A stretch of 64,000 nt of DNA from Psychromonas sp. MME1. Lineage in GTDB: Bacteria; Pseudomonadota; Gammaproteobacteria; Enterobacterales; Psychromonadaceae. A program made the position numbers and the translations under genes. Location of the stretch: positions 1,736,001 through 1,800,000 of the forward strand of contig NZ_CP160906.1 of assembly GCF_041080865.1 (NCBI RefSeq), read 5' to 3'. Shown piece after piece: positions 1 to 64,000 of this stretch; position 1 is the stretch's first letter; each line of letters begins with the position of its first letter. The notes under the pieces were generated by a model. The model was not told where the DNA came from. It searched no databases and saw only the letters and a program-made list of their open reading frames with translations.

Positions 1-2580
1 ACTGCTCTTTAAGCTTGTTATGAATAGGTGTGATCTCTTCGATGATCTCTACAAGAACAGGTAGCTGTTTATCTAATAACTCATTATCAAACAGCTGATG
101 TCTTCTGTTAACTAATAGCGAATCTAACTCAGTGATATGTCCTAAATACTCTTTTAATTCAATTAGGCCTTTTTGTGAAATTGGTAATAATTCATCGAGT
201 TCACTTAACTGCTCTTTGAGTATCGCTACATCATCAACAAGTGTGGTTATTAGTGTTTGTAATGAAACAAGTATTTCATACTGTTTATATGCTTCAGATA
301 ATCGAATTGAGCTATTTGTAAACTTTGCGTATAAATCGTTGTTTGATTCAACTAATTTATTAAACTCTTCCCCTTTAACAAGCGCATGTGGCTCTAAGTC
401 GTTCGCTAAAGCAGTTAGCTTTTCTTTAGCGTATTCATAGTTTTGTAAATATTTATTTAGCTCAGGCAGGTTGTTTGCTGTAATTTTATTTACAGAAGGC
501 AAAATCTCATTACCACTTAATATAGGTAATTTATCGAGGTCTTTTAATAGGGTTTGCACACTTTCAAGACTATTTATATCTTCAGTCTGTAGCTGTTTAT
601 TAACTAAGGTTAACTCGGACAAAAGTTCGCTAATTGCATCATTACTTTGCTGTAATAATTTGCAAATATTGTCACTATCAAACAACTGAATAGATTTATT
701 ATATACACCAAACCATGGATGATCAGATAACTGCTTACCTTGACCTAGCTGAGCTTTTACTTCTTGGTATACTTCGGCATATCTTTTTAAATCATCCGTA
801 ACTTTTCGACATGACATTTCATCAAAAATATTACCGTTAATATGCTCTGGGTTTATCTGCTCTAAAGATATATCTGCAAACTCTTCACGGTAACGTGTTG
901 CTGTTGAAAAGATCTGATGTATTGTTCTACCCGTATTTTTCCAATTGCTATTTATTAAATCAGCATACCAAGTTAGCTTATCCTTTTTATCTTCATACAT
1001 TTTTAAATCAATATTAATTGATTCAGGAAAACGGTATTCATCCTGCTTGTTAATACGTTTACCAATATTCTCGTATACTTGTTTCTTTTGCGTTTTATGG
1101 CTGTGTAACTCTAAACAAAAATCACCTAAGCCAGCTCGTTCTAACCGAACTTCACCACTTGTAATGCAGCCATTTTTTCTGCTACAAAAAGGACTTTTTT
1201 TCCTTGAGCAATTGCAGCTGCGATAAGGTTGGTAATAGTTTGCGATTTACCAGATCCTGGAGGCCCTTCGATAACCAGGTTTTTACCCTTGATGGCATCT
1301 ACTAATGCACTGTGTTGAGAGCTATCTGCATCATCAATTAGCGGATATAAATCATGCACGCCCTCTAGAGAGTCAATGGCATATTCATTTCCAAAACTAC
1401 TATTAACAGAGCCTTCGTCACTTCCTTCTCGAGCAAAGAACTTTTGTAATATTTCATGGTTTTGAATATTGTTTGAACCTTGAGGCCAGCGCTCTGGATC
1501 AAGATTTAGGTACATTAATAATTTACCAAAATCAAACATTGCTAAAGTCGCAAAACGCTTAAGTTTCCACTTTGGTTTATGTCCTAGAAGCTGCTGTTGA
1601 ATAGATTTAAAATATTCTTCAGGCGTTAATTCGTCAGTTAACTCTGGCAATTCTAAATGAAAATCATGTTTCAATTTTTCTCTTAGAGAAAGGTTCGAGA
1701 TTATGTCTTCACTCGTATACTCAATTGTGTAGGTATACGTCCCTAAGTCTTTATTTAATGAAGCACGATCAATTTTAACTGGGATCAAGTACAAAGGTGC
1801 TTGGCGAGCTACATCTGAATTTTCATCTTCATACCACTCTAAAAAACCAAACGCTAGATATAGAATGTTTGCACCTGTCTCCTCGATTGCAGTATTTGCT
1901 TTAGAGCGAATGTTTCTTAGTTGTGCTTCTAACTCTCGAGGAAACAGTAACGACTGGATATTATCATCATTGTGTTTTGCTTCATGTGAGGCACTTGATT
2001 GCGAAAGCTCATAACTTGTATTAAAGCCTTTAATTTTTGCCCACTCTTTTGCTGTGGGATCGGTTTTCGCTTTAACATCAACGCCTTTTTCATTGATAAC
2101 GATATATCCATGCTCAATCAGATCATCTCTTGTTGGCTCTTCAACTGGGACAAAGGTAACTTCATCACCTTCTAATATTGTTTCGGCTAGTTGATTTGGT
2201 AACTCATCAATAACTCGAATAAAGCCTGTTCTACCATGCTTAAAATTTAATAAACGATTTCTACCAGTCAAATCTAATAAACGATTACGTATTGCTTGTA
2301 ATGAATCAAAAGCAAAGTTGTTATTTTCAATATTGTCATTGTTTTCAGGCATTACTTTTTCTCTTGAGTGGTTACTTGCATTTTTTGGCTCTGTATCTGA
2401 GCTTTTATTGTTTACTGACCATGTGTAGTCGCTATTTTGAGTGACTTTATCTTTTAACAATATATGTAAGTGATGGTTGATAACCTTTTTAGGAATATCT
2501 AGCGATCTAGCAATACACCTAGCTGGTTGAGCAGGTTTATCTTTTAGCGTATTGACTATTGAAGAGGATATATCATTCAT
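1..2580 (-). pseudogene. DUF4011 superfamily 1 helicase-like protein, frameshifted, runs off left edge
   Basis: Large DUF4011/AAA helicase-type protein, probably acting on DNA in defence. The first 479 codons (2580 down to 1141) hold an N-terminal winged-helix-like segment (residues 5-45), the DUF4011 signature RNRLLDLTGRNRLLNF (98-113) and a Walker A GPPGSGKS (439-446). The frame then hits a stop at 1141-1143, straight after VVKFG. Dropping one base near 1146-1150 restores the expected family continuation (RLERAGLGDFCLELHSH), and I read that frame open well downstream; it appears to stay open to the window edge. So a single missing base splits the gene. It starts 8 bp after mrr ends, same strand, so the two form an operon. 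Family assignment is firm; whether the frameshift is biological or a sequencing error cannot be told from here. Confidence 0.8.
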
Positions 2581-2588
2581 AATTGTTA

Positions 2589-3506
2589 TTACTCCTCTAA
2601 AAAATAATCACTGTCTAACGCTTTTATTTCAAACACCTGTTTTGTGCTGACACCTAAATTATGCTCAAGCATTAATTCCGTTAATTGCTCGCCATTGATT
2701 AACACAATACGCTTTTCAATTACTGAAGTGAATTCCAACGCATCTTTACTAAAAGTACTGGTGGTGATGAACACGCCTTTTTTAGCTCGGTGCATATCAA
2801 GCGCACCAGCAAAGGCTTGAATCTCTGGTCGACCAACTGTTTTATCTGTATAACGCTTAGCTTGTAGATAAATCATCTCTAGCCCAAGTTTATCTTCTTT
2901 GATAATGCCATCAATACCACCATCCTGCGTGTATTGTGTTGCTTGCCCTGCATCTTTGCGTGAACCGCCATACCCCATTGCTAACATCAAATCGACCACT
3001 AGGTTTTCAAAGAACTTTGGTGAACTATTTAAGATAGATTGTAATAACTCATTGGTTAGTGAGTTATTGATGAGGTTAATGTTGTTACCAATCATCTCTA
3101 AGGGAGTTTGTTGCTCATTGGACTCTATAGTCGAATTGCTTTGTGGTTGGTCAGCACATTTGTTACTGCGCTGTTGAAACTCTGTAAACTGCTCAAAACG
3201 TTTTAAGTAATTGTTATTTATTTCTTCATTACTTTGTAAGGCATCCAAGCCTTTTTGTGTAATAACACAATACGCACGCCTAGGTTGCTCAATTAATCCT
3301 GCTTGCACTAAGTAGGTTTTAGCCCAGCCAATTCTCCCATGTGCGTAGGTCGATTTACCACTTGGAATTTTCAAATTACGTTGTTCGTCAGTAAAATTGA
3401 ATTCCTTACAAACAAACTCTGTAATTTCACGTACATGATGCTCTTGACCATCGTCGATAGCTTGAAGCACAGAGCGCATATAAGTCTGGTATTGTGGAAT
3501 TGGCAT
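2589..3506 (-). CDS. mrr: Mrr-family type IV restriction endonuclease
   Basis: 305 residues. The N-terminal winged-helix domain (about 10-90, with HHVREITEFV and an RAYCVITQKG strand-turn) matches the Mrr N-terminal DNA-binding domain. The C-terminal nuclease domain (160-290) has the PD-(D/E)XK variant core: DGGIDG with Asp199, then YLQAKRY with Gln215-Ala-Lys217. Mrr enzymes cut modified (methylated) foreign DNA. The catalytic residues are intact. The helicase-like DUF4011 gene follows after 8 bp, suggesting that nuclease and motor act together, which classic single-protein Mrr does not need. No strong ribosome site precedes the ATG, but the N-terminal domain is complete from there. Confidence 0.88.
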   Translation of the reverse strand: MPIPQYQTYMRSVLQAIDDGQEHHVREITEFVCKEFNFTDEQRNLKIPSGKSTYAHGRIGWAKTYLVQAGLIEQPRRAYCVITQKGLDALQSNEEINNNYLKRFEQFTEFQQRSNKCADQPQSNSTIESNEQQTPLEMIGNNINLINNSLTNELLQSILNSSPKFFENLVVDLMLAMGYGGSRKDAGQATQYTQDGGIDGIIKEDKLGLEMIYLQAKRYTDKTVGRPEIQAFAGALDMHRAKKGVFITTSTFSKDALEFTSVIEKRIVLINGEQLTELMLEHNLGVSTKQVFEIKALDSDYFLEE

Positions 3507-3637
3507 TAGTGGTCACTTTGATAAAATTTATTGTATTTAAATTAGCACATCAAACTGAAATCAAAAAGAAAATTGCCTTGTTGTATATGGTTATATTGAT
3601 CTAGAAACTGCTTATTGTCTAAAGTCTGTTCATATAC

Positions 3638-3742
3638 TTAATTAGGCATCACTTTCACCTTATTTTTAGATGTTAATATTTCTTTTTGTTGGAGTTTTTT
3701 TGTAAACTCTTCACCAATTCGATTCCAAATATTTTCAGACAT
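3638..3742 (-). CDS. Possible 34-residue small protein with near-perfect ribosome site
   Basis: A short frame starting MSENIWNRIGEEF and ending KVKVMPN. It is preceded by GGAGGTGA (3746-3753 read on the minus strand) six bases from the ATG, one of the best ribosome-binding sites in the window. It diverges from the recombinase gene, with only 39 bp between the two starts. The peptide is charged and has no signal or membrane segment. It could be a real small protein of the mobile module (for example a directionality or regulatory factor) or the surviving 5' end of a deleted gene. I recognise no family. Confidence 0.4.
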   Translation of the reverse strand: MSENIWNRIGEEFTKKLQQKEILTSKNKVKVMPN

Positions 3743-3781
3743 ATATCACCTCCATGAATACACTCACAGAGGATTTAAATT

Positions 3782-4342
3782 ATGTCAGAAGTACAAGCAG
3801 TTAAAGAGTTAGAAACGGTTAAATTGATTAGCCATTTATTAGAGCGTCGCTATAGCAAACAGATGGCAGATATTTGGAATATTGGCTTAAACCTCGCGCT
3901 ACGAATATCAGACCTGTTATCAATCAAGTTTGATGATATTCATGGGGATCGTTTAATCATTAAAGAAGCTAAAACAAGTAAACTTGCCAACATACAACTT
4001 AACCATAAAGTCTTAATACTTATCAAGGAGATACAATCACAACACCCTACTCATGTTTACCTTTTTCAATCTTACCGTAATCAACAATCTCTTTATAAGG
4101 CCCCGAAACCACTCACAAGACGAGGTGTATCTGAAGCCTTTGCAAGAGTCGGCAAAGAAGTCGGTATTGCTCTAGGCACTCACTCCATGCGTAAAACGCG
4201 CGGTTATCATCTGTACCAAAACACCAAAGATATTGCCCGAGTAATGAAGATGCTTCGACACTCATCTGAAGGTGTTACGTTAAGATATATCGGGATTACG
4301 CAGGATGATGTTGATAGAGACTTTGTTGAACTAGAGCTTTGA
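3782..4342 (+). CDS. Small tyrosine recombinase (catalytic domain only), copy 1
   Basis: 186 residues, about half a normal phage integrase: the N-terminal arm- and core-binding domains are absent. All catalytic positions are visible: Arg41 (ALRISD), a Lys around 64-67, His134-x-x-Arg137 (HSMR), His160 (LRHSS) and nucleophile Tyr169 (LRYIG). The ATG follows AGAGGA. A close relative, roughly three quarters identical and the same length, lies at 30098-30658, and a remnant of a third lies at 32146-32229. Such short recombinases occur in island modules of marine gammaproteobacteria. Whether they recombine DNA alone or need a partner is not known to me. Confidence 0.88.
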   Translation: MSEVQAVKELETVKLISHLLERRYSKQMADIWNIGLNLALRISDLLSIKFDDIHGDRLIIKEAKTSKLANIQLNHKVLILIKEIQSQHPTHVYLFQSYRNQQSLYKAPKPLTRRGVSEAFARVGKEVGIALGTHSMRKTRGYHLYQNTKDIARVMKMLRHSSEGVTLRYIGITQDDVDRDFVELEL

Positions 4343-4370
4343 CTTTAAACCCACCAGCAGCATAAAACCC

Positions 4371-4391
4371 AAATGCACATTTCGTGCATTT
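4371..4391. terminator. Hairpin after recombinase copy 1
   Basis: AAATGCAC and GTGCATTT form eight perfect pairs around a five-base loop, between the convergent recombinase and the nuclease-like gene. There is no long T-run, so termination is likely but not certain. Confidence 0.45.
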
Positions 4392-4415
4392 TGGTAGTTG
4401 GATGAGCCAGTAGAG

Positions 4416-5507
4416 CTAGTGATTTATATATGAATCAAACTCACCAAGTGAAACTTTAAACCAAACTTTTAATTTTATTTTAAAATCCTCATTTAACCGC
4501 TTTAGATATTTTTCGTCATCAGCATCTAAAGGAAGATCTAGAAGGATTCCCATCTTTTTGTACCTTGATAAATCACTATCAACTGCGTAATAGTTATACT
4601 CAATTATTTGCCCTAACGCTTTTCTTATAAGTTCTCGTGAACAAAAAGAGCCATCACCGCCAGAATGTTTAGCTTCAATGATATATTCATTATTGAACAC
4701 GATATCAGCACGAACAGGTTGTTTGGAGGGTAAACTTATCTTTTTCTCTTTCACTAAATTAATGGCACTTTTAGTCTCACCTTCTATCCAAACATGAAAC
4801 TCTTCTACGAGAGCTCTCTCTTTTTCTTCCCTTTCATATTCAGAACGAATTACACTTGTTAGTTTCTTGGACAATATTGGACAGGAGTACTCTTTATCAG
4901 CTTCTTTTGCTATATTTCGAAGAGAAACCATAAGTCTATTGTTAATGATATTTTGAGTTACTGTATTTTTAAAGAAAATGGAATGTTTAAGCTTATCTAA
5001 AACATCACACAAATCTCCAATAGTATTTACACCTTTCGGAATTAAAGTGGTGTGATTTTCGCTATCATCACTCCCCCCCAATCTCTTAGAGAATACATTT
5101 GGTTTCATTTCCTTGTTGAGCTTCATCAATTTATGGGATTCCATTATTTTATGAAACTTATTTCTTTTTGTTTTAGCGACACGATAACCAAATAATATTT
5201 TATCTTTTGCAAAATAAATCGATATTCGTCCAGGATTTGCTTTGATTTTACTCTCAGGGTTAGCTTTTTTTACTGGAACTCCAATGTGAAAAGAAATCCT
5301 CTCAGTTGAATCACTAAGCCGTAGTTTGATATTTTTATTTCCTTTAATAGCACTTAAAAATGCAATTAATACTTCAGTCACTATTAAAGGTGAAATGTTT
5401 GTTAACTTACCTTCAATAGCTTTGAGCCAATTTTCTAGGCCATTATCAGAGCCTTCAATTAATGATTCACTGTAATTTTTTATCCGCTTCATACTATTCT
5501 TATACAT
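4416..5507 (-). CDS. Uncharacterised protein with a PD-(D/E)XK nuclease-like C-terminus
   Basis: About 363 residues. I do not recognise the first 250: basic, mixed alpha/beta, rich in Lys. Near residues 265-285 the pattern RADIVFNNEYIIEAKHSGG fits the core of a restriction-endonuclease-like fold (Asp, then Glu-Ala-Lys on the next strand), followed by a helix (ALGQIIEYNYY) as in many such nucleases. Start chosen at the ATG at 5507 because AGGTGT precedes it; an in-frame TTG lies four codons upstream. It stands alone, convergent with recombinase copy 1, inside the defence-like island. Nuclease function is inferred from the motif only. Confidence 0.62.
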   Translation of the reverse strand: MYKNSMKRIKNYSESLIEGSDNGLENWLKAIEGKLTNISPLIVTEVLIAFLSAIKGNKNIKLRLSDSTERISFHIGVPVKKANPESKIKANPGRISIYFAKDKILFGYRVAKTKRNKFHKIMESHKLMKLNKEMKPNVFSKRLGGSDDSENHTTLIPKGVNTIGDLCDVLDKLKHSIFFKNTVTQNIINNRLMVSLRNIAKEADKEYSCPILSKKLTSVIRSEYEREEKERALVEEFHVWIEGETKSAINLVKEKKISLPSKQPVRADIVFNNEYIIEAKHSGGDGSFCSRELIRKALGQIIEYNYYAVDSDLSRYKKMGILLDLPLDADDEKYLKRLNEDFKIKLKVWFKVSLGEFDSYINH

Positions 5508-5775
5508 TTCACACCTCAAATAAAATATTTATTTATAAGAATAGTATTTATTTCAAAATTTTCAATAAGTTGAGATTAAAGTGTAGAGTCTTGTGGCGTA
5601 GTATTTTGTATAAATATAGTAAATCGTGTAACTCACTTTAGCATAAATCATGATACTTTTTGGTTAGCTTTTCCCCAATATGATATTGGTTCCTCAACTC
5701 CCTAAACTTGACGATTGGACAGTTTAACTATGATAAATAAACAGTTACACAGAGTTCTTTATTGAGGTTCTAACG

Positions 5776-7971
5776 CTAAATTGGCCAAATTTTGGATTCT
5801 TGTATTGCACGAAGTAAGGCTCCGACACTAAACCCTTTTGGGTATAATGTTGTTTCGGTGGCATTGTGTTCTTTGCTTTGCGTTTTAGATTCAATAAAAT
5901 CCACCAGCATGTTAGCTTCATCTCTTAATGCGACATGCAACTCTTCGACTGAGATCTTCAAATACCCATTAAAGTACTCATGGTCATATTCTAAACTTGT
6001 ATCTGCTATCCACCCTACTACGTTAGATAACTCTGTTTTGTTAATACCTAGTTGTTTCCGAAAGGTTTCATTAGCTACTAAAAGGTATTTCACCGCTTCG
6101 GTTTTACGTTGGATTTGCTTGCCCGCTTTTCTTAATGTTGCATGTTTATAACGTATCGCTTCTCTTTTACTGGTCCTTCGATATGTAGATTTAACTTCAA
6201 CCACTATCACTGTGTTATCTAGAGCACAAATCAGATCAATCTCACCAGGGTTAAAATCATCGCTTTTATCAGGCTCATAGCCTACGATAACGGTAAAACC
6301 ACGTTTTTTAAATTGAATACCTAGGTTAGTCTCGATCCTTTGAGTTTCACTTCTAATTTCTGGACGCTTATTTGCAAAACGACGTAAGGTATTTATCACA
6401 TTTACGCTGGTTAATTGCCCTGCCATCATCCAAGGTAATTGAACACAGTAATTACCAAGCTTAAAGATTGGCCTTTCAGTCAGTTGCGGTATGTTGTCAT
6501 TATTATTGGCTTTTAGTTGAGCAGACCATTTTTTACAATCAAGAGACCAAAAATCGAGTATTGCTTCTGCCGCGTTAATATTGCCTTTAGGAAAATCTTT
6601 ACTGACAGTCCATCCAACAATATTTTTCGCTTTTTGTTTCCAATTACAGAACGTAATAGGGAATCTACCTTGCGGGTTGTTAGGGTCTATTAATCCACTG
6701 AGAGCTAACAACCCTAAAGAAGTTTTCCAGTCCCCTGTTTCATGTAAGTTTTTAGCAAACACTAAAATAAAGTCTTTGTTATAAAATGCAATCATTAGCT
6801 CTAGTGATAGCAACACCTGGTGTACATCTACCTTTAAGCCATTATCCGTTTGAATAACGTTATCAATACCGTATACATCTGATAGCTGAAGGTATGCACC
6901 AAGTGATTTTATATAAGCAATTTGGTTATCTTCATGGTTTTCTACTGAGCCGATTAACTGTTTATCCAACCCCCTATCTTTGAATTCTAAACCTCCTCGC
7001 ATAACCCAATAACCATCAATTAAGTTTTGTTTTTTACCATTAAGCTCCCACGCTCGTTGTTCTACAAACGTGTATTTACGCATTTCTAAGCGTTCACCGT
7101 CTAAATAATATTCACACTCATCTTCAAAGCAAAATGGAGTAACACAACGTGATAAAAATCCATCTAATTCAACTTGAACTTGCATCAATTTTTCAAAGTG
7201 ACGTAAGTATGAATCAGGGATTGAGGAGTCTTCTTGAGAGGGAAATACTAAAGGTGATTGGTGAGTTTTTAACGACTTGGCTATCTTAACTTCGGTTAAG
7301 TTAAAGTAATCAGACTCAGCATCGCGAAGCTTCCATTCAACGATTTCTTTTAACGCACAGAAACGCTCACTTGTTGAAATAACAGTACCATCAAGAGCAT
7401 CGGGTTCATTAAATAGATATTTAAACGCATACACGCTCGAATAACTTAGTAGCTCAAATAAAGTTAAACCACTTAATGGTTTTTGATATTTAACAACTAA
7501 ATCTATACGTTCTTGATGAGAGCGCTGAAAGGCGCAACAAACAGCCACTAATTCAGACAGCTCACCAGGAATCCTTGATGCTAATTGCTTTATTTCTGTC
7601 CATTTATTACTCGATGGTCTTAATATTATCTCGGAAGCTCTTATCGCCTTCCTCATCGATTCAGGGGATCTATAGGTTAGTTGCTCGAGTAAACTAAAGT
7701 TAGATATTTTCTCAACCGAAAAGTAACGTGCTAAGGCAAGAATAAAGGCTTCTGAACTTATCACCTCAACACTTAAATCCCACAAAAACACTGACGACCA
7801 AAATAGTTGGTCATTGGTAACTACTTTTGGTTTTTTGGACTTTGCAGGTTTAGGTTTACCATCTAAATATGCTTCGATAACATCTAATATGGCGTCGTCA
7901 TTACTAATCCCCTGTTTGGATAGGGTAGAAAGTTTTTGTTCGAAGTAGTTTTGTTTTACAGCGCAGTCCAT
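5776..7971 (-). CDS. Large uncharacterised protein with PD-(D/E)XK-type nuclease domain
   Basis: 731 residues. The first 550 are unfamiliar, mostly helical and without an NTPase motif. At about 575-605 a restriction-like core is clear: GEIDLICALDNTVIVVEVKS gives Asp on one strand and Glu-x-Lys on the next, followed by a basic helix (KHATLRKAGKQIQRK). The preceding strand-helix (IQFKKRGFTVIVGYEPDK) fits the fold's first elements. The ATG at 7971 has GAGAA upstream. A 103-bp element that recurs 21,160 bp away begins 9 bp upstream of the start codon. Probably a nuclease in a defence or element-maintenance role; the long N-terminus might sense or bind something. Confidence 0.62.
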   Translation of the reverse strand: MDCAVKQNYFEQKLSTLSKQGISNDDAILDVIEAYLDGKPKPAKSKKPKVVTNDQLFWSSVFLWDLSVEVISSEAFILALARYFSVEKISNFSLLEQLTYRSPESMRKAIRASEIILRPSSNKWTEIKQLASRIPGELSELVAVCCAFQRSHQERIDLVVKYQKPLSGLTLFELLSYSSVYAFKYLFNEPDALDGTVISTSERFCALKEIVEWKLRDAESDYFNLTEVKIAKSLKTHQSPLVFPSQEDSSIPDSYLRHFEKLMQVQVELDGFLSRCVTPFCFEDECEYYLDGERLEMRKYTFVEQRAWELNGKKQNLIDGYWVMRGGLEFKDRGLDKQLIGSVENHEDNQIAYIKSLGAYLQLSDVYGIDNVIQTDNGLKVDVHQVLLSLELMIAFYNKDFILVFAKNLHETGDWKTSLGLLALSGLIDPNNPQGRFPITFCNWKQKAKNIVGWTVSKDFPKGNINAAEAILDFWSLDCKKWSAQLKANNNDNIPQLTERPIFKLGNYCVQLPWMMAGQLTSVNVINTLRRFANKRPEIRSETQRIETNLGIQFKKRGFTVIVGYEPDKSDDFNPGEIDLICALDNTVIVVEVKSTYRRTSKREAIRYKHATLRKAGKQIQRKTEAVKYLLVANETFRKQLGINKTELSNVVGWIADTSLEYDHEYFNGYLKISVEELHVALRDEANMLVDFIESKTQSKEHNATETTLYPKGFSVGALLRAIQESKIWPI

Positions 7972-7979
7972 AGCATTCT

Positions 7980-8082
7980 CAATAACTTAGATAGTCATTG
8001 AATACTAGCAAATACACTTAACTATTAAATGGTTATATTTGTAATTAGTGATGCAGTGACAAGGATAAACGCTGGTGGAAAG
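7980..8082 (+). repeat. 103-bp island repeat, left copy
   Basis: Aligns without any gap to 29140-29242, 73 of 103 positions identical by my count. Identity is concentrated in blocks: CTTAGATAGTCAT, GGTTATRTTT, ATTAGT, and GATAAAYGCTGGTGG at the end. It lies just upstream of the 731-residue gene. It could be a recombinase site, a shared promoter region or an old duplication. Confidence 0.6.
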
Positions 8083-8086
8083 ACTA

Positions 8087-8128
8087 GAATTACAGCCATT
8101 TTAATAAACATTAAAAGGGCTGTAATTC
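8087..8128 (-). terminator. Strong hairpin between the GIY-YIG gene and the 731-residue gene
   Basis: GAATTACAGCC (8087-8097) pairs perfectly with GGCTGTAATTC (8118-8128). The intervening bases hold a further TTAAT/ATTAA pair, so nearly the whole element can fold. It sits 23 bp past the end of the GIY-YIG gene and probably ends its transcript. Confidence 0.6.
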
Positions 8129-8151
8129 ATTATCACTTATCTGAAGGTCTT

Positions 8152-8867
8152 TTATATATTCAGATAATAAAATGGAGACTGGTTATTAGTGATAGCCGAA
8201 ACATCTTTATACAGATATTTACTACGTATCTCCTCATTGGCTATTTGACCAATAAACTCCCAACGATCTTCTTTTGTCGTTGTTCTTGAAGAAAACGTTG
8301 TCCCTGCTTTATGCCAAGAAATCACTTTATAAACTTCTTGCACTGTTCCATCAAATACCGCGAAAGCATATTCTACTTTTTCTCGGTCTGCCCCTATACG
8401 CCGAACTGTCTTGTTGCGTCGTATAATTCATTCGCTGTATGGGAGTAACTAAAAGTATTTTTTATTTTGATTAACAATGCAGGCTCTAGAATATTCGCTT
8501 TTTCAGGGTTATAAATCGAGATCAATTTATCAATAGACATTCTGCCAATTTTTGATGAAGCATGCCCTTTTACTTGATTGGTTAATTTTTTCACATTAAG
8601 TAAGTCAATAACAGAAGCTTCCACTTTTAACGCGATATCTTCTGTCACCCCATGAATTAACAATTCAATGGTCGGCTCTTTATGATCTAATTTTATTTCA
8701 TTAATCCTCTTTACCTTTTCTGACTCTTTGTTATCAGATAAGTGAGCAAAACATCGATTCCCCTTACCTTTACCAACATAAAATACTTCTTCATTTCTAG
8801 GATCTATGTAGATATAAACATAATACTGAAGGCTATCTATCATATTTTGCGGGAATTTATTTATCAT
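8152..8867 (-). pseudogene. GIY-YIG nuclease-family protein, split by one frameshift
   Basis: The 5' part (8867 to 8394) opens with YVYIYIDPRNEEVFYVGKG (16-34), a GIY-YIG core with the following KGNR including the catalytic-type Arg38. It is of the type also seen in LEM-3-like proteins. The frame ends after TRQFGV. In another frame the same protein continues at once (RRIGADREKVEYAFAVFDG, then QEVYKVISWHKAGTTFSSR, KYLYKDVS) to 8152. The offset fits one lost base around 8398-8410. Full length would be about 238 residues. The ATG follows GAGAA. Probably a damaged nuclease gene of the island, unless the base loss is a sequencing error. Confidence 0.72.
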
Positions 8868-9113
8868 ATTGTTCTCATTAATGATGGCATAGTAGGAACT
8901 ATATTCTTAGCGTCCAAGTCGGAGGTTTGTAATATTATCGGTTTTTTAAGTTTTGAGTAATTAACCAGTTTTCTACATTCTCATATCGCTTTTTAGAGCA
9001 AATTATTTACGTTAATAAATAAGAATAGAGATATGAAATAAACAGTTAAAAGCACGCTTTACAGAGAACTTTTATTACGTTAGATACTGGGGAACTTTGA
9101 CTTCATCAGAATC

Positions 9114-10076
9114 CTATCTAACCGTTCGAGATTCATTGTCGAATCCCCACATATTTTGTAACCATCTCAATCGTTGTTCAATCATTGGAATCAACTTCTC
9201 TATCCAAAATGAACAGGCTATACCACCATCCATCCCGCCTCTAGCAAAGCGACTCACATAGAACTTTCCATTATTTTCTAGTGACTCTCCTGTTAAAGCA
9301 TGAAACGTAGATTTTATTATACTGGCTAAATCTGAAGGATTTTCTGGAACAGATACATGACACAATGCTTGTCGCATTTCCATCCAAAGAAACAAATCTC
9401 CACGCAACCCCCAATGACCTGGAGCAGGATCAAACAAATCTGAAACAACTAACCACTCTTTTTCAAGAGCTATCGTAGCTGACTGATCAGCAAATTCACG
9501 GAGTATGGGCAAAAATCGTGATTTCCAAAACGGTGTATCTACCTGCAAGTCGAAACCTTCAGCTAGGCTAAAAATAATTTTCCTAGAAGATGTTATGTTC
9601 ACCCCTGTTAATGCTCTAAATGAAGCTTCAAATCTTTTAATCAGTTTATCAGGATTCTCTGGACAACTATCTACGCCAAAAGATCCGATAAAACGGTCAG
9701 CTAACACTTGGTTACCATCGTATGCATCAAACAGATCAGGTTGAGTCGCAATAACCTTTCTAATCAATTGAGCAATGGTCATCCGCCTCTCAGAAAGAGC
9801 GTAAACTAAATCCGCCCGTTCAGGATGGTTTATAACTGCAATATTTAATGCTGTTAGTCCTTTATCCGTGGTCTTAATACGACAATCTGCCCCTAAACTT
9901 AACAACACTCCAATAACCTCTAATGTTGCTCCATGCCATGCAGCTTGATGTAAAGGAGTATAACCGTTCGATTGGCTCTGCACATTTACATACCTTGGAT
10001 GTTCCCTCAACATACGAATTAACATTTCCCACTTGCCTTGATATGCCAGTAAGCTTATCTCTTTTTCATTTCTCAT
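9114..10076 (-). CDS. Ankyrin-repeat protein with a duplicated C-terminal domain
   Basis: 320 residues. Residues 30-85 contain ankyrin repeats (GYTPLHQAAWHGA ... VLLSLGADCR ... GLTALNIAV). The C-terminal two thirds holds two related copies of a roughly 65-residue unit: one around 140-195 (SFRALTGVN ... SLAEGFD ... FWKSRFLPIL) and one around 250-305 (TFHALTGES ... RFARGGMDG ... FWIEKLIPMI). Each has a Phe-x-ALTG start and an FW(K/I)-x-(R/K)-(F/L)-(L/I)-P end. I know no name for that unit. The ATG follows AAAGGTGA. It sits in the defence island between the broken GIY-YIG and mcrC, so a protein-binding role in defence or in a toxin-like system is possible. Confidence 0.7.
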   Translation of the reverse strand: MRNEKEISLLAYQGKWEMLIRMLREHPRYVNVQSQSNGYTPLHQAAWHGATLEVIGVLLSLGADCRIKTTDKGLTALNIAVINHPERADLVYALSERRMTIAQLIRKVIATQPDLFDAYDGNQVLADRFIGSFGVDSCPENPDKLIKRFEASFRALTGVNITSSRKIIFSLAEGFDLQVDTPFWKSRFLPILREFADQSATIALEKEWLVVSDLFDPAPGHWGLRGDLFLWMEMRQALCHVSVPENPSDLASIIKSTFHALTGESLENNGKFYVSRFARGGMDGGIACSFWIEKLIPMIEQRLRWLQNMWGFDNESRTVR

Positions 10077-10145
10077 TTATTCACCTTTAATTACTTGATA
10101 AAAGTAAGTATCAAAACCAGATTTATTAATTGGCTATTTCAGTAT

Positions 10146-11534
10146 TTAAATTTTTAAATAATTAGTAATTAATGAATGAGTTTCTGGCCATATAATCCGC
10201 TTTTCGTCATCAATCCTGTTAGATAAGTCTACAGGCACAATCCAAAGATTGAGTTTATCTTCACCATTCGTATCAGGGTTAATGCTAGTTCCATAACAGA
10301 AGCTAGAACTGATGGATTTTGTAAAATTTTCTGTTTGTGGGTATAGCAAAAACATATTTCCCTTGCCAGTAAGATACTTTTGACCGTAAGCAAACATCTG
10401 ATAAAAATCAGCTTGTGAAAGACCGTATTTAGTAGTGCCATTATCTTTGGATTAATATAAGACCTTCCATTTTGTGTCTAACACGACTTCAATTTTTCTG
10501 TCTTTTACAATGAGTAAGTCAGGTTTTAATCTAAACCAGTTCTGCTCCTTATGACGCACTAATGTTTGTGATTGTATCTGCTCCTTCACCTTGTAATCAG
10601 AAGTAACCTGCTGATGAAGCAGTTTCGCAACATAGGATTCAAACACAGTTTCCATCGGAAACAATAATGATGGAGCATGACTTTTTCCCTGCATACTTTG
10701 TGGTGAAAAACCTTCTAAGATTAAACGTGCCCATTCCAACGGGCGTTGGTAATAATCCATTCCTCGATCAACTTTAAGACGTGTAAAATCGAGCTTATAA
10801 TCTCGACTTTTCGGAATATCTGCAAATACAAATAACAGTTCTTGCAGTAGCTTTTGGTTTTTAGCTGATCGGGTATAACTGTTTATAGCCACGAGTGCAC
10901 TATGCAATAATCGGTTGGCAGGCCTATCTTGTAAAAACTCATCATATTCAACATAGAACTTATGTTTATTAATGAAGTTATAGCGAATCTGCTTGCCAAC
11001 GTTTAATTTACCTTTCAAGAAGGTAAGATTATCCTCTTTAGCGATATAATCACTACGTAAACCGCGTTTTATCAAGATATTAACAGATAACAAAAACTGG
11101 CTAATAAACACTTCTAACAAAGGCATTTTTTGACTAGCGATATTGGCTTGTTTAGTCTCTATATGACGAAAGCCTTTCAAGGTTTTGAGCATCATCAACA
11201 ATGATTCACGCGCTAAATCTACATCGTCACCTTGTCTACCAACTTTAGGTAATACCTCTATTTGGGTTTTATCCGGCGTAAAGATAACACCTGCATAGTT
11301 TTGTACTTGTAAGACTTCAAGTCGCTTAACACTACGTAGCTTTAATAAACGGTTCTCCTTACCATCTGACAAGCATAATTGCTTTAAGTACTGAAATGCA
11401 GGATCACTTACCAGCTTTACATTTTTATCAAGTGTTTGAGTTTCATTAATGGACTTTTCACTCGCCAGAAAGTCAAATTCAAATAGACAGACAGTTTTAT
11501 TAGTCACTCGCACTCTCAACTTATTCTGTTGCAT
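10146..11534 (-). pseudogene. mcrC: McrC subunit of McrBC, interrupted by an in-frame stop
   Basis: McrC supplies the nuclease of the McrBC modification-dependent restriction complex. The first 360 codons end at a TAA (10452-10454) directly after the catalytic strand: LKPDLLIV then VVLDTKWKVL (Asp, Asp-x-Lys). In the same frame, translation would continue SKDNGTTKYGLSQADFYQMF, AYGQKYLTGKGNMFLLYP and so on to 10146, which is the normal McrC C-terminal region. So this is a nonsense mutation, not a frameshift; a CAA or CAG to TAA change would fit. Full length would be 462 residues. The start overlaps the mcrB end by 14 bp. Loss of the C-terminal 100 residues probably inactivates the nuclease. 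Confidence 0.85.
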
Positions 11535-13713
11535 TAGTCAGCGAGCCATAAATTGATTGATATGCTTCAGGACTACTCCAAATAGCATCATCAAAGGGAG
11601 CCAATTCATAACCACTTTCCGGCTGACCAAATTCGTCAACTTGGTAATCGTTACCAAATAAATCCGCATATTCAACTGGCGATTCGCGTATAAATTGCTG
11701 TTCTTTAATCGATTTTTGGTTATCGCCAAGTACCAAACGTATTTTACTCCAATCCTCGTAAAAGTATTCTTCTAGCAGGGGAATGATCTTATTTTGGAAA
11801 GCAGACTGTAACTCACCGATAGCTATCTTTTCATTACCAGCTTTCTTCGCGTTATACGCGGGGAATAAAAAGGCATGCCCTAATGTATGTTCACGGTCAT
11901 ATAGTACCTCAATACGTTTATTCATCGTATCAAGTAGCTTTGTGAGATTTACACCATTAACAGAGCAGTCTGAAAACAACTCCGGTTTTGGCATCATTTC
12001 TTTAAAATCAAAACGACGACGTAAGGCTGTATCCATCATTGCAAGTGAACGGTCTGCTGTGTTCATGGTACCGATAATGTATAAATTATTAGGTACAGAA
12101 AACTTATCCCCCGAATAAGGCAGAATGACTTCAAGTTCCTCTTCTGCCTCCTGACGTTTGCTTGGTTCTATCAGCGTGATCAGTTCCCCAAAAATTTTAG
12201 AAATATTACCTCGATTAATTTCATCGATGATTAACACATGATTTTTGGCTTCTTCTAGCTCTTCTTTAGTTTCATTAAGCATCGCAGAGAGTTTTTCTCG
12301 TGAAATAACCGAATCTTTCAAGTTATATAAGGTCATTTGCGATAAAGAAGACGAAAATAGCTCTTCGATTAGCCGAGACTCTTCAAATATCATTAACCAC
12401 TTAACATCTCTTTTTTGAAAATAGCTATCTCTATCATCGTTAAGACATAAATAATCGGAGGTAATTTCTGCGATGGCTTTAAATTTGTGATTGCCGTCAG
12501 AGACAATCACAATATCACCCTCCGACATTTTGTTTACCAATGTATTAACAGCCGTCACATTGTAATCTTGTGGCTTTATTTCGTAACCATTTTCAGTAAA
12601 TTTTTGTTTAATTTTTGCGCTACTGTTACAACCTGAAAAGTCTATACTTTCACCATAACCTAGTAATATACAATCATTTTCAACACACTCTTTAAATACC
12701 ATTTCTCCTTCGTTTGTTAAGGTATTGCCAAGCGACATTTTCCATATTTTTCTATTATCTAAGTTGTAGTGACCTGCAAGGATTGTTTTATTAATTCGTT
12801 TAGCTCTTGCACTTTCAACCGATTTTTTAAAGACACCTGATTCCACTGAGTATGTAATTTTTTTATCTTCGTCAGTTAACGCTTTCAGCCCCTCAACAAA
12901 CTCTTCGTAACCGTAGCTTTGATGAAAAGTGACAAAGCGAATACGACCTTCATTACACAGATATTTATACAGCTTAGTTAATTCAGCTCGTTGAGCTGAA
13001 TTAGTACCTAATTTTTCATCGATAGCTAATTCATCATATTTAACTGGATCAGCCGCTTTTACCGCTGCTTCAATAGTATGATAAGTTTTACCTGTTCCTG
13101 GTGGACCGTACAAAATTTGATTAAGTGGTGCGTCAGTCATTTTACTACCTTCATCATTATTGTTTGAATTAACAGACAAGATTTCTTCATTACTTACATT
13201 ATTAGAAAAGAATGTTTCGATTTCGACTAAACCTTCTTGACAGAATTTTTCAAATTTATCTTTAATTAAATTACATAGTTTATCTCTATCTCTTTCTTGC
13301 TCTTTGGCATAATTTAAAAGTTCAGTTCTATAAATTCCACTCCATTTTTCTGTTTGCGTCTTCCTCATCGGACTAAATAAAACGCTTTTTCCTGCCAAAT
13401 CAAACAGATATTCTCTAATTAATTTATCACCAGGTCCAATCGACAAGTTTAAATTTAAATGTTTTTCTCGGTTATCAAATTCAAATAGCAGTAACTTTTT
13501 AGATGGAACCTTATCAATGCTAATCTTCTTAATGCTCTCCTCAAGAGTTTGAGATATAAAACTCGGATTTCTGACACTCTTACTATGAAGTACAATTTTT
13601 TCCTTATGTTGCTCTATTAATTCAATAAGGTATTTATGTATTTCATCAATCAATTTTTTATCTATCTCACCTTTATTTGCCGATTGTGTATCTATATTGC
13701 CTTCACTTAACAT
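11521..13713 (-). CDS. mcrB: McrB AAA+ GTPase with an EVE-like insert
   Basis: 730 residues. Domains in order: a DNA- or partner-binding N-terminus (1-190) of a type I do not recognise; Walker A YGPPGTGKT (about 201-209); FVTFHQSYGYEEFVEGL (about 265); an inserted segment (about 300-450) that looks like an EVE/PUA-type modified-base reader (IWKMSLG, FKECVENDCILLGYG, GDIVIVSDGNHKFKAIAEI, VKWL); Walker B VLIIDEINRGN (about 490); then the McrB sensor MNTADRSLAMMD and ALRRRFDF (about 550). McrB loads as a ring on DNA carrying modified cytosine and drives McrC. GAGAG precedes the ATG. The ATPase is intact although its partner mcrC is broken. Confidence 0.9.
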   Translation of the reverse strand: MLSEGNIDTQSANKGEIDKKLIDEIHKYLIELIEQHKEKIVLHSKSVRNPSFISQTLEESIKKISIDKVPSKKLLLFEFDNREKHLNLNLSIGPGDKLIREYLFDLAGKSVLFSPMRKTQTEKWSGIYRTELLNYAKEQERDRDKLCNLIKDKFEKFCQEGLVEIETFFSNNVSNEEILSVNSNNNDEGSKMTDAPLNQILYGPPGTGKTYHTIEAAVKAADPVKYDELAIDEKLGTNSAQRAELTKLYKYLCNEGRIRFVTFHQSYGYEEFVEGLKALTDEDKKITYSVESGVFKKSVESARAKRINKTILAGHYNLDNRKIWKMSLGNTLTNEGEMVFKECVENDCILLGYGESIDFSGCNSSAKIKQKFTENGYEIKPQDYNVTAVNTLVNKMSEGDIVIVSDGNHKFKAIAEITSDYLCLNDDRDSYFQKRDVKWLMIFEESRLIEELFSSSLSQMTLYNLKDSVISREKLSAMLNETKEELEEAKNHVLIIDEINRGNISKIFGELITLIEPSKRQEAEEELEVILPYSGDKFSVPNNLYIIGTMNTADRSLAMMDTALRRRFDFKEMMPKPELFSDCSVNGVNLTKLLDTMNKRIEVLYDREHTLGHAFLFPAYNAKKAGNEKIAIGELQSAFQNKIIPLLEEYFYEDWSKIRLVLGDNQKSIKEQQFIRESPVEYADLFGNDYQVDEFGQPESGYELAPFDDAIWSSPEAYQSIYGSLTNATE

Positions 13714-13832
13714 CTATTTACTCTCTCGTATTATTAATTTTTTAACAAAAAAATTGAATCGCCTTAATAACAAACCTACAACATTCAAAGTAGGTAGATT
13801 ATGGAAAGTCCATCTCACTTATTATATTTTTC

Positions 13833-15545
13833 TTAATTTTGCTCAATCAACTTCAACTCATTTCCCCAAATTTCCACTCTTTTTTTTGCGCGCGTAATGG
13901 CGGTGTAAACGAGTTGTTTGTTGATAATGGGTAGTGACTTCTCGGGTAACAAAAACAGTACCTCTTTAAATTCGCTACCTTGAGATTTATGTACCGTCAT
14001 TGTAAATGCCGTTTCATGGCTTGGGATTCGGCTGGTATTAATCGCTCTAAACCCTTCAGCAGTGGGGAAATAAACACGCAGGTCACCGTCTCCATGTAAA
14101 TCCAGGCACAAGCCGACATCGCCATTGTATAGTTTGGTTTGATAATCATTTTTACTTATCATGATAGGACGTCCGTGATACCAATATTGTTCACTTGGAA
14201 AGCCTAATGCTTTTTGTGCTATCTCATTTATTTTTTCTAAGCCGCTACCGCCTTGGCGAATGCAGGTTAAAACACAGAAATGTAAGAATGCTTCATTTAT
14301 CGCCTCAAAGGATTCTCGTGCTTTTAATGCCTGTAAATAATCACCAAAACCCTGTTTTATTTTAATAATAATGGGATCAACTTTAGGGCAATCCCATTTT
14401 CTATATTCACTAGCAATATATTCAACCCATGCAATATCAGAAAAGGTTTCATCGGCTAATAATGTTTGTGCCGAGTCAATATCGCCATCATTAATTGCTC
14501 TGGCTAAATTGCCAATACCGCTATGGGCATCAAAACGGAAGCTATGTTGTAAAAAGACTAAATTATCAGACAATGGTTGATGACTTGCCTTCACTTTTGT
14601 CAAGTCTTCACCGCTTAAGTTAGCTAACTGCTTTGCAAAGGGTTCACTAAAACCATACTGCGCACAAATATCAGCAAATGGGCTACCTGGGCCAACGGGG
14701 GGCAATTGATCTTTATCGCCTAATAAAATGATACGCGCATGAGCTGGTATGGCATCAAGCAATTGACTCATCATAGTGGAGTCAATCATCGATGATTCAT
14801 CCACCACCAAAATATCTAAGGCAAGCGGATTATGCGCATGATGACGAAACTCCACGCTTTGGTGTTTGTAACCTAATAATCGATGCAGTGTTGATGCATT
14901 GAGCGCTTGTAACTTTTGCTTGATCTCATCACCGCAGGGCAAGGGGGTAATATTGGCGCGAATAGATTCCTGCATTCGTGCGGCAGCTTTACCCGTTGGT
15001 GCAGCTAACATCACTTGAAGTTCACGTCCCCCCGTTTCTTGTGCTTCGTACAACGCTGCTAACAGTTTCAATACCGTAGTGGTTTTACCTGTACCGGGGC
15101 CACCAGAAATAACACTAAAACGTTGAAATAAAGCTAATGATGCAGCGACTTTTTGCCAGTTACCACTGCCACTTGCTTGCAACGCTGGATCAAGTGGAAA
15201 TAAGCGTTGTAAAACAGGTTGCATTTTATCGCAATCAAAAGTGCTCCCCTGTTGTCTTGAAAGCTTAGCAAGTAGTGTTTCAAGCTTGTTCTTATAGTGG
15301 TAATAACGGGCTAGGTAAAGTTGGTCGCCGTCAATAATCATCGCTTTGAATTCGTTTGTTTGCCCTGCAATGCCTTGCGTTAATAATTTCTTTGAAAATG
15401 CATCGGAGATTGCAACGGATGTTTGCCCCTGTTGCAATGCACTGATTAATTGCTGTAATGCAAGTTGCACAGTGCCAATTTCAGCTTTAGAGCTGGTGAA
15501 CAATGGCACCACTAAGGTGTTTAACCAATGACTGTGACGCATCAT
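13833..15545 (-). CDS. recD: RecD, exodeoxyribonuclease V alpha subunit
   Basis: 570 residues, a little shorter than E. coli RecD (about 608). It is the fast 5'-3' helicase of RecBCD. Visible motifs: Walker A GGPGTGKTTT (about 148), APTGKAAARM, ASTLHRLLGY, Walker B DILVVDESSMID (about 245), LGDKDQLPPVG, FLQHSFRF, MTVHKSQGSEF and LVYTAITRAKK near the C-terminus. The start is uncertain. In another frame an ATG at 15576 overlaps the recB stop (ATGA) but runs only 29 codons. The long frame is closed by a TAG just before the ATG ATG at 15545. Either recD starts here using GGA upstream, or one base is wrong near 15540-15550 and the true N-terminus is the ATGA start. Confidence 0.93.
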   Translation of the reverse strand: MMRHSHWLNTLVVPLFTSSKAEIGTVQLALQQLISALQQGQTSVAISDAFSKKLLTQGIAGQTNEFKAMIIDGDQLYLARYYHYKNKLETLLAKLSRQQGSTFDCDKMQPVLQRLFPLDPALQASGSGNWQKVAASLALFQRFSVISGGPGTGKTTTVLKLLAALYEAQETGGRELQVMLAAPTGKAAARMQESIRANITPLPCGDEIKQKLQALNASTLHRLLGYKHQSVEFRHHAHNPLALDILVVDESSMIDSTMMSQLLDAIPAHARIILLGDKDQLPPVGPGSPFADICAQYGFSEPFAKQLANLSGEDLTKVKASHQPLSDNLVFLQHSFRFDAHSGIGNLARAINDGDIDSAQTLLADETFSDIAWVEYIASEYRKWDCPKVDPIIIKIKQGFGDYLQALKARESFEAINEAFLHFCVLTCIRQGGSGLEKINEIAQKALGFPSEQYWYHGRPIMISKNDYQTKLYNGDVGLCLDLHGDGDLRVYFPTAEGFRAINTSRIPSHETAFTMTVHKSQGSEFKEVLFLLPEKSLPIINKQLVYTAITRAKKRVEIWGNELKLIEQN

Positions 15546-15572
15546 CTAGTTCCATCACGCTAATATTTGAGC

Positions 15573-18500
15573 TCATAGGTTGTTCTCCATCGTTAACGGC
15601 GAATGTACAGGTGATAACGCATTATCAATGGCACAAATTAATGCGACAGGTGGCGTAAAATGATAAATACCCTGCTGTTTTTCACCATTTATCCCCCTTA
15701 TAAACAGATACCAAGCGTCACCTAACTGTGTATTGGCATCATAATTTTGTAATGTGTTTTTTAGATGGCGATGCAGTGCTACTAAATAGAGAATGGCTTG
15801 TAAATAATAATGACTGTGCGCCATTGCCCCTGTCATCGCTTGTTTGTGATAATCACTATGATGCATGCCTAGATGATTTGATTTCCAATCTAGCACATGA
15901 AAACGGCCATTTTTATCTTCAAAAACCAGATCAATAAACCCGGTTAAATAGCCTTCTATCTGTTTGTTATCAAGCTGTTTACAGGCAAAGACAAACTCAC
16001 TTGGCAGGTTATATTCAGGCTTTGCAATAAGCGTGGTGATTTCACTTAGCTGTGTACAACCCGATAATAGAAATTCCATTTCCGGCAGACGCTGAAAAGC
16101 AGGCATTTGGCTTAAAATAATGTGGTCGTTATCTAAAGGCGTTTCGATGGTACTTTTTACCATCGCCATTACCGCAGGGATCCAATGATGTCGATCCTCT
16201 GATTTGCCCACATTAAATAGCGTTAACTGTTGCAGAATCATCTCCGATAGCGCGTCATCATCCTGTTTTTGGTAATCCCAAAATTCAAAAATGCCATGCA
16301 AGGCTTCTCCTGTCATCGCACCACGTGGCAACTCAAAAATAGAATAGGGATCCTGTGTATCTGAATCTTCACTCTCTTCACTAAATGCATCAGCCACTTT
16401 TAGCTCATCGTTATGTAACACCACTTCTTCATTGTGTTCTTCGCTATGAGCTTGTTGCCCTTTGGTTAAACCACTAAAACTAGATTGCCACCAGCTTGCT
16501 GCTATTTTTTGTTTTGGTAATTTGGCAGATAGCAACTGCTGAGCATCACTGGAAACACGTTTTAAAGGAGATTGCATCTCAACATCGCTAATAATATGCA
16601 CACTAATATCGGCGGGTATTTTACCTTGCTGTGTATCACCTTTATTAGCACGGGACTGCAGATCCAACACTGCTTGTGAGAATTTCTCAAAACTCATTGT
16701 TTTTACCGCACTCGCTAATAAGATAACAGCGTCATCCACCATGCTTTGGTCTGCATAAATCAGCCAAGCCAAGGCTGCAAATTTTGTTTTATCTTGAATA
16801 TTTGGCCAGTTCAGATATAAACGAAATACCGGACGAGTCAGGGCAACATACAAAAGGCGGATTTGCTCCATTAATGATTCTGTCTGTTGGCGCTGTTTTA
16901 TCTGCTCATAATCATCGCTAGAAAAATCGATGTAGGTTTTGCCATTATGGTGTGCCGATACGATTTCATCGGACTTCGGATCTTTACCGATGGCAATAAA
17001 AGGACAAAATACAATGTTATATTCAAGCCCTTTACTGGCATGAATAGTCACGATTTTTACACGCTTATTATCACTTTCTAAGCGAAGCTGGTATTCATCG
17101 TCATCACTGTCTTCACTGATTGCACGCTCTAACCAAGCAACTAATCCTTGCATACTGCCCAATTCACCCGAGAGGCTTTGGATAATCTCTGATAGATGCA
17201 TTAAATCGGTTAGATAACGTTCACCATTAGCAAGTTTCATTAAACGCTGTGCAACCGAATCCCCGGTACTGTCAACCTGCTCTAACCAACAGCGAAACAT
17301 ACTGCTGAAACCACTCTCTAACCACATTTCTCGTAATGCCCAAAATTTCGCAAGCAACTGTTCCCATTGCTGATCATTGTGTTTCAGTTCAAAAATAGTG
17401 TGTGCCTGTAATCCCATTAGCGCATCACCTAATAACTCAACAACATGAGCTTCATTACTTGGCGTTGCGACTGCTTGCATAAGTCTTAACAAGGTTGTGG
17501 CTGCAACACTGCTCAACACTTTATCTTTACTGTTTCTAACACTGGCAATATTAAGTGCATCAAGCTCTTTTTTGACAAGATCGCCATCACGATGAGAAGG
17601 TACTAAAATAGCAAAATCTCCCGCTTCAACGGGACGAGTACAAGAGCCTTTGACAATATTCGCTTGGCCTTTTTGTGCTTTGCTTAAAATTTCTGCAATT
17701 TTAGCGGCTGTATAACGACACGATAATGGATCAGCTTCAGTACGACTAAACGGTTTTCCATCATCTTTTTCGGCTAATACAAAGGTAACTGCGCTGTCTT
17801 GGTCGTCTTTGATATCAAGGGTGGCTTTATTAATCGATTTGACCCAATCAAAGTGAATATCTTGACTGATAAAGGCATCATGATCCGTTGCAAAAATAGC
17901 ATTAACACTATTGACCAAAGCAGGTGTAGAACGGTAATTAGTCCGTAATGTGTATTGATTAATTGTCTTTTTAGCAGCTTCAAAATAGGCATAAATATCC
18001 GCACCACGAAAACTGTAAATAGCCTGTTTAGGGTCACCAACATAAAACAAAATAGCATTTTCTTTCACGAATAGTGTATCAAACACCTTCAACTGTAACG
18101 GGTCTGTATCTTGGAATTCATCAATAATAGCGGCTTTAAATTGCCCACTCACCGCACTCGCTAGAATTTGTCCATTCGGACCGACTAATGCGTCGTAAAC
18201 CTGTTGCATCATGTCGTTAAAACCAAGCAGGCCGAGTTCAGATTTAAGCTTAGGTAACTCGCTTTCTAAATACACTAACAATTCAGCACGTAAACGATTT
18301 AATTTCACAGCCAAGATTTCTTGCTGTTGATTATCAAGCGCTATCGCTTCATCAAGTAGAGTAAAAAAAGGATGCTTAACTAAAAAGCTGTCTTTACCTT
18401 TTTTGACCTTGCCCTTCATCGTCTCTGCGCTGCATTTTTTAGAAAAAGCACACCAATTAAAACGCTGATTATCTAATAATCCATACAGCGCATCTATGTA

Positions 18501-19325
18501 CTGATCCTTTTGCCCTTTTCGATAAGTTGAACCATTTAAGGCGTCATCGAATGCTTGGTTAAATTGCAGCATAATGTCAGCTTGATCTGCTTGCCAAACA
18601 CTTAATACTTGCTGATACAACTGCTTTTCATCACCTTGTAAAACTGGCAAATCAGGCACATTGAGGGTTACAAAGGAATGCTTACCTATATGGTCTTTAA
18701 CACTCTCTAATAAACGACTTGGGCTCTGCTTTTTCTCGATTAAATAGGATAACCAAGTTTGGTCGCCTTCATTATCTGCGTCTAATTGCACTATCTTTTT
18801 GCGCCAAAAATCTTCACTAACTTGCTGACGATAAGGTGTTTCATCGGTTATCGGTTTTAGATCAAATCGTGTTGACGCTTCAAAACTATAATCATTTAAT
18901 AAGCGCTGACAAAAACTATGAATGGTATAAATAGCAGCCTTATCAAACTCACTTATTGCTAGTTGAAGCTGTTTTTGAATGACACTAAAATCTTGTCCCT
19001 GCTGTGACCATTTATTCTGTAAATCGGCATAAAGATCAGCATCTTCAACCTGTTTATCACCACGCAGAAATAGCAACATATCTTGTAATCGAGAGCGTAT
19101 TCGCCCGGCAAGTTCAGCAGTAGCAGCACGCGTAAAGGTCACCACTAAAATATGCTCGGGTAGTAACTGTTTTTCAACAATCATACGTAGATACAACCCC
19201 GTACTACTCCAGGTTTTACCAGTGCCTGCACTAGCCTCAACTAAATTTGCACCAGAAAGCGCAACATTGACCACATCAAAATCGATACGCGTAGCTTGCT
19301 TCGACTGTAGTTTTGTATCAGTCAT
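15573..19325 (-). CDS. recB: RecB, exodeoxyribonuclease V beta subunit
   Basis: 1250 residues from the chosen start. RecB is the 3'-5' helicase and the only nuclease of RecBCD. Walker A EASAGTGKTW lies near residue 33. Further UvrD-type motifs follow: QDTDPLQLKVF, VGDPKQAIYSFRGADI, TNYRS, TIHASKGLEYNIVF and LLYVALTRP. The C-terminal nuclease has GYLTGFIDLVFE and VLDWKSNHLG (about 1146). The ATG at 19325 was chosen over one 17 codons upstream because GGAGAG precedes it and it begins 1 bp after the recC stop, giving tight coupling. An acidic low-complexity linker (EEHNEEVVLHNDELK, EESEDSD) joins the helicase and nuclease domains. Confidence 0.95.
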   Translation of the reverse strand: MTDTKLQSKQATRIDFDVVNVALSGANLVEASAGTGKTWSSTGLYLRMIVEKQLLPEHILVVTFTRAATAELAGRIRSRLQDMLLFLRGDKQVEDADLYADLQNKWSQQGQDFSVIQKQLQLAISEFDKAAIYTIHSFCQRLLNDYSFEASTRFDLKPITDETPYRQQVSEDFWRKKIVQLDADNEGDQTWLSYLIEKKQSPSRLLESVKDHIGKHSFVTLNVPDLPVLQGDEKQLYQQVLSVWQADQADIMLQFNQAFDDALNGSTYRKGQKDQYIDALYGLLDNQRFNWCAFSKKCSAETMKGKVKKGKDSFLVKHPFFTLLDEAIALDNQQQEILAVKLNRLRAELLVYLESELPKLKSELGLLGFNDMMQQVYDALVGPNGQILASAVSGQFKAAIIDEFQDTDPLQLKVFDTLFVKENAILFYVGDPKQAIYSFRGADIYAYFEAAKKTINQYTLRTNYRSTPALVNSVNAIFATDHDAFISQDIHFDWVKSINKATLDIKDDQDSAVTFVLAEKDDGKPFSRTEADPLSCRYTAAKIAEILSKAQKGQANIVKGSCTRPVEAGDFAILVPSHRDGDLVKKELDALNIASVRNSKDKVLSSVAATTLLRLMQAVATPSNEAHVVELLGDALMGLQAHTIFELKHNDQQWEQLLAKFWALREMWLESGFSSMFRCWLEQVDSTGDSVAQRLMKLANGERYLTDLMHLSEIIQSLSGELGSMQGLVAWLERAISEDSDDDEYQLRLESDNKRVKIVTIHASKGLEYNIVFCPFIAIGKDPKSDEIVSAHHNGKTYIDFSSDDYEQIKQRQQTESLMEQIRLLYVALTRPVFRLYLNWPNIQDKTKFAALAWLIYADQSMVDDAVILLASAVKTMSFEKFSQAVLDLQSRANKGDTQQGKIPADISVHIISDVEMQSPLKRVSSDAQQLLSAKLPKQKIAASWWQSSFSGLTKGQQAHSEEHNEEVVLHNDELKVADAFSEESEDSDTQDPYSIFELPRGAMTGEALHGIFEFWDYQKQDDDALSEMILQQLTLFNVGKSEDRHHWIPAVMAMVKSTIETPLDNDHIILSQMPAFQRLPEMEFLLSGCTQLSEITTLIAKPEYNLPSEFVFACKQLDNKQIEGYLTGFIDLVFEDKNGRFHVLDWKSNHLGMHHSDYHKQAMTGAMAHSHYYLQAILYLVALHRHLKNTLQNYDANTQLGDAWYLFIRGINGEKQQGIYHFTPPVALICAIDNALSPVHSPLTMENNL

Positions 19326-19326
19326 A

Positions 19327-22300
19327 TTATTTACTCTCCGTTTTCGCATCAAATGTAGTCTCAATTGGTGCTTCAAAAGCCGTTAGTAATGGCATTAACA
19401 ATGTATTTGACCAATACTCAAAATGTTCACTTTCGATAGGGTTGGTATCGCGGTATAGATATTGATTCGCGGGTTTACTGCCTTCACCCGCATAATTAAA
19501 CCCATCAGCCCATGCCGTTAATGCTTGCTTCAATGCGTCCTCTGGTACTTTAGGTTTCTTTTTAATCGCGTGTGCGTATTTAAAGCTACAACGATGAAAA
19601 TACTCAATCGGAAAATGTTGACCAAATAGCATGGCAGCTAGCCAGTGACTTAAATACAGCTCTGCATCTTCAATAGGGCCTAACTCAGCAACCCCATCTT
19701 GGCTAATCACTTGTGTTTTTAGTGCGATTCCCGCAGGTTTCACACAACATAAAATCAGATGCTTTAACCACACCTCAATCTGTAAATAATTATGGAACCG
19801 GTCGGCAAGTACGAGATGAAATCCCTGCTCGGTGACATCTTCAATGAGCCCATGTAATGACAGTAGCGTTGTTGTTAGCCCCCCTGAGCAAAGCGATGTC
19901 ACCTCATCTAATTGACTGATCAGTGGAACTTGCATCTGTAACTGAAAAGGGATGGCATCACATTCGGTTAGCGATTTATTTTCCTCAATCGCCTCAATCT
20001 GAGCGTTAAGCGTGTCAGCTTGTAATTGATGCAATAGCTGTCCGTGCATCCCATGAGGCATAGCGCCTCCTGCTTGCGCTACTTTCAGAGCACTGGCTAT
20101 CAATTCTGAAGATTGGCTATTAGGGCCATTTTTAACACACTGCAATACACCTTGACGCACCGCGCTATCTGCAAAGTTTGCTAAATCAAAAGGTTCACTG
20201 TTTTCCCACTGAACACTTTCATCAAACAATGACAAACCGAGCGTTTCTCGTAGATAGCCGTTTTGTGGGTTTTTAGCAAATTGTAATAATGCTTGTAAGG
20301 ATATTTCTCCTTTTATTTCTCCCGCTAAATAGCCAGATGCCAGTTCCATCAACGATTTAGTACCTAGCCCTAATTGCAGGCTGACTTGCAACCACTGCTG
20401 TGAATGACTTTGCAAAAGACCAGGCTGAAAGTTGTTTTGACTATAGGCATGCATTGGGTGTTCAATAACATCAAATGGAATACCTAACTGGCGCGCTAAT
20501 TCACTTAACTCACTGACCAATACAGAGGCGGGTTTCTCTTCGGCTGTATTGATATTGTGCCCGATATAACTCACATATAGCGCCTGCTGTGTTGCGAGTA
20601 GAAATTGTAGGGTTTGATAACGAGCTAACTCCCCTGTTTTTCGATCTCCAAGCTGACTAAACTTTTCAATAAGATCAAATCCGGGCTCTCGATTTGATGT
20701 TGGCCACGCATCGTAATTCATGCCTAATAAACAGGTGATTTTTGTTGGGATACCTGCCAATGAGTTCATGCCAGCAAAATTGATTGCACCACTCAATCGG
20801 CCACTTCGACTCGCTTCAGGCAGATAAGGTTGCAGCGCGGCAGCGAAGGTTGCAATATCAACGCATTCATCAAGTTGACTGTTTTGGGCGGCGCTACAAA
20901 GCTTATTAATCGCTTCTAAAATCTGCTTATGCATTGCTTGTTCGCTATCATCGACCGCGAACAGATCATCCATTAGGGTTAATAACAGTTGTTGCCATTG
21001 CACAAAGGTTTTTGTCGTTTGAGTGTATTGATGCCATGTAAACAGTAATTCGCAGTAATTAATCAACTCAACTAATACGTTGTAATTACTGCTATCAACT
21101 TGATCTGCAGGTAACAGATCATGTTCGCCAAATAGCGGTAAATCCGTTGAGAAAGCAACGGGTAATGCGTAACCTACTAACAGGCGATCTAGCCCTTCAC
21201 GCCAACTATTTTGCAAGTCAGCAGGTAGGTCTAAATCTGTTTTATGGGCAGCATCCACTCCCCAACGTACCGATGCTTGGTCTAACCAAGTGGTAATCTG
21301 TGAAAGCTCATCTTCGTTTAATGAGAATTTATTTTGCACAAGGCGATTACGTAATAATGTTTCCACTTGCTCGCGGGTAAATCGCCACTGATAAACTTCA
21401 AGTAGTGTTTGCACACCATTTAACAATGCAGATTGATTCGCCCCTTGATTATCGGCAAATTGGTAGGGTAATAATGCATCATCTCTATCAAATACCGCAC
21501 GGATAAAGGGACTGTATTTTTCTAAATCCGGTAGCGCAACCAATACATCTGCAGGCTTGAGGATTTTGTCATGTTTGAAACGATTCAGTAGATAATCATG
21601 TAACGCTTCTACTTCACGCATCGGGCTATAACAATTACTTAGTACTAGGCTGTGATCATCAGCATGGTTATTAGAATTACTTTCCTGACGCTGATCATCA
21701 CGTTGTCCTTTGATAGCGACTTGTAATCGTTGTAACTTATTTTTTTGTAGTGGCATCGCTTGATCAACATTTATCGCAGTCACCGCTAAGTTATCTCGTA
21801 ATACGCCCCATATCTGTTGCCAATTTGCTAGTTGAGGCGCTTCAATCGATGCCTCTGTTTGTGGGGAAAATGCAAATAGATTAACGTCCACTACCTGAGC
21901 CAGTGCGTTAAATAATTCGATTGAAACTTTTGGTAAATAACTAATTCCGAACACATTAATCGTAGCAGGCAAGGTTAATTTTTCTGGGCTCTGCGCTAAG
22001 GTTTCAATCAACTGTTCAATCAATTGATAACGCGCAGGTTGAACGGAACTTTTCACTAACTCTGCCCATAAGCCTTGTTGCCAAAGTTCATCTTCGCCTA
22101 AATTTAGCGATTGACCATCACTCCACGCATCAAGCCAATCTTGCCGAAATAGCTGGTAGTTATCAAATATCCGCGCCGTTTTAATCGCCAGTTTCATGGT
22201 GTCGACATCATCACCATTTTCAATATATTGATTTAATCGAGGGTATTGCGCACAAAAGGCTTCATCACTAAATAGCTTAAATATTCGCAGTTGTAACTGC

Positions 22301-22563
22301 TCAACACCAAAATCACTGTAAGCTTCTAAATTAGGTGTAATTTGCTTAACTAAATTCCAAGCAAACTGAGCGGGCAAAATGCGTTGTACATTGGCTTCAA
22401 TGCCTTTGGCTTGCGCAAGCTGTAAACTTAACCATTTCGCTATTTTTATATTAGGGACAACCAATGGTTGTGACTGTAACGGGTGGTGAATAACCCCCGC
22501 ATTTACTTGCAGATATTGAGTAAACAGTTGACCATAATCACTCGCAGTAAAAACATTAAGCAT
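19327..22563 (-). CDS. recC: RecC, exodeoxyribonuclease V gamma subunit
   Basis: 1078 residues, close to the family length (about 1120). RecC scaffolds RecBCD, splits the duplex and reads Chi. The N-terminus (FTASDYGQLFTQYLQ ... VVPNIKIAKWLSLQLAQ ... GIEANVQRILPAQFAW) is typical. Inner motifs include FGISYLPKVSIELFNALAQ, NCYSPMREVEALHDYLL and SLAGIPTKITCLLGMNYDAWP. As in the family there is no working Walker A and the C-terminal nuclease fold is inactive. It is first in the recC-recB-recD operon; recB starts 1 bp after its stop. No thyA or ptrA neighbours, unlike E. coli. Confidence 0.95.
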   Translation of the reverse strand: MLNVFTASDYGQLFTQYLQVNAGVIHHPLQSQPLVVPNIKIAKWLSLQLAQAKGIEANVQRILPAQFAWNLVKQITPNLEAYSDFGVEQLQLRIFKLFSDEAFCAQYPRLNQYIENGDDVDTMKLAIKTARIFDNYQLFRQDWLDAWSDGQSLNLGEDELWQQGLWAELVKSSVQPARYQLIEQLIETLAQSPEKLTLPATINVFGISYLPKVSIELFNALAQVVDVNLFAFSPQTEASIEAPQLANWQQIWGVLRDNLAVTAINVDQAMPLQKNKLQRLQVAIKGQRDDQRQESNSNNHADDHSLVLSNCYSPMREVEALHDYLLNRFKHDKILKPADVLVALPDLEKYSPFIRAVFDRDDALLPYQFADNQGANQSALLNGVQTLLEVYQWRFTREQVETLLRNRLVQNKFSLNEDELSQITTWLDQASVRWGVDAAHKTDLDLPADLQNSWREGLDRLLVGYALPVAFSTDLPLFGEHDLLPADQVDSSNYNVLVELINYCELLFTWHQYTQTTKTFVQWQQLLLTLMDDLFAVDDSEQAMHKQILEAINKLCSAAQNSQLDECVDIATFAAALQPYLPEASRSGRLSGAINFAGMNSLAGIPTKITCLLGMNYDAWPTSNREPGFDLIEKFSQLGDRKTGELARYQTLQFLLATQQALYVSYIGHNINTAEEKPASVLVSELSELARQLGIPFDVIEHPMHAYSQNNFQPGLLQSHSQQWLQVSLQLGLGTKSLMELASGYLAGEIKGEISLQALLQFAKNPQNGYLRETLGLSLFDESVQWENSEPFDLANFADSAVRQGVLQCVKNGPNSQSSELIASALKVAQAGGAMPHGMHGQLLHQLQADTLNAQIEAIEENKSLTECDAIPFQLQMQVPLISQLDEVTSLCSGGLTTTLLSLHGLIEDVTEQGFHLVLADRFHNYLQIEVWLKHLILCCVKPAGIALKTQVISQDGVAELGPIEDAELYLSHWLAAMLFGQHFPIEYFHRCSFKYAHAIKKKPKVPEDALKQALTAWADGFNYAGEGSKPANQYLYRDTNPIESEHFEYWSNTLLMPLLTAFEAPIETTFDAKTESK

Positions 22564-22683
22564 GCATGAACCTTTTCAGTCGGTTAAATAATAGGATAAA
22601 AAAATATGACATTATACGTGGAGATTGCCAACGCGCCTCTTTATCACTGGCGCTATAAGAAACTGATATATTTGATAAATAAT

Positions 22684-23937
22684 CTAATTCGCGTTAATAC
22701 CTAGATCGCTTGAATAGCGATTAATCTTACGCGCGATTATTCCACACCTCTCTTTGTTATTATCCAATAAACTATCAAAATAAGATATATGTAATATATA
22801 TAAATAACCACTTAACTCTAATGGCGCATATTTAGAAAATAGATAAATGCCACTTTCATAGTTATAATATTCATCTCGACATTCTTCTATGTCATTAACA
22901 CCAACCGGATCCCATTCAGTCCATATCAATTCACTTATATAATCCTGTAATTGTTTTTCTTTTTCACTCAGCACATCACCTTGTTGTTCACTAAACTGCT
23001 TTTCTAAACGAGATAACAATTCAATCATGCTTATATTGCAATCATATTCAAAATTAGGTTTATCAAGGTAATCAAATCTATCTTGCGCCGCGAACAGTTG
23101 CTCATTATCTGCATCTAGTTGGGTATCAACACGGTAAGCGACCAAAACATTATCGTCTTTAGCAGCATTGTAATCCACGCAAACCACTTTATGGGTAAGA
23201 GGCTCAGGGAGTTCATTTAATGTGTAATGGCCTATCACAACAGGTTTGTCACCTTGATATTCTTGCCACCATTTCACACGTTCTTGAGTTCGTTTGGTGC
23301 CAGTTTTATCGATGAAGAACTCACCATCAGGTAACGTTCTCTCAGGCCCTTTCAATAAAATCTCACACAATTCGAATAGTTCATGTTGCTCATTAAAAGC
23401 ATCAACCCAATGTACCTCTTTTAACGAGTTGTCGGCATTCAGATAAGGTTTAAGACGCTCGATTGCTTGTTCATCCCAGCAAGCATGAATCGCGTTTACC
23501 GTTTCAAAACTTAAAAACAGTGGCAAAGATTTAAACCAATCAATCCATCTATTATGCTCAGCAGAACCCTCACCAACGGCATTTAAGAAAGCTCGATGTT
23601 GTTTAGTATTTTTTTCATTATGTGGACGGCAAAACTCACCATTTTCATTTTTTGAAGCCCAGCCAATCGCATTAAACTCATGATTTCCTAATAAACAAAG
23701 AGCATGACCATTTTTCTGTAGTGACTGGACTCTTTGTAACGTAATAATATGCTGATCATTGTTAGTTTGTTTGTTATCAATTAAATCGCCAATAAAGACT
23801 AACTTCGCTGTTTTACATTCAGAGTCTGGATCTGTATCGTCAAAGTCGATTTCTGTTAATAACGCCTCTAGCTTTGTGTGTTGTGCATGAACATCACCAA
23901 TAAAATATATGCTTGAAATATGATCGTCTAACTGCAT
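22684..23937 (-). CDS. Calcineurin-like metallophosphoesterase
   Basis: 417 residues. The metal-binding motifs of the superfamily are in order: GDVHAQH (14-20), GDLIDN (50-55), GNHEFN (84-89) and a later VIGHYTL. This resembles PrpE/ApaH-like phosphatases that act on nucleotide polyphosphates or phosphoproteins. The second half (about 290-417) is extra and unfamiliar. The ATG follows AAGGA. It is last of a four-gene minus-strand run (PcfJ-like, ADP-ribosylglycohydrolase, 100-residue protein, this) that lies upstream of recC on the same strand. The substrate is unknown; next to an ADP-ribosylglycohydrolase, an ADP-ribose-type or dinucleotide substrate is a reasonable guess only. Confidence 0.82.
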   Translation of the reverse strand: MQLDDHISSIYFIGDVHAQHTKLEALLTEIDFDDTDPDSECKTAKLVFIGDLIDNKQTNNDQHIITLQRVQSLQKNGHALCLLGNHEFNAIGWASKNENGEFCRPHNEKNTKQHRAFLNAVGEGSAEHNRWIDWFKSLPLFLSFETVNAIHACWDEQAIERLKPYLNADNSLKEVHWVDAFNEQHELFELCEILLKGPERTLPDGEFFIDKTGTKRTQERVKWWQEYQGDKPVVIGHYTLNELPEPLTHKVVCVDYNAAKDDNVLVAYRVDTQLDADNEQLFAAQDRFDYLDKPNFEYDCNISMIELLSRLEKQFSEQQGDVLSEKEKQLQDYISELIWTEWDPVGVNDIEECRDEYYNYESGIYLFSKYAPLELSGYLYILHISYFDSLLDNNKERCGIIARKINRYSSDLGINAN

Positions 23938-24008
23938 TCTTAATCCTTTTAAATCAATTTAGCGAAGGGCTTTACTCGAGGGAGAGCTTTCTTTCTACAT
24001 CACAATTT

Positions 24009-24311
24009 TTATGTTTTCTGTAATTGTCGAGAACAGTACTCATGGCTTGAAATCAGCCCTTCTGTATTATCGACTCCAACAGTGCCACCATAGGGTTCAA
24101 CTCCCAATGCAAATCGACGTAGATTAACCTTAAGCTGGTACTGCTCATTCATTGGATTTTCACCACGTTTTCGCGCTTTGGCTTCAACATTGCTGTCATA
24201 ATAAAAATCATATTCTTCGGGAAAAGTTTTGCTATGTAATTCATTTAGAGGGCGATTTTTCTCTGCTTCTAGCGCACATATTTCTTTATTTCTTTGCTTT
24301 TTATTGCTCAT
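24009..24311 (-). CDS. Uncharacterised 100-residue protein
   Basis: Hydrophilic, very basic at the N-terminus (MSNKKQRNKE), with a conserved-looking middle (FPEEYDFYYDSNVEAKARKRGENPMNEQY in two parts) and a glycine-rich C-terminal stretch (GVEPYGGTVGVDN). No signal peptide or membrane segment. A strong ribosome site (AAGGGGAAAG) precedes the ATG. It lies between the ADP-ribosylglycohydrolase (52 bp upstream) and the metallophosphoesterase (71 bp downstream), so it is very likely co-transcribed with them. I do not recognise the family. Confidence 0.65.
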   Translation of the reverse strand: MSNKKQRNKEICALEAEKNRPLNELHSKTFPEEYDFYYDSNVEAKARKRGENPMNEQYQLKVNLRRFALGVEPYGGTVGVDNTEGLISSHEYCSRQLQKT

Positions 24312-24363
24312 ATCTTTCCCCTTTATTATTTATCATGTATTAGCACTTACCCTTTAATCAGCT

Positions 24364-25665
24364 TTAGCCTAATGCCTCCTCGCCAGTGAGCAAAAATGAT
24401 AAGCGTTTTAACCACAATTGCAGTGAACCATCTCTCTTAAAGTTATCCCATACGCCGTCAGAAAAACGATCTTGACGAATAATTGCAGTAATACACTTAA
24501 GTGCATCGATATAACTCATATTATTAAGAAACGTGATTTTTTCTTGTCTATCCTCTAAATCGTCATGTTCCAGTGAAATACCAAGCAGATGCCTAGATTC
24601 AAAATACGGCCAGTCAAACTCAGTCAACATGAGCTTATGTTCATAGAGCGATATATATATTTTGTCGCAAAACTCTTTTCCCTCTAGCCCTTCTAAACTA
24701 TCGAGGAAAATATGGCTTTGAGATACAGTCGGAACAGTCGCTAGAAGAGCAGCTGTCTCGGTTAACTTCTCCTGCCAAGCAAGTTTATCTAACCAGTGCT
24801 TAGGCAGTGCCTCTACGCCATAAAATGCCCCAGCAAGTTGCCCATATATTGCCGCAGTAGTATCTGCATCATCACCTAGATTAGCCGCTAATAGCGCGCC
24901 CTCTTCAAAACTATTCGAGTTTGCAAAAGCCCATAATGCTGCTTCTAGTGATTCAACGACAAATCCTGTTCCAAATATCGAATCTCGTGACTTGCGTAAA
25001 AACGAGCCTTCTACAATTGCCATAATATCAGGGTGTAAATCATCAAACGCAGTTGATAACCCATCGAATAAGTTTTGTTTATCAACATTCTGCTGACTAA
25101 ATAACTGATACAGCAACCATGTCATTACTTGGCAAGATTGATAGGCGCGGATTTCACCATGAGTGGTTAATGAACTTTGTTTTGCAGCCTCTAACGCATC
25201 CGTTAAGTTAACCCCTTTGCTAGGCGCAAAAAAGATAGCAATGGGTGCTAAGCGCATTAAACTGCCATTACCTGCACTATAATCAGCGGTCGAGCCTGCA
25301 TATGCATTACCTGTGGCGGCATAACTGCGCAACGCACTCGATACTGTATTGCCAATATCAAAACAACGCCCTGTTACTGAGTTTTCTCCCTCTTTCCACC
25401 AGCGAACATAACGTTGTATTTGATCTTCAAGGGAACATTTACCCGTTGCTAACAGGCTATCAGCAAGGCACAGAGCCATGGACGTATCATCTGTCCACTG
25501 CCCTGCTTGTAAGGAGAATGGCCCACCACCATTCATATCAGTGATCGGAGCATAACTATCTTTGCTTTTAAACTCTAAGGTCGTGCCTAAAGCATCGCCA
25601 AGTGCTAAGCCAAGCAAAGCGCCTTTTGCGCGAGAAATGAATTGTTCAGATTGGATTGGTTGCAA
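24364..25665 (-). CDS. ADP-ribosylglycohydrolase family protein
   Basis: 433 residues. Removes ADP-ribose from proteins, nucleic acids or small molecules, in this family with two magnesium ions. The metal-binding motifs are intact: KGALLGLALGDALG (14-27), GQWTDDTSM (55-63), NGSLMRLAPIAIF (about 132) and NLGDDADTTAAIYGQLAGAFYG in two parts (about 262-283). About 110 extra C-terminal residues (FDWPYFESRHLLG ...) are not part of the hydrolase core. The start is TTG at 25665 with AAGGCG upstream; no ATG fits the N-terminal core. It is part of the run with the PcfJ-like, 100-residue and phosphoesterase genes, and could reverse an ADP-ribosyl mark made by a toxin or phage. Confidence 0.87.
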   Translation of the reverse strand: MQPIQSEQFISRAKGALLGLALGDALGTTLEFKSKDSYAPITDMNGGGPFSLQAGQWTDDTSMALCLADSLLATGKCSLEDQIQRYVRWWKEGENSVTGRCFDIGNTVSSALRSYAATGNAYAGSTADYSAGNGSLMRLAPIAIFFAPSKGVNLTDALEAAKQSSLTTHGEIRAYQSCQVMTWLLYQLFSQQNVDKQNLFDGLSTAFDDLHPDIMAIVEGSFLRKSRDSIFGTGFVVESLEAALWAFANSNSFEEGALLAANLGDDADTTAAIYGQLAGAFYGVEALPKHWLDKLAWQEKLTETAALLATVPTVSQSHIFLDSLEGLEGKEFCDKIYISLYEHKLMLTEFDWPYFESRHLLGISLEHDDLEDRQEKITFLNNMSYIDALKCITAIIRQDRFSDGVWDNFKRDGSLQLWLKRLSFLLTGEEALG

Positions 25666-25885
25666 TATATAAACGCCTTATGTGATGAGAAGGAGGACTT
25701 AGGTTACTGTTAACTGAAATCTCTCAGCAAGATAATTGTAGTATTTTTATCTGACCGCTGATAGAACTGAATACTTTAACATGTCGCAAAATCAAGCAGG
25801 TTAATCTTTACATTAGCACTTGTATTTAAAGTAAAAAAATATGCTACAAGTTAATTTAATAATTTTATTGCCTTTAAGCAAACGC

Positions 25886-27148
25886 TTAATTTCTTGATTG
25901 AAAATCAGTTATTATCTGCCTTAAACAAGCGTAACTTTCTGGTGATGGTTTTTTATTGTTGGCAAGTTTAAACTGAGTGACAGATATTTTTTCACCTCGA
26001 ATTTTAACTTCTACGGTCGCGCGCTCAGGACTCAATAATTTATATATATAGCTACGTTCTTCAAGTAATATACGAGAGTAACTTCCTACACAATGATTCA
26101 TAAAAATGCCTTCTTCAGAAAGCTCCGTGCAATTTTTTATTTGTATAAATGTTGGCAGATTGCCAATCGGACAAATTGGGAAGTCTACTTCTAATAGTTC
26201 ATCATTTATTAACAAATTTTCAGTATTATCTATTGCATTTCTACGTAAAAAAGGAGGAATGTCGCGCATTGCTTCCAATGCAGCTAATCGTCCACGTTCT
26301 GAATTATTAAAACGGGTTACCCATTTATCATGGAGTTGTGTCAGTTTCTGAGAATCTTTAATTGCTAGCCACACTTTCGGCTCAAATGTTTTATCTAAAG
26401 CACGATGCAACCGATGAAGATCATCATAAGTTTCACTAAAGTTTGCGAAGCGGATTAAATTATGCTGAATACTTTTGTCTGCAATTATTTCATTAAGCAG
26501 TAACTTACTATTGATAAAATAAGGACGTTTATGAATGATCCTTAAGGCAATCATTGAAACGCTTTTCCAATGATTAAAAGCATTAATTACACGGGTATCT
26601 TTAAGCATTTTTAACAGCAATAAATACTCACCTTCACTGCCATTAATTAACTTAATTTTATTAACGAGCTTAACAAGTCGTTTTGACTTAATTCCAAATA
26701 ATATTTCAACAATGTTTGCTCTTTTCAATTGTAATATTTTTGCTACTTTTGAGGCAGACCAGTTTGCATACCCAGCAAAACAAATGACTAGCCAGCATAG
26801 ATTTGGAGAGCGTAATAAAATGGCTTCTAATTTAGGATATTGCGCAACTAATCTTAATAAAGAAAACTGTTTGTAGCTAAAACAAGAAACTGCCTGACGT
26901 ATTGGTAGCGGAATTTCATTAACAAATAATTCAACTGCATCACGCTGTTCACTACCATAATTGTCCTCGTCAGATGCTAAAAAAATGCCTGCATCTTCCT
27001 CTTCAAGTAACCATCGGTCTTCTTCAACAGTAAAAAATTGTAAGCCATCAGACCAATTAGTAATTTTAAATTGAGTGTCATAGCCACTTCGTAGCGTAAC
27101 GACCAACTCACCGGAATCACCTAATTCAACACGGTTTTGATCAAGCAT
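25886..27148 (-). CDS. PcfJ-like domain protein
   Basis: 420 residues. The C-terminus has the PcfJ-type signature: LSEEGIFMNHCVGSY then about 40 residues on VKIRGEKISVTQFKLANNKKP. The first 300 are mostly helical and unfamiliar (RPYFINSKLLLNEI, LHRLHRALDKTF). PcfJ-like proteins occur on plasmids, phages and islands; their activity is unknown to me. The ATG has AAAGGAA upstream. It is divergent from the WYL regulator: 164 bp separate the two starts and contain that regulator's promoter and palindrome. So this gene, and perhaps the three behind it, may be under the same control. Confidence 0.72.
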   Translation of the reverse strand: MLDQNRVELGDSGELVVTLRSGYDTQFKITNWSDGLQFFTVEEDRWLLEEEDAGIFLASDEDNYGSEQRDAVELFVNEIPLPIRQAVSCFSYKQFSLLRLVAQYPKLEAILLRSPNLCWLVICFAGYANWSASKVAKILQLKRANIVEILFGIKSKRLVKLVNKIKLINGSEGEYLLLLKMLKDTRVINAFNHWKSVSMIALRIIHKRPYFINSKLLLNEIIADKSIQHNLIRFANFSETYDDLHRLHRALDKTFEPKVWLAIKDSQKLTQLHDKWVTRFNNSERGRLAALEAMRDIPPFLRRNAIDNTENLLINDELLEVDFPICPIGNLPTFIQIKNCTELSEEGIFMNHCVGSYSRILLEERSYIYKLLSPERATVEVKIRGEKISVTQFKLANNKKPSPESYACLRQIITDFQSRN

Positions 27149-27210
27149 CGATTATTCCTTTAATACCATCAAGATTGGATCACAATTCAATATCTTAATT
27201 AAATAATTAA

Positions 27211-27239
27211 TTGCATTTAACTTACCTACTTAGTATATG
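27211..27239 (+). promoter_or_regulatory. Sigma-70-type promoter of the WYL regulator
   Basis: TTGCAT (27211-27216), exactly 17 bases, then TATATG (27234-27239). A start point near 27246 would fall at the left edge of the palindrome, a layout that suggests repression. Confidence 0.6.
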
Positions 27240-27244
27240 TACAC

Positions 27245-27287
27245 AAAAGCGACATGCAATGGCTGGATACATTGTCATGTCGCTTTT
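27245..27287. promoter_or_regulatory. Large palindrome, candidate operator of the WYL regulator
   Basis: AAAAGCGACATG (27245-27256) is the exact reverse complement of CATGTCGCTTTT (27276-27287). Inside, CAATG (27257-27261) mirrors CATTG (27270-27274). It begins at the expected transcription start and ends 25 bp before the ATG. BrxR/CapW-type WYL regulators bind inverted repeats at their own promoters, so autoregulation is likely. It could also act as an RNA hairpin in the leader. Confidence 0.68.
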
Positions 27288-27312
27288 TCAGGCAGCAACT
27301 ATGGAGAAATTG

Positions 27313-28173
27313 ATGAATAAAGAAATAAGCAAGTCAATTAGATGGGAACAATTACTTCGTTACCAACTTATTGAAATTATGGCGCTATGGGAAGGCAGAA
27401 TTATCACAAATCATCTACGTGGTGCTTTTGGCATTGGTCGGCAGCAAGCTTCGAAAGATATAAACTCTTACATTACACAATATCCGAACAACCTTGAGTA
27501 TGATAAAAAAGCAAAAGGTTATATACCTTCAAAGACGTTTCAGCCTCAATTTACCATAGGTACTGCAAATGAATATTTGCAACTTCTGAACAGTAATAAA
27601 GCATTAAAAAGTGTTTTTGAAAAATCAGAAATGCCAGCTTCTTATACCGAGGTGTTAACCGCTCCAAGTCGATCTATATCTTCAGAGATCCTGCGCCCGC
27701 TCATCAAATCTTGCCGTGAGAAATTACGTCTAGAAATCACTTATTGTTCGATGACCACTCCGGAAGGAGAAGAAAGAATCATCTCACCACATAGCTTAGT
27801 TTTTAGTGGGTTACGCTGGCATGTTCGTGCTTATTGTGAAAAACATCGCGACTACCGAGATTTTGTCATTAATCGTATTTCATCAGTCGATGAAGAGATG
27901 GGAGAAGCCATTGAAGATGATCAAAACGATTTGCTATGGCATCAAAAAATAGAGATTGAGGTTTGCCCTAATCCAAATTTAACCACGGCTCAGCAGGCAC
28001 TTATTGCTCGAGATTATAATATGGATAATGGCGTGTTAACTTTGCTTGAACGTGTTTCAATAGTTCAATATGCACTTGACCAATTACACGTTTATTGCGG
28101 TGAAGTTGATGCCGACAATTTTGAACATTTAGTTTTAAAAAACCGACAGCAACTCTTCGAATACATAAAATGA
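27313..28173 (+). CDS. BrxR/CapW-like WYL-domain transcription regulator
   Basis: 286 residues from the ATG at 27313, chosen because GGAG lies seven bases upstream and the domain begins at once; in-frame starts further up overlap the promoter. Order: winged helix-turn-helix (about 10-75, RWEQLLRYQLIEIMALWEGR, FGIGRQQASKDINSY), WYL domain (about 130-210, SPHSLVFSGLRWHVRAYC, FVINRISSV) and the C-terminal WCX-like domain (230-286). Regulators of this build control BREX, CBASS and other phage-defence operons and are thought to sense a ligand through the WYL domain. It diverges from the PcfJ-like gene and converges with the HEPN gene, making it the natural control gene of this cluster. Confidence 0.86.
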   Translation: MNKEISKSIRWEQLLRYQLIEIMALWEGRIITNHLRGAFGIGRQQASKDINSYITQYPNNLEYDKKAKGYIPSKTFQPQFTIGTANEYLQLLNSNKALKSVFEKSEMPASYTEVLTAPSRSISSEILRPLIKSCREKLRLEITYCSMTTPEGEERIISPHSLVFSGLRWHVRAYCEKHRDYRDFVINRISSVDEEMGEAIEDDQNDLLWHQKIEIEVCPNPNLTTAQQALIARDYNMDNGVLTLLERVSIVQYALDQLHVYCGEVDADNFEHLVLKNRQQLFEYIK

Positions 28174-28191
28174 AATCACAGTTAGACAGAG

Positions 28192-28854
28192 TTATATACT
28201 TGAATCTATGACAGGATAATAAGCATCTCCCCATAATGTGTCAGGATTATCCATCATAATTTCGATGATTATAGGGACAAGTTTGCCTAATAAATGACAA
28301 CCGTCTCTCATCTGTTCACGATTCACTTTACTTTCATATGTTGCACCACCATGAATTAACTGATTACGCATTGTATAGATACGATCAAATAATATGGCTA
28401 ACACATTTGCCGTATTTTCTTGCCCTAACGCTTTATTAGCATAGCTCTTCGCTTGGTTAAAACGTGATTTCCATTGTTCTTCGGTGATAAGCCCATTTTG
28501 AAAATCCCAAAAAGGCTGAAATACATATTCATTATCTAATAATATCCGTATCGCACCTGCAAACTCTTGCCAAACAATTGTGGATAATCGACTCTTTTTA
28601 TCTAACTTGCATAATTTATTGATGAATTTATCGAAAGTTTGGTGTTCTGCAATGCGATAAGCTTTATCTACATCGTTTGCATAGGCCGAATTGAATGCTA
28701 TCCATAAAAATATGAATTGTGCATCATCATCTCCTTGGCAAGCTTCAGCCTTTTTAAGCCAGCTTAGTGCTCGATGTACTCTCAAACCAAGATTGTCAGG
28801 ATAAGCATGCCTTTCATCACGCTGACGAGCTTTAAGTTCAGCAAAACAATTCAT
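28192..28854 (-). CDS. HEPN-domain protein
   Basis: 220 residues, all-helical. It carries the HEPN RNase-type motif R-x4-H as RNQLIH (about 163-168, followed by GGATYESKVNREQMRDGCHLLG), preceded by a conserved aromatic stretch (FIFLWIAFNSAYAND, about 47-61). HEPN proteins of this sort are RNases or toxins in defence and toxin-antitoxin systems, although many remain untested. No nucleotidyltransferase partner is adjacent. It is convergent with the WYL gene, 18 bp between stops. The ATG has no strong ribosome site. Confidence 0.75.
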   Translation of the reverse strand: MNCFAELKARQRDERHAYPDNLGLRVHRALSWLKKAEACQGDDDAQFIFLWIAFNSAYANDVDKAYRIAEHQTFDKFINKLCKLDKKSRLSTIVWQEFAGAIRILLDNEYVFQPFWDFQNGLITEEQWKSRFNQAKSYANKALGQENTANVLAILFDRIYTMRNQLIHGGATYESKVNREQMRDGCHLLGKLVPIIIEIMMDNPDTLWGDAYYPVIDSSI

Positions 28855-29417
28855 TTAAAACACCAATCAGTAAGTTAGTTAATAGTGAATGGCTGATATT
28901 ACTAAATTACACATCAATTTTATCAAGCCTAAGTCAAAAATATGAGTGTCATTTATATTTTTTAGATAGACATTCATCTTTGTTCGTATATGGATGAACT
29001 CAGGACTATTTCAGTCTATGCTAATAAACTCAACGGACCTTGTCTGATAACTGATTAACCACCTTGCATCAGGTAGACGCTACTGATGATAAACCATTGC
29101 TTTAAGAGAACAACCTCCTTCCAGCTTACCAAAAAAAAACAATCACTTAGATAGTCATCAAAATTCAATAAATATTGCTAATTATCAGTAGGTTATGTTT
29201 TATATTAGTAATACAATGAGATTGATAAATGCTGGTGGTAAGTTTAATGATTATCTATTTAATACACTAAGGAGTATTAAAATATTTAAGATCAAAGGAC
29301 ATATTCGATATTTTTTATCGCTTGAATTTGTTCCATTAATAATCGTATTCTAGTTTTTTAGAAACCTATATTACCAATGTGCATATACCCATATTCGGGT
29401 TATTAAAGGAGTCTATT
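28855..29417. other. Intergenic stretch between HEPN gene and the RadC module
   Basis: No convincing gene. It contains the right copy of the 103-bp repeat (29140-29242) and an orphan AAGGAGG-type ribosome site on the minus strand near 29115 that leads into no frame longer than a few codons, perhaps the trace of a deleted gene. Confidence 0.5.
29140..29242 (+). repeat. 103-bp island repeat, right copy
   Basis: Partner of 7980-8082 (ungapped, about 71 percent identity). Same orientation, ending with the Chi-like octamer GCTGGTGG. Here it lies about 175 bp upstream of the degenerate radC rather than next to a nuclease gene. Confidence 0.6.
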
Positions 29418-29612
29418 ATGCACAATAAAGCACAACACAATTATCCTCACCAGCAACCTATGACCGAGCATCAAATTTTAGAAAATTCAGCAGAGATCAT
29501 TGATAATAAATTTACTGAGAAAAATGCATTAACAATATTTGACGTTCGCGTATTGGACAATATCGTAATTGACCGTGATCCTATTTCATTTGCTGAGCGA
29601 GGGTTAATCTAA
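29418..29612 (+). pseudogene. radC: radC with internal deletion, module copy 1
   Basis: 64 codons. The N-terminal stretch (MTEHQILENSAEIIDNKF) and the C-terminal stretch (FDVRVLDNIVIDRDPISF, AERGLI) match the complete RadC at 31085-31561. The roughly 95 residues between, including the JAMM metal site HNHPSG, are missing. The junction lies between KFTEK and NALTIFD, and the reading frame is kept. The ATG has a good AAGGAG site. It still overlaps the next gene by the TAATG arrangement, so it may be kept only as a translated leader. Confidence 0.8.
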
Positions 29613-30040
29613 TGGATATTAAATTTAATCAAAGTGTCATTAAGATATCGAACCGATTGTTCGCGGTATTAAAACAAGCAATAGAGCGTCAAGTTGTTAA
29701 AAGGGAGGTTTCACAGATTACCTTTAATTACCGTGATAGTAGTTATTCCTGTGACGCTGGTGGTTATCACCCTGTTGAGATAGCACTACAAAAAGACCAG
29801 GAAAGTAACAGTTGGAGTTTGTTATACATTACGGACTTTTGTTATTACGGTCACCCGTACGCAGAGCTATGCAAAGATCTCGACTTTGATTTTGAAACCG
29901 AGTTTTTCATGGGTGTTTATACCCCTCCCCGCCCAATGAGCCAACCAAGTGTTAAAGAGATATATAACCTTTGGCAGGATAACTTTTTAAGTTACCTGGA
30001 ATATGGTGCGTTTGATGAAATAGAGGTGAATGCATGTTGA
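29612..30040 (+). CDS. DUF2787-type protein, module copy 1
   Basis: 142 residues. Begins MDIKFNQSVIKIS; middle FNYRDSSYS ... AGGYHPVEIAL; then LLYITDFCYYG and DLDFDFETEFF, fitting my recollection of the DUF2787 family found beside RadC in gammaproteobacterial islands. The function is unknown to me. Its ATG overlaps the radC-remnant stop (TAATG), so translation is coupled. The diverged second copy is at 31561-32019. No signal peptide or membrane segment. Confidence 0.7.
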   Translation: MDIKFNQSVIKISNRLFAVLKQAIERQVVKREVSQITFNYRDSSYSCDAGGYHPVEIALQKDQESNSWSLLYITDFCYYGHPYAELCKDLDFDFETEFFMGVYTPPRPMSQPSVKEIYNLWQDNFLSYLEYGAFDEIEVNAC

Positions 30041-30097
30041 TGAAAACTCAAGTTCCTAATTTAGCCTTTTATGAATCAGCAAATAAGGAAGCAGACT

Positions 30098-30658
30098 ATG
30101 CCTGAAGTCCAAGCAGTGAAAAGTCTTGATACGGTTAAGCTCATTAGCCATCTATTAGAGAGAACCTATAGTAAGCAAATGTCTGATGTGTGGAATGTAG
30201 GATTAAACCTTGCTCTACGGATATCTGATTTACTTTCCATTAGGTTTGATGATATTAATGGTGATCGGCTGGTGGTCAAAGAATCCAAAACAGGAAAATT
30301 AGCGAATATTAAACTAAATCAGAAGGCTATTAATACCATTGAGCAAATACAAACTGAACATCCTGACCACATTTATCTATTTCAATCTTATCGTAATCAA
30401 CAAGCCTTGAATAAAGATCCTAAACCAATCACTAGAAGAGCCGTATCTCAAGCCTTTGCTATGATAGGTAAGGAAGTCAATGTATCGTTAGGAACGCACT
30501 CAATGCGTAAGACAAGAGGCTACCATCTATATCAAAAGACTAAAGATATAGCACGAGTAATGAAAATGCTTCGCCACTCTTCTGAAGGCGTAACACTACG
30601 TTATATTGGCATTACACAGGATGATGTTGATAAAGACTTTGTTGATTTGGAGATTTAA
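30098..30658 (+). CDS. Small tyrosine recombinase (catalytic domain only), copy 2
   Basis: 186 residues from the ATG at 30098, which has AAGGA eight bases upstream; an in-frame ATG nine codons earlier has no such site. Nearly identical in layout to the gene at 3782: Arg41, His134-x-x-Arg137, His160 and Tyr169 are all present (LRISDLLS, HSMRKTRGYHLYQ, LRHSSEGVTLRYIG). Catalytically intact by motif. It is third gene of the RadC / DUF2787 / recombinase module. The copy at 3782 has no RadC or DUF2787 partner. Confidence 0.88.
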   Translation: MPEVQAVKSLDTVKLISHLLERTYSKQMSDVWNVGLNLALRISDLLSIRFDDINGDRLVVKESKTGKLANIKLNQKAINTIEQIQTEHPDHIYLFQSYRNQQALNKDPKPITRRAVSQAFAMIGKEVNVSLGTHSMRKTRGYHLYQKTKDIARVMKMLRHSSEGVTLRYIGITQDDVDKDFVDLEI

Positions 30659-30704
30659 CAATCACTATATTCCACAACTGACTACACCATAACAGTAATA
30701 ACTA

Positions 30705-30742
30705 AATGATAAGGACCGTATATGTGTACGGTCCTTATCATT
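30705..30742. terminator. Bidirectional terminator between recombinase copy 2 and alpA
   Basis: AATGATAAGGACCGTA and TACGGTCCTTATCATT make 16 perfect pairs around a six-base loop, exactly between two convergent genes. Confidence 0.8.
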
Positions 30743-30747
30743 GCAAC

Positions 30748-30945
30748 CTAGCTTTGTGCTTCTAAATCATCACGCTTAGCAACACGCTCTAACATCCAAT
30801 CGTGAATTTCACTTTCAATCCAGGCCACTGCTCGGTCCCCTAATGATACGGATTTAGGGAAGTGTTCGTTCGCAATATATTTATAAACGGTAGCACGACC
30901 CAAACCAGTGATATTCATTACTTCTTTTAATCTGATGAATCTCAT
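30748..30945 (-). CDS. alpA: AlpA-family regulator
   Basis: 65 residues, one helix-turn-helix. The pattern RLKEVMNITGLGRATVYKYI, then FPKSVSLGDRAVAWIESEI, is the standard AlpA/MerR-like fold of prophages and islands. AlpA proteins activate excision or integrase genes and are often the directionality switch. It sits between the two module copies and points the opposite way, so its transcript runs toward the shared terminator. Confident by motif; its target here is unknown. Confidence 0.9.
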   Translation of the reverse strand: MRFIRLKEVMNITGLGRATVYKYIANEHFPKSVSLGDRAVAWIESEIHDWMLERVAKRDDLEAQS

Positions 30946-31084
30946 GAGAATTATCCTTATGTTATTTCCTCATGCAATTGCTCGGTTCTGTTTTTTTTCA
31001 CGTATTGAATAAAGTTCAAGATTATTCGAAGCCTATATCACTTCTATGCATGGTCCCGCTATTGGGTAATCAAAGGAGAGAGTG

Positions 31085-31561
31085 ATGCACACAAAATCAA
31101 ACCACTGTTACGAATTGAATAAACCAATGAACGAACACCAAATACTGGAAAAAGCGGCTGAAATCATTGCTACTAAGTTTGCTGGTGGCGATATGTTTAC
31201 TGATGCAAAAGCAACCAAGGATTATTTAACCTTTAAATTAGCTAATTATGAAAAAGAGGTGTTTGCTGTAATGTTGTTAAATACCCAGCATCAGCTGATT
31301 GAATACCGGGAGCTATTCTTTGGCTCGATAGATAGCGCCAGTGTTTATCCGAGAGAAGTCGTTAAGACAGTGTTAGAAGTAAATGCCAGTGCAGTGATCT
31401 TCGCCCACAACCACCCATCCGGCATTGCGGAGCCCTCAGAGTCTGATAAGCGTATTACCAGGCGGTTAGTCGATGCTTTAGCACTCATTGATACTCGAGT
31501 GTTAGATCATGTCGTGGTTGGCCGAGAGTCTGTCTCATTTGCTGAGCGGGGCTTGATCTAA
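31085..31561 (+). CDS. radC: RadC-family JAMM protein, module copy 2 (complete)
   Basis: 158 residues. The MPN/JAMM metal site is intact: HNHPSGIAEPSESD, with an upstream Glu in KEVFAVMLLNTQHQL, and RVLDHVVVGRESVSFAERG at the C-terminus. The chromosomal RadC's N-terminal helix-hairpin-helix is replaced by a short lead, as in island-borne RadC. Despite the name, a DNA-repair role is not established; island RadC is linked with integration and mobility by context only. Start at the ATG (31085) behind AAAGGAGAG; a GTG one codon earlier is less likely. The stop overlaps the next ATG. Confidence 0.9.
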   Translation: MHTKSNHCYELNKPMNEHQILEKAAEIIATKFAGGDMFTDAKATKDYLTFKLANYEKEVFAVMLLNTQHQLIEYRELFFGSIDSASVYPREVVKTVLEVNASAVIFAHNHPSGIAEPSESDKRITRRLVDALALIDTRVLDHVVVGRESVSFAERGLI

Positions 31562-32019
31562 TGGATATAAAATTAAAGCAGGGTGTTTTTTATCGATGCA
31601 GTAAGTTGTTTATTGATTTAGGTCGGTTTCTCAAAGAATGTGTTATCAAGATCTGTCACAAGCTGTTTGCTGTTTTAAGGAAAGCTATCAAACAAACCGT
31701 TAAAGATGATATTTTGCAATTCATATTTAACTATCTTGATAGCCCTTACCTTCGAGAGTCAGACAGTTATGATTCTGTTGTGTTATCTAAGGCAAAAGGT
31801 ACATTCAATGGAATTGAGTTCAACCGTGACGGCGATTCATATGCAGGGATGGTTGGAGAGTTCGACTTTGACTTTAGCTCCGAAACGCCTTTTGTTCCTT
31901 ACTCACAACTAAGTTTAATAATCGCTCATATCAAAGCTATTTTTAAATTGTGGGTGAACGACTTTTATAACTTTCTAAAATATGGTGTTTTCTATCCGAT
32001 AAAGCTGAATGCCTGGTGA
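31561..32019 (+). CDS. Diverged DUF2787-like protein, module copy 2
   Basis: 152 residues. Both ends align with the 142-residue protein at 29612 (MDIK; VIKICHKLFAVLRKAIK; FNYLDSPY; IFKLWVNDF, LKYGVFYPIKLNAW). The middle is changed and the AGGYHPVEI segment is lost, while an insertion of about 20 residues follows the start. It may be a decaying copy or a functional divergence. TAATG overlap with radC. Confidence 0.62.
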   Translation: MDIKLKQGVFYRCSKLFIDLGRFLKECVIKICHKLFAVLRKAIKQTVKDDILQFIFNYLDSPYLRESDSYDSVVLSKAKGTFNGIEFNRDGDSYAGMVGEFDFDFSSETPFVPYSQLSLIIAHIKAIFKLWVNDFYNFLKYGVFYPIKLNAW

Positions 32020-32145
32020 GGCTCATTTCAACTTCCCAATTTAGCATTATGGGAACTTGCAAACCCTTATGTAGCAAGGGTTTGCTCTCGTCCGCCCCTC
32101 TCAAGTACTCAATTCTTCGTTTCATGATAAAAAAGGAAGTTGATT

Positions 32146-32229
32146 ATGTCTGAGGATCAAGCAGTGAAGGTTTAACACTTGGTCATATCAGTATTACTCA
32201 CAAATAATCTTGATAAAGACGTTGCTTAA
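32146..32229 (+). pseudogene. Remnant of a third tyrosine recombinase (ends only)
   Basis: Behind AAGGA comes ATG TCT GAG GAT CAA GCA GTG AAG, the start of the recombinase (M-S/P-E-x-QAVK). Immediately after, in shifted frames, come GLTLGHISIT and then NLDKDVA-stop, which match the family end GVTLRYIGIT ... DVDKDFVDLE. Some 155 residues in between are gone. The order RadC, DUF2787, recombinase is therefore the same as in module copy 1. It lies just before a strong terminator. Confidence 0.75.
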
Positions 32230-32263
32230 ATAACAATTTAACCACCTATTTAAATTCCATTCT

Positions 32264-32293
32264 AGCCTGTGCATAAAGCACGGGCTTTTTTAT
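32264..32293 (+). terminator. Intrinsic terminator after module copy 2
   Basis: AGCCTGTGC and GCACGGGCT pair (one T-G pair) around ATAAA, followed at once by TTTTTTAT. Textbook Rho-independent form. Confidence 0.85.
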
Positions 32294-32318
32294 ATACAAA
32301 ATTCAAAAGGAACAAACC

Positions 32319-32795
32319 ATGCCATATTTGACCCGTGTTAATACAACACAAGAAGTTGATTTAGAAATAGATCTGATTGAGCTGGCATATAACCATGTCG
32401 ATTCGATTCAGGACTTAGAAACGCTATTGGAAGGGATATCATCACACACTGTTGAACAGTATAAAGACAGTCTTAAAGAAAAATCGAAAGAAGAGATTTA
32501 CGATAATATAACTTGTACCCAAAAATTAGCTGAATTTATTGATAATATCGCCGATTCAATTACAGATGACTATCGACAAAATATCATTGATGAAGAGATT
32601 AACAAGCGACCTGTGGATATAGTTGATGCAACTTGCTCTGCTACAGATGATGAACTGCAAGATCTACTTATTTGCATATTGAATCAGCATCCTAAAGCAC
32701 TACATCAATTTCTAACAAGTCAGCACAAGGTAGTAAAGCTTGCGATGATTGAGAGTGCACAGGCATTGCTGAAGGAGTTAGAAGATTACTTCTAG
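32319..32795 (+). CDS. Uncharacterised 158-residue acidic protein
   Basis: Acidic and helical, no cysteine motif, membrane segment or signal peptide. Segments such as IDLIELAYNHVDSIQDLETLL and ATDDELQDLLICILNQHP look like paired helices. A good AAAGGAAC ribosome site precedes the ATG. It follows the terminator of module copy 2 and is followed by its own hairpin at 32806, so it is a separate unit. An island gene of unknown function. Confidence 0.6.
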   Translation: MPYLTRVNTTQEVDLEIDLIELAYNHVDSIQDLETLLEGISSHTVEQYKDSLKEKSKEEIYDNITCTQKLAEFIDNIADSITDDYRQNIIDEEINKRPVDIVDATCSATDDELQDLLICILNQHPKALHQFLTSQHKVVKLAMIESAQALLKELEDYF

Positions 32796-32805
32796 AGTGC
32801 ACCTT

Positions 32806-32827
32806 GAGGGGGGATTCGCCTCCCCCT
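32806..32827 (+). terminator. GC-rich hairpin after the 158-residue protein
   Basis: AGGGGG and CCCCCT (or GAGG and CCTC) pair 11 bp past the stop, with a short T-containing tail. Moderate support. Confidence 0.5.
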
Positions 32828-32923
32828 ATTCTATATTATACTGAGGTTGTTAGCTGAACCTCCAATCTTATCAAGTCAGAAATGGTTATCAATGGTGATC
32901 CAGCTAGTAATCACAATTACGTT

Positions 32924-33603
32924 CTAGGACTGGCTACAGCTAAATGTTCTTGATCCCCCTCTGTAGTCTTTGGTCTCTACTTTGGCCATATAACTAGCTC
33001 GGCGTAAGAGCTCCCCTTCCGAACCTATTTTATTAAGCGAATAAGTTGCATTTTGTGGAATGTATACCAAGTTCGGATAGTTCTCTACCCAGACACCCAA
33101 TGCGCTGGCCCAAGCTTGCCTAATGCGGTTAACCATTGAGTCAGCCTCGTAATCATTTAAATTTCCTAAATAGGGAGGAAATACGTCACCATTGAGCAAA
33201 ATTAATACGTGGTAGTGATGCTTTCCATCCTGCCCTAGTTCCCTACACCAGAAGTATCTCACCGTACAAGGGCGTAATGATATTCGTGCTTTTCGTCTTT
33301 TCTCTAGATTGTGTTTAATACGGGCTTTGAATGCATCGATAAACCTTGAAATCACAGCAGGATCGATACGAATTAAGCTAGTTGGAGAATCTCGATCAAG
33401 TAGATCTAAAGATGACCTACCAGGAAACCTAAGGTCAAAACGGAAAGCAAGCGTTTTGGGTGCTCATAGATAGAATTAGTAATTGTTGTATGTAATGCTT
33501 GTAATGCCTTAATATCAAAAGGCGCATATTCCTCCAATATAGGCAGATCGTTGAATTTGCTTTCGTTGTACTGTCTGGATTGTGGTAGTTTGTATGTGTT
33601 CAT
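32924..33603 (-). pseudogene. Inovirus Gp2 / YagK-YfjJ-like protein, frameshifted
   Basis: Two overlapping frames make one protein of about 227 residues. The first (33603 to 33406) ends ...IYEHPKRLLS; in the other frame it continues LAFRFDLRFPGRSSLDLL and DRDSPTSLIRIDPAVISR, then FIDAFKARIKHN, VRYFWCRELG, HYHVLILLNGDVF to 32924. One extra A in the four-A run near 33440 would join them. The WCRE ... HYHVLI pattern resembles the Gp2/YagK-YfjJ replication-associated family of inovirus-like and island elements. Probably a replication or plasmid-like gene of the island. Confidence 0.72.
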
Positions 33604-34008
33604 TATTGCTCCTATGCTTTAGTGTTCACATAGGAGTTGTCGCCACTGTAATAAATTATTTTTTAGGATGTACTCTTACTACCCCTTCCACTCATATTGC
33701 TCTATGATTTATTATAATAAACTAACAGCACATTAAAGATGATACATCTACCTTCCTTAACTAAGCTATATGGGGTGTCTCTAATCAATTCCGGGAAATT
33801 ATTACTCTGGAGTTATTTTTTAGGTCATATGTGGAAACAAGTAATTTACCCCCCGTAAATGTAAAAATAAATCTTACTGTTTTAAAAGACAAGTTCCCAT
33901 AATATTGTTTGAAACCTGCGATTTGGAAATTGCAATATTTATTCCTAGTCAGAAGCTTAAACATAACTCGATAGATAAAACCAAAACTAATCAATTCGTT
34001 TTAAATAA
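33604..34008. other. Mostly empty stretch between the Gp2-like gene and the next gene
   Basis: No well-supported gene. A 69-codon minus-strand frame (33785-33994) exists 15 bp after the 34009-34410 gene but has no ribosome site and no recognisable motif, so I leave it uncalled. AT-rich. Confidence 0.4.
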
Positions 34009-34410
34009 TCACACAAAACCATTTTGCTCTTTCTGTTGTTCGGCACTTTTCGATAATTCTTCTAGCTCATCTTGAATTACCTTAAGCAAAGCTTCCATCG
34101 TTTCGTCACTAAGAGGAAGCTCCATACAAATACTATCAACACCTTCAGATATAAACCTCTTCTTAGTTACCGAGTTAAAATTAAACGGTATCTGATTTTG
34201 TATACAGATATATGAAATTCTCGCTAAAGTTCTTCCTGCAGATTTTACACTCCCAAATTTCACAAGTTGAGGGTTAGCTCCTCTCTGATATTCAACTTCA
34301 TAATGCTGATCTACTTTTGGGTCCATTAATGTTGGGTATAAAATAAATTCACCTTTAACAAAAAGTCGCAAAGCACCTTTAGAACTAACATACATTTCCA
34401 CATCAACCAT
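34009..34410 (-). CDS. Uncharacterised 133-residue protein
   Basis: Start at the ATG 34410 behind AAGGTG; the frame is open 13 codons further up but without a site. Content is mixed beta then helix: MYVSSKGALRLFVKGEFILYP, a central GSVKSAGRTLARISY, and a Glu/Lys-rich C-terminal helix (ALLKVIQDELEELSKSAEQ) that could be a coiled coil. No known domain recognised. It diverges from the 266-residue gene across 150 bp that carry a 10-bp inverted repeat. Confidence 0.55.
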   Translation of the reverse strand: MVDVEMYVSSKGALRLFVKGEFILYPTLMDPKVDQHYEVEYQRGANPQLVKFGSVKSAGRTLARISYICIQNQIPFNFNSVTKKRFISEGVDSICMELPLSDETMEALLKVIQDELEELSKSAEQQKEQNGFV

Positions 34411-34441
34411 TATAACACCTTGTTTTATAAAAAATAAAAAT

Positions 34442-34555
34442 AATACCAATTACGTTTAAATTACGAAATATACACTTTAATATTACTATTTAAACATACT
34501 TAAATTTTTAAATCATGATATTATTAATTTTATTATAATTATATAAATTGGTATT
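34442..34555. repeat. Inverted pair AATACCAATT / AATTGGTATT in a divergent promoter region
   Basis: Perfect 10-bp arms (34442-34451 and 34546-34555) bracket nearly the whole gap between two divergent genes. Another AATACCAATTT occurs near 35757 and a compact form lies at 57354-57372, so this is a recurrent small genomic repeat and not clearly an operator. Confidence 0.45.
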
Positions 34556-34560
34556 TTAGT

Positions 34561-35361
34561 ATGGATTTATCATTAATTAACGATTTAGTAAATTACGAAT
34601 CTTCTGATTGTGAACTGTCATGGATTTATCAAGAGATTTATACGAACCCGTATAAAAGAGAATCGAGTACCGTACCAGTGACACGAGAAGAGTACTTTCA
34701 AGAAATTCACCAACATCTCGAAAGCAGGCATTTCAAAGATTTATCGACCAGAGTTTCCTACGTACAAAGCATTAAATTCAAGTGCAAAGTTGCCCTTTTA
34801 AGTGACTCAGAGTTTTCCTGGATAAACATAAAAGACTCCCGTCAAATTCTTTGGCTATGGCTACAACTTTATTTCAATAGAAAAGTTGCCTTAACTACTC
34901 TCTCGCGTAGTGAAACGGGTAGGCACAAAGAAGCAATACGCGCCATCGACACAATGAAACTTAGTACAGAACAAAAGCTTGCATATTTACTTGATTTAAA
35001 ATCAAAATGGATGGTTCAAATAGCTATTGATGCGCGAGAACTGTCTTGGCTACGACACAAAGACAAAGGGGTATGCTTATGGGCTGAACGCTACGTGGGC
35101 AAACAAAACAAACCACCTATAGATACAATTTTAAGCAATTTATGCTTGGATCCCTATCTGCTAGTAATGGGATATATTGATACCAGGACAAATGAATATA
35201 AATTTGAATTCATCAGAAAACTTAAATCAGCCTGGATTCAAAAAAATCATAGAAAGAAAGTTGTTGATAAATCCAAGAATGCTTCAACAATCAAACTTTC
35301 ACAAAAACATGCTATGTTGCTAACAGAGATTGTGGCTACTATAAACACGAGAGCACTGTAA
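34561..35361 (+). CDS. Uncharacterised 266-residue protein with internal repeats
   Basis: Trp-rich and helical. A unit of about 37 residues occurs twice: IKFKCKVALLSDSEFSWI then NIKDSRQILWLWLQLYF (around 72-106), and LKSKWMVQIAIDARELSWL then RHKDKGVCLWAERYVG (around 146-180). A partial third lies at the start (CELSWIYQE). The shared pattern is K-x-K-x4-6-D-(S/A)-x-E-(F/L)-SW(I/L) ... KD ... LW. No family recognised; no signal peptide. Weak ribosome site. Last gene before the putative attachment site. Confidence 0.6.
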   Translation: MDLSLINDLVNYESSDCELSWIYQEIYTNPYKRESSTVPVTREEYFQEIHQHLESRHFKDLSTRVSYVQSIKFKCKVALLSDSEFSWINIKDSRQILWLWLQLYFNRKVALTTLSRSETGRHKEAIRAIDTMKLSTEQKLAYLLDLKSKWMVQIAIDARELSWLRHKDKGVCLWAERYVGKQNKPPIDTILSNLCLDPYLLVMGYIDTRTNEYKFEFIRKLKSAWIQKNHRKKVVDKSKNASTIKLSQKHAMLLTEIVATINTRAL

Positions 35362-35819
35362 AAACGCTCGAGTATTTATTAGAAAGTGAGAAATCTAAGA
35401 TTAGCAAAAACTGGTTATAACAACTTTACTACTTTTTCTTTACTTTAATATTTAAAGTAAATTGACACTAAAGACCTTTGGTATTCCAAACTAAAGTAGA
35501 ATATAAAATAATTGTTATTCAATATGTTATGTTTGAAGATGGTGGCTAAATAAAAATGACCTTAACTGAAGTTAGAGAGACGTTATATAAACCAAAGATT
35601 GAATCTAATAAATTGCCATTGGTTATATCGACTAGCATCATCTTAGAAGTTTAAATAGAGCATATGCCTATTTCAAATCATCACGTTTGGTTACTTCTGA
35701 TAATGACATTAAACGACAATAGACAGAATGAAAGGAATCTAAAGTAATACCGAAAGTAATACCAATTTATTTTAAAATTACTTTACAGTTAATTATCAAT
35801 AGATTAAACATTAAATAAT
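35362..35819. other. Intergenic, end of the mobile region
   Basis: AT-rich with no convincing gene. A 32-codon frame (35556-35654, MTLTEVRETLYKPK...) has only a weak GGTGG site and faintly resembles an integrase N-terminus; not called. Confidence 0.4.
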
Positions 35820-35838
35820 AACTCCCCCATCTCCACCA
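35820..35838 (+). other. Putative 3' end of a tmRNA (or tRNA) gene: attachment-site remnant
   Basis: AACTCCCCCATCTCCACCA matches the form of a T-arm 3' strand plus acceptor strand ending CCA. It is very like the E. coli tmRNA 3' end (AACTCCCGCCAGCTCCACCA, from memory). The bases upstream (ATTAAATAATA) cannot form the rest of the T-arm, so only the 3' tail is present. This is what integration of an element at the end of ssrA leaves at its far junction. A terminator follows 8 bp later, as after a normal ssrA. Confidence 0.58.
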
Positions 35839-35846
35839 CCTACTAC

Positions 35847-35884
35847 AAAAGGCTGATTTCCTCAGGGATTTCAGCCTTTTTTGT
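35847..35884 (+). terminator. Rho-independent terminator after the RNA-gene remnant
   Basis: AAAAGGCTGA pairs with TCAGCCTTTT around a 14-base loop, continuing into T6. No coding gene on the plus strand ends nearby, so it most likely belongs to the truncated RNA gene. Confidence 0.75.
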
Positions 35885-36076
35885 TTTATATGGCTAATTT
35901 GTACCACATTTTGTATCACAGGCTGTATTGCTGATAACCTTATTACTCAATGATATTCAATCTATTGTACAAATTTAAAATAACTATTATTCTGGTCTAA
36001 TTTCCCCTTTTACCACTAGCCCAAAATAACCAAAGAGATCTCTATTAAAGAAATAACAGTTAGCGCCAATTATTTA

Positions 36077-36819
36077 TTACTTTTGTCTCACAAATTTTTT
36101 AAATGCGATTAAAGTAGTAACTCCAAATAATAAAATGAACAAAATGTTCGGTCCAGGCACAGGGAAAATAGCATTATCTAATCTTAAAGAAGTTTCATTT
36201 TTCCAACCATCAGATCCAGATTGATTCTTCATATTTAAAGAAAAAAGATAACTACTACCTTCAGATAGAAACAAATTAAAAACTTTCGCGTCAAACATAG
36301 ACAAACTACCAATACTATATTCTATTGTATTGCCTTGAGTGATATCCGTTAAACTAAACATGCTCACCCCTGTTCAGTGCGAAATACCATATTCATTAGT
36401 GCATCATCATCAATCACATCAAACTGCCAACTAAAACTAAAATCCTCAAAAGCAAAACTATCGCCAGGGCTAAGCAGATCTGAATCTTGCCAAACACCAA
36501 AATCAAGAGTAGTCGTTGAAGCGTTTATATCTATGCCAGAGTAATGACTATAATTTTCATTACTGTGGTATGGGCCGCCATAATGTTTTATATATTTTTT
36601 GGTGAATTCTTGGAAATGGTTAAATTTATTATTCGCATCCAACGCATAAAAGAGGTCTCCTTGCGAAGTAAGAGAACGTCTATCACCATCATGAAACTCA
36701 GTTCCAATGATTGATTCATAATAAGCTGAATTTGTTTTTAAAATAGCCCCTGCAACACTTTGCCAAGAGACTATACAGAGTATCAAGAATATAATGCTAT
36801 GTTTATTAACTGTTTTCAT
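36077..36819 (-). pseudogene. PEP-CTERM-like secreted protein, split by one frameshift
   Basis: The first frame (36819-36364) opens with a signal peptide (MKTVNKHSIIFLILCIVS, cut after SVAGA) and a body rich in Tyr, Asp and Ser, ending MVFRTEQG-stop. The second (36367-36077) continues VSMFSLTDITQGNTIEY and ends with a sorting tail PVPGPNILFILLFG then a basic FKKFVRQK. Together they make a typical PEP-CTERM-like protein of about 248 residues, normally anchored and then cleaved by an exosortase. One more G in the GGG at 36367-36369 would join them. No exosortase is in the window. Confidence 0.62.
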
Positions 36820-37420
36820 AGTAACGCCCTATATTTATAATGTTTGGAGCTGCAAAGCACCATAAGTTGCCGATAATGAACTCAAAGCGAACTAAAATGC
36901 ACAAATCAAGCCAAAAATAACAACACTTAAAAATCAAATAATTAACAAACAAAAGAAAACAAAAAACACTTAACATGCAAATAAATGGCAACTTTTTCGA
37001 CACTACAAATGTTATATATTGAAGCCTCTGGAGGGTGAATTTAAACTGTTTTTTTAGAAATGCTATCATTTAAGAACGAAACATACAGATAAGCTAAAAA
37101 CAGGCAAATGAACCGATGATTCGCCCCTAGATTTGAATTGTACATATTCTACTACGTCATCATTACGTATTATTCTTCAATAAGGTCATTATCCAATTTA
37201 TTCTGATTGTCATTAGCGCACAAAAAAGATCTATTTCATTAAAAACAGAAGCAGTTTAGATTTGTCGAGTGATTTACAACAATTTATCAAGTACTTTTTT
37301 GTGCTAAATTCCCACCTTACTATTACAAAATGCGCCCCCCAACGCTTTTAAGAGTGTGCTTTTGGTAATAAAAATGGATGATTATTTTCAAATAACGCAA
37401 AGTGCACGGAGCCCTTAAAA
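36820..37420. other. Long intergenic region before the CHAT operon
   Basis: About 600 AT-rich bases between divergent units. No RNA gene or convincing operator seen, and no laminarin-type palindrome. A hydrophobic 87-codon frame on the minus strand (36806-37069) lacks a ribosome site and is probably chance. Confidence 0.4.
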
Positions 37421-38842
37421 ATGAAATTATTAATGAAAAATCCATTCATTATTCTATTTTCGATGCTAATCGTCAGCCAGCTCAACGCCTCCGTTCTGAG
37501 TGGTGAAGGCTACGGTAAAACACAAAAAGAAGCGCAAGATGATGCGCTGTCGTCACTCGCTGCGACTATATTTGTGCGAATAGAAAGTAATTTCGAGAGT
37601 CATTTTGAACAAAAAGCAAACAGTGAAGAAGCCTATTCCATATCCTCTTACAAACGTGCCAGTACGGACCTACCAATCATAGGTGCAGAGTTCGTTTGCC
37701 ATGAGAAAGAAGGATATTATTGTCAAGCCACACTTAATAGCAAACGAGCATTGCCACTTTATCATCAAAAACTCGATCCACTAATGAGAGAAATCTCTGT
37801 TGTTGAAGCCGCTCTGAGAGATAATAATGAGCATAAATATCAGCGCTTAAAATCCTTATTACAGCTTATAGAACAGTCAGATAAATACCGAACACTGATC
37901 ACATTCTTATCCGGCACCCCTCCTGCCGAGCAACAGTTATCATTCACTTTACAACAACTCAACGAACAACTGCTCGCTCTAGAGAGCGAAGCGCCAACTC
38001 TTGAACTAGCTGCGGAAGTACTAGCACGCGGTATTCCAAATTTACCGGTTTATATACGTCCCGCAACGCTCAGCAACTCAAGGGAAGTCACGCCTTTCGC
38101 TGACGCACTGCAAATGCAGCTAAAAAAGACATTGCCCAATATTACCGATAACTATGAACAAGCAACATTCAGCTACTCAGGCAGCTATCTAATCAATAAA
38201 AAAGGTATTCAAGTAGCTTATTCTCTCGTTGATCGTGATGGTAATACAGTAAGCACCTCAGTGGTGGCACTATTACCGAAATCCTACCAAAACTATAGAA
38301 TTGAGCCACTAGCACTAGACTTTGATCGCCTTTTACATCAGGGGTATGCACTCGACAACGACTTTAAGGTTCAAATAGCAACTAACAAAGGCAGTCGGCA
38401 ATTACTGTTCCATCAAGGAGAAACGGTTAAATTGGTGGTCAAATTGAATCGTCCTGGTTATTTCTATATTGTTGGTCATTCCAAAAATAATCAGCAGGAA
38501 TTATCTTATCTGGTGGAAGCTGGTTACGGCGAAGGGTCACGTAAGTTTGTCTATTTTGTCAACGGTGATGAGGTCAATAAATGGCTATCTCTAGGTGAAT
38601 TTGAAATCATTCCACCATTTGGCATTGAAAGCTTACAAGTTATTGCAGCAGAAAAAGATCTTATCAACGAACTTCCCAACTATCGCTATGATGACGAAAC
38701 GGGGTATTTTATGCTCACCAACAATATCATTCAGGGATTAAGCAAGACCCGCGGATTAAAAAAAATTAAAAAGAACAAATCAGTGCAAGCGAAGAACAGT
38801 GAAGCCGTATTACTGTTTACCACTCAGCAAAACATGGAGTAG
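37421..38842 (+). CDS. Exported DUF4384 / LPP20-like protein, partner of the CHAT lipoprotein
   Basis: 473 residues. Signal peptide 1-24 (MKNPFIILFSMLIVSQLNAS). An LPP20/FlgT-like N-terminal domain (SGEGYGKTQKEAQDDALSS, about 26-110), a helical middle, and a C-terminal DUF4384-type domain around 330-440 (HQGETVKLVVKLNRPGYFYI, LSYLVEAG, LGEFEIIPPFG). DUF4384 proteins bind or regulate envelope partners; the precise role is unknown. The next gene begins 5 bp later, so the two form one operon and act together in the periplasm. The start has GGAG about ten bases upstream. Confidence 0.75.
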   Translation: MKLLMKNPFIILFSMLIVSQLNASVLSGEGYGKTQKEAQDDALSSLAATIFVRIESNFESHFEQKANSEEAYSISSYKRASTDLPIIGAEFVCHEKEGYYCQATLNSKRALPLYHQKLDPLMREISVVEAALRDNNEHKYQRLKSLLQLIEQSDKYRTLITFLSGTPPAEQQLSFTLQQLNEQLLALESEAPTLELAAEVLARGIPNLPVYIRPATLSNSREVTPFADALQMQLKKTLPNITDNYEQATFSYSGSYLINKKGIQVAYSLVDRDGNTVSTSVVALLPKSYQNYRIEPLALDFDRLLHQGYALDNDFKVQIATNKGSRQLLFHQGETVKLVVKLNRPGYFYIVGHSKNNQQELSYLVEAGYGEGSRKFVYFVNGDEVNKWLSLGEFEIIPPFGIESLQVIAAEKDLINELPNYRYDDETGYFMLTNNIIQGLSKTRGLKKIKKNKSVQAKNSEAVLLFTTQQNME

Positions 38843-38847
38843 CGTTA

Positions 38848-41250
38848 ATGAAAAAACTTTTAGTGCTACTCACTATGACACTTATTCTGTCAGGATGCGC
38901 CTATAAGCCGCAGGAACAAATCATCTATTTTGCGACAAATGATCAGCATAGAACTGCGATTAACATTTTCGAAAAAGATATCGGTGAATTTGAATATTGG
39001 TCTGCATATCAACCATCGCTAGGATTTGGCCCTCTTGGGCAAACGGGTATGGCTTCTCTATGTGAGTCCTATCTAGTCATTCGTGATTTTATGAAAGCTC
39101 AGCAATGCCTAGAATACTGGAAAAATGATAAAGCTTTGTATGAAGGAAAAATAGTTAATGAAGATAGAAAATTAGCCCATTACAACAGTATTAATAGCGC
39201 TATTTTTCTGGAATTGGGGAACGCACCAGAAGCTTACCGCAGTTACAAGCTTGCCAGAAAGCATAATAAGCTGTTCACTAAAGAGAGTTGTAAAACACAA
39301 GTTGGCATATTGCAAATGGCCCGTACATACGCTAACGGTGCAATAGCTGCGCTTAATCTGGGCTACCGGGATGAAGCGGCTGAAATTGTCGATGAGATAG
39401 ACTGTATAGAATGGTTCGACTCGGCTTTTCATGAAATGCCTGAAGATGTAAAAATAAAAAATGTCAGCAAGGCACGCGTCTATCTCGCCCTTGGGAATTA
39501 CAGCAAAGCACAGGAAGCTATGGTGTTTTCACAGACACTTGGAGATACCTTCTTTCGAACTATGGATGCGCTAACTACTTTGGGGATATCTGAATTATTA
39601 GGGGAAGGAAAAGAGCTTGCCAATCCGTACAGTTTTGATGAAACCTATATGCTAGGTAAAATTGCACAAGGTTCAGGTCAACTTAATGAAGCAGAAAAAA
39701 TTTACACCAGCCTATTATTCGATGGACTTGACCAAAGTACACACGCTAGTGAAGTCATTAATCGTCCGGGAATTTACTATCAAATTCTTTATGATATGGG
39801 AAGGATCGCCGCACAGCAGGGGCGAGCGAACGATGCCCTAAATTTTTACCAACAGGCTATCGAAGTAATCGAAGAGCAGCGTACCACTATCAATACCGAA
39901 GCCTCTAAAATCGGCTTTATTGGTAATAAAGAAGCCGTTTATCAAGATCTAGTTACTCTGCTAATAGAACAGGGAAAACTCGAACAAGCTTTTGTCTATG
40001 CGGAGCGCAGCAAAGCACGCGCATTAATTGACACGTTAGCAAGTAAACAAGAATTTGCCCCTAAAACCTTTGATGATCAACCATCTCTATTACTGGCTCA
40101 GCTAAATAGTATTGATTCAAATCTAATGACTGCTGATTATAGTGAAACAAGCAGACGTAGTCGCAGCACAGATCGCGGCCTGCTGCGTAAAACTCAACGA
40201 CAGCTGCAAACGATAAAACCAGAACTAGCCTCACTGGTAACCGTTGCTTCCCCCGAGCTGAAAAAAATACAGCAACGTCTCGCCACCGATGAAACCTTGC
40301 TTGAATTTTACGGCAGTGACAAACAGCTGTTTGCCTTTATACTGTCACACAATGGCATTCAAATAGCCTCTCTCAATAGCGAAGGCTTAGCGGATACTAT
40401 CACCGCTTTTCGCCACGACCTGCAAAAAAGTGACAGTAATGGCTACCAACATAATGCATCTCTACTCTATCAACGTTTATTTAAACCTCTAAAAAATGAG
40501 CTGCACACTAAAAAATTGATTATCGTTCCTCACGGCCCCTTACACTATCTCCCCTTTAATGCCCTGTATACCGACCGTGACTTTCTGATAGATCATTACG
40601 ATATCAGTATTTTGCCGAGCGCTTCGGTAATGGCTTTCCTAAATAAGCGAGTGACAGCCCCTCTACCACTGCTGGTTCTCGGTAATCCTGAACTGGGTGA
40701 TGTGAAACTGGCACTGCCAGGCGCAGAGCAAGAAGCTAAGTCGATAGCCTCACAACAAACGGATACAACTCTATTGCTTCGTTCCGCAGCCACTGAAACG
40801 CAAATAAAACAAAATGGTGCAAAGTTTAAAACCATCCATTTTGCTTCACACGGTATATTCGATCCTGATGCTCCACTATCCTCTGGACTGCTGCTTGCGG
40901 CAGATAACAGCAACGATGGCATACTTACGGTTCGTGAACTTTACGACCTAAATCTTAATGCCGAGCTAGTAACACTTTCAGCCTGTGAAACAGGGTTAGG
41001 AAAAATAGCGAATGGTGATGATGTAGTCGGCTTTACTCGTGGTTTTCTCTATGCGGGTACCAACAGTATTATCTCCAGCCTATGGAAAGTTGATGATCAC
41101 GCCACCAGTCAACTAATGCAAAATTTCTATAGTAATTTAACAGAAACGCCCGATAAACGTTTGGCACTTAAACAAGCACAGCTGGCAATTAAAGCTGATT
41201 ATAACCGTCATCCCTATTACTGGGCAGCATTTCAACTTACAGGGCGTTAA
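38848..41250 (+). CDS. CHAT-domain protease-like lipoprotein with TPR repeats
   Basis: 800 residues. Lipobox LILSGC at residues 11-16 with Ala at +2, so probably held in the outer membrane facing the periplasm. Residues 60-400 are TPR-like helical repeats (LAHYNSINSAIFLELGN, RIAAQQGRANDALNFYQQAI). The C-terminal CHAT domain (about 530-800) has the caspase-like dyad: His in IHFASHG and Cys in LSACETG, with GFTRGFLYAGTNSIISSLW typical of the fold. CHAT-TPR proteins are peptidases in cell-death and defence contexts; a lipid-anchored form is less common and has no known substrate here. Good GGAG site. Operon with the DUF4384 gene. Confidence 0.88.
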   Translation: MKKLLVLLTMTLILSGCAYKPQEQIIYFATNDQHRTAINIFEKDIGEFEYWSAYQPSLGFGPLGQTGMASLCESYLVIRDFMKAQQCLEYWKNDKALYEGKIVNEDRKLAHYNSINSAIFLELGNAPEAYRSYKLARKHNKLFTKESCKTQVGILQMARTYANGAIAALNLGYRDEAAEIVDEIDCIEWFDSAFHEMPEDVKIKNVSKARVYLALGNYSKAQEAMVFSQTLGDTFFRTMDALTTLGISELLGEGKELANPYSFDETYMLGKIAQGSGQLNEAEKIYTSLLFDGLDQSTHASEVINRPGIYYQILYDMGRIAAQQGRANDALNFYQQAIEVIEEQRTTINTEASKIGFIGNKEAVYQDLVTLLIEQGKLEQAFVYAERSKARALIDTLASKQEFAPKTFDDQPSLLLAQLNSIDSNLMTADYSETSRRSRSTDRGLLRKTQRQLQTIKPELASLVTVASPELKKIQQRLATDETLLEFYGSDKQLFAFILSHNGIQIASLNSEGLADTITAFRHDLQKSDSNGYQHNASLLYQRLFKPLKNELHTKKLIIVPHGPLHYLPFNALYTDRDFLIDHYDISILPSASVMAFLNKRVTAPLPLLVLGNPELGDVKLALPGAEQEAKSIASQQTDTTLLLRSAATETQIKQNGAKFKTIHFASHGIFDPDAPLSSGLLLAADNSNDGILTVRELYDLNLNAELVTLSACETGLGKIANGDDVVGFTRGFLYAGTNSIISSLWKVDDHATSQLMQNFYSNLTETPDKRLALKQAQLAIKADYNRHPYYWAAFQLTGR

Positions 41251-41255
41251 AGAAT

Positions 41256-41300
41256 AAAATCGATTGCCGTCGATTTAATATTGCGAGGGCAATCAATTTT
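41256..41300 (+). terminator. Hairpin after the CHAT gene
   Basis: AAAATCGATTGCC and GGCAATCAATTTT pair with one mismatch around a 19-base loop. It lies between the CHAT operon and the first LacI-type operator, so it probably separates the two units. Confidence 0.5.
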
Positions 41301-41326
41301 ACAAAAAGTTTCCAAGACCGCTCAAA

Positions 41327-41338
41327 GTAAGCGCTTGC
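41327..41338. promoter_or_regulatory. LacI-type operator 1 (before the MalM-like gene)
   Basis: GTAAGCGCTTGC, 64 bp before the ATG at 41402. Member of the GNAARCGCTTNC set. A weaker half-site (GGCGCTTATCC) follows at about 41352. Confidence 0.7.
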
Positions 41339-41401
41339 TTAAATAATACAAGGCGCTTATCCTGTAAAGGTATTAATATTAGCTTTAACCAAGGAATTAA
41401 A

Positions 41402-42421
41402 ATGAAAATAATATTAGCTATCGGTTTAATAATATTTGCCACAGGGTGCAGCAGTAATAACAGTATGCTTATCGATTACGGCGACAAGGATACACATAAA
41501 TTACAAAAGATAGATCCCGCGCTTGGTTATCAAGCACTCGAGCAAGCTTCCGTATGCTGTACCACATTAAGCGAACTGAATTACTTGCCAATTTCTCAAC
41601 CTGATGCATTTGACTTCGTTATTACAGAAAAAAGTGATGTATTTAATTTCACTACAGGTAAATCTTTCGTTCAAGGTGTCACTCTTCCGCTAGCGGATGG
41701 GTCAATAAAAGTAGCGGTATCGGCCCCCATAGTATCAAGTGTTTTTGTTCCAACAATCTTATTATTAGATGACCAATATGAACCTCTAAGACTATATGGA
41801 GAAGAAACTATTACCTACCAAAGTGGTTCTTTACTAAACATTGATAGATTCTTCGCCAATATTGAAGTTCCAGCTGTATTTGATAATGATCGACATGCAA
41901 AATATTTAATTATACTAACGACACAAAAAGCAATGCAGGGCACAACGACGCTCACTCTACCGGAACCATCATCGGCAGAAATAGGCCGAGAAGCCCTGAT
42001 CATCAAAGAATATAACAACAAACCTCTTCCCCATACCGCAACCGGTGTTGTTAGACTTGCCTTTGATTACAAGCCCAACGGCGAAAATTCAGCGAAAAAT
42101 ATAATGGTAAAAGAGAGCAACACTGACAGTCAAAAAGCACAGGCTATAGTTGCTACAAAAGAGATGAGTAACATCAAACCCAAAGCCACAATTCAGCCAA
42201 CAAAACAATCAGCGACTAGCGAAGCTGCTACCGCTACAACGCCGCCCATTAATAAATCTATTCAACCAGAAAGTGAAGAAATGTATCTTCTTTTAATTGA
42301 AAAATCAGTAAAAAATGAAGACTACAAAAAAGCACTGCATTTTGTTGAAGAGGCAGAGCGAGCAGGCTCAACGAAAGCGCGTGATGCAATGTTTGATGCG
42401 ATGAAAAAGTACCAAAAATAA
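41402..42421 (+). CDS. MalM-like lipoprotein of the glucan locus
   Basis: 339 residues. Lipobox IFATGC (11-16). The MalM signature is visible: YQALEQASVCCTTLSELNY then LPISQPDAFDFVI (40-72), followed by beta-rich VPTILLLDDQYEPLRLYGE. MalM sits in the periplasm in maltose operons and its precise role is unclear. Here it belongs to a beta-glucan locus. A Thr/Ser/Lys-rich linker (220-285) leads to a C-terminal TPR-like helix pair (LLLIEKSVKNEDYKKALHFV) that E. coli MalM lacks, as far as I recall. AAGGAATT ribosome site; operator 1 upstream. Confidence 0.78.
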   Translation: MKIILAIGLIIFATGCSSNNSMLIDYGDKDTHKLQKIDPALGYQALEQASVCCTTLSELNYLPISQPDAFDFVITEKSDVFNFTTGKSFVQGVTLPLADGSIKVAVSAPIVSSVFVPTILLLDDQYEPLRLYGEETITYQSGSLLNIDRFFANIEVPAVFDNDRHAKYLIILTTQKAMQGTTTLTLPEPSSAEIGREALIIKEYNNKPLPHTATGVVRLAFDYKPNGENSAKNIMVKESNTDSQKAQAIVATKEMSNIKPKATIQPTKQSATSEAATATTPPINKSIQPESEEMYLLLIEKSVKNEDYKKALHFVEEAERAGSTKARDAMFDAMKKYQK

Positions 42422-42438
42422 ACAAAATCATTTAACTG

Positions 42439-42480
42439 CCCCAACGAAGCAAAGATGTAAATAGGCGTTGGGGTGTTCTT
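42439..42480 (+). terminator. Terminator after the MalM-like gene
   Basis: CCCCAACG (42439-42446) pairs with CGTTGGGG (42466-42473), then TGTTCTTCTTTTTT. Good intrinsic form. Confidence 0.75.
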
Positions 42481-42520
42481 CTTTTTTCGTGATAAAGCTA
42501 CAATTTACAGAGCAAAAACA

Positions 42521-42549
42521 TTGCCCTTTACATTACCTAATTTAATATA
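42521..42549 (+). promoter_or_regulatory. Candidate promoter of the first GH16 gene
   Basis: TTGCCC (42521-42526), 17 bases, AATATA (42544-42549). The LacI-type operator begins 4 bp after the -10, so a bound repressor would cover the start point. Confidence 0.5.
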
Positions 42550-42552
42550 CAA

Positions 42553-42564
42553 GAAAGCGCTTAC
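42553..42564. promoter_or_regulatory. LacI-type operator 2 (before the first GH16 gene)
   Basis: GAAAGCGCTTAC, 21 bp before the ATG at 42585, immediately downstream of the candidate promoter. Confidence 0.78.
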
Positions 42565-42584
42565 AAAATATTAAAGGGGTTAAC

Positions 42585-43670
42585 ATGCAACTAATTTCCA
42601 CAACAAGGCAGTATTCATTGTCTCAGCTACACACTTATCGCACTCTATTCGCAGGAGCATCTTTGTTATGTCTGAGCGCGCCAACCATGGCGGGATGGGA
42701 GGTACAATGGATAGATACGTTTGATGGAAGCGGTGTAAACTGGGATAACTGGACTGCACAAACAGAAGCAAATTATAATAATGAAGCGCAATGTTATACC
42801 GATGATGATAGCTCACCTGAGAAAAATTATGATGTTTCTAATGGCACATTAAAAATTATTGCCCGTAAAAAAAATATAAACTGTCCAGGCTTAAATGGCA
42901 CATTTAAGACATGGACTTCAGGCCGTTTAAATAGTAAAGGTAAAAATGAATTTCTCTATGGAAGAGTTGAATCACGGATCCGTTACCACAATTTAGAAGG
43001 CGGAACTTGGCCTGCTTTTTGGATGTTAGAAAATAGAATTAACCAACAACCAATTCAAAATGACAATGATTTTAGCTATTGGCCACAGCCGGGTGCGGGT
43101 GAAATTGATGTATGGGAATGGTTTTCCAATCGCCCAGACAGTTATATCACTAACTTCTTTAATACAGGTGCAGATTGCGGTAGAGAAGAGTTATACTTCT
43201 ACCCAAATGGTGCACTAGATGTACTAGATTGGCATAACTATGCCATGGAGTGGTCAAAGGATGAAATCTCTTTTTACGTAGATGATACGCTAGTAGCATC
43301 ACAGGATCTGCGTAACTGCAGTCAATATGAAGAACCGATGTTTGTACTGCTCAATGTTGCAATGGGGGGCATGTTAGGCGGTACTATTGACCCTGATTTA
43401 CAAAAAGCCACACTAGAAGTGGACTATGTAGCACACTGCACCGCTACAACTAAAAATGAGGTCATTTACTGTAATGAAGATGCTGTAATAACCGACCCTG
43501 AAATAACCGACCCTGAGATAACCGACCCTGAGATAACCGACCCTGAGATAACAGAGCCAGGAATAAATGAACCGGTTAATAGCAGTGGTGGTGGCAGCAT
43601 TGGCGTATTCGCCCTACTCTCTTTAACCATACTTGGTCTATTTAGACGCAGAGAAAAATCTATTCATTAA
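42585..43670 (+). CDS. GH16 beta-glucanase with GlyGly-CTERM sorting tail
   Basis: 361 residues. A signal peptide ends near APTMAG (about 36). The GH16 domain (38-285) has the catalytic GEIDVWEW: nucleophile Glu173, Asp175, acid/base Glu178. Substrate-side motifs GTWPAFWML and FVLLNVAMGG are typical of laminarinase-type GH16. Next comes a linker of EITDP repeats (about 303-322), then SSGGGSIGVFALLSLTILGL with a basic RRREK end: a GlyGly-CTERM signal, which rhombosortase cleaves for surface display or release. So it acts outside the cell on beta-1,3(-1,4)-glucan. AAAGGGG ribosome site, operator 2 just upstream. Confidence 0.92.
   Translation: MQLISTTRQYSLSQLHTYRTLFAGASLLCLSAPTMAGWEVQWIDTFDGSGVNWDNWTAQTEANYNNEAQCYTDDDSSPEKNYDVSNGTLKIIARKKNINCPGLNGTFKTWTSGRLNSKGKNEFLYGRVESRIRYHNLEGGTWPAFWMLENRINQQPIQNDNDFSYWPQPGAGEIDVWEWFSNRPDSYITNFFNTGADCGREELYFYPNGALDVLDWHNYAMEWSKDEISFYVDDTLVASQDLRNCSQYEEPMFVLLNVAMGGMLGGTIDPDLQKATLEVDYVAHCTATTKNEVIYCNEDAVITDPEITDPEITDPEITDPEITEPGINEPVNSSGGGSIGVFALLSLTILGLFRRREKSIH
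43491..43550 (+). repeat. Four 15-bp tandem repeats in the GH16 linker
   Basis: ACCGACCCTGARATA repeated four times almost without change, encoding T-D-P-E-I units. Near-perfect identity at DNA level means copy number may vary between strains and so change linker length. Confidence 0.85.
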
Positions 43671-43764
43671 ACCTATCCCCATGTTACTTTGTCAGGCGCG
43701 AGAGCGCATACCAGAGTATGAGGTAGCATGAGGTGAATGTTATTCACTTTTTGCATCTTAAAAT

Positions 43765-43792
43765 GCTGGGCTAGTTTTCAAACTAGCCCAGC
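43765..43792. terminator. Bidirectional terminator between convergent genes
   Basis: GCTGGGCTAGTT and AACTAGCCCAGC, 12 perfect pairs around a four-base loop, between the GH16 gene and the convergent propeller lipoprotein. Confidence 0.75.
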
Positions 43793-43876
43793 GTAGGACA
43801 AGAAAAAGAGTAGCAATATTGAAGGAAGGTTAACAGTAAGCTCCTATTAACAGCTCATCACAATGACATACAACAG

Positions 43877-45511
43877 TTACTTTTCATTAATTAAAAGTAC
43901 CTCTCTATTATCGCCGATGATATAAAGGTTACCATCACCTACAATAGTAAAAAATTTCTTTTCCTCACCGCTACTAATCGGCATTGCTAACGAGTAGCTA
44001 TTAATACTTAATTCACTTTGTTGTGCAGCGAAAGTTAATTCACCGTAACGACTGCTTCGTCTGTTATCGCTAGTTAATGCATTTACCTCATATAGTACCG
44101 TTAATGGCGCTGTAACCTCGCCGCTACGCGTGATAACAATCTTTCCTGCTTGTTTATGAACATTAACCTCAATCAATTCAGGAAGCATACCTTTAGCGAC
44201 TTTGACGCGAACCGGGTTAATGCCAAGCATGTGAACATTGTCACCATCATTCATAGAAAAAGCAGCGATATAAAAGCTACCATTATTATCCCACGAATCA
44301 TAACCGGTAATAAAATCTTTTGCAGCGGCCTGCCTATCAAGTTCTTTAATATTGGCTAATTCAAAAGAATCGCCAGTGGCAATATCATACTCATAAATCG
44401 CATTACGGCTAGCACCCGTATCGCTGCGACCAAGATAAATTTTACGTTCGTCAGGCGATAACTGAAGTATCCATGTTTTTGCTGTACGGCTATAATCGGG
44501 GCGACCTAAAAACTCCCAGCTCGCACTAGCATCGGTGAATCGGTAAATATTACCTTGGTCATCGCTGACATAAAGCCGCTCATGTTTGCGGTCCCATTGC
44601 CCTATTTCAATGGCATTTGCTGCTTTAAGTGAAAATTCGGGTAACTCACCAAAACCAACGGCAGGATCATAATACCAAATATGGTCGAAGGTGGTTGACA
44701 ACTCTTTTTGATGCCATTGGTGTCGTGTGGATCCCCCTGAAATATAGACCCGGCCACGGGAATCAACCCACATATAGCGATTAGAATAGAAATAACCTTG
44801 CCATTGTGAAGGCCGCCCTAAAACAGTGGTGACACCATTTTTTATATCATATTTCACCAGGTTGTTTTGCGGAACAGAGATGCCGTAAATAAGGTTATTT
44901 TCAGGGTCCTTTTGAATGGTCACAATCTGCAGATGTTTTGCCGCAACACCATTGGGCTCTGTTGCACTTAAATCAATTAACTCATTGGTCAACTTATCAT
45001 AGCCATACCAATGAAATCCTCGCGTTGCCAAGTAGCTGTCATTCATGCCCGATTTATCAAGCGTTGCTACGTAAATGCGGCCATCGTGTGCGATAGGTCG
45101 CGTATGAAATTTTTCTGCAGATTCGCCGACATGCCAGTTATTAGCCTTTTCCGATGCACTTCGTGCATCACCAACCCAGCGCAAGGTAGCGTCACTTTGC
45201 TGCAACCGATATAACATGGAATTATTGATATGATCGTGACCCGAAATGTAAATATCCCCCTCAGAGTCTGAGCCAATCGCTAACCAAGATTGATCAGGAC
45301 GTTCACCCGTTGGCGCATTGACAAGAGACCAAACAGTGACACCGTCAATTTTACCTAATCTAGCCCTGCTATAGGGCACAGTTATAACCTCTGCAAGTGC
45401 CGGTTGGTGTACAGGTTTAGTTTCCGATGTGCTAACACAAGCCATTAATAGGCATGACAAGCAAAGTAGAAGGGAAAATCTTATCCCTATATAATGTAAA
45501 TATTCCTTCAT
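43877..45511 (-). CDS. Beta-propeller-like lipoprotein
   Basis: 544 residues from the ATG at 45511, chosen because GAGAG lies five bases upstream and a lipoprotein signal follows directly (FSLLLCLSCLLMAC, lipobox LMAC). The mature part has repeated strand patterns (SEGDIYISGHDH, HDGRIYVATLD, SRGRVYISGGST, DQGNIYRFTD, DERKIYLGRSD, GDGNLYIIGDN) of a six- or seven-bladed propeller like SMP-30/NHL proteins. No catalytic motif is evident. It lies inside the glucan locus but has no LacI-type palindrome before it, so it may be a passenger or under different control. Possibly a binding or lactonase-like protein. Confidence 0.65.
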   Translation of the reverse strand: MKEYLHYIGIRFSLLLCLSCLLMACVSTSETKPVHQPALAEVITVPYSRARLGKIDGVTVWSLVNAPTGERPDQSWLAIGSDSEGDIYISGHDHINNSMLYRLQQSDATLRWVGDARSASEKANNWHVGESAEKFHTRPIAHDGRIYVATLDKSGMNDSYLATRGFHWYGYDKLTNELIDLSATEPNGVAAKHLQIVTIQKDPENNLIYGISVPQNNLVKYDIKNGVTTVLGRPSQWQGYFYSNRYMWVDSRGRVYISGGSTRHQWHQKELSTTFDHIWYYDPAVGFGELPEFSLKAANAIEIGQWDRKHERLYVSDDQGNIYRFTDASASWEFLGRPDYSRTAKTWILQLSPDERKIYLGRSDTGASRNAIYEYDIATGDSFELANIKELDRQAAAKDFITGYDSWDNNGSFYIAAFSMNDGDNVHMLGINPVRVKVAKGMLPELIEVNVHKQAGKIVITRSGEVTAPLTVLYEVNALTSDNRRSSRYGELTFAAQQSELSINSYSLAMPISSGEEKKFFTIVGDGNLYIIGDNREVLLINEK

Positions 45512-45939
45512 AAAACTCTCATATTGATAATGTTTAGCAGCATTTAAAGATGAAAAAGTATAATGGATAGCAATTAACATCACCTGTGGGGTATTTATCA
45601 TCATTTGTAATAGTATCAGACCTGAATCAGCCTAGGTTTATACTCATATTCACTATACACCGTATTCAGTGGCGGCATCACATAAGCTTATTTTCTACTT
45701 ATCAAGCAAGACAACGGAACAGGGAATTAACACAACACCGTATCAACAAATACGACTATGAAAACGACAGCAAAGGTTATTAATAGCCCTAAACAATAGA
45801 TAGGATGAATCTAGCATATTAGATTTAATTGCTATCGATACATATCTGTTGAAGAAAATAAATAGTGACAGTTATACCTAATTTCCGACATTCCACCATA
45901 AAAATGAATCACTGAAATAAAAGTATTTTCGTAAAGTAA
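45512..45939. other. Intergenic, propeller lipoprotein to GH17 terminator
   Basis: AT-rich. I find neither an AARCGCTT palindrome nor a gene with a ribosome site here, so control of the propeller lipoprotein remains unexplained. Confidence 0.45.
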
Positions 45940-45977
45940 AAACGACTCTGAATATCTATGATAATTCAAAGTCGTTT
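45940..45977 (-). terminator. Terminator after the GH17 gene
   Basis: AAACGACT and AGTCGTTT with inner TGAAT/ATTCA pairing; 70 bp past the GH17 stop on the minus strand. Confidence 0.65.
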
Positions 45978-46046
45978 AATTAATCGCTAAAATATCGATT
46001 ATTTAAATAACATCTAACAACATTTATTGTAGATATTATGATTGAA

Positions 46047-47918
46047 TCACTCCAACCAAGAGATATTTCTTACTTCAATCGAACTTTTAGTAACGGGACT
46101 ACCTTGCTGATCAAAAACGATGAATGTTTGCTTAACTTTACTAAGTTGAGAAGCATTATAACTCGTTAAATCTGCTAAGTTAACCGTGTATTTAACAAAC
46201 TCTTCGGTTAGCATCTTGCCAGCAGTATTCATTCGAACATTAACATTTGTACCCCACTCACCAAAATCTGTTTGGTAACCAACAGAAAATTGATATGTTG
46301 GGAATACGCTCTCTGCACTTGCTACACCTCTAATTTCAAAAGTGAGCTTAGTGTAATTACTCATATCTTCAGTCTTGCCAGCAACATCGATAGCAGCTCC
46401 CCAACCCCAATCTTTAGCGGTAGCTGGATCCGTAGCAATGGTTAATACCGCGGTATCGTCATTAACACCAGCCCAGGCAGTTTGTTCCCATCCATTAGCT
46501 GCAGCACCACTATATAGAGCGTCACCTAACACCACGAACTCGCCTTCAGTAGGTTCACCAGTGACAGGTTTGAGAGGTATTTGTAGGATTGAATCTAAAA
46601 TAGCTTGTTCATTACCGCCCTCAGTTTTAGTAAAGCCTTCAACACCACAATCTCGTGTTAATCCATCAAATGCACCTGCATCAACGAGATCCCAAAGCAC
46701 ATACTTCACTTCACAGTCAATGTTGATTAAACCAAAGTGTTTTTCTGAATCACCCGGGTTAGTTGCATCCCCTTTCCATGGCTCATCAATGGCTTGAAAG
46801 AAGAATAAAGAAGCACCAAACTCATTGGACCATGCACGCATTGCATCGTAATACGCCTTTTCTTTGTATTCATCAGCAGCACCTGAACCAGCTTCCCCGT
46901 AGAGATAATTAGCTGTAGATGCCCAACCCGTTTCGCCAAGATGAATAGGCTTATTAATATCTAAGCTTAACATGTAGTCTTGACCCGCTTTAAACTGTTC
47001 TAAAGCGAGATCTTTTGCACGAATCATCGCCGCATCAGCTTGTTCTTGTACCGTTAAGTTAGCCTCATCATTAGGCACTTTCCAAAAGTCTGGCGCATAG
47101 TGCGTATCGTGAAAAGGATAAGTATGTAATGATATGTAGTCTACCGCAGCCACCAAAGCCGCTAAATCATCACTTTCATAATCACCTACACCAGACCACG
47201 AAGCATGGTTATCTGAGCTAGTGATCCAAATTGATGAATCAATATCGCCCGATGCTTTTAACGCTTGTAACGCATTGACATGACCAAGAATGATTGCAGG
47301 TGCAACATGATAAGGAGCCCAGTGCACCATAGCCTCATTACCAACCGCAATCACTTTAATGATTTCAGGATATGTTTTAGCAAGTTCCACAGCCTTAGCC
47401 ATTTCTAATGCATTCGCAGGATTCTCTTCAGTATGTATTACTTCTAGGTCTGTCCATGAATTTAGTGCATCAATCCACACCCCTAACATCACATACATTT
47501 CAAAATTGGGATCTTCTGCCATTAATTCATCAATAGCGATCAAGAGGTTTTCTGTATTACTCTTACCATCATCACCAATATAGCCTTGCGTATTGTAAGT
47601 ACGTAATACTTTAATACCCATTGCAGCTAGGATTTTCATATCCTCTTTTTGTTGCGCAACGGTCGGAACAATTGCGCCAGATTCACGAGTATCAGTTCTC
47701 CAAGCACCATATGAGATAGCAGGATAGTTTGGATTACCAAGAATTTGCTCACCTGAATTAGATAAAGGTGCTGCATCATCAGATACTTTCGCTTGTGGCT
47801 GAAGGCCTGTCTCAGGGACTGGTGCTGGATCCGTTTCCGATACAGGGTCATCTGCACAGGCAATTATAAATAACGACATAAGCGCTATTAGACCCATTTT
47901 AAAACTTATATTCTTCAT
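46047..47918 (-). CDS. GH17 family beta-1,3-glucanase lipoprotein with C-terminal binding domain
   Basis: 623 residues. Lipobox FIIAC (17-21) with AspAsp after Cys-Ala. The catalytic barrel (65-430) has the GH17 pair: acid/base Glu195 in VIAVGNEAMV and nucleophile Glu329 in IHLGETGWAS; LRTYNTQGY and VDYISLHTYPF also fit. It cleaves or remodels beta-1,3-glucan such as laminarin. The C-terminal module (470-623, FVVLGDALYSGAAANGWEQ ... YTKLTFEIRG ... SIEVRNISWLE) is a beta-sandwich of the kind also present in the 48320-51224 lipoprotein. AAGGAAA ribosome site. Two operators upstream. Confidence 0.88.
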   Translation of the reverse strand: MKNISFKMGLIALMSLFIIACADDPVSETDPAPVPETGLQPQAKVSDDAAPLSNSGEQILGNPNYPAISYGAWRTDTRESGAIVPTVAQQKEDMKILAAMGIKVLRTYNTQGYIGDDGKSNTENLLIAIDELMAEDPNFEMYVMLGVWIDALNSWTDLEVIHTEENPANALEMAKAVELAKTYPEIIKVIAVGNEAMVHWAPYHVAPAIILGHVNALQALKASGDIDSSIWITSSDNHASWSGVGDYESDDLAALVAAVDYISLHTYPFHDTHYAPDFWKVPNDEANLTVQEQADAAMIRAKDLALEQFKAGQDYMLSLDINKPIHLGETGWASTANYLYGEAGSGAADEYKEKAYYDAMRAWSNEFGASLFFFQAIDEPWKGDATNPGDSEKHFGLINIDCEVKYVLWDLVDAGAFDGLTRDCGVEGFTKTEGGNEQAILDSILQIPLKPVTGEPTEGEFVVLGDALYSGAAANGWEQTAWAGVNDDTAVLTIATDPATAKDWGWGAAIDVAGKTEDMSNYTKLTFEIRGVASAESVFPTYQFSVGYQTDFGEWGTNVNVRMNTAGKMLTEEFVKYTVNLADLTSYNASQLSKVKQTFIVFDQQGSPVTKSSIEVRNISWLE

Positions 47919-48040
47919 TGTATTTTCCTTTGTTTCATAGTGATTTCCATCGTTGTTATAACCACAGCTAATGTGTAATAACGAGTTACTTAAATTGCAT
48001 GTCCAACTTGCTACCTATCCTTTTTAAATAAACAAAATAA

Positions 48041-48052
48041 GAAAGCGCTTTC
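48041..48052. promoter_or_regulatory. LacI-type operator 3 (before GH17)
   Basis: GAAAGCGCTTTC, a perfect 12-bp palindrome and one of the two best sites, 123 bp upstream of the GH17 ATG. Confidence 0.8.
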
Positions 48053-48061
48053 AATTTACAA

Positions 48062-48073
48062 GTAAGCGCTTCC
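48062..48073. promoter_or_regulatory. LacI-type operator 4 (before GH17)
   Basis: GTAAGCGCTTCC, centre 21 bp from operator 3, two helical turns, so two dimers could bind side by side on one face. Confidence 0.75.
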
Positions 48074-48208
48074 GTGGATATTTATTATTAGATAATATTT
48101 CTACAAAGGGACTTTGACAACCAAAATCCCACCTCTTATCACAATAGTGATGCTTAGCTCTCATTTTTGTTTACAGCATGCTCTACAAATAAAATTTACA
48201 GGAATAAA

Positions 48209-48248
48209 AAACGGCCTTACTCCAGAATAATAGGGAGCAAGGCCGTTT
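48209..48248 (-). terminator. Terminator after the 48320-51224 lipoprotein gene
   Basis: AAACGGCCTT and AAGGCCGTTT with an inner CTCC/GGAG pair; on the minus strand it runs into a T-rich tail. Confidence 0.8.
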
Positions 48249-48319
48249 AGTAAATCACGATACATGAATAAATTTACAACACTAATAAATCATTCACCAT
48301 CTCAGGCAGACTCATTTAT

Positions 48320-51224
48320 CTAATAGAAGTAAATGTTGTCTAAGTAGACCGTATCTTTTGTTGAACCATGAATAGCTAAACCTAATTGTGATAAGGTAGA
48401 CGCATCAAATGTTCCTGCAAAATCTGCAAATACTAAGTCAATAGTTACCCACTGCCCCGTTGTAACTGAATTCAGAGTAGTAACACCACTACCGCCTCCT
48501 GATACAACCTGAAATTCAGTTTTTGTGACACCAGCAGTGGCATAAAAATCAAAACGCATCCCCGTTTTATCGGAAGCATCGACTACTCCACCAACAATCC
48601 CGTACTGGATCCCAGTAACACCACCCGCAACACCATCAGGAAGTACTTGGAAACTCGCAGTATTATTCCCTGAGATTTTAACTTCAGAGAAGCGAGGCGC
48701 ATTCCACCAGTTATCAGACCAGTATGAGATTCCTTTATCTACCGATAAACTATCGCTATATAATGTTAATGCCGCTGCATTGTCTATGGTAGGGTTCGGA
48801 GCTGCAACAGCGGGAGCAGGATAGCGAGGCTCCATCGAGATATCCAACACACCACCACCAACATTAGATTTTACAGTTTTAGCTATTGCCATACCTTCCA
48901 CATCCACAAATATCTTATGATCACCTTCTGGAATATTTAATGTTGCTATGCCATTTGCATTCGTAGTCGCTTTCGTACTTGCCTCAGCTAAGCTACCAAC
49001 AGATACAACTGCATTTGGAATGACTGCGCTATTACTATCTTTCACTGTTACCGCCAAATCTGAAAATACAGATTGACCTGAGAAATAGATATTATCAACG
49101 TAGATTGCTTTACCTGCCTCACCCCATAATTGCAAGCCAATAAATTTAAGCGTACTAGCATCTAAATCACCAGCAGCTCCCGTCATCTCAGAAAATAGCG
49201 TTTCATGAGAGATCCACTGCCCAGTGATAGGATTATCCAGTTCATAAAATGTATTGCCCGCATCTGAAGATAATTGAACCGAGATTTTACTAACGCCCGG
49301 TTCAACATACATATCAAAATTAAATGTATTGTGCGCAGAGGCATCAACTACACCATATTCAATACCAAACTCTAACCCGACTACACCACCGGTAGTACCT
49401 AAGTCCGTTATCTCATATTTTGCGTATTTATCACCATCAACATTCCCTTCTGAATAAATAGGTGCATTCCACCAATTTGAATTCCATACTGACACAAATT
49501 TGTCTTGTTTTAACGAATCACTATACAAGACCAATGCCTCTGAATCACTTAGTTGCGGTGGAATAGGTGCGGCAGTATCTGGACCAACAACTACAATCTC
49601 CTGCGTGACAAATTCTACATCAGCAAGTAAAACAGAACCTGGCTCAGCACCATTGAATGTCAAACCAAACCAAGTCATGTCGGTATAACCTGGCAATGCA
49701 GCTTCCATTTCAACCCAACCATCGGCTAATGGTTTACCTTTACTGATTAGATAACCTATTTTCGATTCTACATCAGCGCTATTCTGAACGATGACTTCAA
49801 TGGCATCCAAAGTTGTTGCTTTAACTTTGAATTTAACATGGGTATAGGCTGAAATATCAACTGCATTAGCAGCCTCATTACCCCAAAGGATAATCGCCAT
49901 ATTGCCCCAATTTGTGCCACTATTTAGCTTCAGAACTTTACTGTAAGTTGGATCTTGAACTGCATCGCTGATCGTGGTACCTGAATTTGATGTATCACCC
50001 CAGTATTGCATATAAACAGAATCAGCATGGTCTGAATGGAAGATATACAGTGGACCATCAATAATTACAGGTGGCGGCGCATCTTTTGTAACAAAGGTAA
50101 TATCCGTCAGCAAAGCCGATCCTGGCTGAATACCATTAATATTTAAGGCGAACCAATTCATATCAACATAACCAGGTAAAGTTGCTTCCATTTCAACCCA
50201 GCCACCAGCTAGTGACTTGCCACTACTAATAGCATAACTTTTCTTAGACTCTTCACCTCGTGAATTTTGTACTACAACTTCAACAGACGTCAAATTAGTC
50301 GCTTTAACCTTAAACTTAACATGTGTGTAAGCGGATGTATCAATCACGTTTTGTGCTTCATTACCCCACGCAATGACAGCGTTATTGCCGCCCCAGCCAT
50401 TACCACTAGTAATGTTTAAAACTTTCTCATAACTATTGTCTTGCACTTGATCATTAATGATGGAATTAGAATCCCAAGTATCCCCCCAATATTGCATATA
50501 AACATTTTGTTCATTAGTGGAATGAAATAAATAGAGATCACCTTCAGGTATTTGAATACCAGGGCCACTACCATCTAAGTCACCAACAAAAGCGACATTA
50601 GCAACCTGATAAACAGCACCATTACCACTTCCCCATGCAGGAAATACCATGACTTTACTGATAGCAGAAAGATCAATATCATTCGCTAAATCTGACAGCA
50701 AAATACTGACTTCACGCCATTCTCCCACCGTTGGAGACCCACCAGGCAGATCAAGTTCGATAGCTGTGCCATCATCACTTTCAATTTTCACTTTCCAGGC
50801 AACAGCACTAACAGATCTAGTAAGCGCTTTCACACCAGGTAAAGCATCATTAACTAGCTTAAAATCAAAAGTTAATGATCCCGTATCCGCAACAGCACTA
50901 ACATCAACAGGTGTCGCACTTTGAAAACCAGCTACAGAGGGTTCTGAACCGATGGTAAACTGGGTTACTTGCCCTTTAACAGGATCCGTTGGTGTGGTTG
51001 TATCAACACCGCCAAATGTTTCAAAAGTACCATCAATATCAACCACCACAACAGGGCCTTCAACTGGAGGGGGCGTCACAGGTGGCGGGGTCACTGGCGG
51101 TGGCGTTACAACAGGAATATCTGAAGAATCAGAAGCAGGATCATCCGCACAGCCTGGCAAGTGCTAATATTAAAGCACTTGCTAAAGCAGCATTAGCTAA
51201 TTTAAAACCATTTATTTTTTTCAT
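48320..51224 (-). CDS. Very large multi-module glycan-binding-like lipoprotein (frameshift in signal peptide)
   Basis: About 967 residues. The signal MKKINGFKLANAALASALIL lies in one frame from the ATG at 51224. At about 51160 one surplus base shifts it, after which PGCADDPASDSS continues; removing the base gives a proper lipobox LALAGC. After a PPPVT repeat linker come an N-terminal beta domain (about 45-200), two copies of a roughly 155-residue module (YMQYWGDT ... AYTHVKFKVKAT ... GWVEME) and two copies of a roughly 150-residue module (LYSDSL ... NWWNAP ... VDASxxTxxxFDxY ... YVDNIYF) around a short Ig-like unit. No catalytic residues are evident. Likely captures beta-glucan at the surface. 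An operator lies upstream. Confidence 0.72.
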
Positions 51225-51393
51225 ATTTACTTACCTAAGGTTGTATCTTATTAAAAATATTTACCGTTGAAACGTATTTACGTGTTCATGAAATGAGCAA
51301 TAATGTACATTATCTGAGCCAACGGCTACAGCGCATGTAATTATACAATTATACAATTATACGTAATTTGATAACGGGATCAGTATCACCAAA

Positions 51394-51405
51394 GAAAGCG
51401 CTTCC
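51394..51405. promoter_or_regulatory. LacI-type operator 5 (before the 967-residue lipoprotein)
   Basis: GAAAGCGCTTCC, 170 bp upstream of the ATG at 51224. Confidence 0.75.
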
Positions 51406-51574
51406 ACGAGAGATTATTCACACTTTTTTTTTGTTTTTATCAACAGAGTTGATTGGACAATCGCGAGATTGTAAATGATCGTCGAGAAGTGATACTCATA
51501 GTTATCACCCAGTACATCAAAACAAATAAGTAAAACTGACTTAAATTGCTCTTTTGTATTTTATTTTAGAGATA

Positions 51575-51609
51575 AAAAAACCCCTTAACGCTAACGTCAA
51601 GGGGTTTTT
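51575..51609 (-). terminator. Terminator after the DUF5011/CBM lipoprotein gene
   Basis: AAAAAACCCCTT and AAGGGGTTTTT around 12 bases, 16 bp after the stop. Strong, with A/T runs on both sides. Confidence 0.85.
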
Positions 51610-51624
51610 AACTATAAACTTACA

Positions 51625-54600
51625 CTATTTAGCGACAATAGCGACGTTATCTATATAGACATCCATTGCACAACCAGCTACAGCACCACATACAGGCCCC
51701 ATTAACAGATTGAATCCCCAATCAGCCTTAGCGCCAGCGGTGAAGTCCATTGTGTATGTCTGCCACGTAGGAGTTGGAGTAATATTATCCATCACCGCTG
51801 TAGCAGAAACACCCGTGGGGTCAAAGGTTTGCACATTACCATTGAAGACAGCACCATCAGCTGATGAACCTTTAAGCGCGAAGCTAAGGGTATATTGTTG
51901 CCCAGGAATGACCTCTCCAATCGCAAATTTTTGCTTAACTAATCTTGACTCACCGCCTTCTATTGAAATAAAGGCTGCACCATCAACGATGGTTGCATTA
52001 CTCTCCCACCCTGTAAGCCCACTTGCAAAATCACCATTTGGTACTAAATTACCTGCAACAGGTTCACCTGGGGTACCTGGATCAACAGGTGCAATTGGCT
52101 CACCACCAGCAGCGGCAATTAAGATGTTGTCAAGTTCAACATTCATGGCACAACCAGCAACCGCACCACATACAGGGCCCAATAAAATATTTAGTCCCCA
52201 GTCAGCTTTTGGCCCAACAGTAAATGGCATTGTAATCGTTTGCCAAGTATCCGTAGGTACAACGTTATCGAGCACGGCGGTTGCAGTAACTCCTGTTGGG
52301 TCAAATGTTTGTACGTTACCATTAAAGACAGCGCCATTTTCAGCTGTTCCTTTTATATCAAAACTCAGTACTAAATCTTGCCCTGGTGTAACGGCTCCAA
52401 TAGCTATTTTTTGTTGTGATATTCTTGATTCACCACCATTAATTGCAATAGAGGCAACACCATTAGTGACGGTATAATTACCCTCCCATGAGGCTTTACC
52501 TAATGAAAAATCACCATTAGGAATTAAATTAGTTACACCACCACCTTCAACAACATTAACTGTTCTGGTCATTTGAGCGGCTGCATTACCATCACTATCT
52601 GTCACATCGTAAGTCACAATGTAAGTACCTGCAGTCGTTTCATCAACTGGATTATTGATAATGACATTGGCAGTCACATCGCCATCAAGGTTATCTTGCG
52701 CTGTAACTCCCGCGTCAACATAAGAGTCACCCACAGAGATAACAACATTCGCATCACCTAAAAGAGTAATGACCGGTGCAATATCCGCATCAGTGATCTC
52801 AGTAATTGCAATATTGTCAAAGGTAACAGTTGTTGATACTCCAGCACCTAAAGCAAAGATCAGATCGCCAGAATTAGCAGCATTAGCACTCGCAGTAAAT
52901 ACAATTTCATGAGTACCCATTGTGGTTGTTAAAGGGACAATGGTATCGTCAGTGAATGTATTAAACCAAGGAGCGCCTGAAAGTAACTCGCCGAGTTGCA
53001 CAGTGATACTTCTCGCTTCTGCAACGCGAGCATCAAACGATAATTTATATTGTGTACCTGGTACTAAGACTAAATCTCCCTGAACTAAACGTGGTTGATA
53101 TGCTGCACCTGGTGCAATGCCTTCAACGACTAATTCGCCATCAACAATCGTAATTGTACCAGCACCTTCCTGTAAAACCCACTCAGTAGGCACTATTGCG
53201 TTATCAAAACCACCATTTTTAACAATAACATTGCTAGGATCGATCACATTGACTTGACGCTGGATTTCTGTGGCATTATTACCCGCCGCATCTACCACGT
53301 TATATGTCACAGTGTAAACACCGACAATCGATGTATCAACATTAGAGTCATCAACAATAATATTCGCAGTAATATCCCCATCGACGTTATCTGATGCCGT
53401 TGCGCCTGGTTCAACATAGCTATCATTTAAATTAACAGTAACTGAAGATGCACCCACTAAAGTAATGATCGGAGCAACTAAATCGTCCGAACTAACAATT
53501 ACCGTTCTGGTAACTTCTGTTGCAGCATTACCAGCCGCATCCGTCACATTATAAGTAACGACGTAAGTCCCATCAACAGCGGAATTCACACTATCCCCAC
53601 CGACTACAACAACTAAACCAGTATCCACATTATCAGTGATAGTGACGCCTGGATCGACATAAACAGCACCATTATCGATGTTAACAGTTGATTCACCAAG
53701 CAATGTGATTACTGGTGCTTCTGTATCCTCAGCATCGTATTCAGTGATAGAAATATTATCAAGTGTCACATCGGTTGCTAAACCAGCACCAAGTGAGAAT
53801 ATAAGGTCAGCATTCAAAGAAAGCGGATTATCAATTGTCACAACTAGCTCAAATGTTTGCATTGCTGTCGTTAAGTCAACTGGAATATCTTCAACAAAAT
53901 TATCGAAATATGGGTCAGCGTCTAGTAACTTACCTAACTGAATTAACATGCCTCGAGCTTGTTCAGCTTTAGCATCAAATTTGATTTTATAAGTTGCTCC
54001 ATCAGCAGAACCGAATCGGTTTGTTGCACTAAACGACCTTCCCATGGGTTACCACCAGGAGAAAGATCAACAATAACCAATTCACCATTAATGATGGTTG
54101 GGATCCCGCCTCCTAATTCAAAGTACCATTCATCACCGAGTGCAGTAGCAAAATCACCATTGGTAATAATTGCGCTATTTGCTTCTACTACATTAACTTG
54201 ACGAGTCACGTCTGCTGCTACATTACCCGCCGCATCCATTACATTATATGTGACGGTATAAGCACCAATAGTAGAAGAATCTACCGCAGTAGCATCAACA
54301 ACGATGTCGCTGGTAATATTTCCGTCCACATTATCAGATGCAGTAGCGCCTAAATCAATGTAGGTATCATTCAAATTTATAGTTACCGAAGCTGCGCCCA
54401 CTAAGGTGATCACTGGAGCTTCAGTATCGACACCAGTAGCATCTTTTACAACAACGGTTCTTGTGACAGCCTGAGCAACATTACCAGCCGTATCTGTAGC
54501 ATTGAATGTCAATGTATATGTACCAGTCACGGCCGTATCTACGGTACCAGTTTGGCTAGCAGTTAAGTTTTTATCGACATTATCGGTGACCGTAACCCCT

Positions 54601-54797
54601 GCATCTACATAGTTAGAATTTTTTATTACATCAACAGAAGCTGCACCAAGTAATTGTATTACAGGAGCTTCAGTGTCTACACTAGGACTAGGTGTTGATG
54701 TGTTTTTGTTGCTTTCATCACCACAACCAGCCATGGCTAATGATAGAGCCGCAATTAATGCACCATTCGCCAAATTAAAACCCGCAATTGTTTTCAT
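51625..54797 (-). CDS. Very large lipoprotein of DUF5011 and CBM4/9-like repeats (one frameshift)
   Basis: About 1057 residues. It begins with lipoprotein signal FNLANGALIAALSLAMAGC. Five Ig-like DUF5011 units follow the pattern PVITLxGxAxV ... Y-x-D-x-GATA-DNVDG ... TYxVTYNVxDAAGN. Four CBM4/9-like units start with NGDF or NGGF (ITNGDFATALG, VKNGGFDNAIV, IPNGDFSLGKASW, VPNGDFASGLTGW). No catalytic domain. The first frame ends near 53943; the second is already open from about 54045. Joining them (…LVQQTDSV + DGATYKIKFDA…) needs one missing base near 54010-54025. The homologous unit RLVQGDLVLVPGTQYKLSF supports the join. Probably a surface glucan-binding or adhesive protein. AAGGATAA ribosome site. 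Confidence 0.72.
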
Positions 54798-54869
54798 CTA
54801 TTTATCCTTAACGTTAATAACATAATTTTCCATCAATATATGCTGTGGTATTTTTACCCACCACAGAAA

Positions 54870-54881
54870 TAAAGCGCTTTC
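54870..54881. promoter_or_regulatory. LacI-type operator 6
   Basis: TAAAGCGCTTTC, 73 bp upstream of the DUF5011/CBM lipoprotein start (54797, minus strand). Confidence 0.75.
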
Positions 54882-55024
54882 TTTTTAAGAAAAATGTTTA
54901 CCGATAAAATCATGCCCCTACACTTAAAGTAAATTAATGGGCATGTGTTTATGGAGATCAGTAAACCACAAGGTTGCAAATATTTCGAACAACAACAAAA
55001 CAAAAAGCGATCTCAGTCACTAAA

Positions 55025-55036
55025 GAAAACGCTTAC
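55025..55036. promoter_or_regulatory. LacI-type operator 7
   Basis: GAAAACGCTTAC, inside the 741-bp divergent region between the DUF5011/CBM gene and the second GH16 gene. It could be an auxiliary site for looping with operators 6 or 8. Confidence 0.65.
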
Positions 55037-55496
55037 ATGAGGTATCCATCACGTTTTTCAATCACTTTTATTCAACATATATTTAACGTTTATATAAAAT
55101 TAACTACTTAGTAGCAACTACGTACCTAACGACAGAATTCATGTTTTATTAATAAATAACAAAACACAATAAACATAACCACTTGAATAATAACTACTTT
55201 TTTATGTTTACACATGAACTTATGATCCCCCTCATCTGCTAATACATAAAGAGTTTTATACTCCTATTGAATATATTAACGATATTTTTATTACGCTCTT
55301 TTTTACATCATAGGTCCTATAGTAATCACCTATCAAAATCGTGCGAAATCTGCTATCAATTATCAGCAACCCCGTTTAACGGATTTTTAGCCCAATCGAA
55401 ACACAAATGTGAAGTTCCTCCCATATCAAGATATCAAATTATCCATATATCTAGATTAGATTTAAAGATACAAGCTTCAGTGCTATAACTAACAGT

Positions 55497-55508
55497 GAAA
55501 GCGCTTAC
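55497..55508. promoter_or_regulatory. LacI-type operator 8 (before the second GH16 gene)
   Basis: GAAAGCGCTTAC, 31 bp before the ATG at 55539. Same sequence and similar spacing as operator 2. I see nothing else gene-like in 54798-55538. Confidence 0.78.
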
Positions 55509-55538
55509 TTTAAAATCTATATAAGGACAGGATTAAAG

Positions 55539-57137
55539 ATGAAACAACCCGCCTACTCAAAATTGTCAGCTGTCGCATTAGCGGTTACTTTAGCTGGCTG
55601 TGCATCCTCTGATAATAAGGCTAACACTGAAGATAATGTGTTAGAAAAGACATCAACGCCAAAGGCTCTCGTACTCACAGCGGCTCCGCTAAAACCAAGC
55701 GAAAAGTGGGATTTACTCTGGAGCGATGAATTTGATGGTGATGAAATTGATAAAAAGAAATGGGAATTCGTCGCTGATTGTTGGGGTGGTGGTAACAATG
55801 AACAACAATGCTATACGACACGTAAAAGTAATGCCTTCATTGAAGATGGCAAATTAAATATTGTCGCCAAAAAAGGCAGTTTTACAGGCCCTGATAATGC
55901 TGATGGTAACCCAGGCACCCGAACACTCCCTTATACCTCTGCAAAATTACGCTCAGTAGGTAAAGGCAACTGGAAATATGGTCGTTTTGAAGTACGTGCA
56001 AAATTACCATACGGTCAAGGTACTTGGCCTGCATTTTGGATGTTGCCAACCGATTGGGTCTACGGCGGCTGGGCAGCATCAGGTGAAATAGATATTATGG
56101 AAGCAGTAAACCTAAAAACGGCTTCTACTGAAACAGGCGCTGCCGATGGCGAGTTAGAATCACGTGTATTTGGTAGCCTCCACTACGGCAAGCCTTGGCC
56201 TGATAATGTTTTTACAGGTCAAGCAACACATCTACCTGGCAATGTAAACCCAGCCGATGATTTCCATACTTATGCCATCGAATGGGAAGAAGGTGAAATT
56301 CGCTGGTATTTGGATAATGTTCACTTTGCAACGCAAAGAGCTGATGGTTGGTATAGCCAGCATATGGAAGATGGTGTTTATGTGAGTGGCGGCAAAAATG
56401 CGCCCTTCGATCAAAAATTCCATATGTTGTTAAATCTTGCTGTTGGTGGCAATTGGGCAGCTAACGCTAATGACGGTGGAATTGATTCATCAGTATTCCC
56501 ACAAACATTAGCCATTGACTATGTGCGCGTCTATCGCTGTTCAGCGGATCGCTGGAAAGGTAAAGGTTGTGCAGCGGTATCAGAAGAGGCCAAATTAGTT
56601 GAAGGAACACCTGAACCTGAAATTCTAATCGGTGACGGCAATTTTGGTAAAGGACCTGTTTTTAATGTTTACAATGATGCTTTAGCGGTTGGTGCTGCAT
56701 TTGACGGTTATGATCCGAAAAAGGTGGTCACACAGGAAGAAGTTGATGAAGAAGGTCGCGGTAAAGTTTGGAAAATAACCAAAACTGGCGATGTCGGTAA
56801 TGTTTATCTTCGAGCACCACAAACTGATATGAGCCACTGGATGGACGGCGGTGAACTTGTCTTTGACCTTAATATCGTCAGTAAAGAGGGCAACCCGGAT
56901 CTATTAATAAAAATGGATAGCGGCTGGCCTAATGCAAGTGATATTGCCATCGAACAGCCTGCAGTCGGAACATGGAGTGAAGTCCGTATTAATGTAGCAG
57001 ATTTGATTTCACGTGGTAACCGCTTTGCGGGTGGTAAAGCTGATATATCAAGAATCCGTAACATTTTAGTAATTGAACCATTAGGTCCAATGACCATGAA
57101 AGTTGATAACATTCGTTTTGAATATGCATCTAAATAA
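55539..57137 (+). CDS. GH16 beta-glucanase (laminarinase-type) lipoprotein with C-terminal domain
   Basis: 532 residues. Lipobox TLAGC (about 18-22), Ala at +2, so outer membrane. The GH16 domain (55-345) contains WDLLWSDEFDGDEID, GTWPAFWMLP, catalytic GEIDIMEAV (nucleophile Glu183, acid/base Glu188), AIEWEEGEIRWYLD and MLLNLAVGGNW: a laminarinase-like endo-beta-1,3-glucanase. A C-terminal beta domain (370-532, FNVYNDALAVGAAFDGYD ... GPMTMKVDNIRFEY) resembles a binding module. It differs from the first GH16, which has a sorting tail instead of a lipid anchor, so one enzyme stays bound and the other can be processed. Operator 8 upstream. Confidence 0.93.
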   Translation: MKQPAYSKLSAVALAVTLAGCASSDNKANTEDNVLEKTSTPKALVLTAAPLKPSEKWDLLWSDEFDGDEIDKKKWEFVADCWGGGNNEQQCYTTRKSNAFIEDGKLNIVAKKGSFTGPDNADGNPGTRTLPYTSAKLRSVGKGNWKYGRFEVRAKLPYGQGTWPAFWMLPTDWVYGGWAASGEIDIMEAVNLKTASTETGAADGELESRVFGSLHYGKPWPDNVFTGQATHLPGNVNPADDFHTYAIEWEEGEIRWYLDNVHFATQRADGWYSQHMEDGVYVSGGKNAPFDQKFHMLLNLAVGGNWAANANDGGIDSSVFPQTLAIDYVRVYRCSADRWKGKGCAAVSEEAKLVEGTPEPEILIGDGNFGKGPVFNVYNDALAVGAAFDGYDPKKVVTQEEVDEEGRGKVWKITKTGDVGNVYLRAPQTDMSHWMDGGELVFDLNIVSKEGNPDLLIKMDSGWPNASDIAIEQPAVGTWSEVRINVADLISRGNRFAGGKADISRIRNILVIEPLGPMTMKVDNIRFEYASK

Positions 57138-57168
57138 AAGCTTATCTTAGAAAATTTAGAATAATCAC

Positions 57169-57207
57169 AATGTGGTTGAATAGCTGACTATCAACCACAT
57201 TAATTTT
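57169..57207 (+). terminator. Terminator after the second GH16 gene
   Basis: AATGTGGTTGA and TCAACCACATT, 11 perfect pairs, followed by AATTTTATTT. Confidence 0.75.
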
Positions 57208-57353
57208 ATTTCCGCTTTCGTCAATCTACCATTAGTAATAACAATAGTTAAACATCCCACTTATCTCATCGATTAAGACTTTCCACTTACCACTGAATCG
57301 TGCTTATAATCTCATTTAGTTGGCTATGGCAAGAGAGTACATCACCACTATTA

Positions 57354-57372
57354 ATACCAATCCGATTGGTAT
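57354..57372. repeat. Compact palindrome ATACCAAT-CCG-ATTGGTAT
   Basis: Eight perfect pairs with a three-base loop, in a 535-bp gap that otherwise holds no gene. Same core as the AATACCAATT elements at 34442 and about 35757; such short palindromes recur in genomes of this group. Confidence 0.55.
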
Positions 57373-57672
57373 AACTCATGATATTTGGAAATGCAAAGTC
57401 AGCAAATAATGCGTGGACTAAGCAGGTATATGACTATCGCAGTGTGCAATGGTCATATAAATCAAGCTGCTATTATTGAGGGGGGGCTGTAATTGCTACA
57501 CGCTTAAAAATATAGCAGAGAATGGCACTTAAAAATTTACAGGTAGTGTTCAAAAAAAATGCCCTTACTGTTTTATTCTATGCAACTGAAATGACACACA
57601 TTTTTAAACACTTCCCTTTAAACATAGGCAAATAACACTTACTTCATTAATTTGATATTATCGCCTTCATTT

Positions 57673-59694
57673 TTATACTTTAAAACGATGCACCAATTCA
57701 TTTTGTTGATGAGCTAACTCATCTAATTGACCAGTCACCTGTGTGACTTTTTCCATTGAAGAATTGTTATCATCCGCTATCTGGCTAATGTTTTCTAGGC
57801 TCCGAGCGATCGAATTCGTTGTTGAGCTTTGCTCATCAGCAGCACTAGCAATATGATAGCTCATTTTACTTATTTCAATAATATTTGCCTGAATTTCTTC
57901 CATTGCACTATTAGCATTGGATGTTTGCATTAAGGTTTTATTCATTTCGCTGACACAACCTTGCATTACTGTAGAGGCTTGCCCCGATTTTGACTGGAGG
58001 TTATTAATCATATCTTCAATTTCAGCCGTTGATTTTGTCGTCCTTTCAGCTAAAACTCGCACTTCATCGGCCACAACAGCAAAACCTCTTCCTAGCTCAC
58101 CAGCGCGAGCCGCTTCAATGGCGGCATTAAGCGCAAGTAAATTGGTCTGTGCGGCTATATGACGAATAACATCCAAAATAGAGCCTATGTTACTACTCAT
58201 ATCTTGCACCGTTAAAACAACTGTAACCGATTCATTCAATTTATCCGATAATTGATGAATGGTAGAAATGTTATCACTCATGATATCGCGCCCAGTTTGC
58301 GCAGAGACTTCAACATCACGAACCTTATCCATAGAGCTCTGTGCGCTAGATGCAACATCTTTAACGGAATGCTCCATCTCTGTCATTGCTGTTGCCACCG
58401 AGGCTGTTTGATTACGCTGTTCATTCAAACGCGCCCTAGAGACCTCCATGACTGATTTATTTTGAGCAGATACTTCGGCTAAATCGCCGGCTGTTGCACT
58501 TAATTTACGCAATATATTTTGCAGATTAGATGCAAGTGTATTTATATGGTCACTAAGTTGGTTAAATTCAATAAATGTATTGCTATTCACTCTAACGGTC
58601 ATATCCCCTGCCGTTAATGCTTCAAGTGCGTTAAGAATAGAAATGAGTGGTTTACGCACATTCTGAGAAAGTAACCACGCAAGAAAAAGTAAGAATACCG
58701 TAACGCCACCTCCAATTAAAAGCGCCTGAGCATAACCATCCAAATAGATTTCATTCGCAGTTTCAATCGAATTGGTAAGTAATCGCTCACCCTCACCTCG
58801 AAACTGAGCAAGAATAGTCATTGCTTGATCAATTTCAGCAGCTAGGACAGATATGTTCGCATATAAAAGAACCCGGGCATTAACGAACATGAAATGCTGA
58901 TCAAGCACCCCTCCTTTACTACCTACATCTTCGATGAACTGCATCGTCGATGCCTCAAACTCCTCCTTGAAACCAGGTAATTGAGTGGCAATACTCTGAT
59001 AAGCAAACTTCAATCGTGTCACACTTCGCTTGTTGGTTTTTATTGCTTGGCTAATTTTATTGATATCATCACTGGAAAGTGCATCGGAAGTGATTGTTTC
59101 AATTGACTTTAATTTATCAAAATATCCTTTTGCTAAGATTTTAACAATATCAGTGCCTTTTTCATTAATATATTCAATCATCCCTAAACGTAAATCAGTT
59201 TGTAGCTTTTGAAAGCGACGTGCTGTTATCTGCCGTTCTTGTTGCGCAGATAATTGCATTTTGTAATTATTCATCGCGATATTTGATTCAGTAAAGTAAC
59301 GCTCCTCTAGAGCCTGTAATTCACTTAATTGTCCATTTAATTTGGGATTTTCGGCGCTCAATGAGGCCAATTTGGTCAGCGTATTACTAAAGTCCTGATG
59401 TGCTAAGCTAAATTTTTCTTCGTAACTTTGCATTCGTAGCGCATCTTGGCTGGTTAAAAAATCTTTAAATGTTTTATCAGCAATCAGTAACTTGACGCTA
59501 CTTTGATTGGCTAACGTCACAAGCGGCAAAACATCCATACTCACGGATTCAAGCTCATTATAAATACGACTTGTACCGTTCAACATTAACATCACAGTCG
59601 CAATAAATAGTGCTACCATCACGGAAAATCCGGCGTACATCCTTTTAATTACGGAAGTTTGTCTATTTATTTTTAGCATATTTTTAAATTCCAT
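57673..59694 (-). CDS. Methyl-accepting chemotaxis protein under the glucan regulon
   Basis: 673 residues from the ATG at 59694, preceded at a distance by GAGAGG. First membrane helix [20 protein letters not shown] (about 19-38), a long helical periplasmic sensor (40-320), second membrane helix [19 protein letters not shown] (about 325-343), HAMP (about 345-400) and a signalling domain whose hairpin tip [20 protein letters not shown] is near-canonical (about 510). It senses a ligand and feeds CheA/CheW. A LacI-type palindrome 24 bp before the start ties it to glucan use, so it may sense laminari-oligosaccharides or a binding protein. That ligand is inference. Confidence 0.9.
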
Positions 59695-59717
59695 TCTGAA
59701 AACAACCTCTCTCACAA

Positions 59718-59729
59718 GTAAACGCTTAC
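59718..59729. promoter_or_regulatory. LacI-type operator 9 (before the chemoreceptor)
   Basis: GTAAACGCTTAC, 24 bp upstream of the MCP start. The centre has AACGCTT instead of AAGCGCTT, like operator 7. Confidence 0.7.
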
Positions 59730-60021
59730 TCTTTTTATTTATTAACTAGCAGTACATTTAGGGAATAATTGGTAGGATATATTACGGGGCACTATTATTT
59801 TATTTTTCAAAATCAGCCATTTCACAGCACCTAGAAAATTAAAAAATCGAGCTGTTTTCATCGATAGCAGCAATAACTACTGCCCAGATAAATGTAAGTT
59901 TACAGTCGCATCCTTGATATTATTTTTGTAGGCTAGTCAATTTATCTAATGATTTCAAAGCAACTGGGCAATCTATTGCCGAAAGCGTAGCGCTACAAAT
60001 GCTGCAATATTAATAAAATAA

Positions 60022-60052
60022 AAAGGGCCATTACAATCGCGTATGGCCCTTT
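60022..60052 (-). terminator. Terminator after the porin gene
   Basis: AAAGGGCCAT and ATGGCCCTTT, ten perfect pairs, 23 bp past the porin stop on the minus strand. Confidence 0.8.
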
Positions 60053-60075
60053 AAAGTGACAAAACTACTTATCGT

Positions 60076-61359
60076 TTACCACCACATGTCAGCTTGTAAA
60101 CCAAGTATAAAGTCACTATCACCATTATTAGTTCCTGCATGGTCTAAATATGTACCTAGCAGTCTAATTTCAGGTGCAGGGCCTTGACCTGTTCCTATAA
60201 TCCACGTTGGGGCAAGGGTTGCTTTCGCGTTATTGCCCTTATAAGTTTCATTACCGTTTGAGTCTTCTGCATAGGCATGAGACACACCAAATTCAGTTGC
60301 GATAAAGAAGTTATCAAAAACAGGGAAAGTTGGACGGATCATTGCCGAAGTCCAGTAATTATAGCTGCTATCATCATTATCATTGTACTGAGCTTGTAAT
60401 GCAGGGAACAAGTTAATGCCGTTCTCTAGGAAGTAACCACCCCAAAGTAAAAAGCGCGCTGACTGATCCTTTTCGTCAATATAAGTCATTCTATCTGGAC
60501 CTGGACCACCAGCAACCCAACCGTTATAAACATTAAGCGTACCACCAAGTAATTGATGAGAGCCTAAACCACGACCGGCTTGCAAAATAACTTTAGAGAA
60601 GCCATTACCAGGTAAACCCACGAAACTATCTAGATGAACAATACCTGTTACATCAAAGCCCTTTTCTGCGTATTCATTCCCAGCCTCATCCCAGTTATCT
60701 GGCATGCCCTTTAACTGGCCATGTAACTCGAAACTGCCAAAATTTGCACCGACGTGAATAGAGTGCATTAAATTATTGGTATTATTACCCCAACGACCAT
60801 CTGGATTATTACGATCACTGGTCATGTATGCAAAATCATATTTAACATCACCAATTTCATAATCAGCCAGACCAATACCTAAGCCTGACATTTGTGTGTA
60901 GAAGAAATCCGTCATAAAGATATAATTGTCTTTACCGTAATCGCGTTTACCCGCCCAAAATGTTCCCGTTTCAGTCAAACCACCAAATTCAACATAGGTT
61001 TGTCCAAAACCCATACTATTAGACGTTGAATCAGCATCTACCGAAGAACCCAGTGCTTTATCATCCCCTGTACCAGCAACCGCAACATGAATACGGATAG
61101 ATTTACCATCATCAAAGGCCCATTTTTTTACTAATTCAAAGTTCATATCATTATCAGACTCAATACCTAAACGCCCTAACTGCTCTTTCGATGCGGGGAA
61201 TTTAGCGCGTTTATAATCATCCTTTGAACTAACTAAAACACCTGAACGAAAGTAACCGTGAAATTCTATACCATCTGTTGTAGCAGCATTAGATGTAGTC
61301 GTAACGGACAATGTTGATGTAGCAAGAAGACATGCGAGTGTTAATTTTGATAGTTTCAT
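60076..61359 (-). CDS. LamB-like maltoporin-family outer-membrane channel
   Basis: 427 residues from the ATG at 61359, chosen for GGAGT upstream and an immediate signal peptide (MKLSKLTLACLLATSTLSV, cut after SNA); the frame is open 39 codons further but crosses the operator. The mature start IEFHGYFRSGVLVSS is the LamB first strand; GRLGIESDNDMNFEL, YVEFGG, FWAGKRDYGKDNYIF and a final aromatic MWW agree. Probably lets glucan oligosaccharides cross the outer membrane. Three sites (operators 10 and 11, and a CRP-like site) lie between it and the divergent regulator gene. Confidence 0.9.
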   Translation of the reverse strand: MKLSKLTLACLLATSTLSVTTTSNAATTDGIEFHGYFRSGVLVSSKDDYKRAKFPASKEQLGRLGIESDNDMNFELVKKWAFDDGKSIRIHVAVAGTGDDKALGSSVDADSTSNSMGFGQTYVEFGGLTETGTFWAGKRDYGKDNYIFMTDFFYTQMSGLGIGLADYEIGDVKYDFAYMTSDRNNPDGRWGNNTNNLMHSIHVGANFGSFELHGQLKGMPDNWDEAGNEYAEKGFDVTGIVHLDSFVGLPGNGFSKVILQAGRGLGSHQLLGGTLNVYNGWVAGGPGPDRMTYIDEKDQSARFLLWGGYFLENGINLFPALQAQYNDNDDSSYNYWTSAMIRPTFPVFDNFFIATEFGVSHAYAEDSNGNETYKGNNAKATLAPTWIIGTGQGPAPEIRLLGTYLDHAGTNNGDSDFILGLQADMWW

Positions 61360-61419
61360 TGTAACTCCATAATGTATTTGTATTTCCGTGTATTGATCAA
61401 GATAACAACAAAGCGCACT

Positions 61420-61431
61420 GAAAGCGCTTTC
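61420..61431. promoter_or_regulatory. LacI-type operator 10 (before the porin)
   Basis: GAAAGCGCTTTC, perfect palindrome identical to operator 3, 61 bp upstream of the porin ATG. Confidence 0.8.
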
Positions 61432-61559
61432 TTTGATTGTTAAAAAAAAAGCCAAATATGATAAGGTAACAGTCAATAGAGCAGTTAAAATCCATTAGCT
61501 AACTTCAGATGCAAGTATAAAGAAAAAAAAGCAGATAAAAAGTGAGCCACATCACCAAT

Positions 61560-61571
61560 GTAAGCGCTTTC
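61560..61571. promoter_or_regulatory. LacI-type operator 11 (porin-regulator region)
   Basis: GTAAGCGCTTTC, 140 bp from operator 10 and 180 bp from operator 12; a good distance for looping between the porin and regulator promoters. Confidence 0.75.
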
Positions 61572-61572
61572 A

Positions 61573-61588
61573 TGTGATTATGATCTCA
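61573..61588. promoter_or_regulatory. Candidate CRP (cAMP receptor protein) site
   Basis: TGTGA-TTATGA-TCTCA, one mismatch from the TGTGA-N6-TCACA consensus, next to operator 11. Suggests catabolite control of the porin as in maltose systems. Single weak match. Confidence 0.4.
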
Positions 61589-61739
61589 CTCTATTAATTA
61601 CGCAGTGAACTAATATTTACAACAACAATAAAGGTAGCGCATTTCTTAAAGCTTAAACTTACCTGTTAAACGATCACCTTAATAAAAAAATATATGTGCA
61701 GTCAACACCATAAATGTGTTTTCTTTACCATAATTCAAC

Positions 61740-61751
61740 GAAAGCGCTTGC
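61740..61751. promoter_or_regulatory. LacI-type operator 12 (before the regulator itself)
   Basis: GAAAGCGCTTGC, 66 bp before the TTG start of the LacI-family gene. Implies autoregulation. Confidence 0.75.
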
Positions 61752-61817
61752 GCTGTATCCAAGCTAAGTTCAAAATCATCCACTTAGGTGTCACACAACA
61801 TAGATAAGGAGAGTAAG

Positions 61818-62816
61818 TTGATCACCATCAAAGAAGTCTCAGAGCTTGCCCAGGTTTCGCAAGCAACGGTTTCAAGAGTATTAAATGGCCATCCAACGGT
61901 CAAGGACTTCAACAAAAAGAAGGTCTTTGAAGCAATAGAACAATTAGGTTACAAGCCCAATGCCTTCGCACAGGCACTCGCATCTAGCCGCTCAAACAGC
62001 ATTGGAATGTTAGTAGGCTCTCTTGAAGGTCCCTTTTATGGGCCTTTGATGCATAATGCAGAAGATACACTTCGAAAAAAAAATATGCATTTAATTGTAA
62101 CGAGTGGGCAAGAATCCAAGGAAAAAGAGAAAGATTCGATTCGATTTCTTCAGTCTAAGCAAGTAGATGGTTTGATTATTCATTCAGATATGTTGTCTGA
62201 TGATGAATTGATAAAAATAGCAAATGACACGCCTGCCACCGTCATTTTAAACCGTTATATACCTGAATTAGCCAGCCAATGTATCTGTATCGATAATGAA
62301 CTTGGCGGTTATCTGGCGACTAAGCACCTACTTGAATCAGGACACAAAATCATTGCATGTATTACCGGTCAGCTTAGTAAAATTGATAGCCGTGATAGGT
62401 TACAGGGCTATCGTAATGCTCTGACTGAGTATGGCGTTCAATACGACGCGAGCTTAATTGTCGAAGGACGTTTTGACCATGATGGGAATCATGAAAAGGT
62501 CAGACGTTTATTAGATAGACGTAATGATATTACAGCTATTTTCTGTCAAAACGATAATATAGCACTGGCAGCCTATGATATATGTAGTGAAAGAGAGCTA
62601 AAGGTGGGTAAAGATATCTCGATTGTTGGTTACGATAATGATACTTACAGCCAACATATACGGCCGAGACTCACCACGGTTCACTTTCCTGTTATAGAAA
62701 TGGGTAGAGAGGCAGCCACTAGTGTACTTTCGCTGATCAGTAAATCAAACAATGCGTTACAGAACAAGTTGGAACCCGAACTTATATGTAGAAATTCAGT
62801 AAAAATTATAAAATAA
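61818..62816 (+). CDS. LacI-family repressor of the glucan locus
   Basis: 333 residues. Start is TTG at 61818: AAGGAG lies six bases upstream and the helix-turn-helix begins directly (ITIKEVSELAQVSQATVSRV), with LNGHPTVKDF and the hinge-helix region PNAFAQALASSRS. A GTG ten codons earlier is less likely. The periplasmic-binding-protein-like effector domain follows (NSIGMLVGSLEGPFYGPL, DGLIIHSD, GHKIIACITG, AIFCQNDNIALAAYD, ISIVGYDND). Such regulators bind 12-16 bp palindromes with a central CG, exactly the form of the 12 sites found here. Effector unknown, probably a laminari-oligosaccharide. A small hairpin (62900-62916) lies downstream. Confidence 0.92.
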   Translation: MITIKEVSELAQVSQATVSRVLNGHPTVKDFNKKKVFEAIEQLGYKPNAFAQALASSRSNSIGMLVGSLEGPFYGPLMHNAEDTLRKKNMHLIVTSGQESKEKEKDSIRFLQSKQVDGLIIHSDMLSDDELIKIANDTPATVILNRYIPELASQCICIDNELGGYLATKHLLESGHKIIACITGQLSKIDSRDRLQGYRNALTEYGVQYDASLIVEGRFDHDGNHEKVRRLLDRRNDITAIFCQNDNIALAAYDICSERELKVGKDISIVGYDNDTYSQHIRPRLTTVHFPVIEMGREAATSVLSLISKSNNALQNKLEPELICRNSVKIIK

Positions 62817-63180
62817 TTAAACTAACTTTTTAATCATAATCTCTTTTGCATTCTAAGTAATTATCAATAAAGAGGTAATGATATAACTCCTGTTTATATA
62901 GCCAGCCAGACTGGCTTCCCTCCTGTTTAACTTTTCAGACCAACCCGCATCAGCTCTATCTTATTGGTTAAAGCTAATCCAATAGTTTAGCAAACTGTGC
63001 CAACAATATTAAGCACCATTCTATATCTACTTTGGGAAAATTGTGTGCAAAAAAGGCAGTAAAACTGCCTTATATACATGCTGCTTCAAGATGCAAAGTC
63101 AGTAAGAGCAAGCGTGGTGATATGTGAAGCATAAAATTGCTAATGATATACTTTGCTCTCCCTCATTTTTCCTCAACAAG
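62817..63180. other. Intergenic, regulator to cupin-like gene
   Basis: Contains a short hairpin AGCCAG-CCAGA-CTGGCT (62900-62916), perhaps ending the regulator transcript, and the terminator at 63053. No gene or operator seen. Confidence 0.45.
63053..63071 (-). terminator. Terminator after the cupin-like gene
   Basis: AAGGCAGT and ACTGCCTT around AAA, with six T residues next on the minus strand. Intrinsic form. Confidence 0.75.
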
Positions 63181-63606
63181 CTATGACCAAAGTTCAGTCG
63201 TTATTGCTAGCAACTGATGACGGACAGTATCGTCAATCATTATCTTTGGAGAATTAGCATCATCGGTATCCTGATTCTCGACAATTAAGACTTTAGCATC
63301 AGCACTTAGTGTATGAGTATGGTAAATACCACGCTTAATGTTATAGACCTTGTTAATTTCCATATTCCAACTCGCGATCCCAGCAATGTTATTTTTTTCA
63401 TCTAGCTCTGCACAAAATAAAATACACTTACCAGATAACAATACAAACACTTCATCAGTTTCATTATGGCACTGAAAATTATCAATTTTATCTGCCTCTA
63501 ATTCATTGATATAATTGAGCATTGCAACTCGCCATGTCTGAAAATCAACGACGGGAGCATATCCCGTCGCATTAAATTCAGACACCTCTAATAGGTGACT
63601 GTTCAC
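63181..63606 (-). CDS. Small cupin-like protein
   Basis: 141 residues, predicted cytoplasmic, single beta-barrel. DNFQCHNETDEVFVLLSGKC, then KVYNIKRGIYHTHTLSADAKVLIVEN, follows the two cupin motifs (His ... Glu, then His-Thr-His). The metal-ligand pattern is plausible: His ~47, Glu ~52 and His in YHTH. It starts 8 bp after the upstream gene ends, so the two are coupled. Possibly a sugar-binding or isomerase-like cupin; substrate unknown. It is not preceded by the locus operator. Confidence 0.65.
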   Translation of the reverse strand: MNSHLLEVSEFNATGYAPVVDFQTWRVAMLNYINELEADKIDNFQCHNETDEVFVLLSGKCILFCAELDEKNNIAGIASWNMEINKVYNIKRGIYHTHTLSADAKVLIVENQDTDDANSPKIMIDDTVRHQLLAITTELWS

Positions 63607-63614
63607 GCTGACTC

Positions 63615-64000
63615 CTAATGAGATGGCAATAGCATACTTGCAGGAATATAAACATGTACCAGCTCAATGCCACCTTGACGAGAAAATATTTGACGACTTA
63701 TCAATGTACTCAGTGCTAATGTATTTAGTTGCAGATCAGCACCACTTTCATTCGTCACGACCACTCTAGCAGCCCCTTCCTCTACAATTTCATAGACAAA
63801 AGGTACTTGGCAGTATGTGAATGCTAATTGTTTTTCCGTCAGCCCCAATATTTGTACTTTATTTTTGATATTAATGAACTCAAATTCATCGTTAGCAGAA
63901 AGGAATTCGGTTTGCTTAAGCAACGTAGGTTGGAAATAAATTTTACCATCCTCAACAAGCAAGCCTAATTCGCCGAAGCGTGTTAATATTTCCTCTTTAA
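63615..64000 (-). CDS. C-terminal end of a larger protein, runs off right edge
   Basis: The last 127 residues or so are visible (...KEEILTRFGELGLLVEDGK, FQPTLLKQTEFL, LAFTYCQVPFVYEI ... VYIPASMLLPSH). The frame is open to the window end, so a TTG at 63962 is an internal leucine and not a start. The ending is beta-rich and reminds me of the C-terminal sandwich of large carbohydrate phosphorylases or glucosidases, but I cannot name a family. If it were a beta-1,3-glucan phosphorylase, it would complete the pathway inside the cell. That is speculation. Confidence 0.55.
   Translation of the reverse strand, partial: KEEILTRFGELGLLVEDGKIYFQPTLLKQTEFLSANDEFEFINIKNKVQILGLTEKQLAFTYCQVPFVYEIVEEGAARVVVTNESGADLQLNTLALSTLISRQIFSRQGGIELVHVYIPASMLLPSH

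Follow-up and report, generated by a model that had tools for sequence, protein, structure and literature searches.

Gene content of the locus

The window analyzed here, a stretch of 64,000 nucleotides from Psychromonas sp. MME1, harbors a group of genes for beta-1,3-glucan use that extends past its end. On the forward strand, a gene for a MalM-family lipoprotein (41402..42421; PF07148, 2.2e-24) is followed by that of a GH16 enzyme (GH16a, 42585..43670; PF00722, 1.5e-21). The reverse strand carries a gene for a GH17 enzyme (46047..47918), an assignment of the preliminary description that was confirmed by a match to the solved GH17 structure 6fcg (1e-126), the Pfam GH17 value being only 0.0025 and under the cut-off. 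Two lipoprotein genes follow on the same strand, one for a protein of about 950 aa (48320..51224), with a shift in reading frame close to the signal peptide, and one for an Ig-like/CBM_4_9 lipoprotein (51625..54797), which is split by a frameshift into two overlapping ORFs. The second GH16 enzyme (GH16b, 55539..57137, forward strand; PF00722, 9.7e-19) has a weak galactose-binding-like match in its C-terminal part (Exop_C, 0.0093, under the cut-off). Genes for a chemoreceptor (MCP, 57673..59715; PF00015, 3.1e-42) and a LamB-family porin (60076..61359; PF02264, 2.7e-69) are located on the reverse strand; the porin start was reset to the ATG at 61359 because this is in line with the ORFs of its orthologs.

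Divergent to the porin gene lies the gene of a LacI-family regulator, the proposed operator binder (61788..62816, forward strand), with a GTG start codon and a TTG at 61818 as a further possible start. The remaining genes are on the reverse strand. A small protein (63181..63606), cupin-like by eye and with zero matches in a Pfam search, is encoded 3' of a gene for a beta-1,3-oligoglucan phosphorylase, of which the window contains the 3' part (63615..64000) and which runs to about 67,070. Residues 8-1148 of its product align with the solved bacterial beta-1,3-oligosaccharide phosphorylase 6hq6 (1134.7 bits), a type of enzyme that is placed in family GH149 in paper titles.

A palindromic motif precedes most genes of the locus

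The window contains exactly 12 copies of the motif GNAARCGCTTNC, spanning 41,327–61,751, compared to a mean of 0.11 and a maximum of 2 places in dinucleotide shuffles of the window. As 10 of the 12 sites match both strands, the strand-wise number of matches is 22. All 12 palindromes that the preliminary description had located at 41.3–61.8 kb were recovered, and its observation that no equal site is present in the first 41 kb was confirmed, as there were zero exact matches in this part. When one mismatch to GNAARCGYTTNC was allowed, six scattered matches appeared in the first 41 kb and two extra ones within the locus, at 54870 and at 52232, the latter inside a lipoprotein gene. The sites had also been described as all intergenic, which holds true for 11 of the 12, including site 61420 on the basis of the likely LamB start at 61359, but not for site 50820 within a lipoprotein coding sequence. 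Promoter scans gave 59 promoter-like sites versus a shuffle mean of 63, i.e., no excess, and were left unused.

The predicted operator GTAAGCGCTTGC (41327..41338) is located 63 bp ahead of the MalM-like gene and GAAAGCGCTTAC (42553..42564) 20 bp ahead of the GH16a start codon ATG. Judged by eye, the latter site lies directly 5' of the likely ribosome-binding site. A pair of predicted operators spaced by 21 bp, GAAAGCGCTTTC (48041..48052) and GTAAGCGCTTCC (48062..48073), precedes the GH17 gene. For the gene of the ~950-aa lipoprotein, GAAAGCGCTTCC (51394..51405) is positioned 169 bp ahead of the ATG at 51224, and the intragenic site GTAAGCGCTTTC (50820..50831) approximately 390-400 bp past it. 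The split lipoprotein gene is preceded by the predicted operator GAAAACGCTTAC (55025..55036) at a distance of 227 bp and by the near-operator TAAAGCGCTTTC (54870..54881), with one mismatch, at 72 bp. Another copy of GAAAGCGCTTAC (55497..55508) is found 30 bp ahead of the GH16b ATG, and its counterpart is also present ahead of the GH16b ortholog in loci L044, L045, and L048. No site was found ahead of the gene at 43877-45604 for a 575-aa protein inside the locus.

The motif in front of the chemoreceptor gene, as given in the preliminary description, is real insofar as the operator-like GTAAACGCTTAC (59718..59729) adjoins its start, but such a site is missing before the receptor gene in five of five loci of relatives. 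The divergent region between the LamB and LacI genes contains three predicted operators: GAAAGCGCTTTC (61420..61431) 60 bp ahead of the LamB-like ATG, GTAAGCGCTTTC (61560..61571) in the middle, and GAAAGCGCTTGC (61740..61751) 36 bp ahead of the LacI GTG, via which the LacI gene would be autoregulated. The site at 61420 falls in a mechanically listed ORF, the start of which was corrected to 61359. In six Psychromonas-type loci, the site corresponding to 61560 lies 138-142 bp from the site on the LamB side. These three sites show conserved spacings of ~140 bp and ~170-180 bp, which may be related to looping.

Distribution of the motif in the genome

Across the genome of 3,590,786 bases, the strict form GNAAGCGCTTNC was counted 22 times (10 within the window, two within 9 kb past its end, and 10 elsewhere), whereas its reversed control pattern was counted 0 times. 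The looser GNAARCGYTTNC was found at 33 places versus 21 for its reversed control, and outside the locus it was no commoner than the control (19 versus 21), so that only the form with a GCGC center carries information at the genome scale and the looser pattern was rejected as a genome-wide marker.

Twelve of the 22 strict sites lie within one locus of 32 kb. Those beyond the window end are located at window-equivalent positions 67088, ahead of the GH149 phosphorylase gene, and 72848, ahead of an ABC-importer operon. Farther away, sites that are kept in some species lie ahead of the genes of a pullulanase and of a secreted protein. The regulon boundaries originally drawn therefore do not stand. 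Remote targets differ between species, and there was no comparative support for the remote sites before or near genes for a choice-of-anchor protein, a PilZ-like protein, a peptide-transporter/small-protein pair, and a solute-binding protein, nor for the one inside a membrane-fusion-type ORF (L036). The maltoporin gene has two exact sites, one of which lies within its opening codons (MKALT), where the coding sequence may have produced it by coincidence. In a search across the genus (E ≤ 1e-60), this gene was found only in the own genome, which places its sites beyond a comparative test.

Conservation of the motif and its co-occurrence with the regulator

In 11 of 11 loci read, copies of the motif adjoin the LacI gene and precede genes for a porin, GH16, a solute-binding protein, or GH149. 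Ten of these are the full set of LacI-ortholog loci identified in named genomes (five Psychromonas, three Vibrio, and two Enterovibrio), and one is from Photobacterium; in two Vibrio loci, GH149 is placed after importer genes and has no site of its own. Among 24 genomes of the genus, seven contain the LacI ortholog, and the same seven contain GH149. The strict motif occurs 22, 19, 13, 10, 14, 13, and 26 times in these seven and 1-9 times in the other 17 (one-sided rank test, p = 8e-5, a value that overstates independence, given the common ancestry of the 24 genomes). The two comparisons overlap, because the five Psychromonas loci belong to genomes G001, G002, G006, G007, and G019. With the ortholog, 104 of 117 sites lie outside all ORFs of at least 100 aa (seven genomes), versus 1 of 32 without it, a count that covers seven of the 17 ortholog-less genomes and 32 of the 53 sites in ortholog-less genomes. 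The sites in loci of other species, the co-occurrence of motif and ortholog, and the extragenic placement argue for the regulon and the regulator named in the preliminary description. Among the open-access papers listed in literature searches, none describes this LacI regulator in Psychromonas or Vibrio, as judged by titles and the beginnings of abstracts; a prior RegPrecise prediction is possible.

The regulator has a LacI-type helix-turn-helix (PF00356, 62.9 bits) and a sugar-binding-like sensor domain. The GalR, RbsR, PurR, and CcpA profiles cover most of its length, each under its own cut-off (for ccpA, 192.7 bits versus 442.35), and the closest solved sequence is that of CcpA (1rzr, 1.1e-55). 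Both the recognition helix SQ[AS]TVSR and the hinge stretch FAQALAS are identical in kind across the ten loci and Photobacterium; this comparison was filtered for LacI proteins with a match to SQ[ASV]TVSR at their start, and the proteins of all 11 loci passed the filter. The genome contains six LacI-family genes, i.e., the regulator gene and five paralogs, and both stretches differ in all five of the latter. The operator is an even palindrome with a central CG (GNAAGCGCTTNC), and palindromes of this type are described as common for LacI-family motifs (PMC4052901).

Proposed regulation and alternative explanations

The sequences show the sites, their positions, their conservation across species, their co-occurrence with the regulator, and the gene families; that the regulator binds the sites and represses rather than activates, what its inducer is, and that laminarin is the substrate are inferences. 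We consider the whole model highly probable, namely that the 61788-62816 protein uses the palindrome as its operator, binds it as a dimer, represses the laminarin genes, and is released by a glucan fragment. A dimer is predicted to occupy each copy and would repress the laminarin (beta-1,3-glucan) genes as well as its own gene until a small glucan fragment from laminarin, most likely laminaribiose or laminari-oligosaccharides, causes its release from the operators. The controlled set would include the secreted GH16 and GH17 enzymes, the large lipoproteins, the MalM-like protein, and the LamB-type porin, probably together with the chemoreceptor gene downstream of the latter, and, past the window end, the ABC importer and the GH149 gene. 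In some species, the distant pullulanase and the secreted protein would be controlled, too.

The protein of the neighboring repressor gene very probably binds the palindrome copies. With six LacI-family genes in the genome and central-CG palindromes being common in this family (PMC4052901), one of the five paralogs could be the binder and the neighboring gene a passenger, but this is very unlikely, as the motif count follows the ortholog across 24 genomes, the sites flank a gene of this type in all 11 loci, the DNA-binding helices of the paralogs differ, and the in-genome GalR-like gene is associated with a different center, GTAAACGTTTAC. Chance through base composition or a general repeat, for which the looser pattern outside the locus might speak, is practically eliminated by the strict counts and by the extragenic placement where the regulator is present. 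An activator, or a protein acting either way depending on site position, is unlikely, if slightly less so than a paralog as binder. Some sites lie 169-227 bp upstream, and opposite expression responses to laminaribiose are reported at two targets of Clostridium thermocellum GlyR3 (PMC5483248); however, sites 20-63 bp ahead of start codons suit steric repression, one being directly 5' of a likely ribosome-binding site, and those at 20, 30, and 36 bp fit repression better than activation.

Somewhat less likely than not, but a serious candidate, is a reading in which one LacI protein joins laminarin and alpha-glucan use via the large secreted pullulanase and perhaps, in the own genome, a lamB-malM pair. 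The exact pullulanase operators have similar positions in three species and are missing in relatives without the regulator. There is a real, if less than even, chance that a separate regulator of the maltodextrin type acts at the sites of the pullulanase and the secreted protein. MalT is encoded in the genome (813 bits), a maltodextrin regulator named malR is reported for Shewanella (PMC2996990), the GntR-like LacI gene of the genome is located about 700 bp from a MalM-like gene (L022), and G007, one of four LacI-positive genomes with an at least 65%-identical pullulanase, has no site. On the other hand, these sites represent the same strict motif, no strict site is present near the GntR-like gene, and exact sites at most 500 bp upstream of such a pullulanase were found in three of four LacI-positive versus none of four LacI-negative genomes, which are small numbers. 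If control of laminarin and pullulanase genes by the LacI protein were joint, laminarin fragments would pre-induce the attack on starch or glycogen, and one LacI-family protein would join the two main algal storage glucans.

Comparison with known systems

Laminarin ranks among the major storage glucans of algae, and the best descriptions of how it is degraded concern loci of Bacteroidota. For a marine gammaproteobacterial laminarin system, the locus studied here offers a predicted operator, its regulator, and a list of targets, all defined by sequence and transferable to Vibrio and relatives. The predicted regulon names two large lipoproteins, the MalM-like protein, and a secreted protein without Pfam family as probable pathway members and points to a link, open to testing, between the sensing of beta-glucans and the use of alpha-glucans.

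The locus clearly adds a new case to a well-known class of sugar-gene switches: as in a local LacI-type sugar regulon, predicted operators lie ahead of the regulator's own gene and of neighboring sugar genes and are kept in relatives. In an alignment, the recognition helix of the regulator is near-identical to that of Bacillus CcpA (VSQATVSRVLNG versus VSMATVSRVVNG), the co-repressor of which is HPr-Ser-P. The reported optimum cre site of CcpA, TGAAAGCGCTTTCA (PMC5483248), contains the window motif, and because the operator core is identical, the kind of system is a known one. Unlike CcpA, described as a global regulator of Firmicutes (PMC4052901), the LacI gene is part of a beta-glucan locus in a gammaproteobacterium, and more than half of the sites are clustered in this locus. 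GlyR3 of the C. thermocellum celC-glyR3-licA cluster, to which we liken the regulator by features rather than orthology, is reported as an autoregulated LacI-family protein with a cre-like operator, which is released from the celC site by laminaribiose and has a second, weaker site within a coding region (PMC5483248), comparable to site 50820. GlyR3 has few sites in one Firmicute gene cluster, whereas 12 strict sites over ~31 kb and more elsewhere are found here. The LacI-type BglR of Shewanella was predicted by comparative genomics for a pathway with the secreted beta-1,3-glucanase LamA and an outer-membrane transporter (PMC2996990); by its description, that pathway uses a GPH-family permease and glucosidases, in contrast to the ABC importer, LamB-type porin, and GH149 of the present locus. 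In Thermotoga maritima, BglR (ROK) and CelR (LacI) are reported to control laminarinase or beta-glucan genes and ABC transporters (PMC3750489), but this BglR is a ROK-family protein of a distant organism, whereas the regulator encoded in the window belongs to the LacI family.

Occurrence of the palindrome in the window

Exactly 12 copies of GNAARCGCTTNC are present in the 64-kb window, each where the preliminary description had located the palindrome, compared to a mean of 0.11 and a maximum of 2 in dinucleotide-preserving shuffles of the window. Its remark that no equal site was noticed in the first 41 kb also held, the window scan yielding zero exact matches to GNAARCGCTTNC before 41,327. 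Allowing one mismatch to GNAARCGYTTNC gave six scattered matches before 41 kb and two extra ones in the locus, of which the one at 52232 falls within a lipoprotein gene and the one at 54870 is 72 bp ahead of a lipoprotein gene. All sites had been described as intergenic, which is true for 11 of them, given that the LamB start is shifted to a likely ATG at 61359, but not for the one at 50820. This site lies within the gene of a lipoprotein of ~950 aa, about 390-400 bp past its ATG at 51224. Since fewer than 1% of LacI-family sites, including the lac site deep in lacZ, are reported to be located in coding regions (PMC4052901), and GlyR3 also has an intragenic site (PMC5483248), the site at 50820 may be either an auxiliary operator or a chance occurrence.

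The proposed gene identities (MalM-like, two GH16, GH17, chemoreceptor, porin and LacI) were confirmed, with the porin belonging to the LamB family and GH17 matching the solved GH17 structure 6fcg at 1e-126, and one of the lipoproteins is an Ig/CBM protein. The 575-aa protein encoded at 43877-45604 belongs to no Pfam family at E ≤ 0.001, and no motif site is present in front of its gene. The lipoprotein genes at 48320-51224 and 51625-54797 are each frameshifted, one at the signal peptide and the other mid-gene, in this single-contig genome, which may reflect decay or assembly error. Directly upstream of the first operator, 38848-41250 encodes an 800-aa protein that by eye resembles one with TPR and CHAT (caspase-like) parts.

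Some of the sites lie 20, 30, 36, 60 and 63 bp upstream of start codons (with the corrected LamB start), and this proximity of the predicted operators would fit repression by blocking transcription. The site before the LacI gene itself (61788-62816, plus strand) suggests autoregulation.

Conservation of the motif with the LacI gene

The best LacI matches in named genomes were Psychromonas proteins with 81-87% identity, which makes Psychromonas the probable genus of the genome studied here. In all ten ortholog loci from named genomes (five Psychromonas, three Vibrio and two Enterovibrio; 64-87% identity), the motif adjoins LacI and precedes porin, GH16, solute-binding-protein or GH149 genes. 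A site is found at the GH149 start in six of the eight loci that extend to this gene; in two Vibrio loci GH149 comes after the importer genes and has no site at its start. A Photobacterium locus has the same arrangement of motif, LacI and candidate target genes. The two sites nearest to LamB are 138-142 bp apart in six loci (the window and L044-L048). Four of these loci have an exact third site on the LacI side, which follows after an interval of 169-180 bp. The site GTAAACGCTTAC claimed for the chemoreceptor is present in the window, but is missing before the receptor in all five relatives' loci that contain the receptor and its upstream DNA (L044, L045, L046, L048 and L164). There, the receptor gene lies on the same strand downstream of LamB, directly or one gene later, and may share the LamB promoter. 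In G001 and G019 (L082:3070-3167, L117:2998-3009), the motif also precedes a gene for a ~240-aa protein that by eye resembles a TIM barrel of the sugar-isomerase type and may belong to the regulon as well.

Among 24 genomes of the genus, a LacI ortholog with at least 74% identity is present in seven (G000, to which the window belongs, G001, G002, G005, G006, G007 and G019), and GH149 was found at E ≤ 1e-60 in exactly the same seven. The remaining LacI matches at E ≤ 1e-60 show at most 38% identity, apart from a second, 58% identical copy on another contig of G019 (L118:2216-3214), possibly a duplicated regulator; G019 also has the highest motif count. The strict core GNAAGCGCTTNC occurs 22, 19, 13, 10, 14, 13 and 26 times, respectively, in the LacI-positive genomes and 1-9 times in the 17 LacI-negative ones (one-sided rank test ignoring relatedness, p = 8e-5), whereas the reversed control occurs 0-4 times in each of the 24. 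Because five of the seven LacI-positive genomes are the Psychromonas genomes of the ten-locus comparison, these two lines of evidence are not independent.

Placement separates the two groups further. Of all 117 strict sites in the LacI-positive genomes, 104 lie outside every ORF of at least 100 aa, nine lie in an ORF at most 150 nt from its earliest possible start, and four, including 50820, lie deeper. For the LacI-negative genomes we considered 32 of the 53 strict sites, namely all those in G003, G004, G008, G014, G015, G016 and G023 (seven of 17 genomes): one is outside ORFs, three are within 150 nt of a start and 28 are deeper. In G008, the LacI-negative genome richest in sites, all nine are inside ORFs. 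Thus, among the genomes examined, the motif has an operator-like position only where this LacI is present. Footprinting, co-occurrence and placement therefore agree with the earlier proposal of a regulon with the adjoining LacI as its predicted regulator.

Extent of the proposed regulon and distant candidate targets

The genome consists of a single contig of 3,590,786 bases, of which the window is G000:C1:1736001-1800000. Of the 22 strict sites, 10 lie in the window, two follow within 9 kb of its end and the other 10 are located outside this region; the reversed control gave none. The two sites beyond the window end, at 1803088 (window-equivalent 67088) and 1808848 (72848), precede the GH149 phosphorylase gene and a gene for a family-5 solute-binding protein followed by four ABC-importer genes, beyond which a GH1 gene is located. 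The regulon therefore extends past the window edge, and the boundaries initially assigned to it are not supported. Over nearly its full length, the GH149 protein aligns with 6hq6 (1134.7 bits), a bacterial beta-1,3-oligosaccharide phosphorylase of solved structure. A second GH149 copy, 74% identical and with an in-frame TGA, lies far from the locus (G000:C1:2125054-2128470).

Upstream of a secreted pullulanase with PUD, CBM48 and pullulanase domains, G000 carries one exact site and two near ones, G019 three exact sites and G001 two, located between -245 and -256 and between -360 and -435. Exact sites thus occur in three of the four LacI-positive genomes with a pullulanase of at least 65% identity (none in G007), and within 500 bp in none of four LacI-negative genomes with such a pullulanase; eight more distant copies (45-55% identity) also have no exact site. 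For a secreted protein that fits no Pfam family, exact sites are present in G000, G001 and G019 and at one of two copies in G006. G004, which alone among the LacI-negative genomes has a relative, lacks them. One MalM-like gene of G001 carries an exact site at its 5' end, and a lamB-malM pair of G000 has two, one within the first codons. G000 also encodes MalT. On the basis of the sites, this LacI may plausibly control alpha-glucan genes as well. Near a trehalose-type LacI gene (L023:980-4483), ORFs resembling type I-F Cas proteins by eye are followed by an ORF in which the unit VHCRTGSLE recurs and which is probably the translation of a CRISPR array.

The proposed regulator and its relation to known systems

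All ten ortholog loci and the Photobacterium locus encode SQ[AS]TVSR as recognition helix and FAQALAS in the hinge, positions at which the genome's five additional LacI-family proteins deviate. The GalR-like paralog among them sits among GTAAACGTTTAC sites, so that operator centres contrast within one genome. The nearest solved sequence to this LacI is CcpA (1rzr, a DNA complex). The optimum CcpA site, TGAAAGCGCTTTCA (PMC5483248), includes the motif of the window, and the 21-bp spacing of the pair preceding GH17 is close to the 22 bp at which the distance between paired LacI-family sites peaks (PMC4052901). Taken together, the sequence comparisons give good support to a beta-1,3-glucan-use regulon of the LacI family with a cre-like predicted operator. 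No description of this regulon was found among the open-access papers searched, as judged by titles and abstract openings. The best functional analogue is GlyR3, a LacI-family protein that is released from a beta-glucanase operon by laminaribiose (PMC5483248), and by analogy the inducer would be laminaribiose or longer laminari-oligosaccharides.
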